Source: Bradyrhizobium ottawaense
GTDB lineage: Bacteria; Pseudomonadota; Alphaproteobacteria; Rhizobiales; Xanthobacteraceae
DNA length: 64,000 nt
Direction of reading: 5' to 3'
Assembly (NCBI RefSeq): GCF_900099825.1
Contig: NZ_LT629693.1
Location: 6,211,001-6,275,000 of the forward strand
Shown here: piece by piece, positions 1-64,000 of the stretch
Numbering within the stretch: position 1 is the first letter of the stretch
Layout of the letters: the number at the start of each line of letters is the position of its first letter
Program-made: the position numbers and the translations under genes
Notes under the pieces: generated by a model
The model's input: only the letters and a program-made list of their open reading frames with translations
The model's database searches: none
Told to the model about the DNA's origin: nothing

Positions 1-119
1 CTTCGCGAACAGACATCGTTAGCGGCGATCTGTATGTCGTAAGCGGTGTTCCGCGACCACCTTCCGGATGATGTCGTGATCTGCGAGTCTGCGGTCCGGT
101 TTTGACCGTTAGGCTTAGA

Positions 120-548
120 ATGGACACTGAACATATTGCTATCACGGAGCCAGTCCGCCGGCTGGAAGTGTTCACCGGCGCCGGGCGGCGGCGGACATGG
201 CGCGATGAAGACAAGGCCCGGATTGTCGCTGAGATCGCGACGAGCGGAGACTCGGTCTGTGCCGTGGCTCGACGCCATGGATTATCACCGCAGCAGTTAT
301 TTGGCTGGCGACGTCAATTGCGAGATTCCGAAGCTGAACGTTCAGAGGCTGACGGGCTGCAGTTCGTGCCGGCGGTTGTGGATGGGGGATCGTCTCCTGT
401 TCCGCAACGGAGGACACCGCGGAGCAAGGCTGAGGCCAGTGCCGGAACGATCGAGGTCGAGATCAGCGGCGTGACGGTCCGGGTCGGCCGTGGTGCGGAC
501 GCAAAGACTTTGATGGCGGTGCTGCGTGCATTGATGGCCGGCGCGTGA
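120..548 (+). CDS. tnpA: IS66 accessory protein TnpA (HTH)
   Basis: First gene of the IS66 element, about 142 residues. The N-terminal half is a helix-turn-helix domain typical of IS66 Orf1: TWRDEDKARIVAEI, then AVARRHGLSPQQLFGWRRQL. These proteins are thought to bind element ends or act as accessory factors to the TnpC transposase. A TTG at 102 could extend it by six residues; ATG 120 was chosen as the more usual start. Its stop overlaps the GTG start of tnpB, which suggests translational coupling. Confidence 0.85.
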   Translation: MDTEHIAITEPVRRLEVFTGAGRRRTWRDEDKARIVAEIATSGDSVCAVARRHGLSPQQLFGWRRQLRDSEAERSEADGLQFVPAVVDGGSSPVPQRRTPRSKAEASAGTIEVEISGVTVRVGRGADAKTLMAVLRALMAGA

Positions 549-901
549 TCGGCCCGACCGGCGCGGTCCGGGTGATGGTGGCGACCAAGCCTGTCGACTT
601 CCGCAAGGGGGCGGAGGGACTTGCGGCGCTGGTGCGCGAAATCATGACGGCGGATCCATTCTCGGGCGCGGTTTACGTGTTCCGAGCCAAGCGGGCGGAC
701 CGGATCAAGCTGATCTTCTGGGACGGTACGGGCCTGTGCCTGTTCGCAAAACGGCTGGAGGACGGCATCTTCCGCTGGCCGAAGATCGAGGATGGTGTGA
801 TGCGTTTGTCGGCTGCGCAATTGTCGGCGTTGCTCGAGGGGCTGGACTGGCGGCGCGTTCATGAAGCCCGAGAGACGGTAACGCCGACGCAGCCTGGCTG
901 A
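545..901 (+). CDS. tnpB: IS66 accessory protein TnpB
   Basis: A 118-residue protein of the IS66 Orf2/TnpB family. It shows the hallmark run DFRKGAEGLAALV near residues 19-31, followed by FRAKRADRIKLIFWDG and GLCLFAKRLEDG. The GTG start overlaps the tnpA stop by 4 bp. TnpB is required for transposition of IS66 elements but its biochemical role is unclear. Length is normal for the family. Confidence 0.93.
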   Translation: MIGPTGAVRVMVATKPVDFRKGAEGLAALVREIMTADPFSGAVYVFRAKRADRIKLIFWDGTGLCLFAKRLEDGIFRWPKIEDGVMRLSAAQLSALLEGLDWRRVHEARETVTPTQPG

Positions 902-979
902 CGATTTGTTCCTGCGGCGAAGTGAATCACGTGCAACGGGATCGTCGCAAAATGCGACTGAATATGATCTGATTTGGTG

Positions 980-2503
980 ATGCCGAGCGACGCACTGCCT
1001 GACGATCCCGAGATGCTGAAAGCGATGCTGCTCGCCGAGCGGATGCAGAACGAGCGGCTGCGCCAGATCATCAAGGAACTGCAGCGGCATCGTTTTGGCC
1101 GCAGGGCTGAGACGCTGCCCGAAGATCAAATGCTGCTCGGCCTCGAAGACGTCGAGCAGACGGCGGCGAGCGATGAGGCGGCAGCGGATCAGTCGGCTCC
1201 GGCCTCAAGAGCTGCACGGGCCGAGAAGCGACGTATCAACCGGGGCTCGCTGCCAGCGCATCTGCCGCGGATCGAGTTCGTCGTCGACATCGACGACCAG
1301 GCCTGTCCCTGCTGCCAGGGCGAACTCCACCGGATCGGCGAAGACAAGAGCGAGCGGCTGGACATTGTGCCAGCGCAGTTCAGGGTGCTCGTCACCATCA
1401 GGCCGAAATATGCTTGCCGGCGTTGCGAGGACGGTGTCGTGCAGGCCCCTGCGCCAGCGCGCCTGATTGAGGGCGGCATGCCGACCGAGGCCACCATCGC
1501 CCAGGTTCTGGTGTCCAAATATGCCGACCATCTTCCGCTGTATCGCCAGGCCCAGATTTACGCCCGGCAACAGATTGTTCTGGATCGATCGACGCTGGCG
1601 GACTGGGTAGGCCACGCCGCCTGGCACCTGCGTCCGCTGCACGAACGGCTTCTCACGAGACTAAAGGAATTACCCCGGCTGTTTGCGGACGAGACGACGG
1701 CGCCCGTGCTCGATCCCGGCCGGGGCCGCACCAAGACCGGTCAGCTTTGGGCCTATGCCGCCGATGACCGGCCATGGGGCGGCTCTGATCCACCGGGCGT
1801 GGCCTATGTCTACGCACCCGATCGCAAAGCGGAGCGGCCGATTGTCCATCTGGAAGGCTTCAAGGGCGTCTTGCAGGTCGACGGCTATGCCGGCTACCGC
1901 AAGCTGGCCGATCGTGGCGACGTCCGCCTTGCGTTCTGCTGGTCGCATGTACGCCGCTACTTCTATGAGCTCGCCGTCCCCGGTCCGTCGCCCATCGCCA
2001 GCGAAGCGCTCGAACGTATCGCCGCGCTCTATGCTGTCGAGAAAGACATCCGCGGTCGTCATGCTGACGAGCGTCGAACAGCCCGGCAACAGAGAAGCCG
2101 TCCGCTGATCGACGCGTTCGAGCCTTGGCTACACGCAAAGCTTGGCCTGATCAGTCAGAAGAGCAAGCTTGCCGAGGCCATCCGCTACGCCCTGTCTCGC
2201 TGGGAAGGGCTGACGCGCTTCATCGACGACGGCCGCATCGAGCTCGACAACAACACCGTCGAGCGATCGATCCGCCCGATCGCGCTCAACCGAAAGAATG
2301 CGTTGTTCGCAGGTTCGGACGGTGGTGCCGAGCATTGGGCCACCATCGCCTCACTGATCGAAACTTGTAAGTTGAACGACGTCGATCCGCTCGCCTACCT
2401 GACCGACGTCCTCACAAGGATCGCCAACGGTCATCCCAATCGCGATATCGATCAGCTGCTGCCGTGGGCATACCGAAAGCAAGACCTCAAAGCCGTGGCC
2501 TGA
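980..2503 (+). CDS. tnpC: IS66 transposase TnpC
   Basis: A 507-residue DDE-type transposase, full length for IS66. In order it has an N-terminal coiled coil (LLAERMQNERLRQIIKELQ), a four-cysteine zinc-binding motif (CPCC about residue 112 and CRRC about 147), and the catalytic core with LFADETTAPVLDPG, LQVDGYAGY and the C-terminal LDNNTVERSIRPIALNRKN. The last block carries the family-conserved NN..ER...R signature. TTG 974 and GTG 977 are alternative starts just upstream. No frame disruption is seen, so the element looks functional. Confidence 0.93.
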   Translation: MPSDALPDDPEMLKAMLLAERMQNERLRQIIKELQRHRFGRRAETLPEDQMLLGLEDVEQTAASDEAAADQSAPASRAARAEKRRINRGSLPAHLPRIEFVVDIDDQACPCCQGELHRIGEDKSERLDIVPAQFRVLVTIRPKYACRRCEDGVVQAPAPARLIEGGMPTEATIAQVLVSKYADHLPLYRQAQIYARQQIVLDRSTLADWVGHAAWHLRPLHERLLTRLKELPRLFADETTAPVLDPGRGRTKTGQLWAYAADDRPWGGSDPPGVAYVYAPDRKAERPIVHLEGFKGVLQVDGYAGYRKLADRGDVRLAFCWSHVRRYFYELAVPGPSPIASEALERIAALYAVEKDIRGRHADERRTARQQRSRPLIDAFEPWLHAKLGLISQKSKLAEAIRYALSRWEGLTRFIDDGRIELDNNTVERSIRPIALNRKNALFAGSDGGAEHWATIASLIETCKLNDVDPLAYLTDVLTRIANGHPNRDIDQLLPWAYRKQDLKAVA

Positions 2504-2784
2504 AAACACCGCTTACTGTATGTCGCAAAAGTGCCGATTTTGTTCTCTAATTCCGGGTCTTGGTGTCAAGCTCTCCGACGATCGTCCTTTGCCGGGCCCA
2601 CTGTTCTCTCCGCGGTAGGGGTGAACCCTCCGCATGATGGCGTAAGGTGACGCTGGCGGTTCAATGTTGCAATCGCGGTCGGCCTTTCGGACGCTCGCAA
2701 AAAATCGGGCGAACTCACCATCGCCATCGTCCCGGCAGGGACGTCTTTTCCCGCCCGTTCGGCAGGAACTCGGTAATGCCCTCG

Positions 2785-3813
2785 CTAGGCAGCAATCTCC
2801 TTCGACCAGTTGAACTCGGTTCCATCGATCCACATGCGATGCAGAATGACCGCGAGCTTACGCGCGACTGCAACCTTTGCCTTGCGGAGCCCGTTGCGCT
2901 TGGCGAGCCTTACTCCCCAGGCCTTCACGGCGGACCATTTTGGGACGCGCGTCAGCAGAACCCCGGCTGCTTCAAATAGATAACTTCGCAGCATAGCGTC
3001 GCCGCACTTCGAGATGCGGCCTGACCAATCGACCTCCCCGGAGGCGTAGCGTCTACTGGTTAACCCGACATAAGCACCTACGCTTCTCGACCGCGCAAAC
3101 CGTGCCGGGTCGTCAATCGTTGCCTTGAAGGCGAGCGCGGTGATCGGACCGATCCCAGGCACGGTCATGAACCGGCGGACCTGCGCATCATGGCGAGCCA
3201 GTTTCATAACCTTGCGGTCAAGCTCGCTGACCTGCTGCCCGACGGCATTGCGCGCTTCGAGCAGCGGTCTGATCACAGCTATCAGCTCAGGACGGCCCTC
3301 GATCAACTCCTCGGCTCGCACGGCAAAGACATTGAACTTGGCACGGCCGATGACGAGACCGAGGTTCTTCAGAAGGCCGCGAACATGGTTCTCGAGATCG
3401 CGTTTGATCTTGACCAGCAGCGCCCGGCTGGCCAGTAGCGCCCTGACCGAGTGGCTATCGAGATCCTTGACGTGCACCTCTTTGAACCAGCCGGTCTGCA
3501 TGATGCGGGCTATCCCGATTGCATCGTTGCGGTCGCTTTTGTTGATCTGCATCCTGAGCACGGCTTTGGCATGGCGCGCGTCGATACAGATCACTGGGAG
3601 GCCGAGCTGCTTAAGCTCGGTCCATAGCCAGGTTGACGTCGGTCCGGTCTCGAGGCCGATGCGTACTGCATCCGGCGCCTTTGACCTCACGTAAACTGAG
3701 ATAGCCTCAGGATCTGAATCGACCACGCTCTCTCGCACGACCGACCCCGTCTGATCCACCACGCAGATCGATGTCTGCTTCAACGATACGTCCAGTCCGA
3801 CATAGTATTCCAT
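2785..3813 (-). CDS. IS110-family transposase
   Basis: About 342 residues. The N-terminal DEDD RuvC-like domain begins YYVGLDVSLKQTSICVVD, with the second acidic position in IGLETGPTS and the block ARHAKAVLRMQINKSDRNDA. The C-terminal Transposase_20 region holds TVPGIGPITALAFKATI and GLTSRRYASGEVDWSGRISKCGD around the conserved serine. Start was set at the ATG of MEYYVGLD rather than nine codons upstream, because family members begin just before GLDVS. IS110 elements lack clear inverted repeats, so element ends were not assigned. Confidence 0.9.
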   Translation of the reverse strand: MEYYVGLDVSLKQTSICVVDQTGSVVRESVVDSDPEAISVYVRSKAPDAVRIGLETGPTSTWLWTELKQLGLPVICIDARHAKAVLRMQINKSDRNDAIGIARIMQTGWFKEVHVKDLDSHSVRALLASRALLVKIKRDLENHVRGLLKNLGLVIGRAKFNVFAVRAEELIEGRPELIAVIRPLLEARNAVGQQVSELDRKVMKLARHDAQVRRFMTVPGIGPITALAFKATIDDPARFARSRSVGAYVGLTSRRYASGEVDWSGRISKCGDAMLRSYLFEAAGVLLTRVPKWSAVKAWGVRLAKRNGLRKAKVAVARKLAVILHRMWIDGTEFNWSKEIAA

Positions 3814-3914
3814 TGCCGCTCTCCATCGCTGCGAGGCCACATGAGGCGGGCCTCATACGTTCCTGGAGAGCTGATTCCCTTGCCTTTTTCTGGCTCGATC
3901 CCGGAATTACCCCA

Positions 3915-4122
3915 TGTTGCAAAAGTCCCAAAAGGCCCCGCGGCTAATTTTCCGCCAAAGAACGAAACAAGCGACAATCGCCGATCAGTGCAGCCTCAAA
4001 CCGTTATCGGAGTCGTCCGTACGTTTGGCGCACGACGGCGCGGTCCCCCACGTTGTTATTCGATCGTCGCGCCTATGGCTCTGAGAATTTGAGTCCCATG
4101 CCGCAAAAATACTTTTGCAACA
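3915..4122. repeat. 208-bp MITE-like sequence with 12-bp inverted ends
   Basis: A perfect inverted pair, TGTTGCAAAAGT at 3915-3926 and ACTTTTGCAACA at 4111-4122, encloses about 200 bp with no convincing gene. A similar string, tgtcgcaaaagt, follows the IS66 element at 2521. No flanking target duplication is evident. It could be a non-autonomous element or a deleted IS; identity is unproven. Confidence 0.45.
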
Positions 4123-4162
4123 AAATCTGCCAGGAACGGAAGTCGATATTTCTCGACGCAAA

Positions 4163-4194
4163 AAGCCGCCGAACCTTCAAAAGGCCGGCGGCTT
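4163..4194 (-). terminator. Rho-independent terminator of the outer-membrane protein remnant
   Basis: Inverted repeat aagccgcc (4163-4170) / ggcggctt (4187-4194) with extra inner pairing. Read on the minus strand it is followed by a run of T (A tract at 4160-4164). It lies just 3' of the minus-strand porin-like reading frame ending at 4212. Confidence 0.75.
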
Positions 4195-4211
4195 CAAAAG
4201 TAGTCCGGGTA

Positions 4212-4813
4212 TCAGAAGCGATAATAACCTGCAATTTTGTAGTTATTCGAATCCTCACCGTACTGTTCGAACCCGCCCCCAAAATCATAGGTCTTTTTGG
4301 GGAGGCTGATGCGTGCATAGCGGAAATCGACGCTCCAGTGTTGAGCGACACGGTATTCGAGGCCAACTCCGATGACCGAGCCGACGTGTTCATTTGAAGG
4401 CGACGGCCCGAACGGGGAAGTAGCCTCGATTTTCGAATAGGCAACGCCGCCGAATACATAAGGCAGGAAGTTGTTGACGGCGTAACCCAGCCGCACGGCC
4501 CCGATGACCGCCGATTGAGGACGCAAATTGAAGACGACGCCCGGGACAAGCGTAAAATCCGCCTTGAGACGGGTGATTGGTACCGTGACGAAGGCGCCTA
4601 GCACGATATTATTTGCGAACTGATAGTCCGCACCAAGTTTCAGAAGCGAAACGTCGCATCGATAGATCCGAAGGTTGAGGGCCGGGATTGCGTGCTGTAT
4701 TCGCGGGATCGTCGTACGACGGTAAATCCGAAGCGAAAACCCGACTGGGTGAAGATTTCCGCTCCGGTTAGCAAATCGAGCACTGCAACATTCCTTAGCT
4801 TGACGAGGGCGGC
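4212..4813 (-). pseudogene. Outer-membrane beta-barrel protein, frameshifted and 5'-truncated
   Basis: The 3' part (4212-4640) encodes alternating beta-strand sequence such as GAVRLGYAVNNFLPYVFGGVAYSK and VGLEYRVAQHWSVDFRYARI and ends AGYYRF, a C-terminal aromatic typical of outer-membrane barrels of the Omp25/Omp31 type common in rhizobia. Immediately upstream, a different frame (4813 to about 4645) continues plausibly with IFTQSGFRFGF and FGSIDATFRF, then joins LKLGADYQFANN through a single-base shift near 4640-4646. No signal peptide or start codon remains upstream of 4814, where a stop occurs. This reads as a decayed porin-like gene. Confidence 0.65.
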
Positions 4814-4899
4814 TCAGTCTCTTCGGGCGGCGTTCTTATGTTCGACGTGGATAGTGTCCAACAGCACGCGTTGCGCTAAACTGCCGCATTACAAGCAGC

Positions 4900-5241
4900 C
4901 TACGTTATGGCGGCCTTACGCAGCGTAGGTTTTGCAGATGCTGTTCCCAACTCTGCTTCTGAGCCTGCCGTATGCTCGATCCAATCGATAAGTCGAACGA
5001 CGTCCGAGTAATAGGTGAAGTGGTCTTCCCCAGATGCAACGCCAAAAAAGCCCCGGCTCTTTTCATCGCGCATTGCACGCTTGAGGCGCCGAGCAAACAG
5101 TACCAACTGGTCGTTCGAAGGCATTAGCCCTGTAGAAGGCAAGCGAGATCGTCGTTCAGTACTGGACCGTCTCTCGCCGAAACTCTGCTTTTCGCTTTCG
5201 GAACGGCTGTCTATCCCCGAACGTCTTTCGATTGATGACAT
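4900..5241 (-). CDS. Hypothetical protein, Arg/Ser/Glu-rich N-terminus
   Basis: A 113-residue protein of unknown function. The first 35 residues are rich in Arg, Ser and Glu and contain repeated ERRS units (SSIERRSG, FGERRSSTERRS). The rest is a predicted helical domain (DQLVLFARRLKRAMRDEK, YYSDVVRLIDWIEHT). The ATG at 5241 was chosen over 5289 because GGGGAA lies at good spacing just upstream. No family was recognised. It stands alone, with a 365-bp upstream non-coding stretch. Confidence 0.6.
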   Translation of the reverse strand: MSSIERRSGIDSRSESEKQSFGERRSSTERRSRLPSTGLMPSNDQLVLFARRLKRAMRDEKSRGFFGVASGEDHFTYYSDVVRLIDWIEHTAGSEAELGTASAKPTLRKAAIT

Positions 5242-5606
5242 TGCTTTTCCCCAATAAATGTTTCCCGGAGCCACCATGCAATTCGACACAGGCGCGCTAA
5301 TCTATCGACCAATATGAATGTCGGGAGCGCTTAACCAGCACCGGCAGAGCCGATGCCAACTCTCTATACGAGCAAAAATATAAGGTTTCCCTAAATTGGT
5401 ATGATTCGAAGCCCGGACACTAGCTCCGACCGATACCTTCGCCTGATTGCAGGACTTTTTAAGTATCTTGGTCGTGGTGTTAATGAGGCCTTAATCAGGT
5501 ATGCATTAAGTTTTGTCTGTTTTTCCAAGCTTTGAGTCTCTGGTCGGATCGATAATTTTGAAGCTAACGTTCAGTTTCCTGTCTAATTTTAGATCATGGA
5601 GCTCGA
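5242..5606. other. Intergenic stretch, no gene seen
   Basis: A comparatively AT-rich spacer between the divergent genes at 4900-5241 and 5607-5831. It presumably holds promoters for both, but no clear -35/-10 pair, hairpin or small gene can be defended. Confidence 0.5.
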
Positions 5607-5831
5607 ATGCAAATGATCAGTTTGCGGAATGTACCGTTCATAGACACTGAATCGCTCGCGGCAGCTGAGGGCCGAGAAGCCCTATTTCGTGATGATCAGG
5701 GCTTTGTTCTTTATCTTTCCACTGACATTTCAACTCCTTTGGGCGAAGAAAGAATTGTTCGGCTTGGAGCACGTGAAGCGTTGATTTGGCTTAATGAGGA
5801 TTCGCAGGAACAAGGATCATTCTGGATTTAG
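5607..5831 (+). CDS. Small hypothetical protein
   Basis: A 74-residue, acidic protein without cysteines or membrane segments. The sequence has short alternating strands (GFVLYLSTDIS, ERIVRLGAREALIWLNED). The start follows ggagctcga at suitable spacing. No family was recognised. It begins a run of short plus-strand genes up to the PilZ gene at 6336. Confidence 0.6.
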   Translation: MQMISLRNVPFIDTESLAAAEGREALFRDDQGFVLYLSTDISTPLGEERIVRLGAREALIWLNEDSQEQGSFWI

Positions 5832-5883
5832 TCGGCACGTTCGGTGATTGCGACTGATCGACTGAAGAGCTTGGATTGCTTCA

Positions 5884-6060
5884 ATGACAACAGACCAGAT
5901 CGCTTATCTTACTCAGTCTCTGCCCAACTGTCCGAAATGCAAATCAGGAATGGTGATGTCTTGTCGCGAAGCGTATTCGTCTGAACCGCTCGTTTTAATT
6001 TTCGAATGCCTCAGCTGCCGTTTCGTGATGCGGCGGGCAAAAGAGAAAAGTACCTATTAA
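5884..6060 (+). CDS. Small zinc-ribbon-like protein
   Basis: A 58-residue frame starting ATG at 5884 and ending TAA at 6058-6060. It has two CxxC knuckles, NCPKCKSG about residues 15-22 and ECLSCRF about 43-49, separated by 24 residues. This is the spacing of a single zinc ribbon. Such tiny proteins of unknown function are common in rhizobial accessory regions. Only the sequence supports it; expression is unknown. Confidence 0.5.
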   Translation: MTTDQIAYLTQSLPNCPKCKSGMVMSCREAYSSEPLVLIFECLSCRFVMRRAKEKSTY

Positions 6061-6084
6061 CGACCTAAGAGAATCGAGCTTAAC

Positions 6085-6328
6085 ATGCCAATCCGTCGCC
6101 GACTGTCAAGCGCACTTCCGGTCGGACCCGCTCCTGTTCCGACATGTGTTTCATGCGGAGTCGATAGAAGGAAGACCTACGCCGAAGCTGCAACTCGAAT
6201 ATACGATGTCTGTTCTTCGGTGCCCAGTCTGCCGAACGACATTGCGTCTTGTGGAGCGCCGTTTGTCAAAGAAGCGATCCAAGAGAACCCTGCGTTTACT
6301 AGTGCTCCGTGACAAAATGGACAGGTAA
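6085..6328 (+). other. Possible broken small cysteine-motif gene
   Basis: Two overlapping frames compete. One starts ATG 6085, after an agag ribosome-site-like string, and contains TCVSCG. The other, from GTG 6146 to 6328, contains RCPVCRTTLRLVERR, a more convincing knuckle. An original gene may have read from the first frame into the second through a frameshift. I cannot decide which, if either, is translated. Confidence 0.25.
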
Positions 6329-6335
6329 GCCTGTT

Positions 6336-6578
6336 ATGGTCGAGACTCGGGCTGCGCCCCGCTTCCGTGTCATGAAGGCCGCCAAAATCGAATACGGCGG
6401 AATCAAAACTCCTTGCATGATTCGCGACCTATCGGTTACTGGAGCAGCGCTGGAAATTTCCGAGCTAAGCGGAAAAATCCCTGCAACGTTCAACCTGCTT
6501 TTGCCCGACGATGGATTGAAGCTGCCGTGTCAGGTCGTCTGGCGCAGTAAGTTTAAAATCGGCGTTGCGTTCGATTAG
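6336..6578 (+). CDS. PilZ-domain protein (possible c-di-GMP binder)
   Basis: An 80-residue single-domain PilZ protein. The N-terminal basic motif RAAPRFRV supplies the RxxxR element and DLSVTGAALE matches the D/NxSxxG element, the two parts that contact cyclic di-GMP in this family. The C-terminal strands QVVWRSKFKIGVAFD complete the barrel. The ATG at 6336 follows AGGTAAG; a GTG at 6309 would add nine residues. PilZ proteins of this size often regulate EPS or motility, which suits the window, but no direct link is visible. Confidence 0.85.
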   Translation: MVETRAAPRFRVMKAAKIEYGGIKTPCMIRDLSVTGAALEISELSGKIPATFNLLLPDDGLKLPCQVVWRSKFKIGVAFD

Positions 6579-6579
6579 A

Positions 6580-6825
6580 TCGTCTGGCCGCATCTGCCTG
6601 TCCAACAATGCCGCTGAACGCGGTGTGCGCGGTATCGCCCTGGGGAGAAAATCCTGGTTGTTCTGCGGCTCTGACCGTGGCGGCGAGCGGGCCGCGGTGA
6701 TGTACAGCCTGATCGTCACGGCCAAGATGAACGACATTGATCCGCAGGCCTGGCTCTCCGACGTTCTCGCGCGCATCGCCGAGCATCCGGTTCAAAGGCT
6801 CGACGAGCTGCTGCCATGAAATTGG
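6580..6825 (+). mobile_element. IS66 tnpC C-terminal fragment
   Basis: Encodes LSNNAAERGVRGIALGRKSW, followed by CGSDRGGERAAVMYSLI and NDIDPQAWLSDVLARIAEHP. This is the C-terminal end of an IS66 transposase, different in sequence from the intact copy at 980-2503 but very close to the fragment at 34880-35228. The upstream catalytic portion is absent. It follows the PilZ stop directly, so an old IS66 deletion joined here. Confidence 0.85.
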
Positions 6826-6908
6826 CATAGGCCCGGCGCGCAGGCCAGTCAGGCCGCCTGACCATGGCCGGAATCAACTACGCCTTCACGATCAGCCGAA
6901 ATCTGCCA

Positions 6909-7345
6909 TCAGTTCGGTGGCAGCGCCTCGGAAATCTCCTGCGCCTCGCTTGCATCGGCGAAGACCTCCTCGCGGATCACGCGCATCGTCACCTGATGAA
7001 GGTAGGCTTGCAGAGCTTGGTCAAGTTCGGAAAACTCGGGCCACAGGACTTGGTCGAGAAACCGCTTCGGCGCCCTGATCATGACCGTGTTGCGCCGCTG
7101 CCGATAATATCGGTAGGGCTTCATGCCATAGCGTCGGCACAGTGCAAGAAACAAATGGCGCGACCATTGATCAGGCATCGAGAACTGCATCTCAATCGAC
7201 GGATCCTGCCGGCTGAGTTCGCCTAGACGCGCCCGGACACGTTCCAGCGCGGCCTCAGCAGCGAGGCGTTCACCGGCCGTCCCGGCCCAGCGAACAGGGC
7301 CTCGATCTTCCGCAACTTCTCGCGCAACTGGGATTCGGTCGACAT
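6909..7345 (-). pseudogene. Conserved hypothetical protein, frameshifted
   Basis: A start at 7345 gives MSTESQLREKLRKIEALFAG. The frame is then lost near 7281-7295. One frame over, the coding continues without a stop as WAGTAGERLAAEAALERVRA, then LSRQDPSIEMQFSMPDQWSR, to the stop at 6909. The reassembled protein is about 145 residues with an N-terminal helical segment reminiscent of DUF2786 and a basic middle (RYGMKPYRYYRQRRNTVMIRAP). Function is unknown. One base change explains the break. Confidence 0.7.
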
Positions 7346-7555
7346 CGGTAGTCTCAGGCTTTGTCCTGAGTGAAGCCCAACATCCGCATTGCGCGCGGTC
7401 AACCGACCATCGTCGATATCCACGTCATTCATTAGCCACGTGGGGTCAAAACACCGCTATCGTCCAAATCCATAAAGCAGACTCTGGTCTACTTCCGCGC
7501 CGCAATAAGCCGCACGAGTGAACTCGCCGCGGTACTGACCGGATGCTAACCGAAT

Positions 7556-7592
7556 CTCTGACGCAAGCCTGCGGCCCATTGCACGTGTCGGA
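7556..7592 (+). repeat. 37-bp dispersed repeat, copy 1
   Basis: The segment differs from 16719-16755 at only one base (36 of 37 by eye). Both copies are in non-coding DNA beside IS material: IS66 and pseudogene debris here, the IS481 element there. It may be an IS end or another small interspersed repeat. Confidence 0.6.
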
Positions 7593-7730
7593 AGGATAGT
7601 TCGAACTGAAACCTAGGAAAAATACTTGGGTTCTTTGGTCGGCCCCATTTTCAGTCCACCGAAACTTTCCTTTTTTGCAGATGACCGTTATCCGTTATGT
7701 GCCCACGAACGAAAGTCTCGACACAAGAAA

Positions 7731-7754
7731 AAGCCGCCGCCCTTAAGGCGGCTT
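7731..7754 (-). terminator. Rho-independent terminator of PEP-CTERM gene 1
   Basis: The hairpin aagccgcc (7731-7738) / ggcggctt (7747-7754) is followed on the minus strand by T residues. It sits 28 bp past the stop of the gene ending at 7782. Very similar AGCCGCC/GGCGGCT hairpins follow most other PEP-CTERM genes in the window. Confidence 0.85.
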
Positions 7755-7781
7755 CCTAATTTCAAAGCTGACGATCGGGGA

Positions 7782-9077
7782 TTAGGCGGTCATCAATGCG
7801 GCCCTTGATTTGCGGCGATAGGCCATGAAGCCAATGCCAGCGAAGCCGAAGATAATCATTGCCCATGTTGATGGCTCGGGGACTGCGGTAATGGCTGTCA
7901 TTGTACCTGTAAATGCGCCGTCTCCTGTGAACGTAACTTGGGTGACGAACGCGGTTGAATTGGCGGGATCAAGGCCCAAGCTCGGATCAATTCCCAGAAT
8001 TTCGAACTTGCTGATGCCGCCCTGACCAAAGTTGTACAATGTATCAGCTGCAAGGTCCTGCTTGAATTCGAAAGACGTGCCATTCCATACATAGAGTTCG
8101 TAGGGATGAGACATACCTAAGTTCGGGAGCTCGACGGTCGCGAAGTTTGGATTGCCGACACCAATCGAGAAAATATAACCGAGGGCAGCTGCAGGATCTA
8201 AGTTCACAGACTGACCATGGCTAACGTCAATGTTGAAGCTATAGACCGTTTGTCCGACGGTATTGACCGATGAGACGGGTACCTGCACAGGACCGCTAAA
8301 TTGCGTTACTGCGTTGGGATGAAAATCGAAAAAGCTCTGAGAGCTTGCTCCAGTTGTGGCGTTGTCATTCAGCCGAAAGTCGTCTCGGATGAGAACGCCA
8401 TAATGACCGTTTGGATTGAGTGGTCCAAAATGAGGAAGGTTCGCCGGAATGGTTATACTGGTTTGGCCGCTTGGCAAATCTTGTCTGAAAATTTCTTGCT
8501 TGTTGTTGTTCAGGTCGAAGATGAAGACTTTTGTGTTCTGAGTAAAACCTGTTGGCAGAGCGACAGCGGCCGGCGCATTCCACGTAATTGTCGGTGTCGT
8601 CACTGTCGCTGATGTGCCGCTGATCGCCGCTCCGGTTATGAACGGAGGCGGTGGCAGGTTCGCAATAGCGGCGGTGTTGACGACAAGAGAGTTATAATTC
8701 GGATTGCTGACGGTTAGTTGCCAAGGTCCGAGCAGGTTCGGGTTGTACCTGATCGACGTCTGAAAGAGATTGGGATCCGGCACTGCGTTAGAGTAGGGAA
8801 CATTAAAGGTGGCGCCATTCTGAGTTGCCGTCACGGTTGTCTGTGATGCGAACGTCTGCTCATTTGAGCCTGACTCGAGATGGAAGCGTCCGCCAAACGA
8901 CAGGAACTGCGTAGCTACGGGTTGTCCGAAGGCTACATTCGAGGAATTGTATCCCACGTAAGCAAACGTCCCGGGGAAGCCAGGCGTCAGCGTATTTTGC
9001 ACAATGGTGTCAACAGGAGCAGCTTTGGCTACCGATGGGACCAAAAACAAAGTCGCCAGAAAAATCGCTCTGCGCAT
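7782..9077 (-). CDS. PEPxxWA-CTERM secreted protein 1
   Basis: A 431-residue exported protein of unknown activity. Residues 1-19 are a Sec signal peptide ([19 protein letters not shown]). The middle is beta-rich and low in cysteine, with segments like [18 protein letters not shown] that resemble an adhesin or Ig-like fold. The C-terminus is a complete sorting signal: PEPSTWAM, a hydrophobic helix [13 protein letters not shown] and a basic tail RRKSRAA. In this family an exosortase cleaves at PEP after Sec export; the candidate enzyme is at 58050-58970. A GGAG box lies just upstream of the start. Confidence 0.9.
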
Positions 9078-9665
9078 TTTAAATACTCCGCAAGCGTTGA
9101 AATTTAATATGATAACCCAATTGTGAATAATTGTGTTGACTATGGAAGATATGTCAACTCATTTTTTTTCAACTTGAGAGGTCTCTCGGGGATCGTGGCA
9201 ACATAAAGCCGTTTCCTGACGCCTAGAGTAAGCGAAATTAACTTAGCCGCCTGGCCCTGGGAGGCGACCGCAAGATTTTTCACGATCGACGAGCTATCCC
9301 GCGTTCCATCTGTGCGCCGATGAGAGCCTCCGGGTGACGACCAACAGAGCAAGATGAGTTCGGTTGGGTCGGTGGTTCCAACACGGCGATGGCCAGGAAA
9401 CAACCCATCACCGTCGCTCGAATTGTTGCTTCAATTTCCTTGGCGGGCGTTCGTAAACGGTTGGCCCTCCAACCGATATTCGCCCCGACGTCGTCATCGA
9501 TTGGCCAAACGCTTTAACCGGCGCTCAAGTCGCTAACAAGTTGCCGTAGCCGGCATCCGAATTGGCTTCAGGCTCGGGTTGATTATCGATGAGGATATGG
9601 CAAGCTTGCGCAAGCACAAGGTCGTCATATCAAGTGTTAAAATAAATGCGGCGTGAGGAATTCCA
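9078..9665. other. Long intergenic stretch
   Basis: It contains the promoter side of PEP-CTERM gene 1 and the palindrome at 9135-9158. Short frames exist on both strands but none has a ribosome site together with protein-like composition. Confidence 0.45.
9135..9158. promoter_or_regulatory. Imperfect palindrome upstream of PEP-CTERM gene 1
   Basis: GTTGAC at 9135-9140 and GTCAAC at 9153-9158 form an inverted pair around a 12-bp centre, 58-81 bp upstream of the gene starting at 9077. GTTGAC also resembles a -35 box. It could be an operator or a promoter element; only symmetry supports it. Confidence 0.3.
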
Positions 9666-9872
9666 ATGTCGCGCATGATCTTGGTCCTATGTGTGTTCGC
9701 GATTGTTTGGATAGTGCTCGCAGTTGCAGCGTTTATCCTCGACATCGGTCGCACCGGATATACGATCTCAGATAACCGTAATCTCGCGTCGAAAATTCTC
9801 CGTTCTGATGAATTGCCAATCACTGGGTTAGCTTTCATCATTACCAGCGCTATTTTCTTTTGGTTCGGGTAG
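9666..9872 (+). CDS. Small membrane protein, two predicted TM helices
   Basis: A 68-residue protein. An N-terminal helix (MILVLCVFAIVWIVLAVAAFIL) and a C-terminal one (ITGLAFIITSAIFFWFG) flank a short polar loop with DIGRTGYTISDNRNLASK. The start follows gtgagg at proper spacing. No family was recognised. Topology and codon-like composition argue for a real gene rather than the longer opposite-strand frame covering it. Confidence 0.6.
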   Translation: MSRMILVLCVFAIVWIVLAVAAFILDIGRTGYTISDNRNLASKILRSDELPITGLAFIITSAIFFWFG

Positions 9873-10105
9873 CGCACCTGCGACGCGACTGAGCGGGGCG
9901 ATTGAAAAGCGCGGCGACTTATTTTCAGATGCGTTCTGGTTTTTGCTCGGCGGTACGCTGTCGACGGATCGGCGTGATTCCAGTCACCGCAAGAACCAAA
10001 CGGCCGGGAAGTTTTATAGCCGCACGACAGGTGGCGCGGATCAAATGGGATCGGGTCTGTCTCAAGCGTTTCATGAACCGACATGGCTGGTGCGGTCCTG
10101 AAGAA

Positions 10106-10127
10106 AGAGCCGCCCGATGGCGGCTCT
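10106..10127 (-). terminator. Rho-independent terminator of PEP-CTERM gene 2
   Basis: Nine-bp stem agagccgcc (10106-10114) / ggcggctct (10119-10127), followed on the minus strand by TTTCTT. It lies 22 bp beyond the stop at 10149. Confidence 0.85.
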
Positions 10128-10148
10128 CCCTCAGTCTTACAACGCGGA

Positions 10149-11141
10149 TCAGGCCGACATCAACGCCAGCTTTGATTTACGGCGATAGGTCATGTAGCCA
10201 ACACCAGCGAAGCCGATCAACAGCATGGCCCAGGTCGAGGCTTCGGGCACGGCCTGCGCGATGAACGCATCGGCGATTACGTGATGGGCCGCGGCGGTTG
10301 GGTGAATACCGTCCCAATACTCGTAGTTATTGCAATTGGTGCCAATGGGGGCGGCGCCGCAGGCATCCGTCACATTAGTCAATCCATACGCTGATGGATT
10401 GTTTGCGATCGACGTGCCGAGGTGAAAGATGTCAAAGATCGATACGCGGGTGTCGCCGGCGAGTATATTTGCAAGTGCCAGGTTCATGTCAGCTGCAAGC
10501 AAGGATGCCAACGCTGCTGCTCCCTGTGCTGCGACGGCGGGCGCAAGGCCGAGATTGGGCGTGTCCCAGACAATAATATGCTGAGCCCCGCCGACCTCGA
10601 GGGCGTTTACGATCGAGGCGATGTTGGCTGCAAACGAAAGCGCGGTCGCCTGAATCGTCGCCGTGCCTCCGACGATCGCGCCGAGCGCAGCTCGTGCGTC
10701 GTTGCCGCCGCCCTCGACCACATAGAGCGCAGTAGGCGAAGCCACGTGACCGGTTGAGGCGAGATAGATGCCGGCCTGCGTGATCAGATTGGGGCTTGGG
10801 CCGGGCCCCCCGGTGGTCGCACCGCCGAACGCGAAGTTGGTACCGCCTATGACTGAAGGCTGTAACGGAAGACCGAGCGCGGCGGCGACATCCGAAGCCC
10901 ACACCGGTCCATTGCTGAAATTTGCCGAGGGGGCGTAGGCTTGGCTGGGAATGTAAGTATTACCCGTTATGTTCGGCGCAGACGTGCCGCCCAGAAGCGC
11001 GGCGTTGCCACTGTCTGAAAGACTATCGCCGAACACCACCAATGAACTATAGGGACTAGCCGCGGCCGGCAGGATAGTAATCGCCGTGCCTAGGGCAGCG
11101 GCGAAAGCGCTCGCGCAAATAGCTCTAAAAAAAACTCGCAT
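10149..11141 (-). CDS. PEPxxWA-CTERM GDSL-family esterase/lipase
   Basis: A 330-residue secreted SGNH hydrolase. A signal peptide (about residues 1-28, ending LPAAASP) is followed by block I, VVFGDSLSDSG, with the nucleophile Ser40. The glycine/asparagine blocks follow (GGTNFAFGGA, VEGGGNDARAAL), and WDGIHPTAAAHH supplies the Asp and His of block V. The C-terminus is an exosortase signal, PEASTWAMLLIGFAGVGYMTYRR, with the second Pro of PEP replaced by Ala. It is probably a surface or periplasmic esterase whose anchoring depends on the exosortase. Start at ATG 11141 after GGGAG. Substrate is unknown; EPS acyl groups are one inference. Confidence 0.92.
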   Translation of the reverse strand: MRVFFRAICASAFAAALGTAITILPAAASPYSSLVVFGDSLSDSGNAALLGGTSAPNITGNTYIPSQAYAPSANFSNGPVWASDVAAALGLPLQPSVIGGTNFAFGGATTGGPGPSPNLITQAGIYLASTGHVASPTALYVVEGGGNDARAALGAIVGGTATIQATALSFAANIASIVNALEVGGAQHIIVWDTPNLGLAPAVAAQGAAALASLLAADMNLALANILAGDTRVSIFDIFHLGTSIANNPSAYGLTNVTDACGAAPIGTNCNNYEYWDGIHPTAAAHHVIADAFIAQAVPEASTWAMLLIGFAGVGYMTYRRKSKLALMSA

Positions 11142-11611
11142 ACGCAACTCCCTTCAAAACGGACCCACTTGAGCTGTGGGTACCGTCCGCTTATCCAAAC
11201 CTAACAAGCGCCCGCAGGCAATGGCCATTGCACCGCAATATCTAGTCAGCCTTCCGATCCACGAAAATCAGAATGGCTCACGGTCGCAAAGCGCCAAAGG
11301 ATTCGGTTCCGAAACAACCCAACTAGTCTCGTGTCGGCGGCGTCAGCGACCAAGGCGCCAGCGTTGGGAGGGATGCTTGTTAAATCGCTTAGGGGAGGGG
11401 AAAGACAACCGAATTTTTTCAGCGGATTACGGATGTGGCTCACGACAGCAGGGTCGGCAAAGATGACCCCTGCTTATCATTCAAAAGGATTCCGCTGACG
11501 CGTTATGCACGCCCCATGAGGGGCCCGAAGACATGAGGGCTCTTTGGACGTGATGGGATAGGCGCGTCCGATGCGGGTTTGGCTGAAGGAGTGGACTGGA
11601 TCGCGGACCGC
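11142..11611. other. Intergenic stretch
   Basis: It holds the upstream region of the GDSL gene. No supported gene, hairpin or repeat was found in the remainder. Confidence 0.45.
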
Positions 11612-11851
11612 CTATGGCCAGTCAATTGGCTGACCCGGTGTTTGATCTTGAAATCTCGATAGCGCGGCCTCGACGATGCTGATCTCATCCTCAAGATCAG
11701 CTGTAATCCGGTCCAGATTGAATCCAGAAGAAGCAGCGCTCATCCGATTCTCCATCAATAATCGCTTGCGATGCTCGCGTATTTCTTCCAGCGCCTTTCG
11801 GTTCTTGAGCGTCGAATAGCCTGCCACGATATGTTCAATCGCCTTGGTCAT
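11612..11851 (-). CDS. Small helical hypothetical protein
   Basis: A 79-residue, highly charged and probably all-helical protein (RKALEEIREHRKRLLMENRM, then ITADLEDEISIVEAALSRFQ). No cysteines, no signal and no family recognised. A GGAG lies upstream of the ATG at 11851. The coiled-coil-like composition suggests oligomerisation, which is inference only. Confidence 0.6.
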   Translation of the reverse strand: MTKAIEHIVAGYSTLKNRKALEEIREHRKRLLMENRMSAASSGFNLDRITADLEDEISIVEAALSRFQDQTPGQPIDWP

Positions 11852-12244
11852 AAAAATCTACTCCGGCCGACACTAGCCTAAACTCCATTGAACCGTTGCT
11901 TTTCGCAAAGCGCAATGGTGCTCAAGCGAATTAATTAGCCTTTAAGCGAAGAAAAGCCCGCCGGGTTGAGTCGGCGGGCTTCCTACGCATTACTCCCGCC
12001 AGCCTGAGGCTCGCGATTATTCAGATCATAGCAGGGCGGCGGTTAATGAACTCTCGCTGCAGCCGGGCTGCCTGTCGTGCCCTAGGAAGCCATGAAAACT
12101 TTGGTTCGGCACTTACGCCCGTCCTTGTCTGCAAGGTTGGGCGGGGCAGGGCTCTTAGGCACGCACAGCTTAAGCTTGGCTCGGCGGAGCGTCCTTCACG
12201 AAGAAGGCCCCCGGGCGCCGGCTCTAGTAACCGAAAATAGTGGG
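11852..12244. other. 3' region of PEP-CTERM gene 3
   Basis: Apart from the hairpin at 11954-11981, no gene is convincing. Frames on both strands here are proline/arginine-rich shadows. Confidence 0.4.
11954..11981 (-). terminator. Rho-independent terminator
   Basis: Ten-bp stem aagcccgccg (11954-11963) / cggcgggctt (11972-11981) followed on the minus strand by TTTTC. It is about 260 bp past the stop of PEP-CTERM gene 3 at 12245, so it ends either that transcript or an unseen small RNA. Confidence 0.75.
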
Positions 12245-12829
12245 TCAGGCGGCCATCAATGCTGCCCCTGATTTGCGGCGATAGGCCATGAAGCCGACGC
12301 CAGCGAAGCCGAGAAGCAGCATGGCCCACGTCGCGGGTTCGGGGACGGCAGCTACCTGCCACGTGCCGGCCGTGTCTGTGTTCACGTATGTTTCAGCTGA
12401 GTCACAGGTTCCTCTGAGCCCATAGTCCATGGTCGGAAAGCCAGCAGCGTTTCCGATCGTATAGATCAAAGGAGCATCGGCACCATTTCCGTTCAGGTAC
12501 AGAAACCAACTAGTGACCTGCCCCAGTTCGTTTAGTCTCAAATAATCAACCCAGCCGTCCAATGTCACGCCAGGCGTGTTGGACGACACGGATTCAAGTA
12601 ATTCGGTCGTCTTTGAATGGACGCTAAGCGAAAATGCGGTGATATCCGAAGAATAAAGGTAGTCGCCGGCAGCGCAGGGGCCGACGCAGTTTAACTCAGC
12701 CGTCGCAGTCACATAGCTTTCATTACCAAAGCTCGGAGTGCCGGTATAAGTGTAAGTCGCGGCGGAGGCATGTGTTGCCGATGCGCCGAACGCCAGCCCG
12801 ATAAACAACGACACTGATTTAATATTCAT
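12245..12829 (-). CDS. PEPxxWA-CTERM secreted protein 3
   Basis: A 194-residue exported protein. The signal peptide spans about residues 1-23 ([16 protein letters not shown]). The short beta-rich body has one possible disulfide pair in [13 protein letters not shown] and another Cys in [11 protein letters not shown]. The sorting signal is [23 protein letters not shown] plus KSGAALMAA. No enzymatic motif was recognised. Nucleotide identity with the 3' ends of the genes at 7782 and 14261 is very high over the sorting signal. Confidence 0.88.
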
Positions 12830-13113
12830 TCGATTAACCCTTAATATGTATTATGTATTAACTGTTTTATTATATCGTACGTCAACCCGCAAAGTGCCGG
12901 TCGCGAGGCTCTTTCGCGTCTTGGTTAACGGCAGAATCCGTGAAGCGGTCCATTGGCCCTGCAAGACTATTCGGGGATCGTCCGATTGTGGTGCCGGGCG
13001 AATGAGGTGTTATTCTCGCCAGCTAACGTCAAGCGGAGGCAGTGTGCACCAGAGAAGCCCACGATGGTCGCCGTTAGCCCGTTGCGCGCGTTTCGATCCG
13101 GCCACCAACAAAA

Positions 13114-13131
13114 AGCCGCCCGAAGGCGGCT
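13114..13131 (-). terminator. Rho-independent terminator of PEP-CTERM gene 4
   Basis: Hairpin agccgcc (13114-13120) / ggcggct (13125-13131) with an A tract on the plus strand that is a T run in the direction of transcription. Located 27 bp past the stop at 13158. The rest of the 12830-13157 spacer holds nothing else I can support. Confidence 0.85.
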
Positions 13132-13157
13132 CTTCAACTTAATCCTTCTGACGCAAA

Positions 13158-13913
13158 TTACGCCGTCACTAGTGCTTGCTTCGACTTCCGGCGATAAGAC
13201 ATAAAACTAAGGCCAACGAAGCCGAGGAGCATCATCGCCCAGGTTGATACCTCGGGCACAGACCCCGCAATCGCTGAAAAGCTTTCAGGTCCGCCGTCGG
13301 CGTCGCCAAGCGTCGCTTCTAGCGCAATTCGGAAATTACCGAACCCGACTTGGTTGAAGACAGTGTTGTTCAGGTAGGTTTGCTCAGGCCCATCTACGTC
13401 AAATACGAACCCACCGTTGCCGTGACCATGATCATCAGGCAGGCCCAAGAAGTTCTGCTGTCCATCGATTGCGGCGATGACGGTGTTGCCATTGTAAAAC
13501 TTCAAGGTGATATCACGGACGTTAATGTGATTGTCGCTCTCATTCGGATTGAACAGGATCTGAACTTGCGATGCTCCTGACCAATGCAACGACGACAGGG
13601 TGGGGATGCCGAATTTCTGATTATCGCCGAACGGATTGACTTCCTGGCCACCTGCGTTGGTAATGCCATTGCTGTCGTGGACGTTTGCGCTGGCGATCGC
13701 ACCGCCCTTCGTTATAACTCCCCCCACTATGCTGACGACGCCGGACTCCACGCCATGGTCGGAGTTCTTCGCCTGCACCGTGAGAAGACTGTGAACATTT
13801 CCAAAGCCTAGCGCACCCACGTCTACGTGGCTGTCATAAACCAGGCTAGCGAATGCAGGCGAGCAAGAGAGCACAGAAAAGACGACTCCAGCCGCAATTA
13901 TATAACGGGCCAT
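13158..13913 (-). CDS. PEPxxWA-CTERM secreted protein 4
   Basis: A 251-residue exported protein. The signal peptide is MARYIIAAGVVFSVLSCSPAFA. The body is beta-rich with Asp/Asn-rich stretches (NPNESDNHINVRDITLKFYN, DDHGHGNGGFVFDVDG) that could bind calcium. The sorting signal is PEVSTWAMMLLGFVGLSFMSYRR, with Val in place of the second Pro. The start at 13913 gives a clean signal peptide; an upstream ATG at 13931 adds six charged residues. Function is unknown. Confidence 0.87.
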   Translation of the reverse strand: MARYIIAAGVVFSVLSCSPAFASLVYDSHVDVGALGFGNVHSLLTVQAKNSDHGVESGVVSIVGGVITKGGAIASANVHDSNGITNAGGQEVNPFGDNQKFGIPTLSSLHWSGASQVQILFNPNESDNHINVRDITLKFYNGNTVIAAIDGQQNFLGLPDDHGHGNGGFVFDVDGPEQTYLNNTVFNQVGFGNFRIALEATLGDADGGPESFSAIAGSVPEVSTWAMMLLGFVGLSFMSYRRKSKQALVTA

Positions 13914-14085
13914 CAAATCCTCGCAGAGCAATTAAAAAAGTGCCACCTTTTATAACGTTCATAGTTATCTTAATCAAGCCCTCGTTTCATGAGGTTCATT
14001 AAATGGGCGGCCGGCGGCGTATCGGTTAATTCAATAGCCCGGAATGGGTGGCCAAGACCTGTTCACTCATCAACGGATTTAAACT

Positions 14086-14190
14086 TTAGTGGGCAACCGC
14101 GTGGCATGTCTTGAACGTTGTCGCGCCGGACCATGTCGCCGCTGAATTTCAAATGCTGAAATAGCTCGGCCCGTTGCGCGTCGGGCGCTC
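14086..14190 (+). repeat. Degenerate, internally deleted copy of the gene at 19317
   Basis: gtgggcaaccg, then tggcatgtct, and later gctgaaatagctcg recur in the same order as in the 3' half of the small gene at 19317-19505 and its downstream flank. The middle of the coding region is missing and the frame is broken. In both places the remnant runs into an AGCCGCC/GGCGGCT terminator and then a minus-strand PEP-CTERM gene, so the whole block was probably duplicated. Confidence 0.6.
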
Positions 14191-14214
14191 AAAATGAATG
14201 AGGTCGACGAAAAA

Positions 14215-14232
14215 AGCCGCCCGTAGGCGGCT
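14215..14232 (-). terminator. Rho-independent terminator of PEP-CTERM gene 5
   Basis: Hairpin agccgcc (14215-14221) / ggcggct (14226-14232) preceded on the plus strand by six A, which is a U run for minus-strand transcription. It is 29 bp past the stop at 14261. Confidence 0.85.
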
Positions 14233-14260
14233 CTTCTTACCCAAACACGTGAATCCTGGA

Positions 14261-14905
14261 TCAGGCGGCCATCAATGCTGGCTTCGCCCTCCGATGATAG
14301 GTCATGAAGCCCATGCCAGCGAAGCCGAGGATTATCATGGCCCACGTAGACGGCTCGGGGACGGCCGTCACTAGCGTCGCCGATATTCCCGTCGTGTCGT
14401 AGTAGAACGGCCCACTTCCGCGCGGGTTGGGCACGTTGAAACTCACTTCAAAAAGCAACTGATCTCCAGCTGTCATTGATAGAGTGTTGCTAGCGAAAGA
14501 GGGTCCGGCGCCGAACCCGCCCACGTTGCCCAAAAACAATGAGACGCCATCAAGCAAGATTTGCACATTGGTATTCGTCGGACCGACAAAATCGAGACCG
14601 CCAAAACTTGCATTCAACGCATAAACGGCTGTGATCGGAGCAATAAAAGAATAATAGGCGATTTCGCCGTTTTGTCCGGGATGAAACGAGGCTTGCCCAG
14701 GAGCCCATTGAACGGTTCCCGCAGTCAACGTGGAGTTCGAAGTGTTTATCGCTACGCTGGGTGTCGTGTAGGTAGCCGTCTGCGTCAAGCTCGGATCGGT
14801 CCAATACTCCAGCGTGCCCGAGGTATTGAAGGTTGAAAATTGGGTCTGCGGGCCGGTCGGGGAGCCATTCGCGATATAGGTCATCGACCGTCGCGGCCAC
14901 GCCAT
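14261..14905 (-). pseudogene. PEPxxWA-CTERM protein 5, 5'-truncated
   Basis: The frame encodes about 210 residues ending in a good sorting signal ([32 protein letters not shown]). The body has beta-rich segments such as GQNGEIAYYSFIAPITAVYA and QILLDGVSLFLG. Unlike its relatives it has no signal peptide: the first residues are MAWPRRSMTYIANGSP and an in-frame stop lies just upstream. The 5' end coincides with the 3' end of the small zinc-ribbon gene 14881-15099. Deletion of the original promoter and signal sequence is the simplest reading, so the product is probably not exported. Confidence 0.7.
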
Positions 14906-15099
14906 TTTTGTTTTGTCAGGTTAACACGATGCCAGCCGGTGTAGTCGTAAACGCCAGACCACCGGTGAACCTCGCTCCTACACTCGCCGCAGTGAAAGTA
15001 TCCTGCAACAGCTTGGACAAACGCGGCCTGGTTGGCTTGGTAGAGTGATCCGCACCCGTTGCAGACAAATATGACTCTAGCCGCGTGAATACCGGTCAT
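14881..15099 (-). CDS. Small zinc-ribbon hypothetical protein
   Basis: A 72-residue protein with two knuckles, VCNGCGSLYQA and HCGECRSEVHRW, about 20 residues apart, then YDYTGWHRVNLTKQKWRGRD. A GAGG lies before the ATG at 15099. It overlaps the preceding gene (15077-15265) by 23 bp, consistent with a small operon. Its 3' end was probably fused to foreign sequence when the downstream PEP-CTERM gene lost its start. Role unknown; nucleic-acid or zinc binding is possible. Confidence 0.5.
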   Translation of the reverse strand: MTGIHAARVIFVCNGCGSLYQANQAAFVQAVAGYFHCGECRSEVHRWSGVYDYTGWHRVNLTKQKWRGRDGR

Positions 15100-15265
15100 T
15101 TTGGACCTCGGGCGTGACCTCGATGATCTCTGCGCATGGAACGCATCTGTAATAGTAGATCAAGGCAGAAGGCCGATCTTGGGCAGCTTCGTCGATCTTG
15201 GTATTCGGCAGCGATCCGCAGCAGCATAGGGGATGCGTGGCTAAAATGGCTTTAATTCTTTCCAA
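15077..15265 (-). CDS. Small cysteine-rich hypothetical protein
   Basis: A 62-residue frame with LCCCGSL and YYRCVPCAEIIEVTPE, again a two-knuckle zinc-ribbon arrangement. It starts with TTG and overlaps both neighbours (15241-15438 and 14881-15099), suggesting coupled translation. No family was recognised. Confidence 0.4.
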   Translation of the reverse strand: MERIKAILATHPLCCCGSLPNTKIDEAAQDRPSALIYYYRCVPCAEIIEVTPEVQNDRYSRG

Positions 15266-15438
15266 TCGAAGCCCGACGGTCCCGGATCACGGCCGTCGGA
15301 TGGACACAAACGCTGAGAAGGGCGGGGCTTGGAGGAAGCGCTTAATCTGAATTGAATTACGTTCGCGCGTGCGGGTTTGCGGTCTGCGGCCTTTGGTTTG
15401 ACAGGATCAACTGCCATCGTCCTACGACGTTTTGGCAT
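15241..15438 (-). CDS. Small basic hypothetical protein
   Basis: A 65-residue basic, proline-rich and probably disordered protein (MPKRRRTMAVDPVKPKAADR, then ASSKPRPSQRLCPSDGRDPG). It is first in a three-gene overlapping minus-strand set. Support comes mainly from the arrangement; it may not be expressed. Confidence 0.35.
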   Translation of the reverse strand: MPKRRRTMAVDPVKPKAADRKPARANVIQFRLSASSKPRPSQRLCPSDGRDPGPSGFDWKELKPF

Positions 15439-15513
15439 CTCAAATCCTCCGGCGAAAGTGCTTCACCTCATGGGGAAGTCGCGAAATAGAAAATTCAAAA
15501 TTGAACGCCCTAA

Positions 15514-16554
15514 GTGTGGTCTTTCAGGAGGTTGTCCATCTGGTCTGAACCGAGGAAGCTGAGGTTGCGAAGCTTCAGTGTTCCAAGGAGAGACCAGATA
15601 AACGTCCACAAGAATGCGCCTTTGACGCCCAAAGGTCGAGAGGCGATGGTGCGAAGCGTCGTCGAGGGCAGGCTGTGCCAAGCCGCCGCGGCTGACCTGT
15701 TCAACACGACACCGAAGACCGTCGCCAAATGGGTCAAGCGGTTCCGTGCAGAAGGTGTTGAAGGGTTGCGCGATCGCTCCTCCAGACCCCATTCATCGCC
15801 GAGCCAAACCCCGCCCGCCACATGCAAGGCCGTCGAGACGTTGCGCCGGCAGCGCCACACCGGCAAGCAGATCGCGGCTGAGGTCAAGGTATCGCCGGCC
15901 ACCGTCAGCCGCATCCTTCGCCGCTTGGGACTGAACCGGATACGGGATCTGGAGCCAGCCGAGCCGGAACGCCGCTATGAGCGCGAGAGCCCAGGCGAGA
16001 TCATTCACATCGATATCAAAAAGCTCGGGCGTTTCCAGCGTGTCGGGCACCGCATTACTGGCGATCCGAGTGGTCCGAACAAGAGCCGGGGCGCTGGCTG
16101 GGATTTCGTCCACGTCTGCATTGACGACCATTCCCGCGTCGCCTTCTCCCAAATCAAGCCCGACGAGACGGCGGACAGTGCTGTTCCCTTTCTCAAGGCC
16201 GCCGTGGCGTATTACAAAAGCCTCGGCGTCACCGTCACGCGCGTCATGACCGACAATGGGAGTTGCTACCAGTCCTTTGCCTTCCGCGACGCTTGCCGGG
16301 ACCTAGGCATCAAACACATCCGCACCAAGCCCTACACGCCGAGAACTAACGGCAAGGCCGAGCGCTTCATCCAGACCGCACTTCGGGAATGGGCTTACGC
16401 CAAAGCCTATCCAACATCAGATCGGCGCGCCCAAGAGCTGCCGATCTGGCTGCATCAATACAACTGGCACAGACCCCATGGTGGTATAGACTCACAAACG
16501 CCGATCAGCAGACTCGGTTTGTCCAAGGACAACCTCTTGAGGCTCCACACCTAA
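15514..16554 (+). CDS. IS481-family transposase
   Basis: An N-terminal helix-turn-helix (AAADLFNTTPKTVAKWVKRF, then VSPATVSRILRRLGLNR) precedes an rve/DDE catalytic core: HIDIKKLGRF carries the first Asp, MTDNGSCY the second, and TNGKAERFIQTALREW the Glu. The C-terminal YNWHRPHGGI is typical of the family. The frame is open from a GTG straddling the left end. The position where relatives start, before NVHKNAPLTPKG, carries ATA instead of ATG, so initiation may use GTG 15514, TTG 15622 or ATG 15646. Confidence 0.9.
   Translation: MWSFRRLSIWSEPRKLRLRSFSVPRRDQINVHKNAPLTPKGREAMVRSVVEGRLCQAAAADLFNTTPKTVAKWVKRFRAEGVEGLRDRSSRPHSSPSQTPPATCKAVETLRRQRHTGKQIAAEVKVSPATVSRILRRLGLNRIRDLEPAEPERRYERESPGEIIHIDIKKLGRFQRVGHRITGDPSGPNKSRGAGWDFVHVCIDDHSRVAFSQIKPDETADSAVPFLKAAVAYYKSLGVTVTRVMTDNGSCYQSFAFRDACRDLGIKHIRTKPYTPRTNGKAERFIQTALREWAYAKAYPTSDRRAQELPIWLHQYNWHRPHGGIDSQTPISRLGLSKDNLLRLHT
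15515..16549 (+). mobile_element. Complete IS481-family insertion sequence
   Basis: Imperfect 23-bp inverted repeats lie at 15515-15537 (starting tgtggtctttcagg) and 16527-16549. An exact 6-bp duplication, cctaag, flanks it at 15509-15514 and 16550-16555. One transposase gene fills it. The stop codon of that gene lies in the right-hand target duplication, outside the element, so the C-terminus depends on the insertion site. Confidence 0.88.
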
Positions 16555-16718
16555 GGCGCGTGTTGAATACAATCAGACTATCACTTTCAGTACGCCGGCC
16601 CGGACGGTTCGCAGTGGAGCCCATAGGACTGGGTCGGGGAAACGCCGAAAAGGTTCAACAACGGCAAGGGGATGACGAACTTAACAAAGGTCAGCGTCAC
16701 TAACCTCTCGTCACGAAC

Positions 16719-16755
16719 CTCTGACGCAAGCCTGCGGCCCACTGCACGTGTCGGA
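16719..16755 (+). repeat. 37-bp dispersed repeat, copy 2
   Basis: Matches 7556-7592 with one difference. It lies in the 285-bp gene-free stretch 16556-16840 next to the IS481 element; I see nothing else there. Confidence 0.6.
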
Positions 16756-16840
16756 CATGCCGACCGGCGGTGTCCTGCATCGTCCGTCGCGGTCGATGGC
16801 GTCGAGACTAAGCTGCGCATGCGGATCTGCGTCGTTTTGC

Positions 16841-17140
16841 TTAGGGGAGCCCGACCGCGTCCAGTGTGACCAAGTAAACCATGAAAATATCGTCAGAGAC
16901 TTCCATCTTTGGCGACGCTTCCCGGTACTTAGCTCCCTCCGCCTCATTGGCAATGCGAGCCTTTAACTTCGCGCCGATTTTGTAAACCGGTTCGCCATTC
17001 GACGAGAGGGCGTTCAGATCAGATCGAAACCACTCCTCGTGGCAAAGCTCGGATGCTTCCCGGAGTTGCCGGGCCTCAAAGGAAACCGTTGGCCTGCCGG
17101 CGACCTCGATGGTGAAAATCAGTCCCAATGGGTTGGGCAT
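16841..17140 (-). CDS. Hypothetical protein
   Basis: A 99-residue soluble protein with no recognised domain. It has alternating strands and a central helix (FEARQLREASELCHEEWFRSDL) and an acidic C-terminus (EVSDDIFMVYLVTLDAVGLP). Its ATG overlaps the stop of the gene before it (TAATG), indicating co-translation with the HTH-like protein at 17140-17349. Confidence 0.6.
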   Translation of the reverse strand: MPNPLGLIFTIEVAGRPTVSFEARQLREASELCHEEWFRSDLNALSSNGEPVYKIGAKLKARIANEAEGAKYREASPKMEVSDDIFMVYLVTLDAVGLP

Positions 17141-17349
17141 TATTTGCCTTTCGCCTTCAGCCCCCGCATCGACACATATTTTCCTGATTGCGCATCAATC
17201 GTAATCCCCAATTTTAACGCCATTTTTCGGACGGAATCTGGCTTTCGTCCGGTGCGTTTTACTATCTCCTCAAACGATTTCGATGACTTGGAAACTTCCA
17301 TTAATCGACGCTGCTCCGCAAAAGACCACCGCTTAAGCATCGCCTTCAC
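17140..17349 (-). CDS. Small HTH-like protein
   Basis: A 69-residue basic protein. SFAEQRRLMEVSKSSKSFEE, then RTGRKPDSVRKMALKLGI, has the pattern of a tri-helical Myb/SANT-like or homeodomain-like DNA-binding unit. It is followed without gap by the hypothetical gene ending at 16841. Family assignment is by pattern only. Confidence 0.55.
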   Translation of the reverse strand: MKAMLKRWSFAEQRRLMEVSKSSKSFEEIVKRTGRKPDSVRKMALKLGITIDAQSGKYVSMRGLKAKGK

Positions 17350-18031
17350 TTTCTTGCCTTCAACCCGAGCTCGATAAGCCGGTGGCTTAGTTTCGGGAGA
17401 CTAATCTCGGCGTCCTGCATGGCGATACAGGCATCGATCGAAGCGATCTTCTCTCATGCGTCCGACAATTTGGGGGTATCTATCCGGCCCCCGTGGTTTT
17501 CAGCTAGCCAATTCCAGTTTTTTTAATTTTTAGACTTGGGATTGTGGTTTCTATCACGAAATCAGGTTGGAGGGGAACTGCGAGGTTGAATGAGGCTCGC
17601 TATCAGGTGGAAGGGTCCGGGCTATTCGTGAAGGAAGGCGCCCGCAGGGGAGAGGGTGCGGGCAGCGCTAGGATAAGGATTTAGAGAGAATCCGGTGGCT
17701 GCGCGCGCTGGATCGCTAGCAAAGAGAGTCTTTTCAATTTTGGGCCACCATCCCAAGTCCGACAAGCCGGCAGGTGGTTTCCCTTCGTCGTGCTGTATGA
17801 TTGGTTATCGCTTCGCAGCAGGTTCAATGGGGAAGGGAGATTTCAATCGCTCCATTGACCTTTCGCCACATTCCAACTTCTACCTGCCCTGAAATTCTTT
17901 CGCATTACTGAAAGACGATTTTTGTTCAATCGGCGTTGAGACCACTCTTCATAAAAAGAATAGAGCAAAAAGGCCAATGATAGGCCGGCGAACAATTCCA
18001 GCACGACGCGCCTTTCGCGTCGCTCTGCCTT
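17350..18031. other. Long stretch without a supported gene
   Basis: Only short frames with atypical composition occur on both strands. A T-rich string lies near 17518-17532. No hairpin or repeat convincing enough to call. Confidence 0.45.
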
Positions 18032-18392
18032 TCAACCGATTGCTCGATGACCTTCGGCGGTCAGCGAGAGGGCATTATCGTTGATTTCAACCAAGCCCAT
18101 TTCCATCAAGAGCTTCAGATCTGCCAGACTGACCGGCGAAAATTTGGTTCGCTTGCGATCGATGTCCCGGAGGCTTCATCGCAGAGCGATCGCGTTCTCG
18201 CGTGGCAGGCTTGCAAGCTCCGGCGCCGGAGGTGTTTTAATTTTGCTTGGCTTTTGGGGCACCGGCTCAAGTACTGCTGGCGACGTCGGCGGCCGGCTTG
18301 GCAGCAAAGGGATTAGAACCCGCGGGTTTGGTGCGGGGAGCGGTCCGCTGAATCTCTTGCACAGCAAGTTCGATAGGATCTGGATCGGTCAT
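18032..18392 (-). pseudogene. Hypothetical gene with a frameshift and an in-frame stop
   Basis: A start at 18392 gives MTDPDPIELAVQEIQRTAPR, then NPFAAKPAADVASS, in one frame. Near 18270-18300 the protein-like sequence switches frame to EPVPQKPSKIKTPPAPELAS, then RENAIALR, which ends in TGA at 18176-18178. The same frame then continues SLRDIDRKRTKFSPVSLADL, KLLMEMGLVEINDN and ALSLTAEGHRAIG to a stop at 18032. The last part resembles a winged-helix wing region. Two lesions in about 115 codons mark it as decayed. Confidence 0.6.
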
Positions 18393-18454
18393 GGCTTGCG
18401 CTCCTTTAGCTCGCTCTCTAGCAGCCGGCGGAGGGGTTTGCGAACGCACATTCT

Positions 18455-18724
18455 TTAGTGCAACGATTCTGATGGACGATCTTCGGCAAAGCTATGAATG
18501 CCCTCCAGCTCAAGCGTCCGGTAAAATTCCTCGCGAGCTTCTTGATCGGTCGCAAACAAATCTTCCCAGACTGTCGAGCCATTTTTGTGATCAACGACCT
18601 CAAGCGACCAGCCTTCAGCGCTTCCCTTCAGCCGATAGATTTGGAGCTTGACCGTGGTTCCTTGTCGGCTGACCTCTTCGCAGAGTGAGGAATATTCGAT
18701 CTCAGGATCCTCATCGATCGTCAT
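18455..18724 (-). CDS. Hypothetical acidic protein
   Basis: An 89-residue acidic protein (EIEYSSLCEEVSRQGTTVKL, VEDHKNGST-like loop, LFATDQEAREEFYRTLELEG). The strand-strand-helix pattern is compact and the composition convincing. The ATG overlaps the stop of the upstream frame by ATGA. No family recognised and function unknown. Confidence 0.65.
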   Translation of the reverse strand: MTIDEDPEIEYSSLCEEVSRQGTTVKLQIYRLKGSAEGWSLEVVDHKNGSTVWEDLFATDQEAREEFYRTLELEGIHSFAEDRPSESLH

Positions 18725-18918
18725 GGAGATACCCTCGCTTTTACCTTTTTGGCTGGCTTCTCTCCCGGGTCCTTGGGCAGGATGTGCAGGATGGTTTCCA
18801 TCATGGCCCGAATTGCCTCAGGGCTGGTCAGGGGCGCGCTTTGCTTGGCTATCTGAACCGGAGGGCCCTTTGCCGGTCGGAGCGGGCCGCGTTTCTTAGT
18901 TGCAGATTTTTATTTGCC
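18721..18918 (-). pseudogene. Small basic hypothetical gene lacking a start in frame
   Basis: One frame gives TKKRGPLRPAKGPPVQIAKQ, then SPEAIRAMMETILHILPKDP and GEKPAKKVKARVSP, ending in TGA that overlaps the ATG of the next gene. No start codon is present in that frame before a stop. A neighbouring frame begins MANKNLQ exactly at the junction, suggesting a one-base shift near 18900. If repaired, it would be a roughly 65-residue basic protein co-translated with 18455-18724. Confidence 0.5.
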
Positions 18919-19316
18919 ATAGTCATGATACCATAGATGCGGCCTGGCAAAAAGGTAGAAGCTCCCGAGCGGGCCAACCCCATAGCTGAGCGGAATTCGA
19001 TGGATCGGGCTGACAGCGTGCTTCGCACGCCACCGACAAAGACGCCGATAGCTACCTTATAGAATCCGCTGGCGCTGCCTAATTCGGGCCGCCTGCAAGC
19101 CGGCGCGAGCAACCCGCTCCATTTTGTTTTCCTGAGCAGCTTCAACCGAACGGAGGCGGTAAGGCTTAATGCTTGAGCTTAATATTCACGAGCTTTGTGC
19201 TGACTGATCGACGCGATAGGTTTGGCCACCGGGCAATTCCCCCGCCCGGACATGACCCCAGCAAGCCGTCGAGCATCATACTCGCTTGGCGGCTTTGTTT
19301 GAGTGCGGAGCCGCGT

Positions 19317-19505
19317 ATGAGTCTAAGTCACGACGACGTGCAGCGTATCGTTCAATCACACAAATCTAAGCCTGAGTGGGCAACCGCTTGGCATGTCTGG
19401 ACCGTCGTGGTGCCGCGCCGCACGATCACGGGCCGACTTACCTGGGGCCGGGTCTGGCGTCGTCACGACGGTCGCCGCTGGATTTACAAGAAACTGCTGA
19501 AATAG
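19317..19505 (+). CDS. Small basic hypothetical protein
   Basis: A 62-residue, Trp- and Arg-rich protein (WATAWHVWTVVVPRRTITGR, then VWRRHDGRRWIYKKLLK). The ATG at 19317 begins a well-formed frame. A degenerate deleted copy of its 3' part lies at 14086-14190. The 18919-19316 stretch upstream holds no supported gene. Confidence 0.5.
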   Translation: MSLSHDDVQRIVQSHKSKPEWATAWHVWTVVVPRRTITGRLTWGRVWRRHDGRRWIYKKLLK

Positions 19506-19564
19506 CTCGTCCCATTACGCAGGGGACGTGATGAGGTTGGAAATCAATGAGCCGCCACTAAAAA

Positions 19565-19580
19565 GCCGCCCGTAGGCGGC
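19565..19580 (-). terminator. Rho-independent terminator of PEP-CTERM gene 6
   Basis: gccgcc (19565-19570) / ggcggc (19575-19580) with an A tract on the plus strand. It lies between the convergent genes ending at 19505 and 19610. Confidence 0.75.
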
Positions 19581-19609
19581 GTTTACTCTTCAACGCCGAA
19601 CACCGCGTA

Positions 19610-20374
19610 TCAGACGGCCATCAATGTTGGATTCCGCTTCCGACGATAGATCATGAAGCCAATGCCAGCGAATCCGAGGATCATCATTGCCCATGTCGAG
19701 GATTCTGGCACTCCATGCACAGACACGAGTTGACCCTCGATCAACTCAAGCAGGACATTGGTACCTCCAGTGGAGTGACCATAGCCGTGAACCGGGTCGA
19801 ACTTGAAGGAGTAAAAACTGTACGCGTTGGCGTTATTTACGCTACTGAGCGTTTGAAGGCCTTCCGAGTAGCCAGAATCTACTAAACTACCTAATGCGTT
19901 CGCTGAGTTGGAACCGTAAACCAGCCAGTGTTCGCCACCAGTAGAGCTATTCATTTCGAACGAGAAACCCGTCACGTGCGCGGTCCGCGCAGCGCGAAAG
20001 TCAATTTGAATCAGATTGGGGCCGCTAATCTCGTGGTCCCCGCTTCTATCGTCGACCAAGCCGATCCCTTGCTCGTCCCCCGTCGGTCCGCCGATGTTTT
20101 TGAGATACAAGCGTGCGTCGGGCGTGTCGTGGCTCAATGGCATTCCGGAGCTTGTGAATCCGGCAGCCCCGATCGTCACCCCGCCGGAAGTGAAGGATGT
20201 CGTCGTGCCAATGTTATCGTGGTTTGCCGAGCCAGACGACGGAGCAATCGTGGCAAAATCCCAGACAATCGTTGAGGCTTTTGCGGGCGCCAATCCAAGT
20301 AGGGTTGCCCCAAACAGTGTCGCTGCGACAGCCGAAAGTCTTTTGTACGTCGAGGCGGAGACGGCTTTATTCAT
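19610..20374 (-). CDS. PEPxxWA-CTERM secreted protein 6
   Basis: A 254-residue exported protein. The signal peptide is [20 protein letters not shown], then [14 protein letters not shown]. The beta-rich body includes [20 protein letters not shown] and [20 protein letters not shown], reminiscent of a jelly-roll or discoidin-like carbohydrate-binding fold. The sorting signal is [24 protein letters not shown], with Ser for the second Pro. Activity is unknown. About 300 bp of upstream DNA to 20671 carries only the neighbouring terminator. Confidence 0.87.
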
Positions 20375-20591
20375 TTAATGACCTATGCTGCAACAATTTA
20401 AAAAACAGGTTATTTATTAAAAATTATGTCGCCCTTTTATGGAAATTGCAAGCCCCCCGCCACGCCGGAGCGCAATAATAACACCTGAGAGTTTCGCGGC
20501 GCTCTGCAACGCAATCATATGATTAACTGGCCGTGTGATCTTCGAAATATGCCAAACTCGACACGGCGAGACAACGCGTGGGCTAAGCAAA

Positions 20592-20609
20592 AGCCGCCCG
20601 AAGGCGGCT
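20592..20609 (-). terminator. Rho-independent terminator of the GT2 gene
   Basis: agccgcc (20592-20598) / ggcggct (20603-20609), A-rich on the plus-strand 5' side. It is 63 bp beyond the stop of the glycosyltransferase ending at 20672, so this hairpin type is not restricted to PEP-CTERM genes. Confidence 0.75.
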
Positions 20610-20671
20610 CCTCAAAGCGCTAGCATAAAGCGAGAGACACGAAGCATTGACGGCGGACGCTCTGGATTGGG

Positions 20672-21664
20672 TTATCCACGATTGCCTGCAAGCGCGGGGT
20701 TCTCGACATCTTGAAGCGCAAAGCCCTTTAAAAAGACGCTGTGCCTGATCGAATCGGCAAGGGCGTGGGGGGCGGCAGTGTCCCTTTTGCCGGTTAGCAC
20801 AACCCGCAGGCGCCAGAGCGACAGCCCAAGGATCATGCAGGCATCGGCGGCGGCCGCGTATAGCGGGCCGTAGTTTTTCAGAAAGTGCCTTCGGCGTGCG
20901 TCAAGCATGTAGGGCGGCAGCCGCTTAGGCTTGCTATTCACTCCGGTGGATTGACCGACCAGATGCACCACCCGGCTCGCCGGGACGTACCAAGTTGGCC
21001 AGCCCTTTTTCTTCGCGTTGAAGCAGTAGTCGATGTCGTCAAAATAGGTGAAGTAACCTTCGTCGAGCAGGCCGACATCCAGCAGGACCTGACGGCGGAT
21101 GAAAATGCTGGCGCCGGAGACCCAGTCGGTCTCGAAGGTATCGTTGACGACCGGGGGAGCCACGATCCAACGGCTCAGGAGGCGGCTTACCAATCCGAGC
21201 TTGAAGTTGCCTTCAAACTCGCCCAACGGAGATTGGAACCGGAACGCGGATCGCTGCGGGGTGCCGTCAGGGTCTTCGAGACGGCTGCCGGCGATACCGA
21301 CTTTGGGATTCTTGTCCATAAAGTCGACCAGCGCTTTGAAGGCGTTCGGCCGCACGATGGTATCCGCGTTCAAGAGCAAGACGTATTCCGGCGGATCGTC
21401 CGCTTGCAGCGCCGGGCGAATGACGGCGTTGTTGCCGCCGGTAAAGCCAAGGTTGACCTCAAGCGGCGTCAGCGTGCACCAGGACGCCCAACCGTTTTCG
21501 TCGATGGCTTTTTGGATGCGTTGCGCGGAATCATCGCCTGTCCCGTTCTCGCATACAGCGACATGTATGCCCGGGACGCTTGCAATTTCATTGGCGACGG
21601 AATGCAGGCAGTCGATCGTGAGGTCGACGACGCGGTAGCTGACGATGACAACGAGGAGCTTCAC
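20672..21664 (-). CDS. GT2-family glycosyltransferase (rhamnosyltransferase-like)
   Basis: A 330-residue cytoplasmic or membrane-associated transferase. The N-terminal GT-A core is LLVVIVSYRVVDLTIDCLHS, then NLGFTGGNNAVI, and LLLNADTIV carries the DxD-like metal site. DWVSGASIFIRRQVLLDVGL and DEGYFTYFDDIDYCFNAKKK match the acceptor-side motifs of WbbL-type rhamnosyltransferases. It is probably involved in EPS or O-antigen assembly. A decayed partial copy lies at 27553-28190 in the same orientation. Confidence 0.9.
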   Translation of the reverse strand: MKLLVVIVSYRVVDLTIDCLHSVANEIASVPGIHVAVCENGTGDDSAQRIQKAIDENGWASWCTLTPLEVNLGFTGGNNAVIRPALQADDPPEYVLLLNADTIVRPNAFKALVDFMDKNPKVGIAGSRLEDPDGTPQRSAFRFQSPLGEFEGNFKLGLVSRLLSRWIVAPPVVNDTFETDWVSGASIFIRRQVLLDVGLLDEGYFTYFDDIDYCFNAKKKGWPTWYVPASRVVHLVGQSTGVNSKPKRLPPYMLDARRRHFLKNYGPLYAAAADACMILGLSLWRLRVVLTGKRDTAAPHALADSIRHSVFLKGFALQDVENPALAGNRG

Positions 21665-21688
21665 TGGGACGAGACCGCTCTTGGCAAA

Positions 21689-21895
21689 TTAAACTGTGAA
21701 CTCGACCGTGCCGGTGCGGGCGAGGCTATGTAACTGCGCAAGCGTTCCGCGAACTGCATCGCAACGGCCGCAGCGGACGATCGGGTTGGAGCCGATCTGC
21801 GTCAGATCAGCAGCTTTGATCGTGAGGCTACCACAGGATTCGCAGATGACGCTAAAGCGGGCTAGATTAGCCGGTGTTTCTTGGGCCACGTGCAT
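21689..21895 (-). CDS. Small zinc-ribbon protein
   Basis: A 68-residue protein with ICESCGSLTIKA and RCGRCDAVRGTLAQ, two CxxC knuckles about 24 residues apart. The ATG at 21895 follows AAGGGA; a TTG at 21940 gives a longer form without a ribosome site. It stands 24 bp upstream of the GT2 gene on the same strand. Function unknown. Confidence 0.55.
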   Translation of the reverse strand: MHVAQETPANLARFSVICESCGSLTIKAADLTQIGSNPIVRCGRCDAVRGTLAQLHSLARTGTVEFTV

Positions 21896-22174
21896 CGTCT
21901 CTGGTCCCTTATTGCAGATCGCAAAAACTCTAGAATCCAATAGACAGTCCCTCCAAGGTCAACCGCCCTATAGCATACAGCCTGGAACCGGGCGGCGGTT
22001 TGTGGAGCTTTGGTTAAGCTGCCCCAGTGGCGGGGTCTTTTTTGGAACTGTACCCGCATCGGCATGCGACGCGAATAAAAAACGTTATGGCCTGTTCGCG
22101 TTGAAATCGTCGCCGGACGTTTGGCTGGAGTAAATTGGGCTCGTTCTGGCAAATAGCTAAAAGCCCATTCGGGT

Positions 22175-22558
22175 TCAAAGTTTTTGGGCCGCCCGGCGGC
22201 GCTTGGTGTGCGCATAGCGCTCGTAACGGTCCAATGCCTGCAACCGGAAGAGGCCTGGGGTACCGCCGGCTTTGATGTCGATTGCCGCCAGAATTTCCGC
22301 CCGCACCGAGCGGATCGCCAACAGCTCGAGTTGTGCTGTGACCAATTCAGTTGCCACGGAAAGGCGCAGGTCAGTTGCTGCGCCGTCGAGCAGCATCTGG
22401 GCCAGCGCGTCTACCTTCACGGGGTCCGGGTGCGTCGGACATGACAAGCCATGCCGGAACGCGTTGCGGCCGGACTTCATCTTGCCAACAAGAGTTTTTG
22501 GCCCGGTGCTGCGTTGCGCATTGGCACGGTTGGCCGCGATCTGCTTTTCTGTAGCCAT
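22175..22558 (-). CDS. Conserved hypothetical protein with RANAQxSTGPKT motif
   Basis: A 127-residue basic protein opening MATEKQIAANRANAQRSTGP, then KTLVGKMKSGRNAFRHGLS. This N-terminal motif is widespread in short rhizobial and other proteobacterial proteins of unknown function. The rest is helical (ELVTAQLELLAIRSVRAEIL), ending in a basic tail. The reading frame extends to 22720, but ATG 22558 fits the family start. No mechanism is known. Confidence 0.7.
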   Translation of the reverse strand: MATEKQIAANRANAQRSTGPKTLVGKMKSGRNAFRHGLSCPTHPDPVKVDALAQMLLDGAATDLRLSVATELVTAQLELLAIRSVRAEILAAIDIKAGGTPGLFRLQALDRYERYAHTKRRRAAQKL

Positions 22559-22580
22559 TATGTTCTCGACTCGAAATTGG

Positions 22581-22730
22581 TCACTCTGGTTCATCGCCAT
22601 CGGTGACAACGTGGTCATTATTTTTGACCGAGCGGCGGCGGTCGCTTTCCTTTTGAAGAATTCGGAGCGAAGCCTCGAAGTTCGCTGCCATGCGGTTGAA
22701 CATTGCCAGATCGGCTCCACAAATCTGCAT
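22581..22730 (-). CDS. Small ORF between the XRE regulator and the RANAQ gene
   Basis: Reads MQICGADLAMFNRMAANFEA, then SLRILQKESDRRRSVKNNDH and VVTDGDEPE, 49 residues. In-frame upstream sequence without a start codon continues as RKYGLRSESWWGSRLGISEA, which also looks protein-like and overlaps the 3' end of the regulator gene. The gene may therefore be longer and broken at its 5' end. Low certainty. Confidence 0.35.
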   Translation of the reverse strand: MQICGADLAMFNRMAANFEASLRILQKESDRRRSVKNNDHVVTDGDEPE

Positions 22731-22825
22731 CGCTTTAGCGCGGATGTGTGCCTCTGATATTCCCAGTCGCGAGCCCCACCATGATTCCGAGCGGAGCCCG
22801 TATTTGCGACGTTTAAAACGCCATT

Positions 22826-23083
22826 CTATTTTTTGCTTCGTAATTTGAACCGTACGCCTGGCCCGCCGCCATTCTCGTCGATGAATTCGACGCCGGCTGC
22901 TTCCAACGCCCTGCGGATTGCGAGCTCATTTGCAAGCGTCAGCGAAGTAGCTTCGTCTGATGCTTCAGCCCGTCTGACCGTATTTGCGCCCAACGCTGAC
23001 TCGCGAGCGAGATCTGTTGCACTCCATTTCAATAGCGCGCGTGCTGCCCGAATTTGAGCACCCGATAAAGCTGTCAAACTCAT
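22826..23083 (-). CDS. XRE-like HTH regulator
   Basis: An 85-residue DNA-binding protein consisting almost wholly of one helix-turn-helix domain (LSGAQIRAARALLKWSATDL, then ARESALGANTVRRAE). The C-terminal strand GVEFIDENGGGPGVRFKLR is the common tail of this small XRE subfamily, known from phage-like regions of rhizobia. ATG 23083 was chosen because translation from 23119 would begin inside the palindrome. It is divergent from the exonuclease gene and probably represses that promoter. Confidence 0.82.
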   Translation of the reverse strand: MSLTALSGAQIRAARALLKWSATDLARESALGANTVRRAEASDEATSLTLANELAIRRALEAAGVEFIDENGGGPGVRFKLRSKK

Positions 23084-23112
23084 CTTGACAATAACTCCAT
23101 GTGGGCTATATT

Positions 23113-23126
23113 TACCCATACGGGTA
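23113..23126. promoter_or_regulatory. Probable operator between regulator and exonuclease
   Basis: TACCC-ATAC-GGGTA, a perfect 5-bp inverted pair around 4 bp, in the 81-bp divergent spacer between the XRE-type gene and the YqaJ-like gene. Position and symmetry fit an autoregulatory operator; binding is not shown. Confidence 0.5.
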
Positions 23127-23164
23127 ATAAATAACCTTGAGGTTTAGCGCTGGGAAGGCGTCCG

Positions 23165-23996
23165 ATGAAATCATTCGCCGATACAAACTCGCATGTAAAC
23201 CGCCGTGGCTTCGTAGGCGGTTCGGACGCTCGAATTATCATGGGCGGTGACGATGTCAGACTGGTTCGCCTTTGGCGCGAGAAGAGAGGGGAGGTCAATC
23301 CGGAGAATCTCTCTGAAAATTTGATTGTCCAGCTGGGGACCGTAACCGAAGACCTCAACCGACTCTGGTACGAGCGCAACAGCGGCTATGCCATCAAGGA
23401 CGTGCAGCGACGAATTCATCACCCCGTCCACAAATGGATGGCTGCCACCCTGGATGGTCGGGTGGACCCTGGCGGTGCGGTGTTCGAAGCCAAGTTCATG
23501 CTGCCCTGGACATTCTCAGAAGAAGCCGCCGCCGAAAAGCACATGGCGCAGCTCCAACATAATATGTGGGTTGCGAATTCGAGGTCCGCGATTCTTTCAA
23601 TAATCACGGGTGGAGGCAAATGGGTGGAGCTCACCATTCATGCCGATCCGCTGTATCAGCACCTACTTCTGACCGCAGAAAAGAAGTTTTGGCGCTGCGT
23701 CATGGATGGCGAGGAGCCCCGGCTATTCGGAGTCGAAACGCCGAGGCCGCGGCTGGAAGCGGTACGGATTGTCGACATGAGCTGTTCGAACAGCTGGGCT
23801 GAGTTTGCAACGATGTTCCGCCGAACTAAATCTGCCGCTCAAGAGCACGAGGGCGCTAAAGCCGACCTTAAGAAACTGGTGCCCGGAAGACGCTAAGGAA
23901 GCTGTTGGGCATGGGCTTCGCGCCAAGAGATCGAAGTCAGGAGCAATTAGCTTTGATCTGATCGACGGGGAGGTGGCCAATGCACAGCTCCAGTGA
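23165..23996 (+). pseudogene. YqaJ-family (RecE/lambda-exo-like) nuclease, frameshifted near 3' end
   Basis: The open part (23165-23896) encodes 243 residues. FVGGSDARIIMGGD and LVRLWREKRGE open it, followed by the nuclease core with AATLDGRVDPGGAVFEAKFM, which carries the Asp and Glu-x-Lys typical of PD-(D/E)XK YqaJ nucleases. The frame is lost at about 23882, where gcccgg has one C more than the related copy at 25893. One frame over, coding continues EDAKEAVGHGLRAKRSKSG, then AISFDLIDGEVANAQLQ, to TGA at 23996, overlapping the ERF start. The catalytic core is intact, so the truncated product might still be active. Confidence 0.75.
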
Positions 23997-25176
23997 ATCC
24001 ATTGGTGCCATAGCTGCGGCACTAGCTAAAGCGCAGGGCGAGCTGACGAATCCAGAGAAATCCCTGGTCGCTACGATCCGCTCGCCGTTCCCGCGAGAGA
24101 GCGCCCGTACTTTTCGTTATGCCTCCCTGGCAACCGGGCTCGAGATCGTGCGCAAGGCACTTGGGCAGCATGAGATTGCTACCATCCAGACAACTCAGAT
24201 CGACGAGGCCGCCGGCCAAATCCGCCTGACTACACTTTTGGCGCATGGGTCAGGAGAATGGATTTCGTCGGACTGGCCGATCTGTCCAACCAGCGAAACC
24301 GCTAACCCGCATCGGATGGGTGCCGCTCTAAGCTATGCGCGTCGGTATGCTCTGTTTGCCTTGGTTGGGATCGCCGGCGAAGACGACCTGGATGCTCCGG
24401 ATCTACTAGTCGAGCCTTCTCCCGCGATCAATCTTCCTGTTGGTGTCATCCGCGCCGGTGAAAGTAGCCGAAATCCGCCGAGCGGGTCCCTCCATAAGCC
24501 GTCGAAAGCCGCCGTGCTCGCATCCGAGGCGTCGGCAGCGCTACGCGAACGGCTGATTACTGAAATCAATGCCCTTAAAGACGAGGACGACCTTGCGCTG
24601 TGGGCGCATCGGCGATTGCCCGCGAAAAACACTCTGACGACAGTGGACGCGGGTGCCGTAGAAATCGCCTATCTATCTGTTCTGCGTGCTTCGCGTCTTG
24701 ATGTACTCGAAACCGCTTCCGAGCCGATTAGCAAGGTGGCTGAGCTGCCGTCGACGAATGTCGAGGCTGTAAACAAGATCGAAGTTCCGGGTCGCTCGTT
24801 ACAGATCGCCCCTCAATTGGTTTCGCCTTTGCGCAAACCAGTCAGAGCTCGCAACAAAGCACATTTGAATTTCGTAGCAGCCCATCCATGCTTGGTCTGT
24901 CGGCGCTCTCCTAGTGACGCTCACCATCTTAAGTTTGCCGAACCTCGAGCGCTTGGACGAAAAGTGAGCGACGAATTTACGGTTCCGTTGTGTCGCGAGC
25001 ATCATATGGAACTTCATCGTCACGGCAATGAGATCGCATGGTGGGCCAATATTCCCTTTGCGCCGCTTGAGACGGCAAGAAGCCTTTGGGAGTCCACCCT
25101 ATCTGGCCGCAACAAAATGAGTTGTGATATTCCAGTCGAAATCCGCGAACCTTCATCGGATGCAGAGCAGTTATGA
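23980..25176 (+). CDS. ERF-family ssDNA-annealing protein with C-terminal HNH-like domain
   Basis: 398 residues. Residues 1-145 are an ERF domain ([25 protein letters not shown]-type loop, AHGSGEWISSDWPI, MGAALSYARRYALFALVGIA), the single-strand annealing partner of phage exonucleases. After a linker, residues about 290-375 carry CLVCRRSPSDAHHLKF and VPLCREHHMELHRHGNE, a Cys/His arrangement like DUF968/HNH endonucleases. A strong GGGGAGG precedes ATG 23980, inside the exonuclease's 3' end. The pairing with a YqaJ nuclease forms a RecET-like recombination module. The nuclease-like tail is inferred from motifs. Confidence 0.82.
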   Translation: MHSSSESIGAIAAALAKAQGELTNPEKSLVATIRSPFPRESARTFRYASLATGLEIVRKALGQHEIATIQTTQIDEAAGQIRLTTLLAHGSGEWISSDWPICPTSETANPHRMGAALSYARRYALFALVGIAGEDDLDAPDLLVEPSPAINLPVGVIRAGESSRNPPSGSLHKPSKAAVLASEASAALRERLITEINALKDEDDLALWAHRRLPAKNTLTTVDAGAVEIAYLSVLRASRLDVLETASEPISKVAELPSTNVEAVNKIEVPGRSLQIAPQLVSPLRKPVRARNKAHLNFVAAHPCLVCRRSPSDAHHLKFAEPRALGRKVSDEFTVPLCREHHMELHRHGNEIAWWANIPFAPLETARSLWESTLSGRNKMSCDIPVEIREPSSDAEQL

Positions 25177-25741
25177 ATGGGCCTGCTCACATGCAATCCA
25201 TTCCTCTGGACTTAAGAACATTTGAGGGGCCTTCATGTCTCTTGCCGGGGGAAAGCAAACATGAATTCGAAATCATCCGCGGAATGATGATCGAGGACAT
25301 TCGGCCCAAAACAAACATGGAGTGGCTTTGGATCTTGGATTTAATCGAATTGTCGTGGGAGATCTTACGCTATAGGCGTCTTAAGGAGAAGATCCTCCAA
25401 GTCTACCGTGCCAACGCAATTGCATCAATTTTACAAGATTAGACGGCGCGGGCATGCCTCCGCAGAGCAAGATGCTCGTGCAAGCACGCAGTGAGGGCAC
25501 GCCAACAGAATGGAGCAACGACTCGACTGCTGCATCCGAAATCGAAGCCCGCCTGCAGAGAGGTGGATTTGACTTATGCGCTATCAATGCAGAGGTCTTC
25601 TTGCTGGCGAGAGAGCCATTGAATCTGTTCGACGGATTGATGCAATCAGCTCAACACCGCCGCAATACACTGTTACGAGAAATCACACTTCGCCGTGAAT
25701 TTGACAAACGAGCGCAGAGCGTGCGTTCATGCTGCAAGTAA
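25173..25741 (+). pseudogene. Hypothetical protein split by a one-base deletion
   Basis: The first frame (25173-25442, ATGA overlap with ERF) ends ...RANAIASILQD-stop. The second (ATG 25454 to 25741) reads back in frame through RLDGAG directly adjacent to the first frame's ILQ at 25434-25436. Joining them through a one-base deletion gives a continuous protein of about 188 residues: helical N-terminal part (WLWILDLIELSWEILRYRRL) and helical C-terminal part (NAEVFLLAREPLNLFDGLMQ). Function unknown; it follows the recombination genes as a third operon member. Confidence 0.65.
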
Positions 25742-25892
25742 ATCGGAAGATAAATCCAGTAAATGATGATTAAGAGTATAGTGTCGATGCTTAGGCGATC
25801 GTGGGAGTAGGACTGGGCAAAGCCCGCGCAAGTTGCGTTTGCTTTCGTGAGGCTGCCTTCGTCGTCATCGCGTTACACCTCTCGAAGAGGGC

Positions 25893-26402
25893 GATCGAAC
25901 AGCTGGGTCGAAATGGCAGGCACTTTAAAAATTACCAGGGCGGCTCACCAGGAGCATGAAGCCGCCAAGGCTGATCTGAAGAAGGTAGTGCCGGAGGACG
26001 CCAGGGAGGCCACCACAGGGCATGGGCTCCGGGCCAAGCGCTCCAAGTCAGGGGCCATCAGCTTCGACCTGATTGAGGTGGAGGTCGAACATGCACCGTT
26101 CCAGTGAAACGATCGGGGCGATCGCTGCGGCGCTTGCCAAGGCCCAAGCCGAACTGACCAACCCCGAGAAGTCCCTGATCGCGACCTTCGCTGGCCGTTC
26201 CCGCGGGAGAGCGACCGGACCTTCCGCTATGCCTCGCTTGCCAGCCGATTGGATATCGTCCGCAAGGCGCTGGGACAGCATGAGATCGCCCCCCTCCAGA
26301 CCACCGCGATCGACCAGGCGCAGATCCGGCTGACGACCCCACTCGCGCATGCGTCAGGTGAATGGATTGCATCCGATCTGCCGGTCTCTCCATTACAGTA
26401 AG
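25893..26402 (+). pseudogene. Partial, decayed second copy of the exonuclease-ERF junction
   Basis: 25893-26094 encodes the exonuclease C-terminus in the unshifted form (EHEAAKADLKKVVPEDAREA, then GLRAKRSKSGAISFDLIEVE). An ERF start at 26091 gives [20 protein letters not shown], then [13 protein letters not shown]. The frame shifts near 26195, after which [20 protein letters not shown] and [13 protein letters not shown] appear in the other frame. Both the 5' part of the exonuclease and the 3' part of ERF are missing. Confidence 0.75.
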
Positions 26403-26649
26403 TGAAGCTGCCAAGCCGAAGCTCGGCGGGGCATCCAAGATGGGCGAACCCAGGCTTAGATTCCTCCTCATCATCAGGAAGAGCGCCCAGACGATCCGCT
26501 CAATTTGTTAGCCACCGTGACAGTTAGAACATGCATGGCTTGCGCGAGTTTCCTCGCCTATTGCACGATGGAGCCGCGGCGAAACGAATTGCCGCCATGA
26601 GGCGCCACGGTCAACAAGATCTACGAGCAACAGACGTTGCGACAAAAGA

Positions 26650-26677
26650 AAGGGGCCGCCTAAAGAGGCGGCCCCTT
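26650..26677 (-). terminator. Rho-independent terminator of PEP-CTERM gene 7
   Basis: A 12-bp perfect stem, aaggggccgcct (26650-26661) / aggcggcccctt (26666-26677), with T residues following on the minus strand. The stop of the gene is at 26704. The rest of 26403-26703 shows nothing else. Confidence 0.88.
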
Positions 26678-26703
26678 AAACGAACTGAGAGAGGAGCGGG
26701 TGC

Positions 26704-27234
26704 TTAAGCGGCGTTAACCGCCACGTTGTTCTTGCGGCGGTAGGCCAAGAAGCCCAGCCCAAAAAAGCCCAAGATCATCATCGCCCAGGTTGAGGGTTCG
26801 GGGACGGCAGCCACAGAGAAGCTAACAGGCGTATCAGGGCCCGCTGGATCGGTAGAGCTACAGTAGGACCCCGCAGAGCAAAAACCGCTGCTTGCGTTAT
26901 AATATAGGTTATAAGAAATCGCATTCGCGACATAGGAAAGGCCGCCAAACTCTAATGCCGGGCTGCCAGGATATGTCAGGAGATTGTCGTTGCCTTGATA
27001 TCCGCCGGGAATAATCAACGTCATCGCATCGCCGTTGAGCGTGCCGTTGATTGCGGTGACCGTGTAAGTCCCGTTACCGTTGCTGTCGGCCGTAAAGACA
27101 CCTGATGCGGAAATTCCGGCGCCAGTTTCGGTAAAACTGAAAAGCACCGAAGCATCAGCGGGCGAGAAGCTCGCCAAGCTGGCCAGCAAAGCCAGCGCAG
27201 CTCCACCTTTAACGAAAGTCGATATAACGCTCAT
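26704..27234 (-). CDS. PEPxxWA-CTERM secreted protein 7
   Basis: A 176-residue exported protein. The signal peptide ends near [12 protein letters not shown]. Its short beta-rich body ([40 protein letters not shown]) carries two cysteines in [11 protein letters not shown], a likely disulfide. It ends in a classical signal, [23 protein letters not shown] plus KNNVAVNAA. This architecture resembles small PEP-CTERM proteins without enzymatic domains. GGGGA precedes the ATG. It is bracketed by two fragments of the exonuclease/ERF module (25893-26402 and 27413-27548). Confidence 0.9.
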
Positions 27235-27412
27235 TTAAATCCCCATTTAATTGATATGCAATGGTTTCAGAGTCGTTAATAGCTGTCAATACTCCGACAA
27301 ATTTTGCGGACTTGGCGCCATGCAGGGCTCTCTTATTCTCGCGGTTCCAGACCCAATCCGCCTCGGCAATGGCGGTCGTAGAGCTGTAATTGCGGGGGGC
27401 CGTCTCAACTAA

Positions 27413-27548
27413 GAGCATGAAGTGGTCAAGGCTGATCTGAAGAAGCTGGTGCCGGAGGACGCCAGGGAGGCCAGCGGCCACGGGCTTCGGGCCAAGGGCT
27501 CCAAGTCAGGGGCCATCAGCTTCGATCTGCTTGAGGTAGAGGCCGAAC
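27413..27548 (+). repeat. Third copy of the exonuclease 3' end
   Basis: Encodes EHEVVKADLKKLVPEDAREA, then SGHGLRAKGSKSGAISFDLL, on the plus strand. It is nearly identical to the segments at about 23848-23990 and 25952-26090. It ends abruptly at the truncated 3' end of the GT2 pseudogene. Confidence 0.8.
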
Positions 27549-27552
27549 AACC

Positions 27553-28190
27553 CTTCTTTTTTGCACTCGAGCAATAGTCGATGTCGTCGAAATAGGTGTA
27601 ATAGCCCTCTTCGAGCAGGCCGACGTCGCGCAGTCATGCTGGCGCCCGAGACCCAGTCCGTTTCAAAAGGTTCATTGACGACCGGCGGTGCCACGACCCA
27701 GCGGCTGAGGAGGCGGCTGACGGGCCCGAGCTTCAGGTTGCCCTCGAATTCCCCCCAGGGGCGATTGGAACCGGAACGCAGACCGCTGCGGGTGCCGTCG
27801 GGATCCTCCAAGCGGCTGCCCGCGATCCCCACCTTCGAATTTTGATCCATGAAATCAACCCGCGCCTCGAAGGCGTTCGGCCACACGATCGTGTCCGCAT
27901 TCAGCAGCAGGACATATTCCGGCGGGTCTTCCGACTCCAGCGCCAGCCGGGTGATGGCGTTGTTGCCGCCGGTGAAGCCGAGATCGTAAGTGTGCACCAC
28001 GGCGATCAGCCGTTGGCGTCGATGGCTTGCCGGATCAGCTCGGCTGAATTGTCCCCCGTTCCGTCTCCCAGACGGCGACGCGGGCGCCCGAAAGGCGCGC
28101 AATTTCCAAAGCAACCGAATGCGGGCAATCGATCGTGAGATGGACGACACGGTAGATGATGATGACGACGAGAAGATTTACGCGGGCGGC
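27553..28190 (-). pseudogene. Decayed partial copy of the GT2 glycosyltransferase
   Basis: Conceptual reading with frame changes gives NLLVVIIIYRVVHLTIDCPH, then SVALEIARLSGARVAVWETE, followed in another frame by DLGFTGGNNAITRLALESED, EYVLLLNADTIVWPNAFEAR and FETDWVSGASM. These align throughout with the intact gene at 20672-21664. It lacks the C-terminal third, ending at the exonuclease fragment, and has several frameshifts and an in-frame stop after residue about 46. Confidence 0.85.
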
Positions 28191-28828
28191 TAGTCATATT
28201 TGCAATGACGGCGTCATACGGCATCGCCGCGATGATATCCAGAGCGCGTGCCCTGGTAACCACGTCTGTTGCCGGGGTAGCATTAATTCTCTGGTTCGGC
28301 GGACCGAACGGCACATGGGGGCCTGAAATCGTCCCCGGCCGGCGCAATGCGTTCGGCACCCCGTGGCACGGCCTGCGGCGGCGTCTGGCGTCGGGATCGG
28401 GTGACCATTGCGGGCGCTCGAATTCGCGATCGCAATCCGGTTGCATGCGACCGGCGTTCCCTGCAGTTCAGGAGTCCTTAACGCTTGCTCGGCTCCTCAA
28501 CTTTTACCAATAAATCGGGTTCGAGTTTTCCGGCATGTACTACCGAACATTCACCGTCTTTTTAGCCGGTTCCACTCATCAACGTTTTGGATACCATTTG
28601 ATTGGCACCATCCGGTGCGAATTCACGGAAGGATTTCCGGAGGTGATGTGTTGAAGGAAGCGATGTCCTGGTGGCCGTTTGGCTGCGCTCCGCGATCCCC
28701 TAAAAACCGGGGAACGTTCGTTTTCGATGCACCATGAGCGGTCCGATATTCCGGCAAGGAACGACTCGCCGGCCTTGCGCTCGCCGATCCTGAAAATTAA
28801 CCTTTTAATTTAGATGTAGGCCAAACCG
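28191..28828. other. Long stretch upstream of the large secreted protein
   Basis: Short plus-strand frames exist (28205, 28408) but lack ribosome sites and have atypical composition. An inverted pair, ccccTAAAAAccgggg near 28696-28711, is too short to call. The region presumably holds the promoter for 28829. Confidence 0.4.
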
Positions 28829-30901
28829 ATGACATCTCGCATGAACCGTAGAAGCTTCCTGCAAGGCACCAGCCTCACCGCTCTAGCGTCTATGGCGGCA
28901 CTCGCCATGATTCCGACGGCAGTTTCGGCAAAGATGCCTCTCCCTGCGCCGTCTCCAACGCCAACGCCAACACCGACAACGACGTCGGGCTTTACAGCGG
29001 CAACATTCAACGGCGGTCGATCACAGGTGAATTTGAATTTCCTGCAGATTGGCGGGGATTATCCGTTCTTGAATTGCTTGAAGACTGCCCAATCATGGGC
29101 CCTTCTAGACAATAGCGGTTATCCTGACCCAGCCACCCTCGATAGCGATGGTTATCCGACCTCCATCACGAATGGCGGTGTCTACACGGTGTTCTTCATA
29201 CCCCCTCAGATTCAGCGCCCGGGTAACTACGTCGTAACATGGGACGGCACCGGAACAATCGCGTGTAACAACGGGGCGACAGTCAGCGGAAGCACGACGA
29301 GCACTAATGGAAGAGGCAGGTATGTATTTTCAACAACGTTGACCAGACTGGTTATCGGCATCTCAGCGATCGGGAATCCCCGTATCACGAATATGAAGGT
29401 TTTCCACGAGCTGGATGAGGCAGCGATAATCGCCGGTCAGGTCTTCGGAATAAAGTTCAAGCAACGATTGATGGAAGCAAACTTTGGCGTAATTCGCTTT
29501 CTCAATTGGCAAGCAGGTAACATGACCAACGTTACGACGTGGGCAACGCGAAAGCCCGTTAGTTATGTCTACTATCAAGGCTCTGAATTTCGCAGCGGTC
29601 TTTACGCAGGAACTACGAATAATAACGGTTCTGTCTATACCGCCACACTACCGAATTTTAGCTTGGTGGACAAAGCGACCATTATTGTCAAATTCAATGC
29701 CAGCAATAGCACCGCAAGCACGCTAAATGTAAACGGAACCGGCGATATCAACATTCTGAGCGAGTATTCGGGTCCTTTGTCAAGCGGTGGCAATTCGTTT
29801 CCCGTCGCCGGCACAACGGGCACGTTGGTATATGATGCGACTCTGAACGCCTGGATCAAGCAAGGTGGAGATCTTGCTGGCCGCAACGCTGGACTGAATA
29901 ACGGATGCCCGCCGGAACTGATGGTTCGCTTGTGTGCCGAAATAGGTGCGCACCCGTATTTTGTAACGCCACCGCTCGCTATCGATCCGGCAACGGACTT
30001 CATGCCGAGTCTGGCGGCCTATTGCCGTGACAATAGTCCGTCGTGGATGATACCGCGTTTTGAAGGGCCAAACGAAACGTGGAATAATTCCGGTGGCTTT
30101 TTTCAGACAGGCTACGCGAATGCGAAGGCTCAAGCCTACGGATGGGGTGCAGATTATCAAAATTGGTACGGCAAGGCGATGTCGGTATTGGGGCAGATCG
30201 TCAGCATTGCTTACGGAGGAAATAGAACTCGGTACCAAGTCATTTGCGGAGTCCAAACGGCAGGAGGAGCACAGGCGGGCGGTACATCGGGGAGCAATCC
30301 AAGATTGGCATCGACCAAGTACCTGGTGCAGTCTACGCCCGCCCAGTCGCCTTATGTCAAAAGCGCGGCATCGAACTGGGTAACGCATATTGCGGTCGCC
30401 AACTATATTATTCCGTCGGAATACAAGACCGCCCAGGAAACTTCGGATGCTGCCGCTTACGCTGCAGCGTCTGGAAACCCAACGCTCCAGCAACAAATCG
30501 CGAGCAACTACACCGGTACCCTGAATAGCGGCACAACAGGGTTCACCCTCTACGGCTGCGCGCAGATGTATGCCAACTGGAAAGCTTGGGCCAAGGGATT
30601 CGGAGTCAAAAAAATGTGCTGTTACGAGGGAGGATACTCACCTGACTACACTGGAGGGGGAACATCACAGGTAGATCTCCTCCGCGCTGCCTCAAAGCAG
30701 TCACTGTCCCTTAGTGGATTTACGACTACTAACTACAACAATTTTGTTGGATTGTCAGATGCCGATTTCGTGGCTGAATTTCCGTCCTGCTTTCAGCTTT
30801 CTGGCATGACTCCATCGAACGGAGCTTGGGCGGTATTGGAAAACATTTACCAGGCACCGAATCCGCCTCAGTGGAATGCCATTGTGGCCTTCAACCACTG
30901 A
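28829..30901 (+). CDS. Large Tat-type secreted protein, glycoside-hydrolase-like
   Basis: A 690-residue protein. The N-terminus MNRRSFLQGTSLTALASMAA has a twin-arginine motif and a hydrophobic core ending VSAKM, followed by a Pro/Thr linker (PAPSPTPTPTPTTTSG). The body has an all-beta first part and, after about residue 350, an alpha/beta segment. There, IPRFEGPNETWNN and, near residue 610, CCYEGGYSPDY place two glutamates in contexts like the acid/base and nucleophile of clan-A glycosidases. No exact family was recognised. It precedes Wzy, GT25 and Wzx genes, so a role in trimming or binding the exported polymer is plausible but inferred. Confidence 0.75.
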   Translation: MTSRMNRRSFLQGTSLTALASMAALAMIPTAVSAKMPLPAPSPTPTPTPTTTSGFTAATFNGGRSQVNLNFLQIGGDYPFLNCLKTAQSWALLDNSGYPDPATLDSDGYPTSITNGGVYTVFFIPPQIQRPGNYVVTWDGTGTIACNNGATVSGSTTSTNGRGRYVFSTTLTRLVIGISAIGNPRITNMKVFHELDEAAIIAGQVFGIKFKQRLMEANFGVIRFLNWQAGNMTNVTTWATRKPVSYVYYQGSEFRSGLYAGTTNNNGSVYTATLPNFSLVDKATIIVKFNASNSTASTLNVNGTGDINILSEYSGPLSSGGNSFPVAGTTGTLVYDATLNAWIKQGGDLAGRNAGLNNGCPPELMVRLCAEIGAHPYFVTPPLAIDPATDFMPSLAAYCRDNSPSWMIPRFEGPNETWNNSGGFFQTGYANAKAQAYGWGADYQNWYGKAMSVLGQIVSIAYGGNRTRYQVICGVQTAGGAQAGGTSGSNPRLASTKYLVQSTPAQSPYVKSAASNWVTHIAVANYIIPSEYKTAQETSDAAAYAAASGNPTLQQQIASNYTGTLNSGTTGFTLYGCAQMYANWKAWAKGFGVKKMCCYEGGYSPDYTGGGTSQVDLLRAASKQSLSLSGFTTTNYNNFVGLSDADFVAEFPSCFQLSGMTPSNGAWAVLENIYQAPNPPQWNAIVAFNH

Positions 30902-31097
30902 GGAATGCGACGTGTGAAGGGTGCCTTTTTTCTGCCCTGGGGGATGACGGTCTTGTGCGTATCCGATATATCTTGCAGCCCGAGCTTCGTTGATGTCGCT
31001 CGGGTTCGCAGGAGTTCGTAGCATTGCGCTTGACTACTGATCAACGCGTATTTGCGACCCTAAGAATCGATTGTTCTTCTAATGCTGCGCATTGGTG

Positions 31098-32525
31098 ATG
31101 CCAAATCTCTTCGCATATTTTGCTCTCTGCATTTGGCCGATCGTTGGGCTATGGTTATATCTAAGTCGCCCAATTACTCAGGCGACCATCTGGACATTTC
31201 TGGGCGCCTATTTGCTGTTGCCGGTTGGTGCGGTAATCAAAATCGAAATGATTCCTCAGTTCGACAAGAGTTCCATACCGAATATCTGCGGCTTGATCGG
31301 ATGTATCTTTGCTTCACCTAGTTCATTCCGAATTTGGAGAAAATTCGGTCTCGTAGAATGCCTAGTTGTCATTTACGTCTTGAGCCCATTCATTACGTCA
31401 TCGCTCAATAACGATCCAATTGTGGTTGGCGACAAAGTACTGCCGGGTGTTGGCAACTACGATGCAGTATCCGCTTCACTTTCGCAGCTTATTTCGATAC
31501 TTCCGCTGTTGATTGGACGGCAGCTGTTCAGGCAAGCAGAAACAACCACCCTCATTTTTCGTGCTTTAGTGGTTTCGGGATTACTTTACTCGGTTCCATT
31601 GCTTTTTGAGATTCGTATGAGTCCTCAACTGCATGCTTGGATTTACGGAATTCGCCCAAGCGAGTTCTTGCAAGGCATACGAGGCGGAGGCTACAGGCCC
31701 ATGGCGTTCCTGGGGCACGGACTTATCGCGTCGCTTTTCATGATGACGACGATGGTTGCTGGATGCGCACTCTGGCGAATGAGGATCAAGGTATTCGGCC
31801 TCCCGGCGGCTGGGACCACGGTCTACCTGGCTGGAATCTTGATATTGTGTAAGAGCCTCGGTGCGCTGGTTTATGGCTTAATCAGCGGCCCATTAGTGTA
31901 TTTTGGGTCTTTGCGACTACAGCATCGCATTGCCGTGTTGCTTGTTACGGTTGCATTGACATTTCCAATTCTTCGTATCGTTGACATTTTTCCCACGACT
32001 ACCTTGTCAGGTATTTTCGCGGGCGTGAGCGAACTGCGCGCCGATTCGCTCCAATATCGCTTTGACAACGAGGACAAATTGTTGGCGCACGCGAACGAGC
32101 GCTTTTGGTTTGGCTGGGGGCGATTTGGGCGCAACCGGGTCTACACCGAAGAGGGCGATGACCGTACCGTCACCGACGGACGATGGATTATCACAATGGG
32201 TCAGTTTGGATTCGTGGGGTTTCTTGCGGAGTTCTTGTTGCTGACGTTGCCAGTTTTCCTGGCTAGCGTGGTCAGTCGATCTGCAATGACCGTCCGAGAG
32301 GCGTTGTCATTAGGAGCCTTGTCGCTAATCGTAGCCATGGGCGTTATTGATCAACTGCCCAATGCGTCGGTTGCCTCATGGCCCTGGTTATTAACGGGAG
32401 CCCTTTTGGGACGTGCTGATCTCTTAAGGGCCCGCGGTCTCTCGGGGGCTGGGCTGTTAGCGGGCAAGAATCCCGGCCAAGGTCGCCTCGCAATTTCCAA
32501 TTCATTGAGCAACAGAAAATCGTAA
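31098..32525 (+). CDS. O-antigen/EPS polymerase, Wzy-like membrane protein
   Basis: A 475-residue integral membrane protein with about ten to twelve hydrophobic segments. A long periplasmic loop near residues 315-355 (YRFDNEDKLLAHANERFWFG, then WGRFGRNRVYTEEG) resembles the conserved loop of O-antigen ligase/polymerase (Wzy_C/WaaL) proteins. ATG 31098 was chosen; TTG and GTG lie directly upstream. Together with the flippase at 33463 it gives the Wzx/Wzy pair. The coding sequence is AT-richer than the locus at 46-60 kb. Confidence 0.8.
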   Translation: MPNLFAYFALCIWPIVGLWLYLSRPITQATIWTFLGAYLLLPVGAVIKIEMIPQFDKSSIPNICGLIGCIFASPSSFRIWRKFGLVECLVVIYVLSPFITSSLNNDPIVVGDKVLPGVGNYDAVSASLSQLISILPLLIGRQLFRQAETTTLIFRALVVSGLLYSVPLLFEIRMSPQLHAWIYGIRPSEFLQGIRGGGYRPMAFLGHGLIASLFMMTTMVAGCALWRMRIKVFGLPAAGTTVYLAGILILCKSLGALVYGLISGPLVYFGSLRLQHRIAVLLVTVALTFPILRIVDIFPTTTLSGIFAGVSELRADSLQYRFDNEDKLLAHANERFWFGWGRFGRNRVYTEEGDDRTVTDGRWIITMGQFGFVGFLAEFLLLTLPVFLASVVSRSAMTVREALSLGALSLIVAMGVIDQLPNASVASWPWLLTGALLGRADLLRARGLSGAGLLAGKNPGQGRLAISNSLSNRKS

Positions 32526-32644
32526 GGTTTTTGAGCGCCAATGTGAATATTAATTCCAGATTAATTTCGGTAAGGCACACCAATTTGCCGGTAGGCCGCT
32601 GAGTTTAGTGATTTACAACGTTCGACTAACTCAGGAGAGTTTCG

Positions 32645-33385
32645 ATGGACCGCACGCTATTTGATTACGTTGACCGAATTGCAATTATTCATTTGCCCGA
32701 CCGGCTTGACCGCTATCGAGCCTTGGGCGAGGAATTATTGCGCGCAGGTATCGAGATCGACAATCCAAAGATCATGTTCCCAGCGCCGCCCATGCCAGAT
32801 GATGCAAACGGCTTTCATTCTCGTGGGGTTCACGGAAATTTCTTGAGCCATCTCGAAATTATCGAAAGTGCTTACCACGACGGCCTTGAGACTTTGCTAG
32901 TGCTAGAAGACGATGCGATTTTCAGTGATCGCTTTCGCGCCACTCAATCGAATCTCGTTGACGCGTTAAGTAGCGACGCTTGGGATATGTGTTTCGTCGG
33001 TCATTCTATATCAACAGGTCTTCAGGACTCTACTTCCGGCCTCGTTAGGTATTCCGGCCCTTTCATTTGGGCTCATTGCTATTTGCTTCATCGCAGGGTC
33101 ATGCCTCGACTGATACAATACATGCGGGACACCCTTCTTCATCCGGCGGGACATCCTGACGGCGGCAGGATGTATATCGATGCTACTTTCACCCTGTTTC
33201 GAAAGCGTTATCCTGACATGATTTGCCTTATTTCGTCTCCGTGTCTTTCAGTGCAAAGGGGATCTCAGAGCAGTTTGAATAGCCAGTTGTGGTACGATAA
33301 GAGCTCGATCACACGCTATGCTGTAAGAGGAGCTAGGGTGATAAGAGATGAGTTGTGGCGTAAAGGTTGGCTTCCACAAAAGTAA
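32645..33385 (+). CDS. GT25-family glycosyltransferase
   Basis: A 246-residue protein of the LPS-type GT25 family. AIIHLPDRLDRYRALGEELL is the conserved N-terminal strand/helix. HSRGVHGNFLSHLEIIESAY matches the G-C/x-L-SH motif and LLVLEDDAIF the EDD metal-site motif. The C-terminal part is more divergent. It is preceded by tcaggag. It lies in a plus-strand run between the polymerase and the flippase and probably adds a sugar to the repeat unit. Confidence 0.85.
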   Translation: MDRTLFDYVDRIAIIHLPDRLDRYRALGEELLRAGIEIDNPKIMFPAPPMPDDANGFHSRGVHGNFLSHLEIIESAYHDGLETLLVLEDDAIFSDRFRATQSNLVDALSSDAWDMCFVGHSISTGLQDSTSGLVRYSGPFIWAHCYLLHRRVMPRLIQYMRDTLLHPAGHPDGGRMYIDATFTLFRKRYPDMICLISSPCLSVQRGSQSSLNSQLWYDKSSITRYAVRGARVIRDELWRKGWLPQK

Positions 33386-33462
33386 CTTGAAGTAGAGAGA
33401 ATGTGGTCGTGTCACCGTTGCAAATTAAAAGTCAAGTGAGCGGCAAAAAAGCGAGCTACTGA

Positions 33463-34836
33463 GTGAAATATAGCTCCCCTCACAATCCGCGCGCTTCATT
33501 GAAGAGACGCTTTGCCAAGGCGGCAAGCTGGGTTCTAATTGGCCAATTTACAGGAAATCTATTCCGGCTAGGTGGTAACTTAATACTCGCTCGCTTAATG
33601 GCTCCGGATGCATTCGGAATCATGGCGGTTGCGGGCGTGATTCACGTAATCGTGGCGCTCTTGGCGGACATCGGGTTACGACAAGCAGTTATACAGAGTC
33701 CTAACGGTGAGAGACATTCCTTTCTAGACACTGCATGGACGCTTCAAATTTTGCGCGGCCTTCTAATTTGGGCTGCTTGCATAATTGCTTCGCTAGGATT
33801 GCGCGTTGCAGAAGCTTGGACGCTGTTTTCTCCAAATTCGGTTTATGCAAACTCTATCCTGCCTGCAATGGTTTTCGCGGTATCTTTCTCGGCTGTTATT
33901 AATGGATTTCAATCCATGAAGGGCGTCAGTGCAAATCGCGCAATTGATCTGAAGCACATTACAATTATTGAGATGATAGCACAAATCTCTAGCTTATGCC
34001 TCGCTATTGGTTTGAGTTGGCTAACAGGTTCTGTTTGGTCGTTCGTTGCGAGTGGTCTTTTCTCGTCTCTGACGTCGACAACTTTGAGTCACGCTTGGTT
34101 GAAAGGGCGTCGCGATCGTATCGCTTGGGATAGAGAGGCTCTTTCAGAGTTTGCGCGTTTTGGAAGATGGGTTTTTGTTTCTTCTTTGTTTTATGTCCTG
34201 GCGACGAATGGCGATCGATTGCTCTTGGGCGCATGGGCAACGCCGGCGATGCTTGGCTATTATTCGATTGCGTTCGCTCTTACCAATGTCTTTGATAGTG
34301 TTGCAGCGCGACTGTTTGGAAGCGTGTCTATGCCGGCCTTGAGCGAAATCGCTCGGTCTGAACCTCAGAGGTTACCTCGTCTCTTTTGGCGCATGCGCGC
34401 GCCATTTGACGTTGTTTTTATAGCGTTGGCGGGCTTCCTCTTCGCAGCAGGCCCTTCGATTGTCGCGTTCTTATATGACGCTCGGTATTCCTCGGCTGGA
34501 AGTGTACTCAGTTTGTTGTCACTTGGCCTTCTATTTTCTCGATACAATATTGTGATTTATGTCTATTTAGCCCTAGGCTTCCCCAAGTATCAGTCAATTG
34601 TCAATGCTGTTCGGGCAGCATCGTTGTTTCTATTGGTGCCGATGCTCTACTCGTTCTTTGGTTTTAATGGAGCGGTGCTCGGTGTTGCTTGCCATCCGCT
34701 CCTAACTTTGCCGCTAATTTTCTGGTTCAATAGTAAGCATGGATTGAACAATCTCTTTTTAGAAGTGTCAGTTCTAGCTGCGTGGCCGATAGGATGGGGG
34801 TTCGGTTATTGTCTGACGAATTTGCTTCAGGCGTGA
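33463..34836 (+). CDS. Polysaccharide flippase, Wzx/MOP superfamily
   Basis: A 457-residue membrane protein with about twelve TM segments. The N-terminus AASWVLIGQFTGNLFRLGGN, then LILARLMAPDAFGIMAVAGV, is the typical start of lipopolysaccharide exporters of the Wzx/PST type. GYYSIAFALTNVFDSVAARL lies mid-protein. It starts with GTG. It would flip the lipid-linked repeat unit across the inner membrane. Codon use is A/T-rich compared with genes after 46 kb, suggesting separate acquisition. The IS66 fragment begins about 45 bp past its stop. Confidence 0.9.
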   Translation: MKYSSPHNPRASLKRRFAKAASWVLIGQFTGNLFRLGGNLILARLMAPDAFGIMAVAGVIHVIVALLADIGLRQAVIQSPNGERHSFLDTAWTLQILRGLLIWAACIIASLGLRVAEAWTLFSPNSVYANSILPAMVFAVSFSAVINGFQSMKGVSANRAIDLKHITIIEMIAQISSLCLAIGLSWLTGSVWSFVASGLFSSLTSTTLSHAWLKGRRDRIAWDREALSEFARFGRWVFVSSLFYVLATNGDRLLLGAWATPAMLGYYSIAFALTNVFDSVAARLFGSVSMPALSEIARSEPQRLPRLFWRMRAPFDVVFIALAGFLFAAGPSIVAFLYDARYSSAGSVLSLLSLGLLFSRYNIVIYVYLALGFPKYQSIVNAVRAASLFLLVPMLYSFFGFNGAVLGVACHPLLTLPLIFWFNSKHGLNNLFLEVSVLAAWPIGWGFGYCLTNLLQA

Positions 34837-34879
34837 TTAGGCGGCGTGTTGCTTTGTGAAGAGGTTAGCACCCGGTGAG

Positions 34880-35228
34880 GACCGCGGGTGGATTGCTCGC
34901 GACATATAACCGTCGAGCCGCCTGACGGTTTCTGACGTTGAGCTGGCGCCAATTCCAGTGTAGGAGCTCTTCTAATTTTTGGACGGGATGCTCGGCGATG
35001 CGAGCCAGGACATCGGCGAGCCAGGCCTGCGGATCAATATCGTTCATTTTGGCTGTGACGGATCAGGCTGTACATCACCGCGGCCCGCTCGCCGCCTCGG
35101 TCGGAACCGCAGAACAAAGATTTTCTTCCCAGGGCGATACCGCGCACGCCGCGCTCTACGGCGTTGTTGGACAGACAGTAATTGTGAAAACGTAAGAACG
35201 CGTCAAGTGGTGGCTGCCTGAGACGCAT
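34880..35228 (-). mobile_element. IS66 tnpC C-terminal fragment
   Basis: Encodes LSNNAVERGVRGIALGRKSL, CGSDRGGERAAVMYSLI and, after a frame change, NDIDPQAWLADVLARIAEHP. It is the minus-strand counterpart of the fragment at 6580-6825. The stop codon of the acyltransferase gene at 35203 falls inside this fragment, so the gene's last codons are IS-derived. Confidence 0.85.
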
Positions 35229-36234
35229 GAAGTTTGGTTTTTAGAAAATGCTTTTCTATCAGATGCCAGCTTAAAAAACCCGCCATAAACGACAACGGTA
35301 GGGCGATAGAGAACAGCAAAAGCGGCGACCCGATCGAGAAGAAATAAATTAGATATCCCGAGATCGGCCACGCATACAGATAAGTTCCGTAGGAAATGTC
35401 GTTCTCATTGTTGATCCGAGACAGTGTCTCCGATTGAAAACATAGAGCAAACCAGAATATCAGATAGCCGCCAAAAATTGCGAAGACGGACTCCTGAAAT
35501 GGGAGAAAAACAGATCCAACAAGGCCAATCGTCGCCGCGATGGCGAACCATTTGTTGAATCTGATATCGTCTCTAAATACATAGAAGCAACTGCCTACAC
35601 AAAACATGCCAGCCATTCGTATGAAGAGCTGGGGGTACCCGATCAGCTTGGCAAGAGGCCCGACATACGTTGGCCATGACGCCTCGTGGCTAACCAGCAG
35701 TGCCGCCGTGAAAAGTGCAAAGAATAGTCGCCATCGGTAGAGGCTGGCCAGCCCCAGAAAAATCACCATAAGATAGCAGCGGAACTCGTAGGTGATCGAC
35801 CATGCAGATCCGTTGAGAGAATGGAAGGGGAGCTGAGGATATGCCTCCGTCGATCCAGGCAAGCTCAACGTCGAGATGCTGATCAAGGCACGAACGTAAT
35901 CCTTCCACGACCATTGAAGAACAAGCGATCCGACCAGCGGGCTAAACGCTGTTATGATAACTGCGCAAAAAATAAACCCGGGATATATTCGTAAAGCTCG
36001 CTTCCGCAAATAGCTAAAAACTGAAGCAGAATTCTCAAAGCTTTTGAGGACGAGGTAGCCGCTTACAATAAAGAAGCCATCGACGGCCCACTCCCCAAAC
36101 GTCATCCGCCCGCCGAATTGCATCAGCAATTCGCGCGAGCGGTTACCATCGATCATTTCTGAGGAGTGTGATACGAGGACGAGGGTGGCGAGAATTAACC
36201 TCAATAGACCGAAGTTGTTATTGTGTTTCATCAT
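35203..36234 (-). CDS. Acyltransferase 3 family (OafA/YrhL-like) membrane protein
   Basis: A 343-residue polytopic protein. NNNFGLLRLILATLVLVSHS carries the catalytic-type His of the N-terminal R-x10-H motif, and FGEWAVDGFFIVSGYLVLKS follows as the second hallmark. YLRKRALRIYPGFIFCAVII and a series of TM helices complete the fold. ATG 36234 follows GGGG. The last residues (about LHASQAATT) come from an IS66 remnant and replace the original C-terminus. It probably O-acetylates or succinylates the polymer. The gene lies between an IS66 tnpC end and an IS66 tnpB fragment. Confidence 0.88.
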   Translation of the reverse strand: MMKHNNNFGLLRLILATLVLVSHSSEMIDGNRSRELLMQFGGRMTFGEWAVDGFFIVSGYLVLKSFENSASVFSYLRKRALRIYPGFIFCAVIITAFSPLVGSLVLQWSWKDYVRALISISTLSLPGSTEAYPQLPFHSLNGSAWSITYEFRCYLMVIFLGLASLYRWRLFFALFTAALLVSHEASWPTYVGPLAKLIGYPQLFIRMAGMFCVGSCFYVFRDDIRFNKWFAIAATIGLVGSVFLPFQESVFAIFGGYLIFWFALCFQSETLSRINNENDISYGTYLYAWPISGYLIYFFSIGSPLLLFSIALPLSFMAGFLSWHLIEKHFLKTKLHASQAATT

Positions 36235-36393
36235 CCCCAATGCGACGCGCCTTTCGATTTGGCGCTTCCGGTTGTCTTTTTAACGGCAGCATCTAAAAAA
36301 TAAAAAGAAGAATACTGCTGTGCCTAAATATTGTTGCCGAATTCCTCCACGCTACCCGACGTTGTCTCCCCCCTTCAAGGGGCTACGGCACCC

Positions 36394-36492
36394 CTAAGAG
36401 AAGAAGCCCTCGGTATCGTAAATGACCCAGGCGTGAACGGCGAAAACCATAGCCACAAAGACTGATAGCAAAATCATGTCAAGTAGCTTCAT
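36394..36492 (-). CDS. Possible 32-residue single-TM peptide
   Basis: Reads MKLLDMILLSVFVAMVFAVH, then AWVIYDTEGFFS, one membrane helix with a short polar end. No clear ribosome site. Such small membrane proteins exist but the support here is composition only. Confidence 0.3.
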   Translation of the reverse strand: MKLLDMILLSVFVAMVFAVHAWVIYDTEGFFS

Positions 36493-36538
36493 CTTAGTTA
36501 GAGTCGTGACTCATGGTGTGACCGAACGGTGAGAAGCA

Positions 36539-36694
36539 CTAGATGTCAAAAGACGTGATAAGTCTACGGAATGGACGCTCGACTGATAGATATGAGACGT
36601 GCCCTAAGAAAATAAATAGCGCGGCGATGGTGAGGGCGATGCCCACCTGCACAGGCGCTGGAAGGGATGACGGGATAATAGCGATCGCGATCAT
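36539..36694 (-). pseudogene. C-terminal remnant of a second acyltransferase
   Basis: 51 codons read MIAIAIIPSSLPAPVQVGIA, then LTIAALFIFLGHVSYLSVER and PFRRLITSFDI. A final TM helix followed by an ERPF motif is how acyltransferase-3 proteins end. The rest of the gene is absent, so this is a fragment left by rearrangement. Confidence 0.5.
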
Positions 36695-36819
36695 CCCTCA
36701 TGGCCTTCCACGCTGATGGAATCATAAAATCAGCGATTTGCGTTGACTTTCTTCTGCTGCTCAGAACATCTTTTGTGCCTATCCGGCGCTCTGCAGCCGC
36801 CAGGTGTGTACGGATTTCT

Positions 36820-37110
36820 TCAGTCGATCGCCTCCAGCAAATAGCTCATCTGCGCCGCACTCAGCGCGACCACACCATCCACCGTCGCCGGCCAGACAAA
36901 CCGTCCACGGTCGAACCGCTTGGGTAAAGCGACAGTCCGATCCCGTCATGCCACAGGGCTTTAATCAACGAACCAGCGCGACCGCGGAACACGAAGACGT
37001 CGCCTGCGAACGGATCGCGGCCAAGTCCCTCCTGCACCAATAACGACAAGCCCTGCATGCCTTGCGCATGTCAGTGTGGCCGCTCGCAATCCAGACCCGT
37101 ACAGCGTCGA
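36820..37110 (-). mobile_element. IS66 tnpB fragment with frameshifts
   Basis: VRVWIASGHTDMRK, then one base missing, MQGLSLLVQEGLGRDPFAGD and VFVFRGRAGSLIKALWHDG, another frame change, then FVWPATVDGVVALSAAQMSY. This is a TnpB protein of IS66. On this strand it precedes the tnpC end at 34880-35228, as if the acyltransferase region replaced the middle of one element. Confidence 0.8.
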
Positions 37111-37114
37111 TACA

Positions 37115-37340
37115 TTGATTCATCCAGCGTCGATTCCGCCAGCAACTTTAGCTTCCGGTTCTCTTCTTCCAGGCCCTTCAGCTGCGGGCATCGGATTCTC
37201 CATCCCGCCATAGCGCGACCGCCACTTGTAGAACGTCGCGTCGCTGATGCCATGCTTCCGGCACGGATCGCTTGCCGACATCCCGGCAGCGTGTTCCTTC
37301 AAGACCTTAATGATCTGCCCTTTGTGAACCGGCCTTTACG
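37115..37340 (-). mobile_element. IS3-family orfA remnant (older element)
   Basis: The minus strand reads LKEHAAGMSASDPCRKHGIS, then DATFYKWRSRYGGME, with a degraded continuation. This is the helix-turn-helix of an IS3 OrfA. Its upstream part (RFTKGQIIKV in a shifted frame) runs to about 37340. The outer end of this older element is probably the TGCTCCCC-type terminus at 38615-38648, separated from it by the intact IS3 copy. Confidence 0.75.
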
Positions 37341-37442
37341 TATCGTCTGTCTCTTCGTGGAGTGACGTGCCCCCGCCAAATTAGGCCAGTTTGAACTGGA
37401 ATTTTCCAATTATGATCCCCTGACGGGGACGAGGAGAGTTCC

Positions 37443-37709
37443 ATGAAGGCATCGAAGTTTTCAGAGGCGCAGATCGCATTCGTTTTGAAGCAGGCTGAAG
37501 CTGGCTCGGCAGTGGCGGAGGTCTGCCGCAAGGCCGGGATCAGCGAGGCGACGTTTTACAACTGGCGGAAGAAGTATGCGGGCTTGTTGCCCTCAGAGAT
37601 GAAGCGGCTGCGTCAGCTCGAGGAGGAGAACAGCAAGCTGAAGCGGATTGTCGCCGACCTGTCGTTGGACAAGGCCATGCTGCAGGATGTGCTCTCAAAA
37701 AAGCTCTGA
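37443..37709 (+). CDS. IS3 transposase OrfA
   Basis: 88 residues with the HTH_Tnp_1 helix-turn-helix (FSEAQIAFVLKQAEAGSAVA, then VCRKAGISEATFYNWRKKYA) and a leucine-zipper tail (LRQLEEENSKLKRIVADLSL). Preceded by gagga at good spacing. At its 3' end an A6G slippery string (37695-37701) lies just before the stop, so a -1 shift would fuse it to OrfB. Confidence 0.92.
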   Translation: MKASKFSEAQIAFVLKQAEAGSAVAEVCRKAGISEATFYNWRKKYAGLLPSEMKRLRQLEEENSKLKRIVADLSLDKAMLQDVLSKKL

Positions 37710-37741
37710 GGCCTGGCCGCAAGCGCGAGCTTGTCGACAAG

Positions 37742-38542
37742 GTGCGAAGTGACTGGAAGGTCTCGATCAGGCGGGCCTGCTCGGCCCTTCGGATCGATCG
37801 CGCACTTTACGTCTACAAGTCGAAGCGCGGCGACCAGGCCGCTCTCAAAGGTCGGATCAAGGACATCTGCGAGACGCGGGTGAGATACGGATATCGCCGG
37901 GTCCATGTCCTGCTGCAACGTGACGGCTGGGCCATCAACGTCAAGCGTGTCTATCGTCTTTATCGGGAGTTAAGCCTGCAATTGCGCAACAAAACGCCGA
38001 AGCGTCGCGTCAAGGCCAAGCTGCGCGAGGATAGGACGGAAGCACGCCAGATCAACGAGACCTGGGCAATGGACTTTGTTCATGACCAGCTCGCCACCGG
38101 CCGCAAGATCCGTGTGCTCACGATCCTGGACACCTTCAGTCGCTTCTCGCCAGCCGTCGATCCGCGCTTCAGCTATCGAGGCGAGGATGTCGTGCTGACC
38201 TTGGAGCGCATCTGCAATACCGTTGGTTATCCCAAGACGATCAGCGTCGATCAGGGATCGGAGTTTATCTCCCGCGATCTCGATATCTGGGCTTACCAGA
38301 AGGGTGTCGTGCTGGATTTTTCGCGGCCGGGCAAGCCGACCGACAACAGCTTCATCGAATCCTTCAACGGCAAGTTCAGAAGCGAATGTCTGAACACGCA
38401 CTGGTTCCTGAGCCTTGACGACGCACGGCAGAAAATGGAGGATTGGCGTAGAGACTACAACGAAGTCCGGCCCCACAGCGCGATCGGCAACAAGGCGCCG
38501 ATATCGCTGTTGAATGGCTCATCGGCGCCCCCGCCGGCATGA
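37742..38542 (+). CDS. IS3 transposase OrfB (DDE integrase)
   Basis: 266 residues from ATG-like start GTG 37742, but probably translated as an OrfAB fusion through the A6G site upstream, which would add KALRPGRKRELVDKVRSDW. The catalytic core has WAMDFVHDQLATG (first Asp), SVDQGSEFISRDLD (second Asp) and NSFIESFNGKFRSECLN (Glu). WRRDYNEVRPHSAIGNKAP is the standard C-terminal signature. No disruption seen. Confidence 0.92.
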   Translation: MRSDWKVSIRRACSALRIDRALYVYKSKRGDQAALKGRIKDICETRVRYGYRRVHVLLQRDGWAINVKRVYRLYRELSLQLRNKTPKRRVKAKLREDRTEARQINETWAMDFVHDQLATGRKIRVLTILDTFSRFSPAVDPRFSYRGEDVVLTLERICNTVGYPKTISVDQGSEFISRDLDIWAYQKGVVLDFSRPGKPTDNSFIESFNGKFRSECLNTHWFLSLDDARQKMEDWRRDYNEVRPHSAIGNKAPISLLNGSSAPPPA

Positions 38543-38614
38543 GCCTAACCCCGGAAAATTCCAGTTCAAACTGGCCGAGTTTTGGGGAGCACTTCAGGAG
38601 AACAGAACCCTAAC

Positions 38615-38648
38615 TTCAAAACCGGGCGCGTTTCGGGGAGCATGTCAA
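38615..38648 (-). repeat. IS-end-like repeat, copy 1
   Basis: ttcaaaaccggg, then gtttcggggagcatgtcaa. On the minus strand it begins TGCTCCCC like an IS3-family terminus. A close variant is at 39560-39592 in the same orientation, the two flanking the FkbM gene. This copy is probably the outer end of the older IS3 element that includes 37115-37340. Confidence 0.6.
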
Positions 38649-38650
38649 GC

Positions 38651-39361
38651 TCAATAGAGCTTATTGGACTTCCAAACCTTAGGGGCAATGTAGACAACAT
38701 TTGATCGCCTCAGATAGGGAGCATTCTTTCCCCACTCAAAAACTTGCTCGTAAATCCCGAACAAGCGATAGCCAAACTGCTCCATTTCTTTATGTACACA
38801 AACAAATGGAACGTGAAATGTATTGTCCGAGTTCATTGAAACTTCGGCCTGGATAATATCGACATTGAAGGCCTCGAACATCCTAGATGCTCCACGGATC
38901 ACATTCAGGTCATAGCCTTCAGTATCGATTTTCAAAAAATCGATGTGCTCAATGCCGTTCTTGCTTACGAAATTATCGAGCGTGTCGAGTTCAACTTGCT
39001 CGCTCGCCGGCCCTTCGGTCACTGTGTACATTTCCGATTGTGAATTGCTGCGATCAAATCCTATCCGCCCAGTCTCGTTACCCAGAGCGATCTGATGGAC
39101 GTTTAATTTGGGATCCATTGATTCAAGCGTCCGGCAACAATCCGGATTTGGTTCAAAGCAGTGTATTTCAGCGGTTGGAAACTTCCGTCTGAACTCGGCG
39201 GCCGATTGTCCTTGGTTAGCGCCGACATCGAAAACTGTTCCTAGCCGTTGACCGGGGAGTCTGATCCGGACGTCGTCGAAAAAATTGGAGCCGAAATACA
39301 TCGGGCGGAGGTTTGTAGCATGGAGGGCGGTTTTGATCGCTATTTTGAACCGTTCAAGCAT
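38651..39361 (-). CDS. FkbM-family methyltransferase
   Basis: A 236-residue SAM-dependent methyltransferase. GTVFDVGANQGQSAAEFRRK is motif I and EIHCFEPNPDCCRTLESMD motif II. HIDFLKIDTEGYDLNVIRGA is the FkbM signature containing the catalytic-region Asp. It probably O-methylates a sugar of the polymer. Start at ATG 39361; ten further codons upstream are possible. The gene lies between two IS-end-like repeats, so it may have been carried in. Confidence 0.9.
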   Translation of the reverse strand: MLERFKIAIKTALHATNLRPMYFGSNFFDDVRIRLPGQRLGTVFDVGANQGQSAAEFRRKFPTAEIHCFEPNPDCCRTLESMDPKLNVHQIALGNETGRIGFDRSNSQSEMYTVTEGPASEQVELDTLDNFVSKNGIEHIDFLKIDTEGYDLNVIRGASRMFEAFNVDIIQAEVSMNSDNTFHVPFVCVHKEMEQFGYRLFGIYEQVFEWGKNAPYLRRSNVVYIAPKVWKSNKLY

Positions 39362-39559
39362 GAGTCTTACGCTTCGATCGCCGAAAGCCAACAGTGCGTG
39401 TTATAGAATTTTGAACAAACCGAAAACGACTGTGCATAGTTCGGTTCTCCTTAGGGGCTATCCAACGCTACCCCGCGTTGCGCCTTCCTTCAACCCTCTT
39501 CGTGGAATCATAAACCAGGTTCGCAATATGCTCGGCGGCGAGTGTTTCGCGCGGTCTAA

Positions 39560-39592
39560 TTCAAAATCGGGGCGTTTCAGGGGAGCAGGTCA
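39560..39592 (-). repeat. IS-end-like repeat, copy 2
   Basis: ttcaaaatcggg, then gtttcaggggagcaggtca. It matches 38615-38648 with few differences and lies in the 210-bp space between the FkbM gene and the GT61 gene. No transposase remnant is attached to it here. Confidence 0.6.
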
Positions 39593-39603
39593 CAGGCAAT
39601 AAG

Positions 39604-40665
39604 CTATCCCACGATTGTTTCAAGAAGGTCTAAAGTACGAAGCAAGCGCTCTGGCGCAAGGGTGAACCCACCAAGTGCGCGCTCTCCAACAACATATCCA
39701 AATCTAATGTTGTTAAAATCCAGCAGGACCTTGTGGAATGCATTAAAACGTTCGGGTGGTTGAATTACGAGCACGCCTGATTTTTCAGGAACGGCGTAGT
39801 GGGCATGATTTAACGCCGATCCTTCGACAGACACAACGATCTTAGCGCTCGCTAATGCCTTAACAATCTCCCGCGGTGAGAGTTTCTCGGGTTCAACGAT
39901 AGAAAATCCGCGAGCGACCAAATATTCCATCAATGTTGACGTATTCACAAGTTCTCGTGAGGTGCCCGTGGTCCCTCGAGCTAAAAACACGTGACTTGGA
40001 CCGTCAAGCCCTGTCGAACGTTGAACGCGTCGTCGGAGCTCTTGAAAACGAGCGACCCAGCTTGCATTGAGCCCTAGATCGTCGACTATCCAGAGGCGTC
40101 GTACATGCGCAAAAGTCACTGGTGAACCGGGAAGGCTCACCATCTCACGGTAGCCCGGTTCGTGGAGCCACGGCTTGCGTCGAAAACTTAGTGGTGGCAG
40201 GCCTCGAGTTTCAGCAAGCAATTCCATTGCCAGTGCGTCGCGCAGCCAATGACCAAAATATATATTTGAAGGGGCATAGGAGCATAGTTGCCCTTCGTCC
40301 ACCTGTTCATATGGCTCCGCTAATATCGGACGCTTCTTGGCCTTACGGTAAACCGAATAACTGCCAGCACAATAAAGTGTGTGATCGGCCAAAATCGCGT
40401 CGGCAAGTTTGTAAGCTATTGTCGGGCCGTGGGCTAGGCGGGTAGAGCTGATATAGCCGTTCTCGCGATCGAAGGTTGAATTTGGTTCGACATCCAGCAC
40501 GCGGCTGAATTCATTGGGTAGAGCGACAGCCGGCAGAGTGGGACTTTCGTCTGCAGCGGCAAGCTGAACCTTCTCGATTGCTCTGTCTTGAACTGAGATC
40601 GATGCTCCAAAAATTGCCTTTAGTCGTGCACTGATCGGCAAAAAACTGTATCGGGAGAGTCTCAT
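39604..40665 (-). CDS. GT61-family glycosyltransferase (DUF563)
   Basis: A 353-residue protein. After a variable N-terminus, NIYFGHWLRDALAMELLAET has the conserved GHW...D element. HVFLARGTTGTSRELVNTST and FSIVEPEKLSPREIVKALAS, then AKIVVSVEGSALNHAHYAVP, are the C-terminal DUF563 signatures. GT61 enzymes transfer pentoses or other sugars in plants and bacteria. It opens the minus-strand transferase block but is separated by about 70 bp from the GT4 gene. Confidence 0.87.
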   Translation of the reverse strand: MRLSRYSFLPISARLKAIFGASISVQDRAIEKVQLAAADESPTLPAVALPNEFSRVLDVEPNSTFDRENGYISSTRLAHGPTIAYKLADAILADHTLYCAGSYSVYRKAKKRPILAEPYEQVDEGQLCSYAPSNIYFGHWLRDALAMELLAETRGLPPLSFRRKPWLHEPGYREMVSLPGSPVTFAHVRRLWIVDDLGLNASWVARFQELRRRVQRSTGLDGPSHVFLARGTTGTSRELVNTSTLMEYLVARGFSIVEPEKLSPREIVKALASAKIVVSVEGSALNHAHYAVPEKSGVLVIQPPERFNAFHKVLLDFNNIRFGYVVGERALGGFTLAPERLLRTLDLLETIVG

Positions 40666-40734
40666 CCCACCGTTTCTCCTTGAGCTCTAAGTCCCGTTTC
40701 TGTCAGTCGTTGCCTGGGGGCTGCCAACCAAGAC

Positions 40735-41949
40735 CTATAAAAGTTCATATCTATCGATGCGATCATCGTTTGCGAGAATGCTCCGGAGTAAGCGATCGAC
40801 GGCTGCCGGATATGACTGGGTCGGATCGAGAAACTGCTGTGACAGTTGGGAACATGCGTTTCTTAGATTGGCATAGAGTAACGGGTCGTTGATCAATGAT
40901 AGGATCGATTTAACATAACTTTCGGTGTCGTCTGGTTCGGCGCGCACCGTAGCAGGTCCGATTACGTCGAAAGCATTTGCTAGTTGACTGGTGATCACGG
41001 GGAGGCCCGATAATATAGCTTCGGCGCACACCTGCGGCATCCCCTCCGTGAAATTGCTTCGGGTAGGAACGATAGCGGCATGGGATGCAGTATAGACCGC
41101 GAGCAGGGCGTCCCGCTCGAGCCGACCGTGAACCTTTACCACATCGCTCAATCGATCTTTCTCTATCATTTTATTGAGCTCGGGAATTGCCGGCCCGTCC
41201 CCACAGACATCGAAGACGACTTTGACCGGTGAGCTCGTCCGCAATGCGGCGGCGATCCGTGTGATGTCCAACAAGCCCTTATTTTCCTCAGCCCGACCAG
41301 CAAAGACGATCCGAAATGTTCCGGATTGGTAGGGTCGCGATAGCACGAAACCATCGCGACTGAACTGGCAGCGGTATTGATAAAAAGGTATCGCATTCCG
41401 TGATTCAGCGAGAACTTGTCGTTCACATTCCGGAGAAACGCCAACGGCCCCCGAAGCCGCGTAACGAAAGAATAGACCATTAAGCTGTTGGATGGTCCGC
41501 GCGGTGAAGCTCTTAGGTGGAAATCCACAAGGCCACAGCACATTGTGCAGGTTGACAGCAACTCGGATGCCGAGAAGTCGAAATATGCTGAGAACAAAAT
41601 AGTGGGTCGTTCCCGAATCTATGAGCGCGATATCTGCTTTGAATCGGTGAGCACTTAAAGCGAGAGAGACGCCATAAAAAAGCTGGGACAGGTGGAAGCG
41701 AAATCCCCCTCGACCTTGAAATGGTTTGGGTCTATTTTCCAGAGTAATTGTTTCATCATCTAGCCGGTCGGCTTGCCCGTTGGACGAAATTGCAAGCGTT
41801 CTGATGTTTCGGCTTCGGCAGTACGCTAATAATTGCTCTGAAAATGCTATGCTCGTTTCGTTGATAATGGTACCGTTCAGCTGCTTCCTGCGCGCGCCAA
41901 CAATGTCGCCCGGCCCTAGCGCTGTGAACAGTCGTAACTCTCGGTTCAT
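40735..41949 (-). CDS. GT4-family glycosyltransferase
   Basis: A 404-residue GT-B enzyme. The C-terminal nucleotide-sugar domain begins FRIVFAGRAEENKGLLDITR. VVFDVCGDGPAIPELNKMIE is the DGP element. AIVPTRSNFTEGMPQVCAEA, then ILSGLPVITSQLANAFDVI, is the ExxxxxxxE-type donor-binding region. The N-terminal acceptor domain is less conserved. Its ATG overlaps the stop of the upstream fusion gene by 4 bp, so the two are co-translated. Confidence 0.92.
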   Translation of the reverse strand: MNRELRLFTALGPGDIVGARRKQLNGTIINETSIAFSEQLLAYCRSRNIRTLAISSNGQADRLDDETITLENRPKPFQGRGGFRFHLSQLFYGVSLALSAHRFKADIALIDSGTTHYFVLSIFRLLGIRVAVNLHNVLWPCGFPPKSFTARTIQQLNGLFFRYAASGAVGVSPECERQVLAESRNAIPFYQYRCQFSRDGFVLSRPYQSGTFRIVFAGRAEENKGLLDITRIAAALRTSSPVKVVFDVCGDGPAIPELNKMIEKDRLSDVVKVHGRLERDALLAVYTASHAAIVPTRSNFTEGMPQVCAEAILSGLPVITSQLANAFDVIGPATVRAEPDDTESYVKSILSLINDPLLYANLRNACSQLSQQFLDPTQSYPAAVDRLLRSILANDDRIDRYELL

Positions 41950-44123
41950 CTAGTCGCCTCCAACCACGGCTCCAAAGCCACGCGAATGCCCTCGTCGAAC
42001 ATCCGCTTACGATCGGATGCCGGGTTCCAATCGAGTTCGGTCCGTGTGCGCGCGCAGTCGAAATAGGCTTTCTGCGTCCGTGATTCCCAGTCGGCGTAGC
42101 TCGGCTTGCGGAACCGATCTGGATGCTTCACCAGAACCTTGATCGCCCATTTCGCCAAATCAGCGAGGTAGAACTTCCAGATCGGCTGATAGATGACCGA
42201 AAGCGTCAGGTCGCCGCGCTGCTCCAGCTCCTGCAAATAGTCTCGTGCTGAGAGTAGTGGTTCATCGATCAAATTGTAGCTCTTGCCTTCAATGCCGGGG
42301 ACCTGGATGGACTTGACGAGCGCCGCGGCGACGTCCGTCACCAGCACGAACGGGAGCTTGTTGCGCCCATCTCCCCATACTTCGCACACATTTTCGGAAA
42401 AGCGCCCGACGCCCCAGTGAAAGGGATTGCCGCCGCGGCCGATCACTATACCAGGCCGGAGAATGACGAGCGGCAACTGTCGGTTCCGGCTCATATCGGC
42501 CAGGATGTCCTCGGCCACGGCCTTAGCGCGAGCGTAGTAGTTGCGCCGTCGAATTTCGGGATCGAGCGGCATTGCCTCGGTGATAGTGCCGGCCTTGGCG
42601 CCGGCATAATAGGAATCGATCGTGCCGGTGTAGATCAGCCGTTTGACGCCTGCAGCGAGACAAACCTCGCCGACCAGCCTGGTTGGCTCGACATCCTTGG
42701 CGAGATATTCATCCCACGTCTTACATTGCGCATGTGCCAGATGATAGACGAATTCAATTCCCGGCATTGCGCGCTCGAGGTCGGCCCGGGTGCCGATGTC
42801 GCCGCGAACGACCTCGAAGTGGTCGGACCGGAATTCATCCAGCGGCAATGGCGAGCCGCGCACCATGGCCCGGACGCAGTAACCGGCAGCAAGAAGATGC
42901 CGTATCAGCTCCTTGCCGATGAAGCCGGCGCCGCCGAGAACCAGGACCGTCGGTTTGGCGGCGAGGGCGGGGCGATCGGCACGCAGTTGGTCACATATGG
43001 TCGCAGACTTATCGATGGCGGACGCCTCGATGATTCCCACGCAATGTTCGATGACATCGCGGCCGGTGCTGCCGGCAATGCGGCCATCGAGCGGCTGTCC
43101 GTTTCGGATGGTCGCATAAAATGCGGCAGTACTGTCCTGGATCGAATTCTGGTACGGATTGCCGCGCCGCATCAGCTTCAGTTTGCCAAGCCCATAGCGG
43201 GCCAGGACCGAGAGGGCCTGCGTGCGCATCTGGCGCGCGATAGCGCGGCTACGCTTGAAACGGTCGAAATCCACATCCAGCGGCGTCCGCTGGTCGATCA
43301 CGCAGGTGTCGGCGTCAAAATCCAGCAGCGCCGATCCGAACAGTCCCCGGACATAGATGGTTCGTTGCGGGAAGCCCGGCGCGAAGTTGACGTTGAGATC
43401 GATCGCCGTACGGCCCGCCGTCGTCCGCACGCGCCAGCGCCGATAGATTTCGGCGCCGTTCGGCAAGGCTATCTTGCGGTCGGCCCTAACGGAAAGCGCC
43501 TCGGGGGGGCCTGCAAGATCCAAGAGCGCGGACACCAGATGGGGGCCGGTTTCGAGAATGACATTTCCCGGGTTGCGCAGCATCCAATTATCGAAGGGAC
43601 CAAAGCGGATCTGACCCAACTCATAGAAATGATTGATAGTAATGTGATCAATCAGTCCGAGCTTTCCCGAGTGTACGGCTTCGCGCAGGCGCTGAAATGC
43701 CGCCGAAAACAAGAAATTGTGGCTGACCCCGACATAGAGGCCGCGTTCCGCCGCGAGCCTTACCAGCTCGTCCGCCTCCGCGGTGGACGTGCACATCGGC
43801 TTTTCCAAAAAGACGTGAACGCCGGCCTCCAGGGCGGTCTTGGCGAGCGAGAAATGCAGATCGGGCGGGGTCAGGATGTGTACGCAATCAATCCGCGTCT
43901 CCTGCAGCATTTTCGAAAGCGAATCAAACGCAAGCGGAATGTTCCAGCCTCCGGCAAAGGCCTTGGCGCGTCCGAGATTGGCGTCGCATGTCGCAACGAG
44001 TTGCACATCGGCGACCTCGCGGATCGCACGTGCATGAAATTCTGCGATATATCCGGTTCCGACGATGGCAGTTCGGATGGGACCGCTAATGGCTGGTCCC
44101 CGATTGACTAAATTATCGGTCAT
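41946..44123 (-). CDS. Bifunctional Gfo/Idh/MocA oxidoreductase - NAD-dependent epimerase fusion
   Basis: A 725-residue two-domain protein. Residues about 15-385 are a Gfo/Idh/MocA oxidoreductase: the Rossmann motif AIVGTGYIAEFHARAI, the catalytic EKP in GVHVFLEKPMCTS, and the sheet domain after it. Residues about 395-720 are an extended SDR: VLVLGGAGFIGKELIRHLLA, a YxxxK-type active site in RRNYYARAKAVAEDI, and the SxT-like site in LIYTGTIDSYY. Both domains look intact. It could oxidise and then epimerise or reduce a nucleotide sugar in one polypeptide. Overlaps of 4 bp with both neighbours show a tight operon. The long plus-strand frame opposite it is a shadow. Confidence 0.9.
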   Translation of the reverse strand: MTDNLVNRGPAISGPIRTAIVGTGYIAEFHARAIREVADVQLVATCDANLGRAKAFAGGWNIPLAFDSLSKMLQETRIDCVHILTPPDLHFSLAKTALEAGVHVFLEKPMCTSTAEADELVRLAAERGLYVGVSHNFLFSAAFQRLREAVHSGKLGLIDHITINHFYELGQIRFGPFDNWMLRNPGNVILETGPHLVSALLDLAGPPEALSVRADRKIALPNGAEIYRRWRVRTTAGRTAIDLNVNFAPGFPQRTIYVRGLFGSALLDFDADTCVIDQRTPLDVDFDRFKRSRAIARQMRTQALSVLARYGLGKLKLMRRGNPYQNSIQDSTAAFYATIRNGQPLDGRIAGSTGRDVIEHCVGIIEASAIDKSATICDQLRADRPALAAKPTVLVLGGAGFIGKELIRHLLAAGYCVRAMVRGSPLPLDEFRSDHFEVVRGDIGTRADLERAMPGIEFVYHLAHAQCKTWDEYLAKDVEPTRLVGEVCLAAGVKRLIYTGTIDSYYAGAKAGTITEAMPLDPEIRRRNYYARAKAVAEDILADMSRNRQLPLVILRPGIVIGRGGNPFHWGVGRFSENVCEVWGDGRNKLPFVLVTDVAAALVKSIQVPGIEGKSYNLIDEPLLSARDYLQELEQRGDLTLSVIYQPIWKFYLADLAKWAIKVLVKHPDRFRKPSYADWESRTQKAYFDCARTRTELDWNPASDRKRMFDEGIRVALEPWLEATR

Positions 44124-45157
44124 GCATTCCTGCTTCTTGTAATCTGCTTGTGTTCGATGAGCTCGGGGCGGCGATGCAACAGCCGATTACGCCAGAACCC
44201 CGCAAGGCCAAGTCCTTCCGGAAAACGTGCAAGAATCTGGAAGAAGGCCAGTCGCACGCGGTCCGCGAGAGACCCCGGGTTATTGATGCTAAGTCTCGCA
44301 AATTGCATCGGATAGACCAGCCAAGCAATCCATCCGAAGCGCGGAAACGCAATCATCGCAAGGAAACAGATGAGGGGCAGCAACAGTCCCCATACCATGG
44401 CTCGCCGCGCCTCTCGAACGAAGTGACGCTCGGGCAGTGATCCATGGAGATGGCTGCCTTGCGCAAAAGCGTATCCGGCGCGGCGCGCTCTTTTCCACCA
44501 TTGTCCGAAGTGCAGCATCGCGGCATCGTGCAGGGCCATTTCGTCCGCTAGCCGCCAAATCCGCCAGTTCGCCTGTCGAAGACGCACGCATAACTCGTCT
44601 TCTTCAGCTGCGATGACATCTTCTCGGTAACCGCCTACGGCCTTCAGCACCTGAGCGCGCACCATCACGTTGCCGGCAAAGGCACGCACTTCACCGGTCG
44701 GGCGATCCCACTCAATGTCGCAAAGCCAGTTGTAAACCGATTGATCGGGGTATCGCTCCCTGAGCCTACCGCACACGGCCGCGACGTCTGTCTGACGATC
44801 GAGGAATGCGGTGGCAGCGTTTGGCCATCCGGCCGCGAGTTCGCAGTCGCCGTCCACAAACTGAATGTAACTGAGATCGGGACCGATCGTCAGAAGGCGG
44901 GAAAAGCCAGCATTGCGCGCGCGTGCGGCGGTGAAGGGAATGCTAAGATCGAGCTCGACGACGTCGGCGCCCAGTTCTTGCGCCGCCTGCACTGATCCAT
45001 CCGTTGAGTTCGAATCGACGTAAACCACCATCGCTGCCGTTGACATCGAGCGCAGGCAGGTGATTAGCCGCTGGCCCTCGTTGCGTCCGATGACCACAAC
45101 GCCGAACTTTCCAGACTTTGAGCCGGACCTCTGGTTGATACTCTCGCTCGTCTGCAA
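44120..45157 (-). CDS. GT2-family glycosyltransferase with C-terminal membrane segment
   Basis: A 345-residue protein. GVVVIGRNEGQRLITCLRSM and VVYVDSNSTDGSVQAAQELG form the GT-A nucleotide-binding part and QFVDGDCELAAGW the DxD-like site. EDVIAAEEDELCVRLRQANW is the ED motif near the acceptor. A hydrophobic region (GLLLPLICFLAMIAFPRFGW, then IAWLVYPMQFARL) anchors it to the inner membrane. It is the first gene of a three-gene overlapping set with the fusion and the GT4 enzyme. Confidence 0.9.
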   Translation of the reverse strand: MQTSESINQRSGSKSGKFGVVVIGRNEGQRLITCLRSMSTAAMVVYVDSNSTDGSVQAAQELGADVVELDLSIPFTAARARNAGFSRLLTIGPDLSYIQFVDGDCELAAGWPNAATAFLDRQTDVAAVCGRLRERYPDQSVYNWLCDIEWDRPTGEVRAFAGNVMVRAQVLKAVGGYREDVIAAEEDELCVRLRQANWRIWRLADEMALHDAAMLHFGQWWKRARRAGYAFAQGSHLHGSLPERHFVREARRAMVWGLLLPLICFLAMIAFPRFGWIAWLVYPMQFARLSINNPGSLADRVRLAFFQILARFPEGLGLAGFWRNRLLHRRPELIEHKQITRSRNA

Positions 45158-45319
45158 AATGCTCTCTTATAACAGCTGGATACGGCGGCTTGGCACGCCG
45201 CTATACAACCACCAATTCGATCCGGAAATGCAACGGCAGAAACACTTGATCAGTGAGCGAATTTGCCGGCTCAGATGGATCAAAGCCATAGCTATCACGA
45301 ACAAAAGCGAGCGAACGCA

Positions 45320-45835
45320 CTACCGGTGAGCGTGGTGAATTCCACCGGGATATCCCCTCGCAACCCCATTCGGCTCGACGTTGGTGATCACCACCGCGTT
45401 AGCTCCGATCCTAGCATGGGCCCCAATTGTTATTGGTCCCAGGATCTTTGCTCCCGCGCCAATGTCGACGTGGCCTCCAATCTCGGGAACTCCACCCGCG
45501 TTACGGCTGCCGAGCGTCACCTGGTGGAAGATAAGGCAATTTACACCGATTTTCGCGCTAGGATGAATGACGATGCCGTTCGGATGGGGGATAAGAAGCC
45601 CCCCCCCAATTTGGCAAGTAAGCGGGATATCCGCACCCGTAACGATGCTCCAGAACCGGTGACGAACAACCAGAATTTTGCAGTACCACAGGCCAAGAAT
45701 CCCGCCACGGCTTTGCCAGAATTGATACTTTCGGATGGTAAGGAGAAGTTTTCGTCCGGGATCCCAAAAATGCTCCGGGATCTCTCTCGTCCAATCGGGG
45801 ACCTCGGCACTGATCTGGTTCAACTGTTGTTCCAC
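45320..45835 (-). CDS. Serine-acetyltransferase-like hexapeptide acyltransferase
   Basis: A 171-residue left-handed beta-helix protein. GADIPLTCQIGGGLLIPHPN, then GIVIHPSAKIGVNCLIFHQV, and GHVDIGAGAKILGPITIGAH show the hexapeptide repeats; the His in IPHPNG and in IFHQVTLG match the active-site histidines of SAT-type enzymes. In EPS loci such proteins usually acetylate sugars rather than serine. The GTG start is weak; a start-less in-frame extension (HLSDRIDT) precedes it. A nine-base C tract (45599-45607, three Gly codons) lies inside the gene and could slip. Confidence 0.83.
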   Translation of the reverse strand: MEQQLNQISAEVPDWTREIPEHFWDPGRKLLLTIRKYQFWQSRGGILGLWYCKILVVRHRFWSIVTGADIPLTCQIGGGLLIPHPNGIVIHPSAKIGVNCLIFHQVTLGSRNAGGVPEIGGHVDIGAGAKILGPITIGAHARIGANAVVITNVEPNGVARGYPGGIHHAHR

Positions 45836-46191
45836 TGTGTCTATTCGATCCGAAAGATGAGCAAAAATAGTAAAATTCTGTTCGCCCGATTCGTGCGGTC
45901 GGCACTAACCCAAAAATGGGGTTAATGCAGAAGGTAAATGCCGTGCCGACTGTCCCCCCCCCCCAATCTTGCCGTCGTTCTCCCGTCAAGTCGCTCTATT
46001 CGTGTGAGTCCGGGTCAGAACCGAGGTCAACCACTTGGAACCCCGTCAAAATGCCCGAAATTAATCACACGAATTAAATCAGTTTTACGCCTTAACGAAT
46101 TCGTAGTAGATCGATAACGCCTCTTTATTCATGAGATTTCACGGACGTCTCCTGCGGAATGTAGTTTAAAACGAATTTGTAAGGAACAGAA
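45836..46191. other. Divergent promoter region with an 11-base C tract
   Basis: No gene seen. The spacer separates the minus-strand acetyltransferase from the plus-strand GT26-STAS gene and contains a homopolymer of 11 C at 45954-45964. AAGGAA at 46181 is the ribosome site for the GTG start at 46192. Confidence 0.6.
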
Positions 46192-47379
46192 GTGTCCAGA
46201 GCTTTGCGCATGCCCGATTTAGATTTAGTTCGAAACGACGTGGTCAAGTCGACCACCGCGCCCCACCGCGCGATGGATCCGGCTGATGACCTGTCGCGAA
46301 ATGTCTTTGGGCTTTTAGGCGTGCCTTTGGACGCGATCGATTTTTCAACTTTGATCCATTTGATTGATGCCGCTGCACAAGGCGCCTCGCCATTTCTCAT
46401 TTCGACTCCCAATGTAAACTTTTTGATCAAAAGTCAGACAAATGGCGAGTTCCGTGACTCTATGCTGCTCAGTGATCTCTGTCTCGCGGACGGCATGCCG
46501 CTGATTTGGATGGCGAAATTGCTGGGCATTCCAATCCATGAGAGAATTGCGGGAAGCGATTTGTTTGGCAGGCTTAAGTCGACAAGCGGCATTCGTCGCC
46601 GGCTCAAAGTCTTTTTGCTGGGTGGCGCCGAAGGATTGGCGGCTGCGGTTGGTGCGAAATTAAATGCTGAGAAAGGAGGGCTCGAATGCGTTGGCTTTCT
46701 GAACCCCGGCTTTGGCACCATCGACGAGATGAGTTCGCCTGAAATTATTGGGGCGATCAACGCCAGCCATGCCGATTTGATCGCAGTGTTCTTTGGTGCC
46801 GAAAAGGCCCAAGGGTGGCTGCTGCACAATCATCTAAGTCTTGATGTTCCCATTCGCGCTCAGTTTGGCGCGACGATCAACTTCGAGGCTGGAACGGTTC
46901 GGAGAGCGCCACTGATACTTAGAAGCACCGGCTTTGAATGGCTATGGCGCATCAAAGAAGAGCCCTATCTTTGGCGCCGCTATTGGAACGACGGGAAGGC
47001 GCTGCTGAAACTCTTCGTCAGCAGCGTGTTGCCCTTGATGGTCCGCGGATGGCGGATGCGAAGCGTGGCTAGATTGTTTCTTGATAGCCAGCAGAGTGAC
47101 GAGTCCGTCACGATCCACCTGGTCGGTGGAGCAGTTGCGGCCGATGTCGAAGGCGCAATCAAGCCCTTCCGTAATGCTCTGAATAGCGGTAAGCAGATAA
47201 TTCTCGATCTCTCAAGGACGGGGCACGTCGACGCGAGATTTTTCGGCTTGTTCTTGATGCTATCCAAGGAGCTTGGTCGTCGTGGGCAGAGACTGCGGTT
47301 TATAGGCGTCACTCCCCTGGTGCGACGAATATTCCGCCTCAACAGATTTGAGTTCTTGCTATCGCAGGAAATAGGATAG
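46192..47379 (+). CDS. WecG/TagA-type GT26 glycosyltransferase fused to a STAS-like domain
   Basis: A 395-residue protein. Residues about 35-270 are a GT26 transferase: FLISTPNVNFLIKSQTNGEF, LCLADGMPLIWMAKLLGIPI with the conserved Asp, and ERIAGSDLFGRL. KVFLLGGAEG and FGATINFEAGTVRRAPL follow, the latter being the C-terminal signature. Residues about 305-395 form a second domain (TIHLVGGAVAADVEGAIKPF, ILDLSRTGHVDARFFGLFLM, RLRFIGVTPLVRRIFRLNRF) with the strand-helix pattern of STAS domains, as in anti-sigma-factor antagonists. It starts with GTG after AAGGAA. It probably adds the second sugar to a lipid carrier, with regulation or partner binding through the STAS part. Confidence 0.88.
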   Translation: MSRALRMPDLDLVRNDVVKSTTAPHRAMDPADDLSRNVFGLLGVPLDAIDFSTLIHLIDAAAQGASPFLISTPNVNFLIKSQTNGEFRDSMLLSDLCLADGMPLIWMAKLLGIPIHERIAGSDLFGRLKSTSGIRRRLKVFLLGGAEGLAAAVGAKLNAEKGGLECVGFLNPGFGTIDEMSSPEIIGAINASHADLIAVFFGAEKAQGWLLHNHLSLDVPIRAQFGATINFEAGTVRRAPLILRSTGFEWLWRIKEEPYLWRRYWNDGKALLKLFVSSVLPLMVRGWRMRSVARLFLDSQQSDESVTIHLVGGAVAADVEGAIKPFRNALNSGKQIILDLSRTGHVDARFFGLFLMLSKELGRRGQRLRFIGVTPLVRRIFRLNRFEFLLSQEIG

Positions 47380-47440
47380 CGCGGAGTTTCCTCAGCACTT
47401 GCCAAACGCATATCGAGTTAGCTTAAACAGGGTTGAAAAG

Positions 47441-49825
47441 ATGAAGCCGTGGATTAAATTCTTCCGAGCGGATCTCGCGTTTGCGCTTGGGCTGGTGACA
47501 CTTGTAGCCGGCTGCGGCTCGCCCGATCAAAACGCGCAGAAGTACTATGGGAGGGGTATGGCTCTCATTGAAAAGAAAGACGACCTGGAAGCACGCAAAG
47601 AGCTCCTGCAGGCTGTAAAATACAAGAGTGACAAGGTCGAAGTGTGGAAAGCGCTGGCCGGCATTGATGAGCGCACAAAAGCCCAATCGCTTTTCCTGGA
47701 TTTGCGACGGATCGTCGAGCTCGACCCCAAAGATTTGGACGCAAGGCTGAAGCTTGCCCGTATCATGATTGGCGGCGGCGCTGCGGAAGCCGCGCTTAAG
47801 GTCCTTGAGGCTGCGAACGAAGACAAGCCCAACGCTGAGCTACATGCACTGCGTGCGGTTGTTTTTCTGAAGGATAAAGACGCTGCCAGCGCGGTACGAG
47901 AGGCTCAGCGGGCCTTTGAGATAGACCCAGCCAATGTGGACGCCGTCAGCTTGCTCGCATCAAAGAAGTTGGCGGATGGTGACGCTGACGGCGCTTTAAA
48001 GCTTTTGGATTCAATAACCATTGAGCCCAAGGACGAAGCTCGAATTTCGCTGCAGAAGATGCAGGCCTACGCCAAAAAAGGCGACTTGGCGAAAGCTGAA
48101 AGCCTCCTCCGAAAAGTAATAGCTCTCAATCCAAAAGAGCCAGCCTACCGGACGCAGCTCATTCAGCTTCTGATTGCGCAGCGGCGATTTGACGAGGCTG
48201 AGAAGGAGTTCAGGGGAAGGGTTTCGGCTGATCCGACGAACACAAAACTGGGACTTGATCTGGTTCGTTTTCTCAATCTAGCGAAAGGCCCCGATGTTGC
48301 CCGAACCGAGCTTGAAAATCGCATCAAGGCCGGTGGAGACATATTCGAATACCAGGTCGCTTTGTCGGAACTCAATATTCGGCAAAACAAGATCGACGAG
48401 GCTACGGAGCTGTTGAAGACGCTTGCTAACGGTGCGGCGACGCCTGACCGTAAGTCGATTGCTCAGCTCAAGCTCGCTGAACTCTACATGAGTAAAGCAA
48501 ACGTTGCAGCGGCCGAGCCGCTCATAGCGGAAGTGATCAAGCAAGATCGCAGAAATGCGGGTGCTCTGAGGCTTCGCGCTGCCATTAAGATTGACAAGTC
48601 TGATGTCGATGGCGCGGTGTCCGATCTGCGCGAAGCGCTCAATGATCAACCGAAATCCCCTGAACTTCTTATGCTGCTCGCCGTAGCCTATGAGCGCGGC
48701 GGGAAAAACGAGTTGGCTGATCGGCAGTATGCGGACGCATTGAAGTCGTCCAACTCGAATCCCGACGTTGCTCTTCGATATGTTGGTTTCTTGCAGCGCC
48801 GGGGCGACGCCTCGCATGCGGAAGACGTCTTGACGGATGTGTCTGGTCGTTACCCCAACAATCTTCAAGTTCTGTCTTCGTTGGCGCAGCTGAGGTTGTC
48901 TCGCCAGAACTGGACGGGTGCGCTGACGGTTGCTGATACGATTGGAAAGTTGAGCGACGGCCGCGCGCTGTCGGACCAAATCCGCGCATCAGCTCTGGCC
49001 GGACAGAATAAAATCGATGAGAGCATTGTGGCATTGGAAGATGCCCATCAGGCCGCGCCGGATGCCGTTCAACCAGTTGTCTCGCTGGTGTCCGCATATG
49101 TCAAACAGGGCAAGCCTGACAAAGCAGTCACGCTCTTGCAGGATATGAACAATAAATTTCCGACTAACTCGCAGATCCTTGTGATGCTGGGGCAGGCCAA
49201 GCTCACGCAAAACAAGGACCAAGACGCGATTCAAAATTTCAAGGACGCGATCACAAAGCAACCGAAGGACCCCGTGGGCTATGCGGCGTTGTCGGACCTG
49301 TATATTCGTCAGAAAAACTATGATGCTGCTGACAACGTTTTGCAGGCGGGGCTGAAGGAGCTTCCGACCAATGTGAACTTGAAACTCTCTTCGGCAGGAA
49401 TCCAAATTCAGAAGGGCAATCACGACGCCGCGATTTCGCAGTATGAGTCTATTTTGAAGGACCAGCCGAACTCAGCCGTTGCGGTCAATAACCTGGTGAG
49501 CCTGTTGCTGGACTATCGCTCTGACAAAGAAAGCCTGGACCGGGCTTTTTCGTTGGCAGATTTGCTGAAGAACGCGACTGTCCCGCAGTTTCAGGATACG
49601 TGGGGTTGGGCTCAATATAGAAAAGGTGATTACAAAGGCGCGATTGGGACGCTGGAAGCTGCCGCGGCCAAACTGCCTGATCTCGCGGCGCTCCATTATC
49701 ATCTCGGCATGAGTTACAAGGCTGCGGGCGAGCCCGAAAAGGCTGCAGAGCAACTTAAGACTGCTTTGAGCCTCGAGCCGGATGGAACTGCTCTGAAGGA
49801 AAGCATCAGTGCAGCAATGAAATAG
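47441..49825 (+). CDS. prsT: PrsT-like TPR lipoprotein of the PEP-CTERM/exosortase system
   Basis: A 794-residue protein made of about 20 tetratricopeptide repeats. A lipobox, VTLVAGCGS, gives a predicted lipoprotein. Clear repeats include FLQRRGDASHAEDVLTDVSG and PVGYAALSDLYIRQKNYDAA. Length and layout match the PEP-CTERM system TPR protein PrsT, which accompanies exosortase/EPS loci. ATG 47441 was chosen because the lipoprotein signal begins there; an upstream start at 47399 adds 14 residues without purpose. It ends 3 bp before the convergent barrel gene. It may organise the export complex in the periplasm. Confidence 0.88.
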   Translation: MKPWIKFFRADLAFALGLVTLVAGCGSPDQNAQKYYGRGMALIEKKDDLEARKELLQAVKYKSDKVEVWKALAGIDERTKAQSLFLDLRRIVELDPKDLDARLKLARIMIGGGAAEAALKVLEAANEDKPNAELHALRAVVFLKDKDAASAVREAQRAFEIDPANVDAVSLLASKKLADGDADGALKLLDSITIEPKDEARISLQKMQAYAKKGDLAKAESLLRKVIALNPKEPAYRTQLIQLLIAQRRFDEAEKEFRGRVSADPTNTKLGLDLVRFLNLAKGPDVARTELENRIKAGGDIFEYQVALSELNIRQNKIDEATELLKTLANGAATPDRKSIAQLKLAELYMSKANVAAAEPLIAEVIKQDRRNAGALRLRAAIKIDKSDVDGAVSDLREALNDQPKSPELLMLLAVAYERGGKNELADRQYADALKSSNSNPDVALRYVGFLQRRGDASHAEDVLTDVSGRYPNNLQVLSSLAQLRLSRQNWTGALTVADTIGKLSDGRALSDQIRASALAGQNKIDESIVALEDAHQAAPDAVQPVVSLVSAYVKQGKPDKAVTLLQDMNNKFPTNSQILVMLGQAKLTQNKDQDAIQNFKDAITKQPKDPVGYAALSDLYIRQKNYDAADNVLQAGLKELPTNVNLKLSSAGIQIQKGNHDAAISQYESILKDQPNSAVAVNNLVSLLLDYRSDKESLDRAFSLADLLKNATVPQFQDTWGWAQYRKGDYKGAIGTLEAAAAKLPDLAALHYHLGMSYKAAGEPEKAAEQLKTALSLEPDGTALKESISAAMK

Positions 49826-49828
49826 CTG

Positions 49829-51064
49829 CTAATTTCCGCGCGGTAGGATCGTAAAGCTATTTGAAACCACGACCATGATGCTGTTGGAGTCTGCAGGACC
49901 TATTCCGGAAACAGTGGGAAAACCGGTGGTGGGATCGATGATCGTCGTGCCTCCCGTGCTCGCGAACCGATGCTGATAACGGTAGGTAAGCGAAGCAGTC
50001 CAATCGCGAATGAAATTATAACTATAGGTCATCGACGCCGATGCATAATCAGTCGTAGTCGTTCCGATCTGTCTGCTGACGCTTGCTGACATGGATAGCG
50101 ACGATTGCGCGTTTATTGTTTGGCTAAGAGTTGCGTCGACCGTATCTCGTTTGAAAAGCGAGCCTACTACGCTTGGCCCAATCGATTGGCTCGCAGTGAC
50201 GGCCAAGGTAGTATTTTTGAGAACCTTATACGTGAGGACGGCGTCGCCAATCCAGTCTGTAACGGCAGCGTTAGAGGCCCCAGAGCCGCCGATCAAGGGT
50301 GACCCTGTTACGGCGCCCTGCGTGGTGAGATAAGCCGCACCTGCGTTAATCCGAAACGAAAGCACGGCGGACAGTGTCGCATCCACGCCGACCTGATTGC
50401 GATAGATCTGAACATGGGTTTTAGATGCATTATCATAATCTAGCAGTTCCGCTTCGGACGATGCGGTCAGGGTTGTGATGGAGCTTACATTGTGCCTCCA
50501 GCTTCCGCGGGCCAACGTGTCGGTGAAGGGTAAGCCGCCGCTGGAAGGTTCATAAGAGGTGCGGGTAGAAGTGGCGAACAAGCTGATGGTATCGCGTGCC
50601 GTGACCGATCGGTCGATCCCGCCGGCGACCCTTAGGGTATCAATATATCCGGTGGCCCGGGTTGCTACGCCGAAATCATTCAGCAAAGCGAGGGAAGTGC
50701 TTTGTTGTCTCCATGCACTCTCTACAAACTCTTTATCGAATCTACCCTTTTCCGTTGCCTCATAGCGACCCCTGAAGCCATAATTCAACGATTCTGAAGC
50801 GACGCCTTCTACACCGGGTCCCCAGTATTTTCGGTAGCTTCCGTCGGCGTCAAAATCAAACTTCGATGTCGGGGTTCGCGCCTCCGCGTTTGTCGTAATC
50901 GTGGAATAAGACCCGACGGAACCTGCGGGTGAAGATTTCAGGAACTGGTTGCTATTGAGCTCGACCGTTTCGCTTTCGGTCGCCTTGATTGACCAGTCAA
51001 ACGCCGACGCTGCTGATGGCGCGAGGCCAAAGCATACCGAGACTGCTATAGCAGTTCTCTTCAC
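49829..51064 (-). CDS. Outer-membrane beta-barrel protein, EpsL-like
   Basis: A 411-residue protein with a signal peptide (MKRTAIAVSVCFGLAPSAAS, then A) and a body of alternating amphipathic strands throughout (TASSEAELLDYDNASKTHVQ, SLSMSASVSRQIGTTTTDYA, RDWTASLTYRYQHRF). It probably forms a beta-barrel in the outer membrane as the EpsL-type component seen in XrtB/EPS loci. It follows the export-protein gene on the same strand with a 31-bp gap, so both belong to one transcript with the ATPase at 51789. Family assignment is by context and topology. Confidence 0.8.
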   Translation of the reverse strand: MKRTAIAVSVCFGLAPSAASAFDWSIKATESETVELNSNQFLKSSPAGSVGSYSTITTNAEARTPTSKFDFDADGSYRKYWGPGVEGVASESLNYGFRGRYEATEKGRFDKEFVESAWRQQSTSLALLNDFGVATRATGYIDTLRVAGGIDRSVTARDTISLFATSTRTSYEPSSGGLPFTDTLARGSWRHNVSSITTLTASSEAELLDYDNASKTHVQIYRNQVGVDATLSAVLSFRINAGAAYLTTQGAVTGSPLIGGSGASNAAVTDWIGDAVLTYKVLKNTTLAVTASQSIGPSVVGSLFKRDTVDATLSQTINAQSSLSMSASVSRQIGTTTTDYASASMTYSYNFIRDWTASLTYRYQHRFASTGGTTIIDPTTGFPTVSGIGPADSNSIMVVVSNSFTILPRGN

Positions 51065-51095
51065 AGCGTCTTTGCCTCTAATGATCTGCTAATTT

Positions 51096-51680
51096 CTAGT
51101 CGAACAAGCCCCGCTCTGGAACCATGATGACGTCGCCGGCGCGCAATCTGATGTTGCCTTCGAGGCCATCGCCTTTTTCGTATGCACGATAGTCGAACAT
51201 GAAGATGGTCTCGTCCCCGCCCGGGGCGCGGCGCCTGACCTGGATTTTGCGCTTTGCCGCAAACGGGCCGATGCCGCCGGCCAGCGCAATTGCCTGCATC
51301 AGGGTGGTAGGCTGCCGAACCACATATGACCCGGGCCTTATGACCTCACCGGTGATGAAGATCTTTGGCTTGAGATCCTCCTCTGGAATGTCCTTGGGCG
51401 AGTTGGCGACCGCAACGGTGACATCCAGGTTGTCGTCCTTGTAGTTGCCCTTCAGCTTATCTTTCAGAATGTTCTCTAGCGCCTGCGGGGTCAGACCGCG
51501 CGCGCGAATATGGCCCGCTAGGGGAAAAGCAATCTCGCCGCTGGGATCGACAACTACGTTACGGTCGAGCTTGGAATCCTGCAGGACCGAGATGCTCAAA
51601 TTATCGCCCGACTTCAGGGTTTGGGCATTAGCTCCGGACATGCAGATGCACAGGCAAAATAAAATAAACAGGATCCGCAT
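51096..51680 (-). CDS. Polysaccharide export protein, Wza/EpsE type
   Basis: A 194-residue periplasmic/outer-membrane protein. The signal peptide is MRILFILFCLCICMSGANA. A Poly_export (PES) domain follows (LKSGDNLSISVLQDSKLDRN, VVVDPSGEIAFPLAGHIRAR), then one SLBB domain (KIFITGEVIRPGSYVVRQPT, TLMQAIALAGGIGPFAAKRK) and the end GDVIMVPERGLF. No lipobox Cys is evident at the cleavage site. It is shorter than Wza and fits the EpsE-type export protein of PEP-CTERM loci, which bridges the barrel and the chain-length protein. Confidence 0.92.
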   Translation of the reverse strand: MRILFILFCLCICMSGANAQTLKSGDNLSISVLQDSKLDRNVVVDPSGEIAFPLAGHIRARGLTPQALENILKDKLKGNYKDDNLDVTVAVANSPKDIPEEDLKPKIFITGEVIRPGSYVVRQPTTLMQAIALAGGIGPFAAKRKIQVRRRAPGGDETIFMFDYRAYEKGDGLEGNIRLRAGDVIMVPERGLFD

Positions 51681-51788
51681 CGCTCATCCCCCATCGAACA
51701 TAGGCTTGTGGTCACGCAGCCGTGACAGCTGGCTTTCAGCTCGGACAAGGCTTTAGGCCTGCCGACTCTATTAATAGGTTACAATAAC

Positions 51789-52625
51789 TTAAGGAACTCG
51801 GGCGACCTGCTTAACTGGAAAAATACTGTACTGTTGCTTGTCTGCAATTACATCTCTAACTATCTGATCGGAAATGACTTTCTGGTCGTTAGCAAAGCCA
51901 TAGACGAGGGCAGTGTCGCACAGAACGTTAATCATGCGTGGAATCCCGCCGCTGGCCGACGCAATCAGCGCGCAGGCTTCCTTGGTAAACAGCGGGCGAG
52001 GTGACCCAACAGCCTTCAGGCGGAAGGCGATGTAGTTGGCGACCTCTCGTTCATCCAGCGGCCGAAGATGAAAGTCGGACGATATCCGTTGCGCGAACTG
52101 ATGCAGCTTGGGGGCAAGAAGCAGGTCCCGCAGCTGCGGCTGTCCGACGAGAATGAGTTGCAGGATTTGGAATTTATCGGCGTTGATGTTGGAAATCATC
52201 CGCAAATGTTCGAGTGCCTCGGGCTCGAGGTTTTGGGCTTCGTCGATAATTAGAATCGTCCTGCGCCCATTGGCGTACTGGCCATACAAATAGTCTTGTA
52301 ACTGCTTGAAAAGACGTGGGTAATCACCTTCAAATGATTGACCTAGAGACATCAGAATCCATTGCAGCAGCTCCTGGCGTCCCTGCGGGGAATTTGAGAT
52401 CAGTCCGACCGTAATCTGTGGGCTGATCTTTTTGAGCAAATGCCGGACGAGCGTTGTTTTTCCCGACCCGATTTCGCCCGTGATAACGGTGAACCCCGCA
52501 TTATTCATGACGCCGAATTCCAGCATCGTGAACGCCATCGAGTGCATTTTCCCCCAGTAGATCAAATCAGGGTCTGGCAGGATCGAAAATGGCTTCTCCC
52601 GCAGCTGATAAAATGCCTCGTACAT
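51789..52625 (-). CDS. ExeA/GspA-type AAA ATPase of the exosortase/EPS locus
   Basis: A 278-residue ATPase. It begins MYEAFYQLREKPFSILPDPD, the usual opening of ExeA-like proteins. Walker A is GEIGSGKT (residues 50-57), Walker B ILIIDEA (124-130), and a sensor motif follows in LQLILVGQPQLRDLLL. Length matches the XrtA/PEP-CTERM-associated ATPase family. It is divergent from the chain-length gene at 52883 and heads the minus-strand transcript of export genes. Its role in the system is unknown; energising assembly is a guess. Confidence 0.92.
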   Translation of the reverse strand: MYEAFYQLREKPFSILPDPDLIYWGKMHSMAFTMLEFGVMNNAGFTVITGEIGSGKTTLVRHLLKKISPQITVGLISNSPQGRQELLQWILMSLGQSFEGDYPRLFKQLQDYLYGQYANGRRTILIIDEAQNLEPEALEHLRMISNINADKFQILQLILVGQPQLRDLLLAPKLHQFAQRISSDFHLRPLDEREVANYIAFRLKAVGSPRPLFTKEACALIASASGGIPRMINVLCDTALVYGFANDQKVISDQIVRDVIADKQQYSIFPVKQVARVP

Positions 52626-52882
52626 CGATATTCCTTAATCGGGCGACCACTGAACTATATCGCAACTTCAGGGACATACTTAGTGTCCCGGCGGAGTTTC
52701 TTCCATCTATGTAAACGGAACCGGAGCCTTGGAACCATTAAGATTGAAATCCAATTCTGCGTCTGTTCATAAAAAATCATTAAATCGAATTTCAACGGGA
52801 TGCTAAGATCGCTGCGAATTGAGGCGACCATTCGCAGTCAAATCGCAATGGTACGGACCTTGCAAGCCTTGAGCGGAGATGC
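52626..52882. promoter_or_regulatory. Divergent promoter region of the export operons
   Basis: 257 bp between divergent start codons of the ATPase and the chain-length gene. It must drive the minus-strand set (ATPase, export protein, barrel) and the plus-strand set (Wzz-like, kinase). No convincing consensus promoter could be picked by eye. Confidence 0.5.
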
Positions 52883-54238
52883 GTGGTCAACATGCTGCAA
52901 AAAGTAGACTTTGAAGATAGTTTTGAGGTGCACGAGGATCGCAGCCACCTTCTGCGGCCAGCTTTCTATTGGCAATTGTTCAAACGGCGTTGGCCCTATT
53001 TCGTTATTCCCTTCGTCACAATTTCTGCCGCCGGCGTTGCCGCGGCCCTGTTATGGCCTCCGACCTACTTGTCCGAAGGCAAGATCCTGGTTCAGTCGCA
53101 GCAGATCCCCTCAGAGCTGGTGCGTCCAACGGTGACCAACGCCGCGCAAGAGCGCATTCAGGTCATCCAGCAAAGGACGATGACCAGGGATAATTTGATC
53201 GCGATAGCCGACAAGTATCAGTTGTTTCCCGATAAGCGAACGTTGATGTCGGTGACCGAGCTTGTCGAGCTTTTCAAGAATCAGATCAAAATTGCGCCAG
53301 TCGAGCTTCAGTTGGACTTCAAACAGCGCACGCGGGCTGCACTCGAAAATCCCACGATCGTTTTTTCTGTTGGATTTGAGTACGAGGATGCTGCTGTTGC
53401 GGCGCGTGTCGCAAACGAGTTGATGACGCGCATTTTAAACGAGGATTTGCGAGACCGTACCAGTCGGGCGACCGACACCACCAAGTTTCTGTCGCGTGAG
53501 GTGCAAAAGCTTCAGGCTGACAACGCGGCCCTGGACGCTCGGATTGCTCAACTGCGGCTATCTCAGGGTAAGCCAGCTTCGAGTGGCGGTACCGACCAGC
53601 CAACAACAATGCTCGGTCAGCTCAAGGCGGAGCTTGTACAAAAGGGAGCGCTTTATTCGGAAAAGCATCCCCTGATCCAATCGTTGAAAAGACAAATCGA
53701 AGCAATGGAGAAGTCGGTCGCGCCTCCCGTGGTCAGTGCCGATCCCAACGCTTCAGCCAGCATTGAAGCACTTTTGGCGCAGCAAGAAGCTTTGCAGAAG
53801 AACCTCGAGGTGGCCACGACCAAACTTGCCGCGGCGCGCGTTGGCGAAAATCTCGAAAGGGATCAGCAGTCCGAAAAGCTCGAAATTATCGAGCAGCCGA
53901 CAGTTCCTCAGGAACCGATTAAACCCAAGCGACCCAAGGTAGCAGCCATTGCAATCCTGCTTGCTCTCGCTGCGGGGGCTGGTTTGACTTTTGTGGCTGA
54001 AATTGCGGACAAGGGAATTCGACGAAGCAGCGATATTTTCAGCATCGTTGACAGTAAGCTTGTCGTCTCAATCCCCTACATCATCACGTCAGCCGAGGTA
54101 CGTCGGCGCAAGCGGCGCATGCTGCTTTTCGTTCTTGTATCGGTGATTTTGTTCGGCTGCGTGCTGGCTGGCGCGTATTTTTTCCTGCCGCCACTTGATC
54201 TGATGATCGCCAAGGCTCGGGTTGGTCTGTTTCGGTAA
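52883..54238 (+). CDS. Chain-length determinant, Wzz/EpsF type
   Basis: A 451-residue inner-membrane protein. The first TM is near residues 37-56 (FVIPFVTISAAGVAAALLWP), followed by the Wzz motif PPTYLSEGKILVQSQQIPSE. A long periplasmic coiled coil spans about 190-335 (REVQKLQADNAALDARIAQL, LLAQQEALQKNLEVATTKLA). The conserved Pro-rich element IEQPTVPQEPIKPKRP precedes a second TM (VAAIAILLALAAGAGLTFVA), and a third TM lies near the end. It controls polymer length together with the kinase encoded 16 bp downstream. Start at GTG 52883 after GGAG. Confidence 0.92.
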   Translation: MVNMLQKVDFEDSFEVHEDRSHLLRPAFYWQLFKRRWPYFVIPFVTISAAGVAAALLWPPTYLSEGKILVQSQQIPSELVRPTVTNAAQERIQVIQQRTMTRDNLIAIADKYQLFPDKRTLMSVTELVELFKNQIKIAPVELQLDFKQRTRAALENPTIVFSVGFEYEDAAVAARVANELMTRILNEDLRDRTSRATDTTKFLSREVQKLQADNAALDARIAQLRLSQGKPASSGGTDQPTTMLGQLKAELVQKGALYSEKHPLIQSLKRQIEAMEKSVAPPVVSADPNASASIEALLAQQEALQKNLEVATTKLAAARVGENLERDQQSEKLEIIEQPTVPQEPIKPKRPKVAAIAILLALAAGAGLTFVAEIADKGIRRSSDIFSIVDSKLVVSIPYIITSAEVRRRKRRMLLFVLVSVILFGCVLAGAYFFLPPLDLMIAKARVGLFR

Positions 54239-54254
54239 TTCTGGGAGAACTTGA

Positions 54255-55067
54255 GTGGATTCGATCAAACAGGCCGTCGAACTTGCACGTGCGGCGGAAA
54301 GCGCGCCGCGGAACGACACCGGATTAGCGGGTGCTTTCGGAATTTCGCGCCAAACAACTTCCGATACGCAAATTAGGGATGTCCGGCTCAACGCGGCTCA
54401 TTTGCAGGCCGCACGCATCATCGCCTATGGTACTTCAAGCGAGCACGGTCGCTACTACGACATGCTGCGGACCCAGGTCCTGCAGGAGATGGACAAGAAG
54501 AGCTGGCAATTTCTAGCGGTGACTTCTCCGACCGCAGGGTGCGGAAAAACGGTAACCGCCTGTAACCTTGCGATCAGCATTGCGCGCCTGCCGGGCCGGT
54601 CGGTGTTGCTGGTGGATCTCGACCTTCGTAAGCCCATGGTGGCAAACTATCTGGGACTTGGCGCAACGGACGGGGTTCTCAGTGTTCTGGAAGGCCGATC
54701 GACCCTTTCGTCGGCCATGCTGAAGGCCAGTATTGGCCCTGCTAGTTTTTTGGTACTCCCGGGTTCTGAGTCTTCCCCTGGTTCTTCGGAATGGATGGCT
54801 TCCCAGACCATGGCAAATGTCCTGCAGACCATCCAAAGGGATTTCAGGTCGTGTGTTGTGATATTCGACTTGCCACCGATGCTGCTCGGCGATGATGTAA
54901 TCTCCATTCTGCCTCGAATGGATGCGGCTTTATTGGTCGCGGGAGTTGGCAGCACGTCCGTTTCCGATATCAAAGAGTGCCAGAAGCATCTGCAGCGAAC
55001 CCCTGTCGTCCGTGTCGTTGTCAACAAGGCCACGGAATTGGCAGGCTCCTACTATGGCTACTACTGA
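54255..55067 (+). CDS. BY-kinase-like / CpsD-CapB ATPase
   Basis: A 270-residue cytoplasmic P-loop protein. Walker A is SPTAGCGKT (residues 91-99), the Walker A' motif VLLVDLDLRKP (117-127) and Walker B VVIFDLPPML. The C-terminus YYGYY is a short tyrosine cluster of the kind autophosphorylated in bacterial tyrosine kinases. It has no membrane segment, so it should pair with the cytoplasmic ends of the chain-length protein at 52883. GGGAG precedes its GTG start. Phosphorylation itself is inferred from family knowledge. Confidence 0.9.
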   Translation: MDSIKQAVELARAAESAPRNDTGLAGAFGISRQTTSDTQIRDVRLNAAHLQAARIIAYGTSSEHGRYYDMLRTQVLQEMDKKSWQFLAVTSPTAGCGKTVTACNLAISIARLPGRSVLLVDLDLRKPMVANYLGLGATDGVLSVLEGRSTLSSAMLKASIGPASFLVLPGSESSPGSSEWMASQTMANVLQTIQRDFRSCVVIFDLPPMLLGDDVISILPRMDAALLVAGVGSTSVSDIKECQKHLQRTPVVRVVVNKATELAGSYYGYY

Positions 55068-55073
55068 TTTCGG

Positions 55074-55736
55074 CTAGAGCGCAAAACCGGCCGGCAGGAA
55101 GGCGGCAATTTCTGCAGCCGGAACAAAATATTTTGCAATATCGCGGGTTTCAGTCTTTCCGGTGCCAGGCCGGTTGACCGATTGCGAAATCTTGCGGCTC
55201 ATAATCCCGAGCAAACAACGTTGTTGCGCATCGAACACCCCGGAGCCTGAGTTTCCCGTGCGCGCCACGTCAGCGATTGCGGTGCTGAATCGCCGAGCGC
55301 CAACGGGAATGCGGTCGGGAGGAATGACGTAGGAGCGGACTGCGCCTTCGGGAATAACCGTAACGATCGGCTCTCCTGGCCATGGAGCCACATTACAGAG
55401 AGTAGTTCGGCGTAACCGCAAGCGCATCGGAAGCAGCGCCTCGTCGATCGCGAGCAACGTCAGATCGGTGCCTTCAAAACTTCCCTCCTTGACGACGCGG
55501 GTCGGGTATTCTTGACCAGCTATGACGACCTTTGGTCGTGTCATCCAGGCCCTGCCGGCGACGTGGGCAGCTGTAATGAACATGCCCTTTCCAAGAAAGA
55601 TGCCGTATCCGGGCCAGGGCTGAAGCGGCGTGCGATGAACATTAACCGCATAGGCGCGCAGTGAATCGTCCGCGTTATCTGTCCATCCAGGGGAGGCTAA
55701 GAAAACGAGGAAGATGGCGCCAAATATGAGCCGCAT
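55074..55736 (-). CDS. Secreted trypsin-like serine protease
   Basis: A 220-residue S1-fold protein. The signal peptide is MRLIFGAIFLVFLASPGWTD. The catalytic triad can be read as His58 (FITAAHVAG), Asp91 (EGTDLTLLAI) and Ser163 (RTGNSGSGVFD). GVFDAQQRCLLGIMSRK follows the active site as in HtrA/glutamyl-endopeptidase-like enzymes. There is no PDZ domain. ATG 55736 was chosen since it begins the signal peptide. It is convergent with the kinase gene (6 bp apart) and lies 130 bp downstream of epsI on the same strand. A role in processing exported or sorted proteins is inference. Confidence 0.87.
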   Translation of the reverse strand: MRLIFGAIFLVFLASPGWTDNADDSLRAYAVNVHRTPLQPWPGYGIFLGKGMFITAAHVAGRAWMTRPKVVIAGQEYPTRVVKEGSFEGTDLTLLAIDEALLPMRLRLRRTTLCNVAPWPGEPIVTVIPEGAVRSYVIPPDRIPVGARRFSTAIADVARTGNSGSGVFDAQQRCLLGIMSRKISQSVNRPGTGKTETRDIAKYFVPAAEIAAFLPAGFAL

Positions 55737-55866
55737 GGCGCGAGCCACTCCGAGTTTACGATGGGTTAGGATCGCTGAGTAGCTTGATCTACACAAGCAA
55801 ATCCGTTCAACCGCCACAATTGAATTACCCTTAGATCAGCGTGCAACGAGAGACTGAAAGGACAGC

Positions 55867-56586
55867 TCAGCCGGGTGTACCTATGAAGAACTTCAGTTCC
55901 TCAGGCGGAATGGCTGCGAGCAAATCACGGATAAACTTATCTTGCAGCGCGAATGAGGCTTCTGGCGAAAGACCTATCGTTGAGACCCTGACGAGAGCAC
56001 CGTCCGGTATCATGCCATGCAGGCCATATTTCAGTCTGATGATCTGGCTTTCAACAGGGCCGGTCGCGATATCATTGCCAACCCGCATCCAGTAACTAAC
56101 AGGCTCAAGCCTTGTTTCTCGCTGTGTCGTCAAGCGTGTCAGTTTGATCGGTTCCGCGCCGTCCCGATACGATATCTGCGACTTATATTTGTCGGAGACC
56201 CGAAAGCCATTGGCGGTATAGCAAATCTCCGGACGATGGGACTTTAACCGGTAATTTTGAACGGGCCCATAGGCTACCAGAAGCATCACTATGTTGCCGC
56301 GACCGTCAGAATAGCCCCGCGCCACCTCCTGGCTGTAGATTTTGGCCGAAAATCGATCCGGCTGTACGTACCCTTCGGGTTCTGTCGGGGTTACAGGGGA
56401 AATACTTGGCACCAGTGTCCAGGTCCCGAAATTCTGGGGGATGATTTTTTGCAGGTCCATCGATGCCGCTGTTCTTGCCATCAGCTCCCGCGGTGTCAGA
56501 ACCTGCGCCAGCACTGCAGCCGCAATCATGGCAACGCAGGCCAAAACAACTTGAATTCGGTTTAATTTCATTAATTTACCCGACAT
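55867..56586 (-). CDS. epsI: Exosortase-associated EpsI family protein
   Basis: A 239-residue protein with one N-terminal TM (VVLACVAMIAAAVLAQVLTP) and a periplasmic domain. LLVAYGPVQNYRLKSHRPEI, then CYTANGFRV, contains the conserved HRPExCY motif of the EpsI family. Elsewhere EpsI is often fused to or next to an exosortase. Here it is a separate gene, about 1.5 kb from the exosortase and on the opposite strand. The exact role is not known; it is required for EPS in some systems. Confidence 0.92.
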   Translation of the reverse strand: MSGKLMKLNRIQVVLACVAMIAAAVLAQVLTPRELMARTAASMDLQKIIPQNFGTWTLVPSISPVTPTEPEGYVQPDRFSAKIYSQEVARGYSDGRGNIVMLLVAYGPVQNYRLKSHRPEICYTANGFRVSDKYKSQISYRDGAEPIKLTRLTTQRETRLEPVSYWMRVGNDIATGPVESQIIRLKYGLHGMIPDGALVRVSTIGLSPEASFALQDKFIRDLLAAIPPEELKFFIGTPG

Positions 56587-56832
56587 TAGCGGCTAAGACT
56601 AAATTCCAACCCCTATCTGGCACAATATACCGTTCAAGTAGAACATTTGCCAATCAAGTGTTGGTGGACACGGTCAAAGTTCTGAGAATTAAGCTAAATG
56701 CCCGATTCCGGATCTCAGGCATTCCCGCAACTCGACTGCTCTTTAAGATGTCGCTACTGATACATCAAATCGACTATTCTCAAATTTTGCTTTGTCCGGA
56801 ACCTGCCGGAATAGCGTGATCTGGAGTTTTTC

Positions 56833-57723
56833 ATGAAGTACCCTAACTTGGCTCTGACGAGCTTCTGTCGTACGGCGGTGGCCTTGGGACTTTGCGGAAT
56901 CTTGGTCGCGGGTTGCGGCAAGAAGAGCGGGGAACAGGCAGCTATTTCGAATAGTCAGGTTGTCGCGCATGTCGGGGACCAGGTCATTACCGCTCAAGAA
57001 TTTGAAAACGAGCTGCGCCTCCTGAATATTCCGCCTGACAAACAGAAAGAGCCCGAGGTCGTCAAGCGCGTTTTAAACGAGATGGTCACGCGTAAGTATC
57101 TGCTGGCACAGGCCCTCGGCGCGAAGCTTGACCGCGAGCCCAACGTCCTCTTGGATATTCTTCGCTCTCGCGAGCAGGTGTTGGCGAATGCGCTCCTCTC
57201 ACGCACCGTAGCCAAGAAGCTTTCGGCGATCAGCAAGGCGGACATTGACAAATACATCGCGGACAATCCGCTCAAGTTTGCCGGCAGGAAACTCATGACG
57301 GTTGACCAGATTGCTTTTCCGCTTGGCGCCAATGCCCAGTCGATTATCGAGTCGGCCAAGGACGCAAATTCGCTGGAGGACGTCGATCAAAAGTTGACAG
57401 CGATGGGAATTCCGCACGGTCGATCGACCGGAACGCTCAATAGCAGTGAAATACCGGACGAACTCATCAGCAGTATGCGCGCCAAAAAACCCGACGACGT
57501 GTTCTTCGTTCGCTCCGGCCAGAATGGCGTATTTTTGAAAGTGAAGAGCGAAGAAGTGCGGCCGTTGGAAGGTGAAGCTGCAGTAAACACGGCCCGTCAA
57601 TTGATGAGAAACGATTTCCTCAAAGCTGAAGCCGGTATGGTCTCTGTTTCGGCAAATCTTGAGGCCAAATACGAGGGCGTGTACTCGAAGATTATGACTT
57701 CCGACGAGGGCCAGAAAAATTGA
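56833..57723 (+). CDS. EpsD-like peptidyl-prolyl isomerase lipoprotein
   Basis: A 296-residue periplasmic lipoprotein. The lipobox is GILVAGCGK. A SurA/PrsA-like chaperone part follows (VVAHVGDQVITAQEFENELR, VVKRVLNEMVTRKYLLAQAL), then a parvulin-like domain (FAGRKLMTVDQIAFPLGANA, ELISSMRAKKPDDVFFVRSG, NGVFLKVKSEEVRPLEGEAA). The layout corresponds to the EpsD-family PPIase of PEP-CTERM/EPS loci. It is followed after 44 bp by the small membrane gene and then the exosortase, likely one operon. Confidence 0.88.
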   Translation: MKYPNLALTSFCRTAVALGLCGILVAGCGKKSGEQAAISNSQVVAHVGDQVITAQEFENELRLLNIPPDKQKEPEVVKRVLNEMVTRKYLLAQALGAKLDREPNVLLDILRSREQVLANALLSRTVAKKLSAISKADIDKYIADNPLKFAGRKLMTVDQIAFPLGANAQSIIESAKDANSLEDVDQKLTAMGIPHGRSTGTLNSSEIPDELISSMRAKKPDDVFFVRSGQNGVFLKVKSEEVRPLEGEAAVNTARQLMRNDFLKAEAGMVSVSANLEAKYEGVYSKIMTSDEGQKN

Positions 57724-57767
57724 GACTTGGACCTCGCATTTAATCCATATGACCAAATGGTTTGACA

Positions 57768-57998
57768 ATGGCTACATTCTTTGACGTCGTTACAGTAAGT
57801 TGCTTTGCAGGTTTGGTGCTGGCGTTCTTTCAGTTTACCGACCGAGAAATGCGAACATTGCTGCATTTCCTTTTTGCGGGAATTGTCTTTGCGGTCGCGA
57901 ACCAGGTTGGAAACGCTGGCGTAACTATCTTGGCGCTGATTTTGATTTTGGCAGGAGCGGGTTATGCTTTTCTTGTGGTCCGAAATAGTCGCGCATAG
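57768..57998 (+). CDS. Small exosortase accessory membrane protein (XrtV-accessory-like)
   Basis: A 76-residue protein with three hydrophobic segments (FFDVVTVSCFAGLVLAFFQF, LLHFLFAGIVFAVANQVGNA, VTILALILILAGAGYAFLVV). Its size, position directly upstream of the exosortase and the N-terminal FDxVTV pattern match, from memory, the short accessory protein of XrtV-type sorting systems in alphaproteobacteria. Start at ATG 57768; a TTG precedes it. No catalytic residue is evident; it may stabilise the exosortase. Confidence 0.75.
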   Translation: MATFFDVVTVSCFAGLVLAFFQFTDREMRTLLHFLFAGIVFAVANQVGNAGVTILALILILAGAGYAFLVVRNSRA

Positions 57999-58049
57999 TT
58001 GTTGGCCCGTGTTTCTTGCTACCAGATGATCTTGCTGGCGTAGGGTGAA

Positions 58050-58970
58050 ATGGCATACTCTGAGACGGTGAAAGCGGAAAAGCTGTTGTCGTTACGAGGT
58101 CTTCTTTGGCCGGCTCTGTTGGCCGCTTCGTGCGTTGCCGCATATGTCCCCACGATTCGGGGACTAATCGATGGACCATGGCAGACTGAGCAGGAGGGCC
58201 ACGGTCCACTGATCATTGCAGCTTCGCTTTGGTTGGTTTGGCAATCGCGCGAACAGCTGAGAACGGTAAAGTTGTCGCCCGCGCCAATCGTTGGTTGGGT
58301 GTGCCTCGCGCTTGGCCTCTTTTTGATGTTTTTGGCTAGAACCCAGGACATTCTACCGGTCGAGGCTTTCTCAATCATCCCGGTGATCACGGGATGCGTT
58401 TTGCTTTCGGCAGGCTGGCCAATGCTTCGCCTACTCGTATTTCCGATCGGATTTCTCATCTTTGCGGTTCCGGTGCCCGATTGGATGATCGACGCTGCAA
58501 CGGTGCCATTAAAGGTTTTCATTTCGGATTCGGTTACACGGATCCTCTATGCTGCAGGCTTTCCGATCGCCCAGAATGGGGTCATGATCATGATCGGCTC
58601 GTATCAGCTCCTGGTAAAGGACGCTTGCTCGGGGATGAATTCGATCTTCGCCCTGTCTGCGATTGGAGTCTTTTATGCCTATGCTTTTCGTTGGCACGAA
58701 CGAGTTCGCAGTCTGATTTTGTTGATCTCGATTATCCCCATTACGATTCTGGCAAACTTTATCCGAGTTATTGCACTGGTTTTGATCGCGTATTACGGGG
58801 GCCCCGATCTGCTTGAGGGCGTCGTGCATGATCTGACGGGGATAGGCCTCTTTATCGTTGCCGTTTTGCTGTTGTTCTTGTTTGATGCGTTACTTGGTCT
58901 TTGCAGGAAGTTCTTGTTACCAACTAAGCGTCAGGATCGTTCGTTGGCTGCGTCCGACCCGGCGGGCTAA
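58050..58970 (+). CDS. Exosortase (XrtV/XrtB-type transpeptidase)
   Basis: A 306-residue polytopic membrane protein with about eight helices. The three invariant catalytic positions are present: Cys193 in DACSGMNSIF, Arg239 in NFIRVIALVL and His260 in VVHDLTGIGLF. The order matches the exosortase family. It is expected to cleave PEP-CTERM proteins at the C-terminal signal after Sec export and hand them to an unknown acceptor. The neighbouring EpsI, EpsD-like and accessory genes suggest the B or V subtype; subtype is inference. Seven PEPxxWA-CTERM genes lie between 7.8 and 27.2 kb. Confidence 0.94.
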   Translation: MAYSETVKAEKLLSLRGLLWPALLAASCVAAYVPTIRGLIDGPWQTEQEGHGPLIIAASLWLVWQSREQLRTVKLSPAPIVGWVCLALGLFLMFLARTQDILPVEAFSIIPVITGCVLLSAGWPMLRLLVFPIGFLIFAVPVPDWMIDAATVPLKVFISDSVTRILYAAGFPIAQNGVMIMIGSYQLLVKDACSGMNSIFALSAIGVFYAYAFRWHERVRSLILLISIIPITILANFIRVIALVLIAYYGGPDLLEGVVHDLTGIGLFIVAVLLLFLFDALLGLCRKFLLPTKRQDRSLAASDPAG

Positions 58971-59139
58971 TAAGGGTATAGAGATCTAGATGTCCAGCTC
59001 CCCTCGATGAGCGGTGCTCTTCGTGCGGAGCATTTTCGCCGGTTTTTTTGTTTAGCTGCCTTTCATAGCCATCGCGGGATTCCGCGTTAATCCCTCTCAG
59101 TCTTTATTCGGTTGTAAATCGCGTATTGGTGGATATTTG

Positions 59140-60225
59140 ATGATTGTTCAAGATTCGAAGCGGCGCGTTGCGTTGATTACCGGTGTCACCGGGCAGGACG
59201 GCGCCTATCTGTCTGAATACTTGCTCGGTCTCGGCTATACCGTTCATGGCATCAAACGGCGGGCATCGTCATTCAATACCTCGCGCATCGATCATCTGTA
59301 CAAGGATCCCCATGCCGGCGACGTGCCGTTTCTGTTGCATTACGGCGACATGACTGATTCTACTAACCTTATACGTTTAATGCAGCAGATCAGGCCCACG
59401 GAGATCTATAATCTCGCGGCTCAGAGCCACGTTGGCGTAAGTTTCGAGAGCCCGGAATATACTGCAAATGCCGATGCTATAGGTGTCTTACGTCTCCTGG
59501 AAGCTATCCGGATTCTCGGCATGGAAAAGGAGACGCGCTTCTATCAGGCATCGACCTCAGAGCTCTATGGTCTAGTTCAGGAAGTGCCGCAGAAGGAATC
59601 CACGCCATTCTATCCGCGTTCGCCCTATGGTGTGGCGAAGCTATATGGTTACTGGATTACGGTGAACTACCGCGAGGCCTACGGCATGTTCGCCTCCAAC
59701 GGCATTCTATTTAATCACGAAAGCCCGATCCGTGGCGAAACTTTTGTGACGCGAAAAATCACGCGAAGTGTTGCCCGCATCGAGACTGGTCTCGAGGAAA
59801 TAATTTATCTCGGAAATCTCGAGGCAAAGCGCGACTGGGGGCATGCGCGAGATTATGTGGAAGGCATGCACCGGATCTTGCAAGCGGATAAACCCGACGA
59901 TTTCGTGCTTGCGACCGGGGAGACCCGCTCGGTGCGCGAATTTGTCGAACTTGCCTTTGCTGAAGTTGCCCGGTCCATAGAATGGCGCGGCAAAGGAGTT
60001 GATGAAATTGGTGTCGACCAAAAGTCCGGCAAGACTTTGGTTCGCGTCGATCCTTTGTATTTCCGGCCAACCGAAGTCGACCTTCTGATTGGAGACGCCA
60101 GTAAGGCGCGTGAGAGATTAGGTTGGACGCCGAAGACCTCGTTTGCGGAGCTTGTCAAGGAGATGGTTTCGGGCGACCTTGAAATCGCAAGACGGGAGGT
60201 GGCCAATGGCCAGCACCGCGTTTGA
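59140..60225 (+). CDS. gmd: GDP-mannose 4,6-dehydratase
   Basis: A 361-residue extended SDR that converts GDP-D-mannose to GDP-4-keto-6-deoxy-D-mannose. [20 protein letters not shown] is the cofactor motif. [17 protein letters not shown] is the Gmd-specific element, and the catalytic block has [16 protein letters not shown] and [12 protein letters not shown] with the Tyr-x3-Lys. [18 protein letters not shown] follows as in all Gmd proteins. ATG 59140 is preceded by TTG. Its 3' end overlaps fcl by 20 bp. Confidence 0.97.
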
Positions 60226-61162
60226 GTTAAAACGCAAGAAGGTCTTTGTTGCAGGGCATCGCGGTATGGTCGGGGCGGCACTTATGCGTCGGCTCGAGAA
60301 GGAAGATGTCGAGTTGTTGACGATCAATCGCGCCGACGTGGATCTGCGCAATCAGGCTGCCGTGAACATGTGGTTCGCTGACAAGCGCCCTCACGTCGTG
60401 TTCCTGGCTGCCGCCAAGGTCGGTGGCATTGTTGCTAACAATACGCTACGGGCGGAATTCCTTTATGATAATTTGTTGATTGCGGCGAACGTGATTCACG
60501 CTTCGCACGTCAATGAAACTGAGAAATTGATGTTTCTTGGCTCTTCATGCATTTATCCCAAAATGGCGCCGCAGCCGTTAACCGAGGATTCTATGCTGAC
60601 GGGGCCATTAGAAATAACCAACGAGCCCTATGCTATTGCCAAGATTGCTGGAATCAAGTTGGTGGAAGCCTATCGCAGCCAATACGGATCGGACTTCATC
60701 AGTGTGATGCCGACCAATCTATATGGGAGTGGCGACAACTATCATCCGGAATACAGTCACGTGGTGGCAGCCTTGATCCGACGCTTTCATGAAGCGAAGG
60801 TGATGGGGGCTCAGAATATCGTGGTCTGGGGGACCGGATTGCCGCGGCGGGAGTTTCTCTATGTTGATGATCTCGCCGACGCCTGTGTTCATCTAATGAA
60901 GGTCTATTCCAGCTCCGAATTGGTAAATATTGGGACGGGCGAAGACATTACTATCGCCGAATTTGCCCGCTTAGTTGCAGCGATCGTTGGGTACGATGGG
61001 AAGATCAGCTTCGACGCCGCACGACCGGACGGTACGCCACGCAAATTGCTCGATATCCGCAAGCTCGAAAAGCTTGGGTGGCGGGCGACGACGCCACTGA
61101 AGAATGGTTTAAAGCTCGCTTATCAAGCGTATTTAAGCGAATCGAAGTCGGCGTTCGGGTGA
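60206..61162 (+). CDS. fcl: GDP-L-fucose synthase
   Basis: A 318-residue SDR, epimerase and NADPH-dependent reductase completing GDP-L-fucose synthesis after Gmd. [20 protein letters not shown] is the GxxGxxG motif, [11 protein letters not shown] holds the catalytic Ser/Cys and [18 protein letters not shown] the Tyr-x3-Lys. ATG 60206 follows GGGAGGT and is well inside the gmd 3' end, so the upstream in-frame start at 60143 is unlikely. The two genes supply fucose for the polymer. Confidence 0.96.
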
Positions 61163-61200
61163 CCTTCTAGAATGCGTTCGCTTCCGTGCTGTGTGAGAGG

Positions 61201-61947
61201 TTAATTCGCTATTAAAAGTTCAAGCATTTTGCGATCGAGTCAATGTCCGCGAAAATATTCACGAGGAATGTCGCGTCAATCGCTGTCTAGTATGCCAAAC
61301 GAACCACGTAAGTTCCACATCGACCATCCCCAACCGGCTTCGTTCCAGAGGGCAGGCAGATCGTCCATCCAGCAAGAGCAGATCGTCCATCCAGCAAGAC
61401 AGGTGTCGTGAGGAGTCTTATTATAACAACCCCATTCTCCAACGTGGATAGGTACACTCATTTTTATGAGAGGTTCCTACTTCGAGATTAATTCCTCACG
61501 ATGCTTTTCGCAATTCCATTCAGTGCCCCGACTGTCGGTCATCGGCCAAGACGGGTGGGCGCCTTCTTTGGAAGATATCCACGAGTGCTCTGTACAATAC
61601 CTTCGGCGACCAAGCTCAAAACCGGCATTTGGCCGATATCCGCGCCGTCAGCTAAAATGAGATGATGCGGACTCACTGCCCGTATAGCAGCAATGAGTAC
61701 GCGAGCGATCTCAACGTACCACGATTGATCAGCCATAAATGGCGGCTCTCTTAGCAGATCAAAGCTCAACCAGCTGCTCCGGACATCCCTGTATCGCTTT
61801 GCAAGATAAAGGGCTCAAACCCCGTCAATTTACGCAATAGCCACGGAGACGGTGGAGGCAGAGATTTATATGTATTCCATACTGTTGACCAAGCGCGATC
61901 GCTCGATCGAGCGGCTCTAGGGCCGTTTCTTCGATTGTCATCTGAGC
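61201..61947 (-). pseudogene. Decayed GH5-like glycoside hydrolase, copy of the gene at 63035
   Basis: Conceptual reading gives MTIEETALEPLDRAIALGQQ, then YGIHINLCLHRLRGYCVN, then a stop. About 30 codons are then missing before LAKRYRDVRSSWLSFDLLRE, PPFMADQSWYVEIARVLIAA and RGYLPK. After a frameshift come VPIHVGEWGC, WGWSMWNLRGSFGILDS, a stop, and a degraded match to the intact C-terminus ending at 61201. The acid/base position of the intact gene (NEPP) is REPP here, losing the context though keeping Glu. Multiple stops show it is dead. Confidence 0.9.
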
Positions 61948-62003
61948 TGGTCCCGGTTGTCTGAACAGATTCTCCGCTTCGATAAGTGGAGCGTCTGCCG
62001 GGG

Positions 62004-62185
62004 TTAGGCTGCCAAGCGGTCTGGCGGTTGGTTGAAGTAGGCTTGATCCGGAGTGGCGTCGTCAAGGCTTTAGTGCGGTCGACGGCCATTGTAGAAGTCG
62101 AGATACCGGCCGATCGAGGCGCGGGCCTCGCTGACGTTGTCGTAGGCTCGCAGGTACACTTCCTCGTATTTGAGGCTTTCGGACA
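62004..62185 (-). mobile_element. IS3-family transposase C-terminal fragment
   Basis: The minus strand encodes SLKYEEVYLRAYDNVSEARA, then SIGRYLDFYNGRRPH, a TAA stop, SLDDATPDQAYFNQPPDRLA. This is the C-terminal signature of IS3 OrfB proteins with an in-frame stop. It abuts the 5' truncation of the GH5 pseudogene, so IS activity probably cut that gene. Confidence 0.85.
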
Positions 62186-62244
62186 TTCTTGATACCGTTT
62201 TCGCAGAAGCGTATTTTCACTTGGAGACCATAGGCTGAGGAGCA

Positions 62245-62970
62245 ATGACGCTAACATTTGCCATACCCGACATACATGGCCGCCTCGATCTCCTTGATGC
62301 AGCTATTGAAAGAATAACCGAGCGTTCAGCGGGCAACCGAGCGACGATCATTACATTAGGTGACTATGTCGACCGCGGACCGAATAGTTGTCAGGTACTC
62401 GAACGACTGATGGGATGGAAATCAGAAAGCGCCACACTTGTGAGCTTGAAGGGCAATCATGAGGCAATGATGTGGGAAACCTGCAACCATTTAGCAGAGC
62501 TTGGTCGGTGGGTCGAGAACGGCGGCGACCGGACCTTAGCGTCCTATGGAGCTTGTACGCAGACGAATCCCGATTTGCGGTTAGTGCCACAAGAGCATTT
62601 AGAATGGATAGCCAACCTCGCTCTGATGCACGTCGATCGGCACAGAGTGTTCGTCCATGCCGGAGTGGATCCAAGAATTCCGTTGGATCGGCAAAGCGAG
62701 CAAACACTGCTATGGAAGCGATACGCGGTGGGATTTGATCGCGGCCACGGCAATAGGCACGTCGTCCATGGACATCATGCGGATCCAAAAGCGCCGATTG
62801 CTACGGGAGGCAAGACCAATCTTGATGGATTGGCGTGGAAAACAGGCCGCCTCGTAATCGGGGTGTTTGACGATGATCGTCCCGGCGGTGCTGTGGAGTA
62901 CCTGGCGGTCAACTCGGATCCCGGCTGGTCTGGTAGCCTTTCGGATTTGCAGCGGGACGATCCGATCTGA
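62245..62970 (+). CDS. PPP-family metallophosphatase (serine/threonine phosphatase-like)
   Basis: A 241-residue enzyme with the full metallophosphatase signature: PDIHG (residues 8-12), GDYVDRG (39-45), GNHE (70-73), VHAG and HGHH. It resembles bacterial PphA-type phosphoprotein phosphatases. AGGAG precedes the ATG. In this context it could oppose the BY-kinase-like protein, but PPP enzymes are often Ser/Thr- or broad-specificity and nothing links them directly. Confidence 0.92.
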   Translation: MTLTFAIPDIHGRLDLLDAAIERITERSAGNRATIITLGDYVDRGPNSCQVLERLMGWKSESATLVSLKGNHEAMMWETCNHLAELGRWVENGGDRTLASYGACTQTNPDLRLVPQEHLEWIANLALMHVDRHRVFVHAGVDPRIPLDRQSEQTLLWKRYAVGFDRGHGNRHVVHGHHADPKAPIATGGKTNLDGLAWKTGRLVIGVFDDDRPGGAVEYLAVNSDPGWSGSLSDLQRDDPI

Positions 62971-63034
62971 CAGCACACAAGGCAGATCTAACAGTGAACC
63001 TTCCGGCTCAATGCCGCTTCCTTAGACTGGCACT

Positions 63035-64000
63035 TTAATTCGAGCGCAGCAGTTCGAGCATTGCGCGATCAAGGCGATGACCGCGGAAGGTCTCATATGT
63101 GACGTCGGATCGGCCGCTATCGAGAATTCCGAAAGTGCCGCGGAGATTCCACATCGACCATCCCCAGCCCGCTTCTTTCCACAATCCGAGAAGATCTCTC
63201 ATCCAGGCCAAACAGACATCATGAGGGGTTTTATTGAAACACCCCCATTCCCCAACATGGATCGGCACGCCCAGTCTTTCGAGCGGCTGCCATTTTTCAA
63301 TTAGCTCAACTCGCAGCCGTTGCCTGTCCCAAGTCGACCCCCGTGTGTCGATCAATGGCCACGTCGGTTGGCCTAACGACTCAAACTCGTTCGGCGGTAC
63401 CCATGTTGCCGTATAGTGACTGATAGCCTTTGGCAGGTATCCCCGAGTGCTCTGAACGATACTCCGGTTCGCCAATCCAACGACGGGAGTTTGACCAAGA
63501 TCGGCTCCGTCCGCGAAGATCAGTCTGTGCGGATCGACCGCTCTGATCGCATCAATGAGCCTGTCAGCGATAGTCACGTATCTCGACTGATCGGTCATGA
63601 AGGGAGGTTCATTTAGTAGATCAAAGCTTAACACGTCGCTGGAAACGTCCTTGTAGCGTTTGGCGAGATACTTCCAGTGGTATGCTGCCGCAGAAAGTGC
63701 ACGTTCCATTGAGTCAGGAGGGCTGTCGAAGAGACGGTCTGGCTCAACGGCACCATTATTGACGCAATATCCGGGAATGCGATGCAGGCACAGATTAATG
63801 TGAACACCGTACCGGCGACCTAGAATGATGGCGCGGTCGAGGGGCTGCAAGGCCGCTTCGCTAATCGTCATCCAGTGCTCTTTGGTAGACCAAGCCCAGT
63901 ACGAGCAGGGCAGTCGCGCAAAATTAAATCCCCACTCCGCCATCCAGGCAAAGTCCGCTTCCTCATACCGCTGGCGCCGCTCGCCGCCGGCCAATTCCGT
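63035..64000 (-). CDS. GH5-family glycoside hydrolase (cellulase-like), 5' end outside window
   Basis: At least 321 residues; the frame is open to the window edge, so the true N-terminus and any signal peptide are missing. FAWMAEWGFNFARLPCSYWA is an early TIM-barrel strand. The acid/base Glu is in LSFDLLNEPPF and the nucleophile Glu in VPIHVGEWGC, both as in clan-A GH5 enzymes. It ends LDRAMLELLRSN. The substrate could be a beta-glucan or the locus's own polymer. A decayed copy lies at 61201-61947 in the same orientation. Confidence 0.9.
   Translation of the reverse strand, partial: TELAGGERRQRYEEADFAWMAEWGFNFARLPCSYWAWSTKEHWMTISEAALQPLDRAIILGRRYGVHINLCLHRIPGYCVNNGAVEPDRLFDSPPDSMERALSAAAYHWKYLAKRYKDVSSDVLSFDLLNEPPFMTDQSRYVTIADRLIDAIRAVDPHRLIFADGADLGQTPVVGLANRSIVQSTRGYLPKAISHYTATWVPPNEFESLGQPTWPLIDTRGSTWDRQRLRVELIEKWQPLERLGVPIHVGEWGCFNKTPHDVCLAWMRDLLGLWKEAGWGWSMWNLRGTFGILDSGRSDVTYETFRGHRLDRAMLELLRSN

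Follow-up and report, generated by a model that had tools for sequence, protein, structure and literature searches.

A probable exosortase V surface-display system with clustered PEPxxWA-CTERM substrates in an exopolysaccharide locus of Bradyrhizobium ottawaense

Results

The window, the whole 64,000-nucleotide stretch of the B. ottawaense chromosome analysed here, very probably carries a complete exosortase V (XrtV)/PEPxxWA-CTERM system for surface display, embedded in an exopolysaccharide locus that has GDP-fucose genes. This reading is based on gene families and conserved residues, on the presence of a single exosortase in the genome, and on clustering, synteny and co-occurrence; from these we infer cleavage of the substrates, their acceptor, their surface location and the role of a linked protease. 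Among the NCBIfam models, those for XrtV, V-type EpsI, the XrtV accessory protein and PEPxxWA-CTERM all score above their cut-offs at the locus. The sorting genes and the protease are:

55074..55736 (ORF to 55817), minus strand: trypsin-like (S1C-type) serine protease, predicted secreted, Trypsin_2 match, no PDZ match
55867..56586, minus strand: EpsI, V-type (NF045608, 241.1 > 228)
56833..57723, plus strand: EpsD-like peptidyl-prolyl isomerase (TIGR02925, 105.8, slightly under 108.9)
57762..57998, plus strand: XrtV sorting system accessory protein, 78 aa (NF045607, 79.2 > 35, for 57753-57998)
58050..58970, plus strand: exosortase V, XrtV (NF035943, 320.9 > 313; C193, R239, H260)

The exosortase has exactly the residues of the original prediction, C193, R239 and H260, which we take to be catalytic; in 16 XrtV sequences C193 is invariant and R239 and H260 are at least 90% conserved. 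Its score against the XrtA model (163.7, below 208) places it outside XrtA. A genome search found XrtV as the only exosortase, with no second, better-matching enzyme. The EpsI and EpsD-like genes that had been proposed beside it are also present, the latter marginally under its cut-off; the 78-aa accessory protein had gone unnamed. A search of solved structures gave no match to XrtV at E<0.1. Strong XrtV hits occur in 35 of 265 genomes of the genus and in 3 of 149 in a family sample, and a plasmid search returned 35 records matching XrtV, all at less than 60% identity.

Tagged substrates and their clustering

The window holds seven PEPxxWA-type substrates:

7782..9077, minus strand: PEPxxWA substrate, 431 aa, conserved core substrate (NF035944, 36.1 bits > 35)
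10149..11147, minus strand: PEAxxWA substrate, GDSL esterase-like, 332 aa (tag 29.0 bits, below cut-off)
12245..12829, minus strand: PEPxxWA substrate (NF035944, 40.7 bits)
13158..13931, minus strand: PEVxxWA substrate (NF035944, 22.9 bits, below cut-off; TIGR02595, 17.4 > 16, genome search)
14261..14905, minus strand: PEPxxWA substrate, no visible signal peptide (NF035944, 33.2 as protein, 37.1 in genome search)
19610..20374, minus strand: PESxxWA substrate (NF035944, 34.4 as protein, 37.6 in genome search)
26704..27234, minus strand: PEPxxWA substrate (NF035944, 36.5 bits)

All seven lie where they had been predicted, and each ends in PE[P/A/V/S][S/A]TWAM followed by a hydrophobic stretch and a basic cluster. 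The predicted RRK ending is correct for six (YRRK) but not for ORF 14261, which has YHRR. The PEPxxWA-CTERM model, NF035944, matches all seven at E<=6e-5, its 35-bit cut-off being passed by three as whole proteins and by five in a six-frame search. By inspection six have a signal peptide; as none was seen in ORF 14261, the 5' end of that gene may be damaged. Among the best 120 of 2401 homologs of the GDSL protein, all carry the tag. The variants at the third tag position (PEA at 10149, PEV at 13158 and PES at 19610) are real, and they had been thought a possible test of exosortase tolerance. They turn out not to be special, non-proline residues being common at this position: 12 of 27 in this genome and, elsewhere, 14 of 67, 11 of 47 and 21 of 120, the last among those best 120 GDSL homologs.

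A six-frame NF035944 search of the 8.34-Mb genome gave 29 matches at E<=0.01, all within 5.951-6.310 Mb, that is, in one 359-kb arc making up 4.3% of the chromosome; 18 exceed the model cut-off, and 26 lie within 100 kb of xrtV. Likewise, all 27 TIGR02595 matches above cut-off in the whole genome fall inside this arc, a concentration far beyond chance. The seven substrates first noticed are therefore only about a quarter of the set, but the other 22, though outside the window, share its arc, and no scattered population was found elsewhere. Just beyond the window, 11 substrate genes form an array in one direction (6284772-6294325). Of the 253 substrates in 17 further XrtV genomes, complete or near-complete, 135 lie within 100 kb of xrtV, where about 6 would be expected if they were evenly scattered, and each of those genomes is less consolidated than that of B. 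ottawaense. Clustering, which had been taken as special to this DNA, is common near xrtV in the genus, with B. ottawaense as an extreme case. PEPxxWA matches were present in 17/17 complete or near-complete strong-XrtV relatives and 0/11 XrtV-negative genomes examined in the same genus. Because the genomes are related to one another, such co-occurrence counts overstate the number of events. In other genera, too, both of the XrtV genomes tested had PEPxxWA matches (7 and 23). Since XrtV is the sole exosortase in the genome and tag matches track XrtV-positive genomes, the data support that substrates of the type seen in the window belong with this enzyme.

A conserved machine and changing substrates

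Upstream and downstream of the sorting genes lies the exopolysaccharide locus, most of whose machine genes fall below model cut-offs that were made for XrtA systems:

33463..34836, plus strand: Wzx-type flippase, MOP family (NF007773, 77.9 bits, < 273)
46192..47379, plus strand: WecG/TagA/CpsF glycosyltransferase (TIGR00696, 82.1 > 69)
47399..49825, plus strand: PrsT-like TPR protein (TIGR02917, 260.1 bits, < 312.2)
49829..51064, minus strand: outer-membrane-like protein (weak TIGR03016, 26.2 bits, < 90.85; 16/27 loci)
51096..51680, minus strand: polysaccharide export protein (TIGR03027, 90.9 bits, < 180; 17/27 loci)
51789..52625, minus strand: PEP-CTERM-associated ATPase (TIGR03015, 279 bits, < 324.5; 16/27 loci)
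52883..54238, plus strand: chain-length determinant (TIGR03007, 111.6 bits, < 278.85; 17/27 loci)
54255..55067, plus strand: tyrosine autokinase (TIGR03018, 128.1 bits, < 230.65; 17/27 loci)
59137..60225, plus strand: GDP-mannose 4,6-dehydratase, Gmd (TIGR01472, 593 > 415)
60143..61162, plus strand: GDP-L-fucose synthase (NF047922, 503.6 > 500)
62245..62970, plus strand: metallophosphatase-like gene, locus-linked (16/27 loci; ApaH-like matches below cut-off)

The machine genes are conserved as a syntenic block: the order protease-EpsI-EpsD-XrtV is retained in 20 of 20 loci (L040-L059), and the PrsT-like gene was seen in 13 of the 27 named loci, mostly at the edge of the stretch examined. The suggested co-inheritance of machine and substrates accordingly stands for the machine but not for the substrates, as only 11 of 27 ectodomains had any match among the 47 substrates of four other clusters, with one clear ortholog. 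For the 7782 substrate, three of the four other genomes have an ectodomain ortholog in their xrtV cluster (84, 79 and 69%). The substrates change fast and have mostly unrelated ectodomains; they have only the tag in common and collect beside the machine.

Two other histories could have produced such a cluster. A recently acquired genomic island might have carried machine and substrates in together, as suggested by a GC content of 0.50-0.63, mostly 0.53-0.58 (5-kb steps, about 6.13-6.315 Mb), versus 0.605-0.652 in 11 control 20-kb stretches, by IS66, IS110 and IS3 family transposases in the window, and by the patchy presence of XrtV in genus and family. We consider this rather unlikely: most relatives also have a low-GC xrtV locus (0.53-0.585 in 19 of the 20 loci above), the ectodomains are mostly unshared between clusters, the substrate at 5.951 Mb sits in an otherwise higher-GC stretch, and no tRNA gene was found in 474 kb, a repeat with a positive control giving the same result. 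Nor is the region a nitrogen-fixing symbiosis island, because the genome lacks nifH above cut-off, having only two matches of 22-25 bits. That a single substrate gene was duplicated in tandem appears highly improbable. The one-direction array of 11 genes would fit it, as would three related pairs of full-length substrates at E<1e-6 (two involving DUF642 or choice-of-anchor C proteins), but among all pairs of the 29 substrates just seven match at E<=0.01, two of these involving truncated ORFs with the tag left on. Terminator-like hairpins after several array genes also speak against it, although the stretch has 19 such sites versus 13.6 (sd 3.5) from shuffles.

The C-terminal tail of the tag

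The 24-residue tag model ends short of a conserved tail into which the tag runs on. Alanine is the last residue in 212 of 288 distinct tails, against an ORF background of 32/221. The tail end, (A-L-x-)A, resembles the ends of the genome's own tmRNA tags (...VAQAA, ...VRLAA). A class-wide search for other tag tails found the tag in 2 of 190 genomes, including our own, too few to compare; the two tails of the other genome are short or different.

That the shared ending reflects plain common descent of a functionless tail is quite possible, if somewhat short of probable. At 6208-6238 kb, nine neighbouring substrates, of which seven are those of the window and two lie immediately to its left, have tag modules with a silent-site identity of 0.547 versus 0.364 (sd 0.040) from codon usage, the maximum of 300 redraws being 0.470. 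Since this sharing exceeds the codon-usage prediction, these modules are related by descent and capture of the tag on an older time scale is likely; the 11-gene array has no such excess (0.363 vs 0.368). Descent would also fit the absence of terminal alanine from all 12 tails of 36 residues and more. Against it, and against the background of 32/221, alanine is kept at 64-82% in every class of total length between 29 and 35 residues, which suggests selection on the tail end itself. Concerted evolution of the tag within genomes was also considered and found no support: within-minus-between silent-site identity was 0.007, with 99 of 500 permutations as large, and the nearest module was in the same genome for 22 of 74 versus 16.9 expected.

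A serine protease linked to xrtV

The protease gene, about 3 kb from xrtV, is not yet catalogued as part of exosortase systems. No NCBIfam model matched it at E<=0.1 and no solved structure at E<=0.01. Like HtrA/S1C proteases, it has a Trypsin_2 match (E<=0.01 in 35/35 chosen protease sequences), and its His and Asp regions align with HtrA1, the alignment to HtrA1 structures being weak (E 0.02). It differs from them in scoring below the Pfam gathering cut-off in the window (23.1 vs 27.6), in having no PDZ match and in its linkage to xrtV. The His-Asp-Ser triad (H58, D91 and S163 in the 220-aa form) is intact and invariant in 35 sequences.

Whether the protease serves sorting, or is an exopolysaccharide-export component only incidentally beside XrtV, turns on its company. 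In genomes G177 and G195, two of the four carriers that lack a strong XrtV, it adjoins gmd, fcl and the metallophosphatase gene with no xrtV within the 20 kb examined, and so may serve the polysaccharide; we give this alternative a little under an even chance. However, the protease is present in 35/35 strong-XrtV genomes and in only 4/230 other genomes of the genus, and at the distant loci L060, L061, L063 and L065 no tested machine gene other than the protease was found beside xrtV, except for one 30% Gmd match. The most likely place of action of the protease is the periplasm, with substrates or by-products as its targets.

Discussion

To our knowledge, the acceptor of exosortase substrates and the helpers that are needed are largely open questions. 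B. ottawaense offers a compact system for both, as it has a single exosortase, a protease that tightly co-occurs with it and, in one arc, every substrate detected. The locus would also improve annotation, of a protease outside NCBIfam and of a tag whose model omits its tail.

In the system that we propose, signal peptides would take the substrates across the inner membrane until they stall on the C-terminal tag helix, where XrtV (Cys193-Arg239-His260) would cut at the helix end that bears PE-x-x-x-W. The cut protein would then be handed to an acceptor that is probably a lipid or polysaccharide carrier. XrtV would be assisted by EpsI and by the accessory protein of 78 aa, while the flippase and the export genes would deliver the polysaccharide, with which the sorted proteins would end up. 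A lipid acceptor features in a published model for archaeosortase ArtA that its own source calls speculative (PMC7157517).

It is conceivable, though we think it improbable, that XrtV in the Nitrobacteraceae has a second proteolytic arm, in which the S1C protease inherited with xrtV would finish or police products in the periplasm and the (A-L-x-)A cytosolic tail would mark the tag stub or uncut precursor for cytosolic destruction. If true, sorting, trimming and clean-up would be one coupled pathway.

The term PEPxxWA-CTERM was not found in the literature searched. The XrtV system on plasmid p2 of Novosphingobium sp. ES2-1 shares exosortase V (36% identity over 75%), EpsI, the accessory protein, Wzz-like and tyrosine kinase genes and a nearby PEPxxWA substrate with the window. 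It differs in gene order, in that tblastn with the serine protease gave no hit across the 28.5 kb around xrtV, and in having 2 tagged proteins annotated in the stretch, in a table incomplete by design, versus 29 matches in the B. ottawaense genome. The XrtA/PEP-CTERM/EpsH system (Haft 2006, PMC1569441) shares PrsT-like TPR, export, ATPase, chain-length and kinase genes with the window, and there too the tag is a module carried by fast-changing proteins that are mostly unrelated. In contrast to that system, the window exosortase falls short of the XrtA model, and in six of the seven substrates of the window the TIGR02595 match is followed by 6-8 further residues, versus a published median of three for all proteins of the model. 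The RpoN promoters described there also have no consistent counterpart at our substrates: in a simple consensus scan upstream of 26 of them, the best RpoN-type (sigma-54) sites had 2-4 mismatches in 11 positions and no common place.

Upstream of 13 of 26 substrates there is an AT-rich element, ATTTAAT or ATTAAAT, compared with 5 of 71 other genes of the island whose gap is 150 or more. It is a lead only, having been picked from the same data, with base composition explaining part of the excess (9/53 in AT-rich other genes); in the named loci it occurs at 23/57 versus 37/184.

The sorting machine and its substrates

Based on our profile searches, the exosortase of the window is XrtV (320.9 bits against a cut-off of 313), its EpsI is V-type (241.1 bits against 228), and an ORF of 78 aa that separates xrtV from the EpsD-like gene, unnamed in the original prediction, encodes the XrtV sorting system accessory protein, scoring 79.2 against 35. 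Surrounding genes encode PrsT-like TPR, export, ATPase, chain-length, tyrosine kinase, glycosyltransferase, flippase, Gmd and Fcl proteins, many scoring below cut-offs that were built for XrtA systems. The XrtV system of this locus is genuine, complete and well predicted.

Window features discussed here:
974-2503, 2785-3840 and 37742-38542: transposase genes of the IS66, IS110 and IS3 families
7782: 431-aa substrate
10149: esterase-like (GDSL) substrate
14261: substrate without a visible signal peptide
41946-44123, minus strand: 725-aa ORF, fusion-like, its halves matching two different oxidoreductase groups
55074-55736, minus strand: predicted secreted trypsin-like (S1C-type) serine protease
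58050-58970, plus strand: xrtV

The B. ottawaense genome is one contig of 8,339,115 bases, on which the window covers 6,211,001-6,275,000. The seven substrate genes assigned to the window, their tag variants and the exosortase residues were all as originally described, judging from ORFs, profile searches and a check of those residues. Seven is not the total, since the PEPxxWA-CTERM model NF035944 (whole-genome search, 150 of 177 candidates scored) found 29 matches at E ≤ 0.01, 18 over its cut-off, the rest of the set lying beyond the window. All fall in one arc, 5.951-6.310 Mb, with none elsewhere among the candidates scored; three are truncated ORFs (6194746, 6302760 and 6309931). The 27 matches over cut-off to TIGR02595, for which all 134 candidates were scored, lie in the same arc. 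The exosortase model TIGR02602 has a single real match in the genome (160 bits), besides six short matches of 11 bits, and thus no better-matching exosortase was found. The proposed linkage of substrates to this exosortase was right, and is stronger than originally stated. The novelty of that reading is modest; the parts worth experimental work are the protease and the tail following the tag.

Substrate clustering across genomes

Of 265 genomes of the genus, 37 have XrtV at E ≤ 1e-30: 35 match strongly (289-324 bits, with 24 passing the curated cut-off) and two weakly (119-126 bits). Among 27 xrtV loci with organism names, 17 are from Bradyrhizobium, and the closest relative is from Nitrobacter Nb-311A (79%). 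PEPxxWA matches were present in all 17 complete or near-complete strong-XrtV genomes compared (1 to 4 contigs, our own excluded), at 2 to 24 per genome, and absent from all 11 XrtV-negative genomes compared; in other genera, two genomes with XrtV had 7 and 23. G189, with a weak exosortase, had a single, weak match. Its longer exosortase match (L157, G189:C1:5325001-5345000) adjoins PrsT-, ATPase-, kinase- and chain-length-like genes.

Substrate clustering is common in the genus and our genome is its extreme. In the 17 genomes, 135 of 253 tag matches are no more than 100 kb from xrtV, where an even scatter would give about 6; in our genome 26 of 29 are. The shortest arc that takes in every match covers 4.3% of our genome versus 7.4% to 70.7% of the others (their sizes rounded). 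Haft 2006 (PMC1569441) described a Desulfovibrio plasmid that carries the exosortase together with four of five substrates.

A conserved machine with changing cargo

The machine is conserved and the cargo is not. When genes of our locus were sought in stretches of at most 10 kb on each side of the 27 named xrtV genes, XrtV was found in 27, the protease in 24, EpsI in 22 and EpsD in 21; export, chain-length and kinase genes were each found in 17, and ATPase, OM-like protein and metallophosphatase genes each in 16. The order protease, EpsI, EpsD, XrtV is kept in all 20 loci L040-L059, some with gmd or fcl inserted, and is preceded by kinase and chain-length genes in 17; the remaining three have under 6 kb of upstream sequence.

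A search of the same 27 stretches gave none of the seven window ectodomains. Four other genomes supplied 47 substrates from their xrtV clusters, identified by pattern (56 by the tag model), and 11 of 27 own ectodomains matched among these (E ≤ 1e-5). The only clear ortholog set was that of substrate 7782 (84, 79 and 69% in three of the four). Comparison of all pairs among our 29 gave seven matching outside the tag at E ≤ 0.01, two involving truncated ORFs with the tag still attached. Haft 2006 (PMC1569441) had likewise described a modular tag, carried by proteins that change quickly and are mostly unrelated to one another.

A protease linked to XrtV

The protease, with its start codon taken from the 220-aa database form, has by inspection a signal-peptide-like N-terminus followed by a trypsin-like domain. 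Its own score against Pfam Trypsin_2 (23.1) is below the cut-off of 27.6; that model is matched at E ≤ 0.01 by all 35 aligned proteases (28 of the 120 homologs listed, one of them ours, plus 7 chosen from the 24 in named loci), in which the His, Asp and Ser triad and two cysteines are invariant. The profile aligns weakly to HtrA1 structures (E 0.02), and no NCBIfam model matches the protease at E ≤ 0.1.

In the genus, 39 of 265 genomes encode the protease: all 35 with strong XrtV, plus G177, G195, G299 and G336, though related genomes make these counts not independent events. It lies 2.9-3.2 kb from xrtV (low ends of matches) in 34 of the 35 and 5.8 kb in one; the G378 match has one in-frame stop. 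It was not found in three of the 27 named loci (L062, L064 and L066) or in a Novosphingobium XrtV stretch. Therefore, the protease is tied to XrtV in the genus and near relatives. It might instead serve polysaccharide export and not sorting, as G177 and G195 have it beside gmd, fcl and metallophosphatase genes with no xrtV within the 20 kb stretch. Its presence in all 35 strong-XrtV genomes and in 4 of 230 others speaks against this rival role. The other two exceptions are a 42-46% relative (G336) and a gene with no further gene of the locus in the 9 kb of its contig that were covered (G299). Among the papers listed in literature searches, no title or abstract opening described a trypsin-like or serine protease partner of an exosortase or PEP-CTERM/exopolysaccharide system.

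The tail after the tag

The 24-residue NF035944 tag is followed by 6-17 residues in our substrates, 8 or 9 in 22 of 27 (two truncated ORFs of the 29 left out, 6194746 kept). Counted from the TIGR02595 end, six of the seven window proteins have 6-8 residues and 14261 has 13; in contrast, Haft 2006 (PMC1569441) gives a median of three for all proteins of that model.

Most tails end in Ala: 23 of 27 in our genome, 42 of 67 from named loci, 34 of 47 from the four genomes, 91 of the best 120 of 2401 GDSL homologs and 32 of 39 homologs of 7782, counts that are not independent because the proteins are related through the tag. The background is 32 of 221 ORFs from 17 stretches of our genome, some perhaps spurious. 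In the pooled tails with duplicates removed, Ala is terminal in 212 of 288, making up 64-82% of each total-length class from 29 to 35 and 0 of 12 longer tails. The terminal Ala codon is GCC in 34 of 57 substrates of five genomes and GCA in 2; ectodomain Ala codon use is even.

Tails such as ALRLA and ALMAA appear to resemble the ends of tmRNA tags, a likeness that is suggestive only and has ClpX recognition as its background. Our genome has two tmRNA genes, with encoded tags ending in VAQAA and VRLAA: the higher-scoring at 5.62 Mb (tag ANDNYAPVAQAA) and a second near tRNA-Gly at G000:C1:3182429-3182804 (locus L108), with the different tag ANDNVALNEVRLAA.

An array of tagged genes

The densest substrate stretch, 11 same-direction PEPxxWA genes at 6,284,772-6,294,325 (locus L073), starts 9.8 kb right of the window. 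Its intergenic gaps are 6-651 bases, its ectodomains are mostly unrelated, eight of the 11 tags lack the second proline and a GCCGCC-type hairpin follows several genes. Within 300 bases upstream of the first start codon, an AT-rich element (ATTTAAT or ATTAAAT) precedes 13 of 26 own substrates versus 5 of 71 other island genes, with a weaker signal in other genomes.
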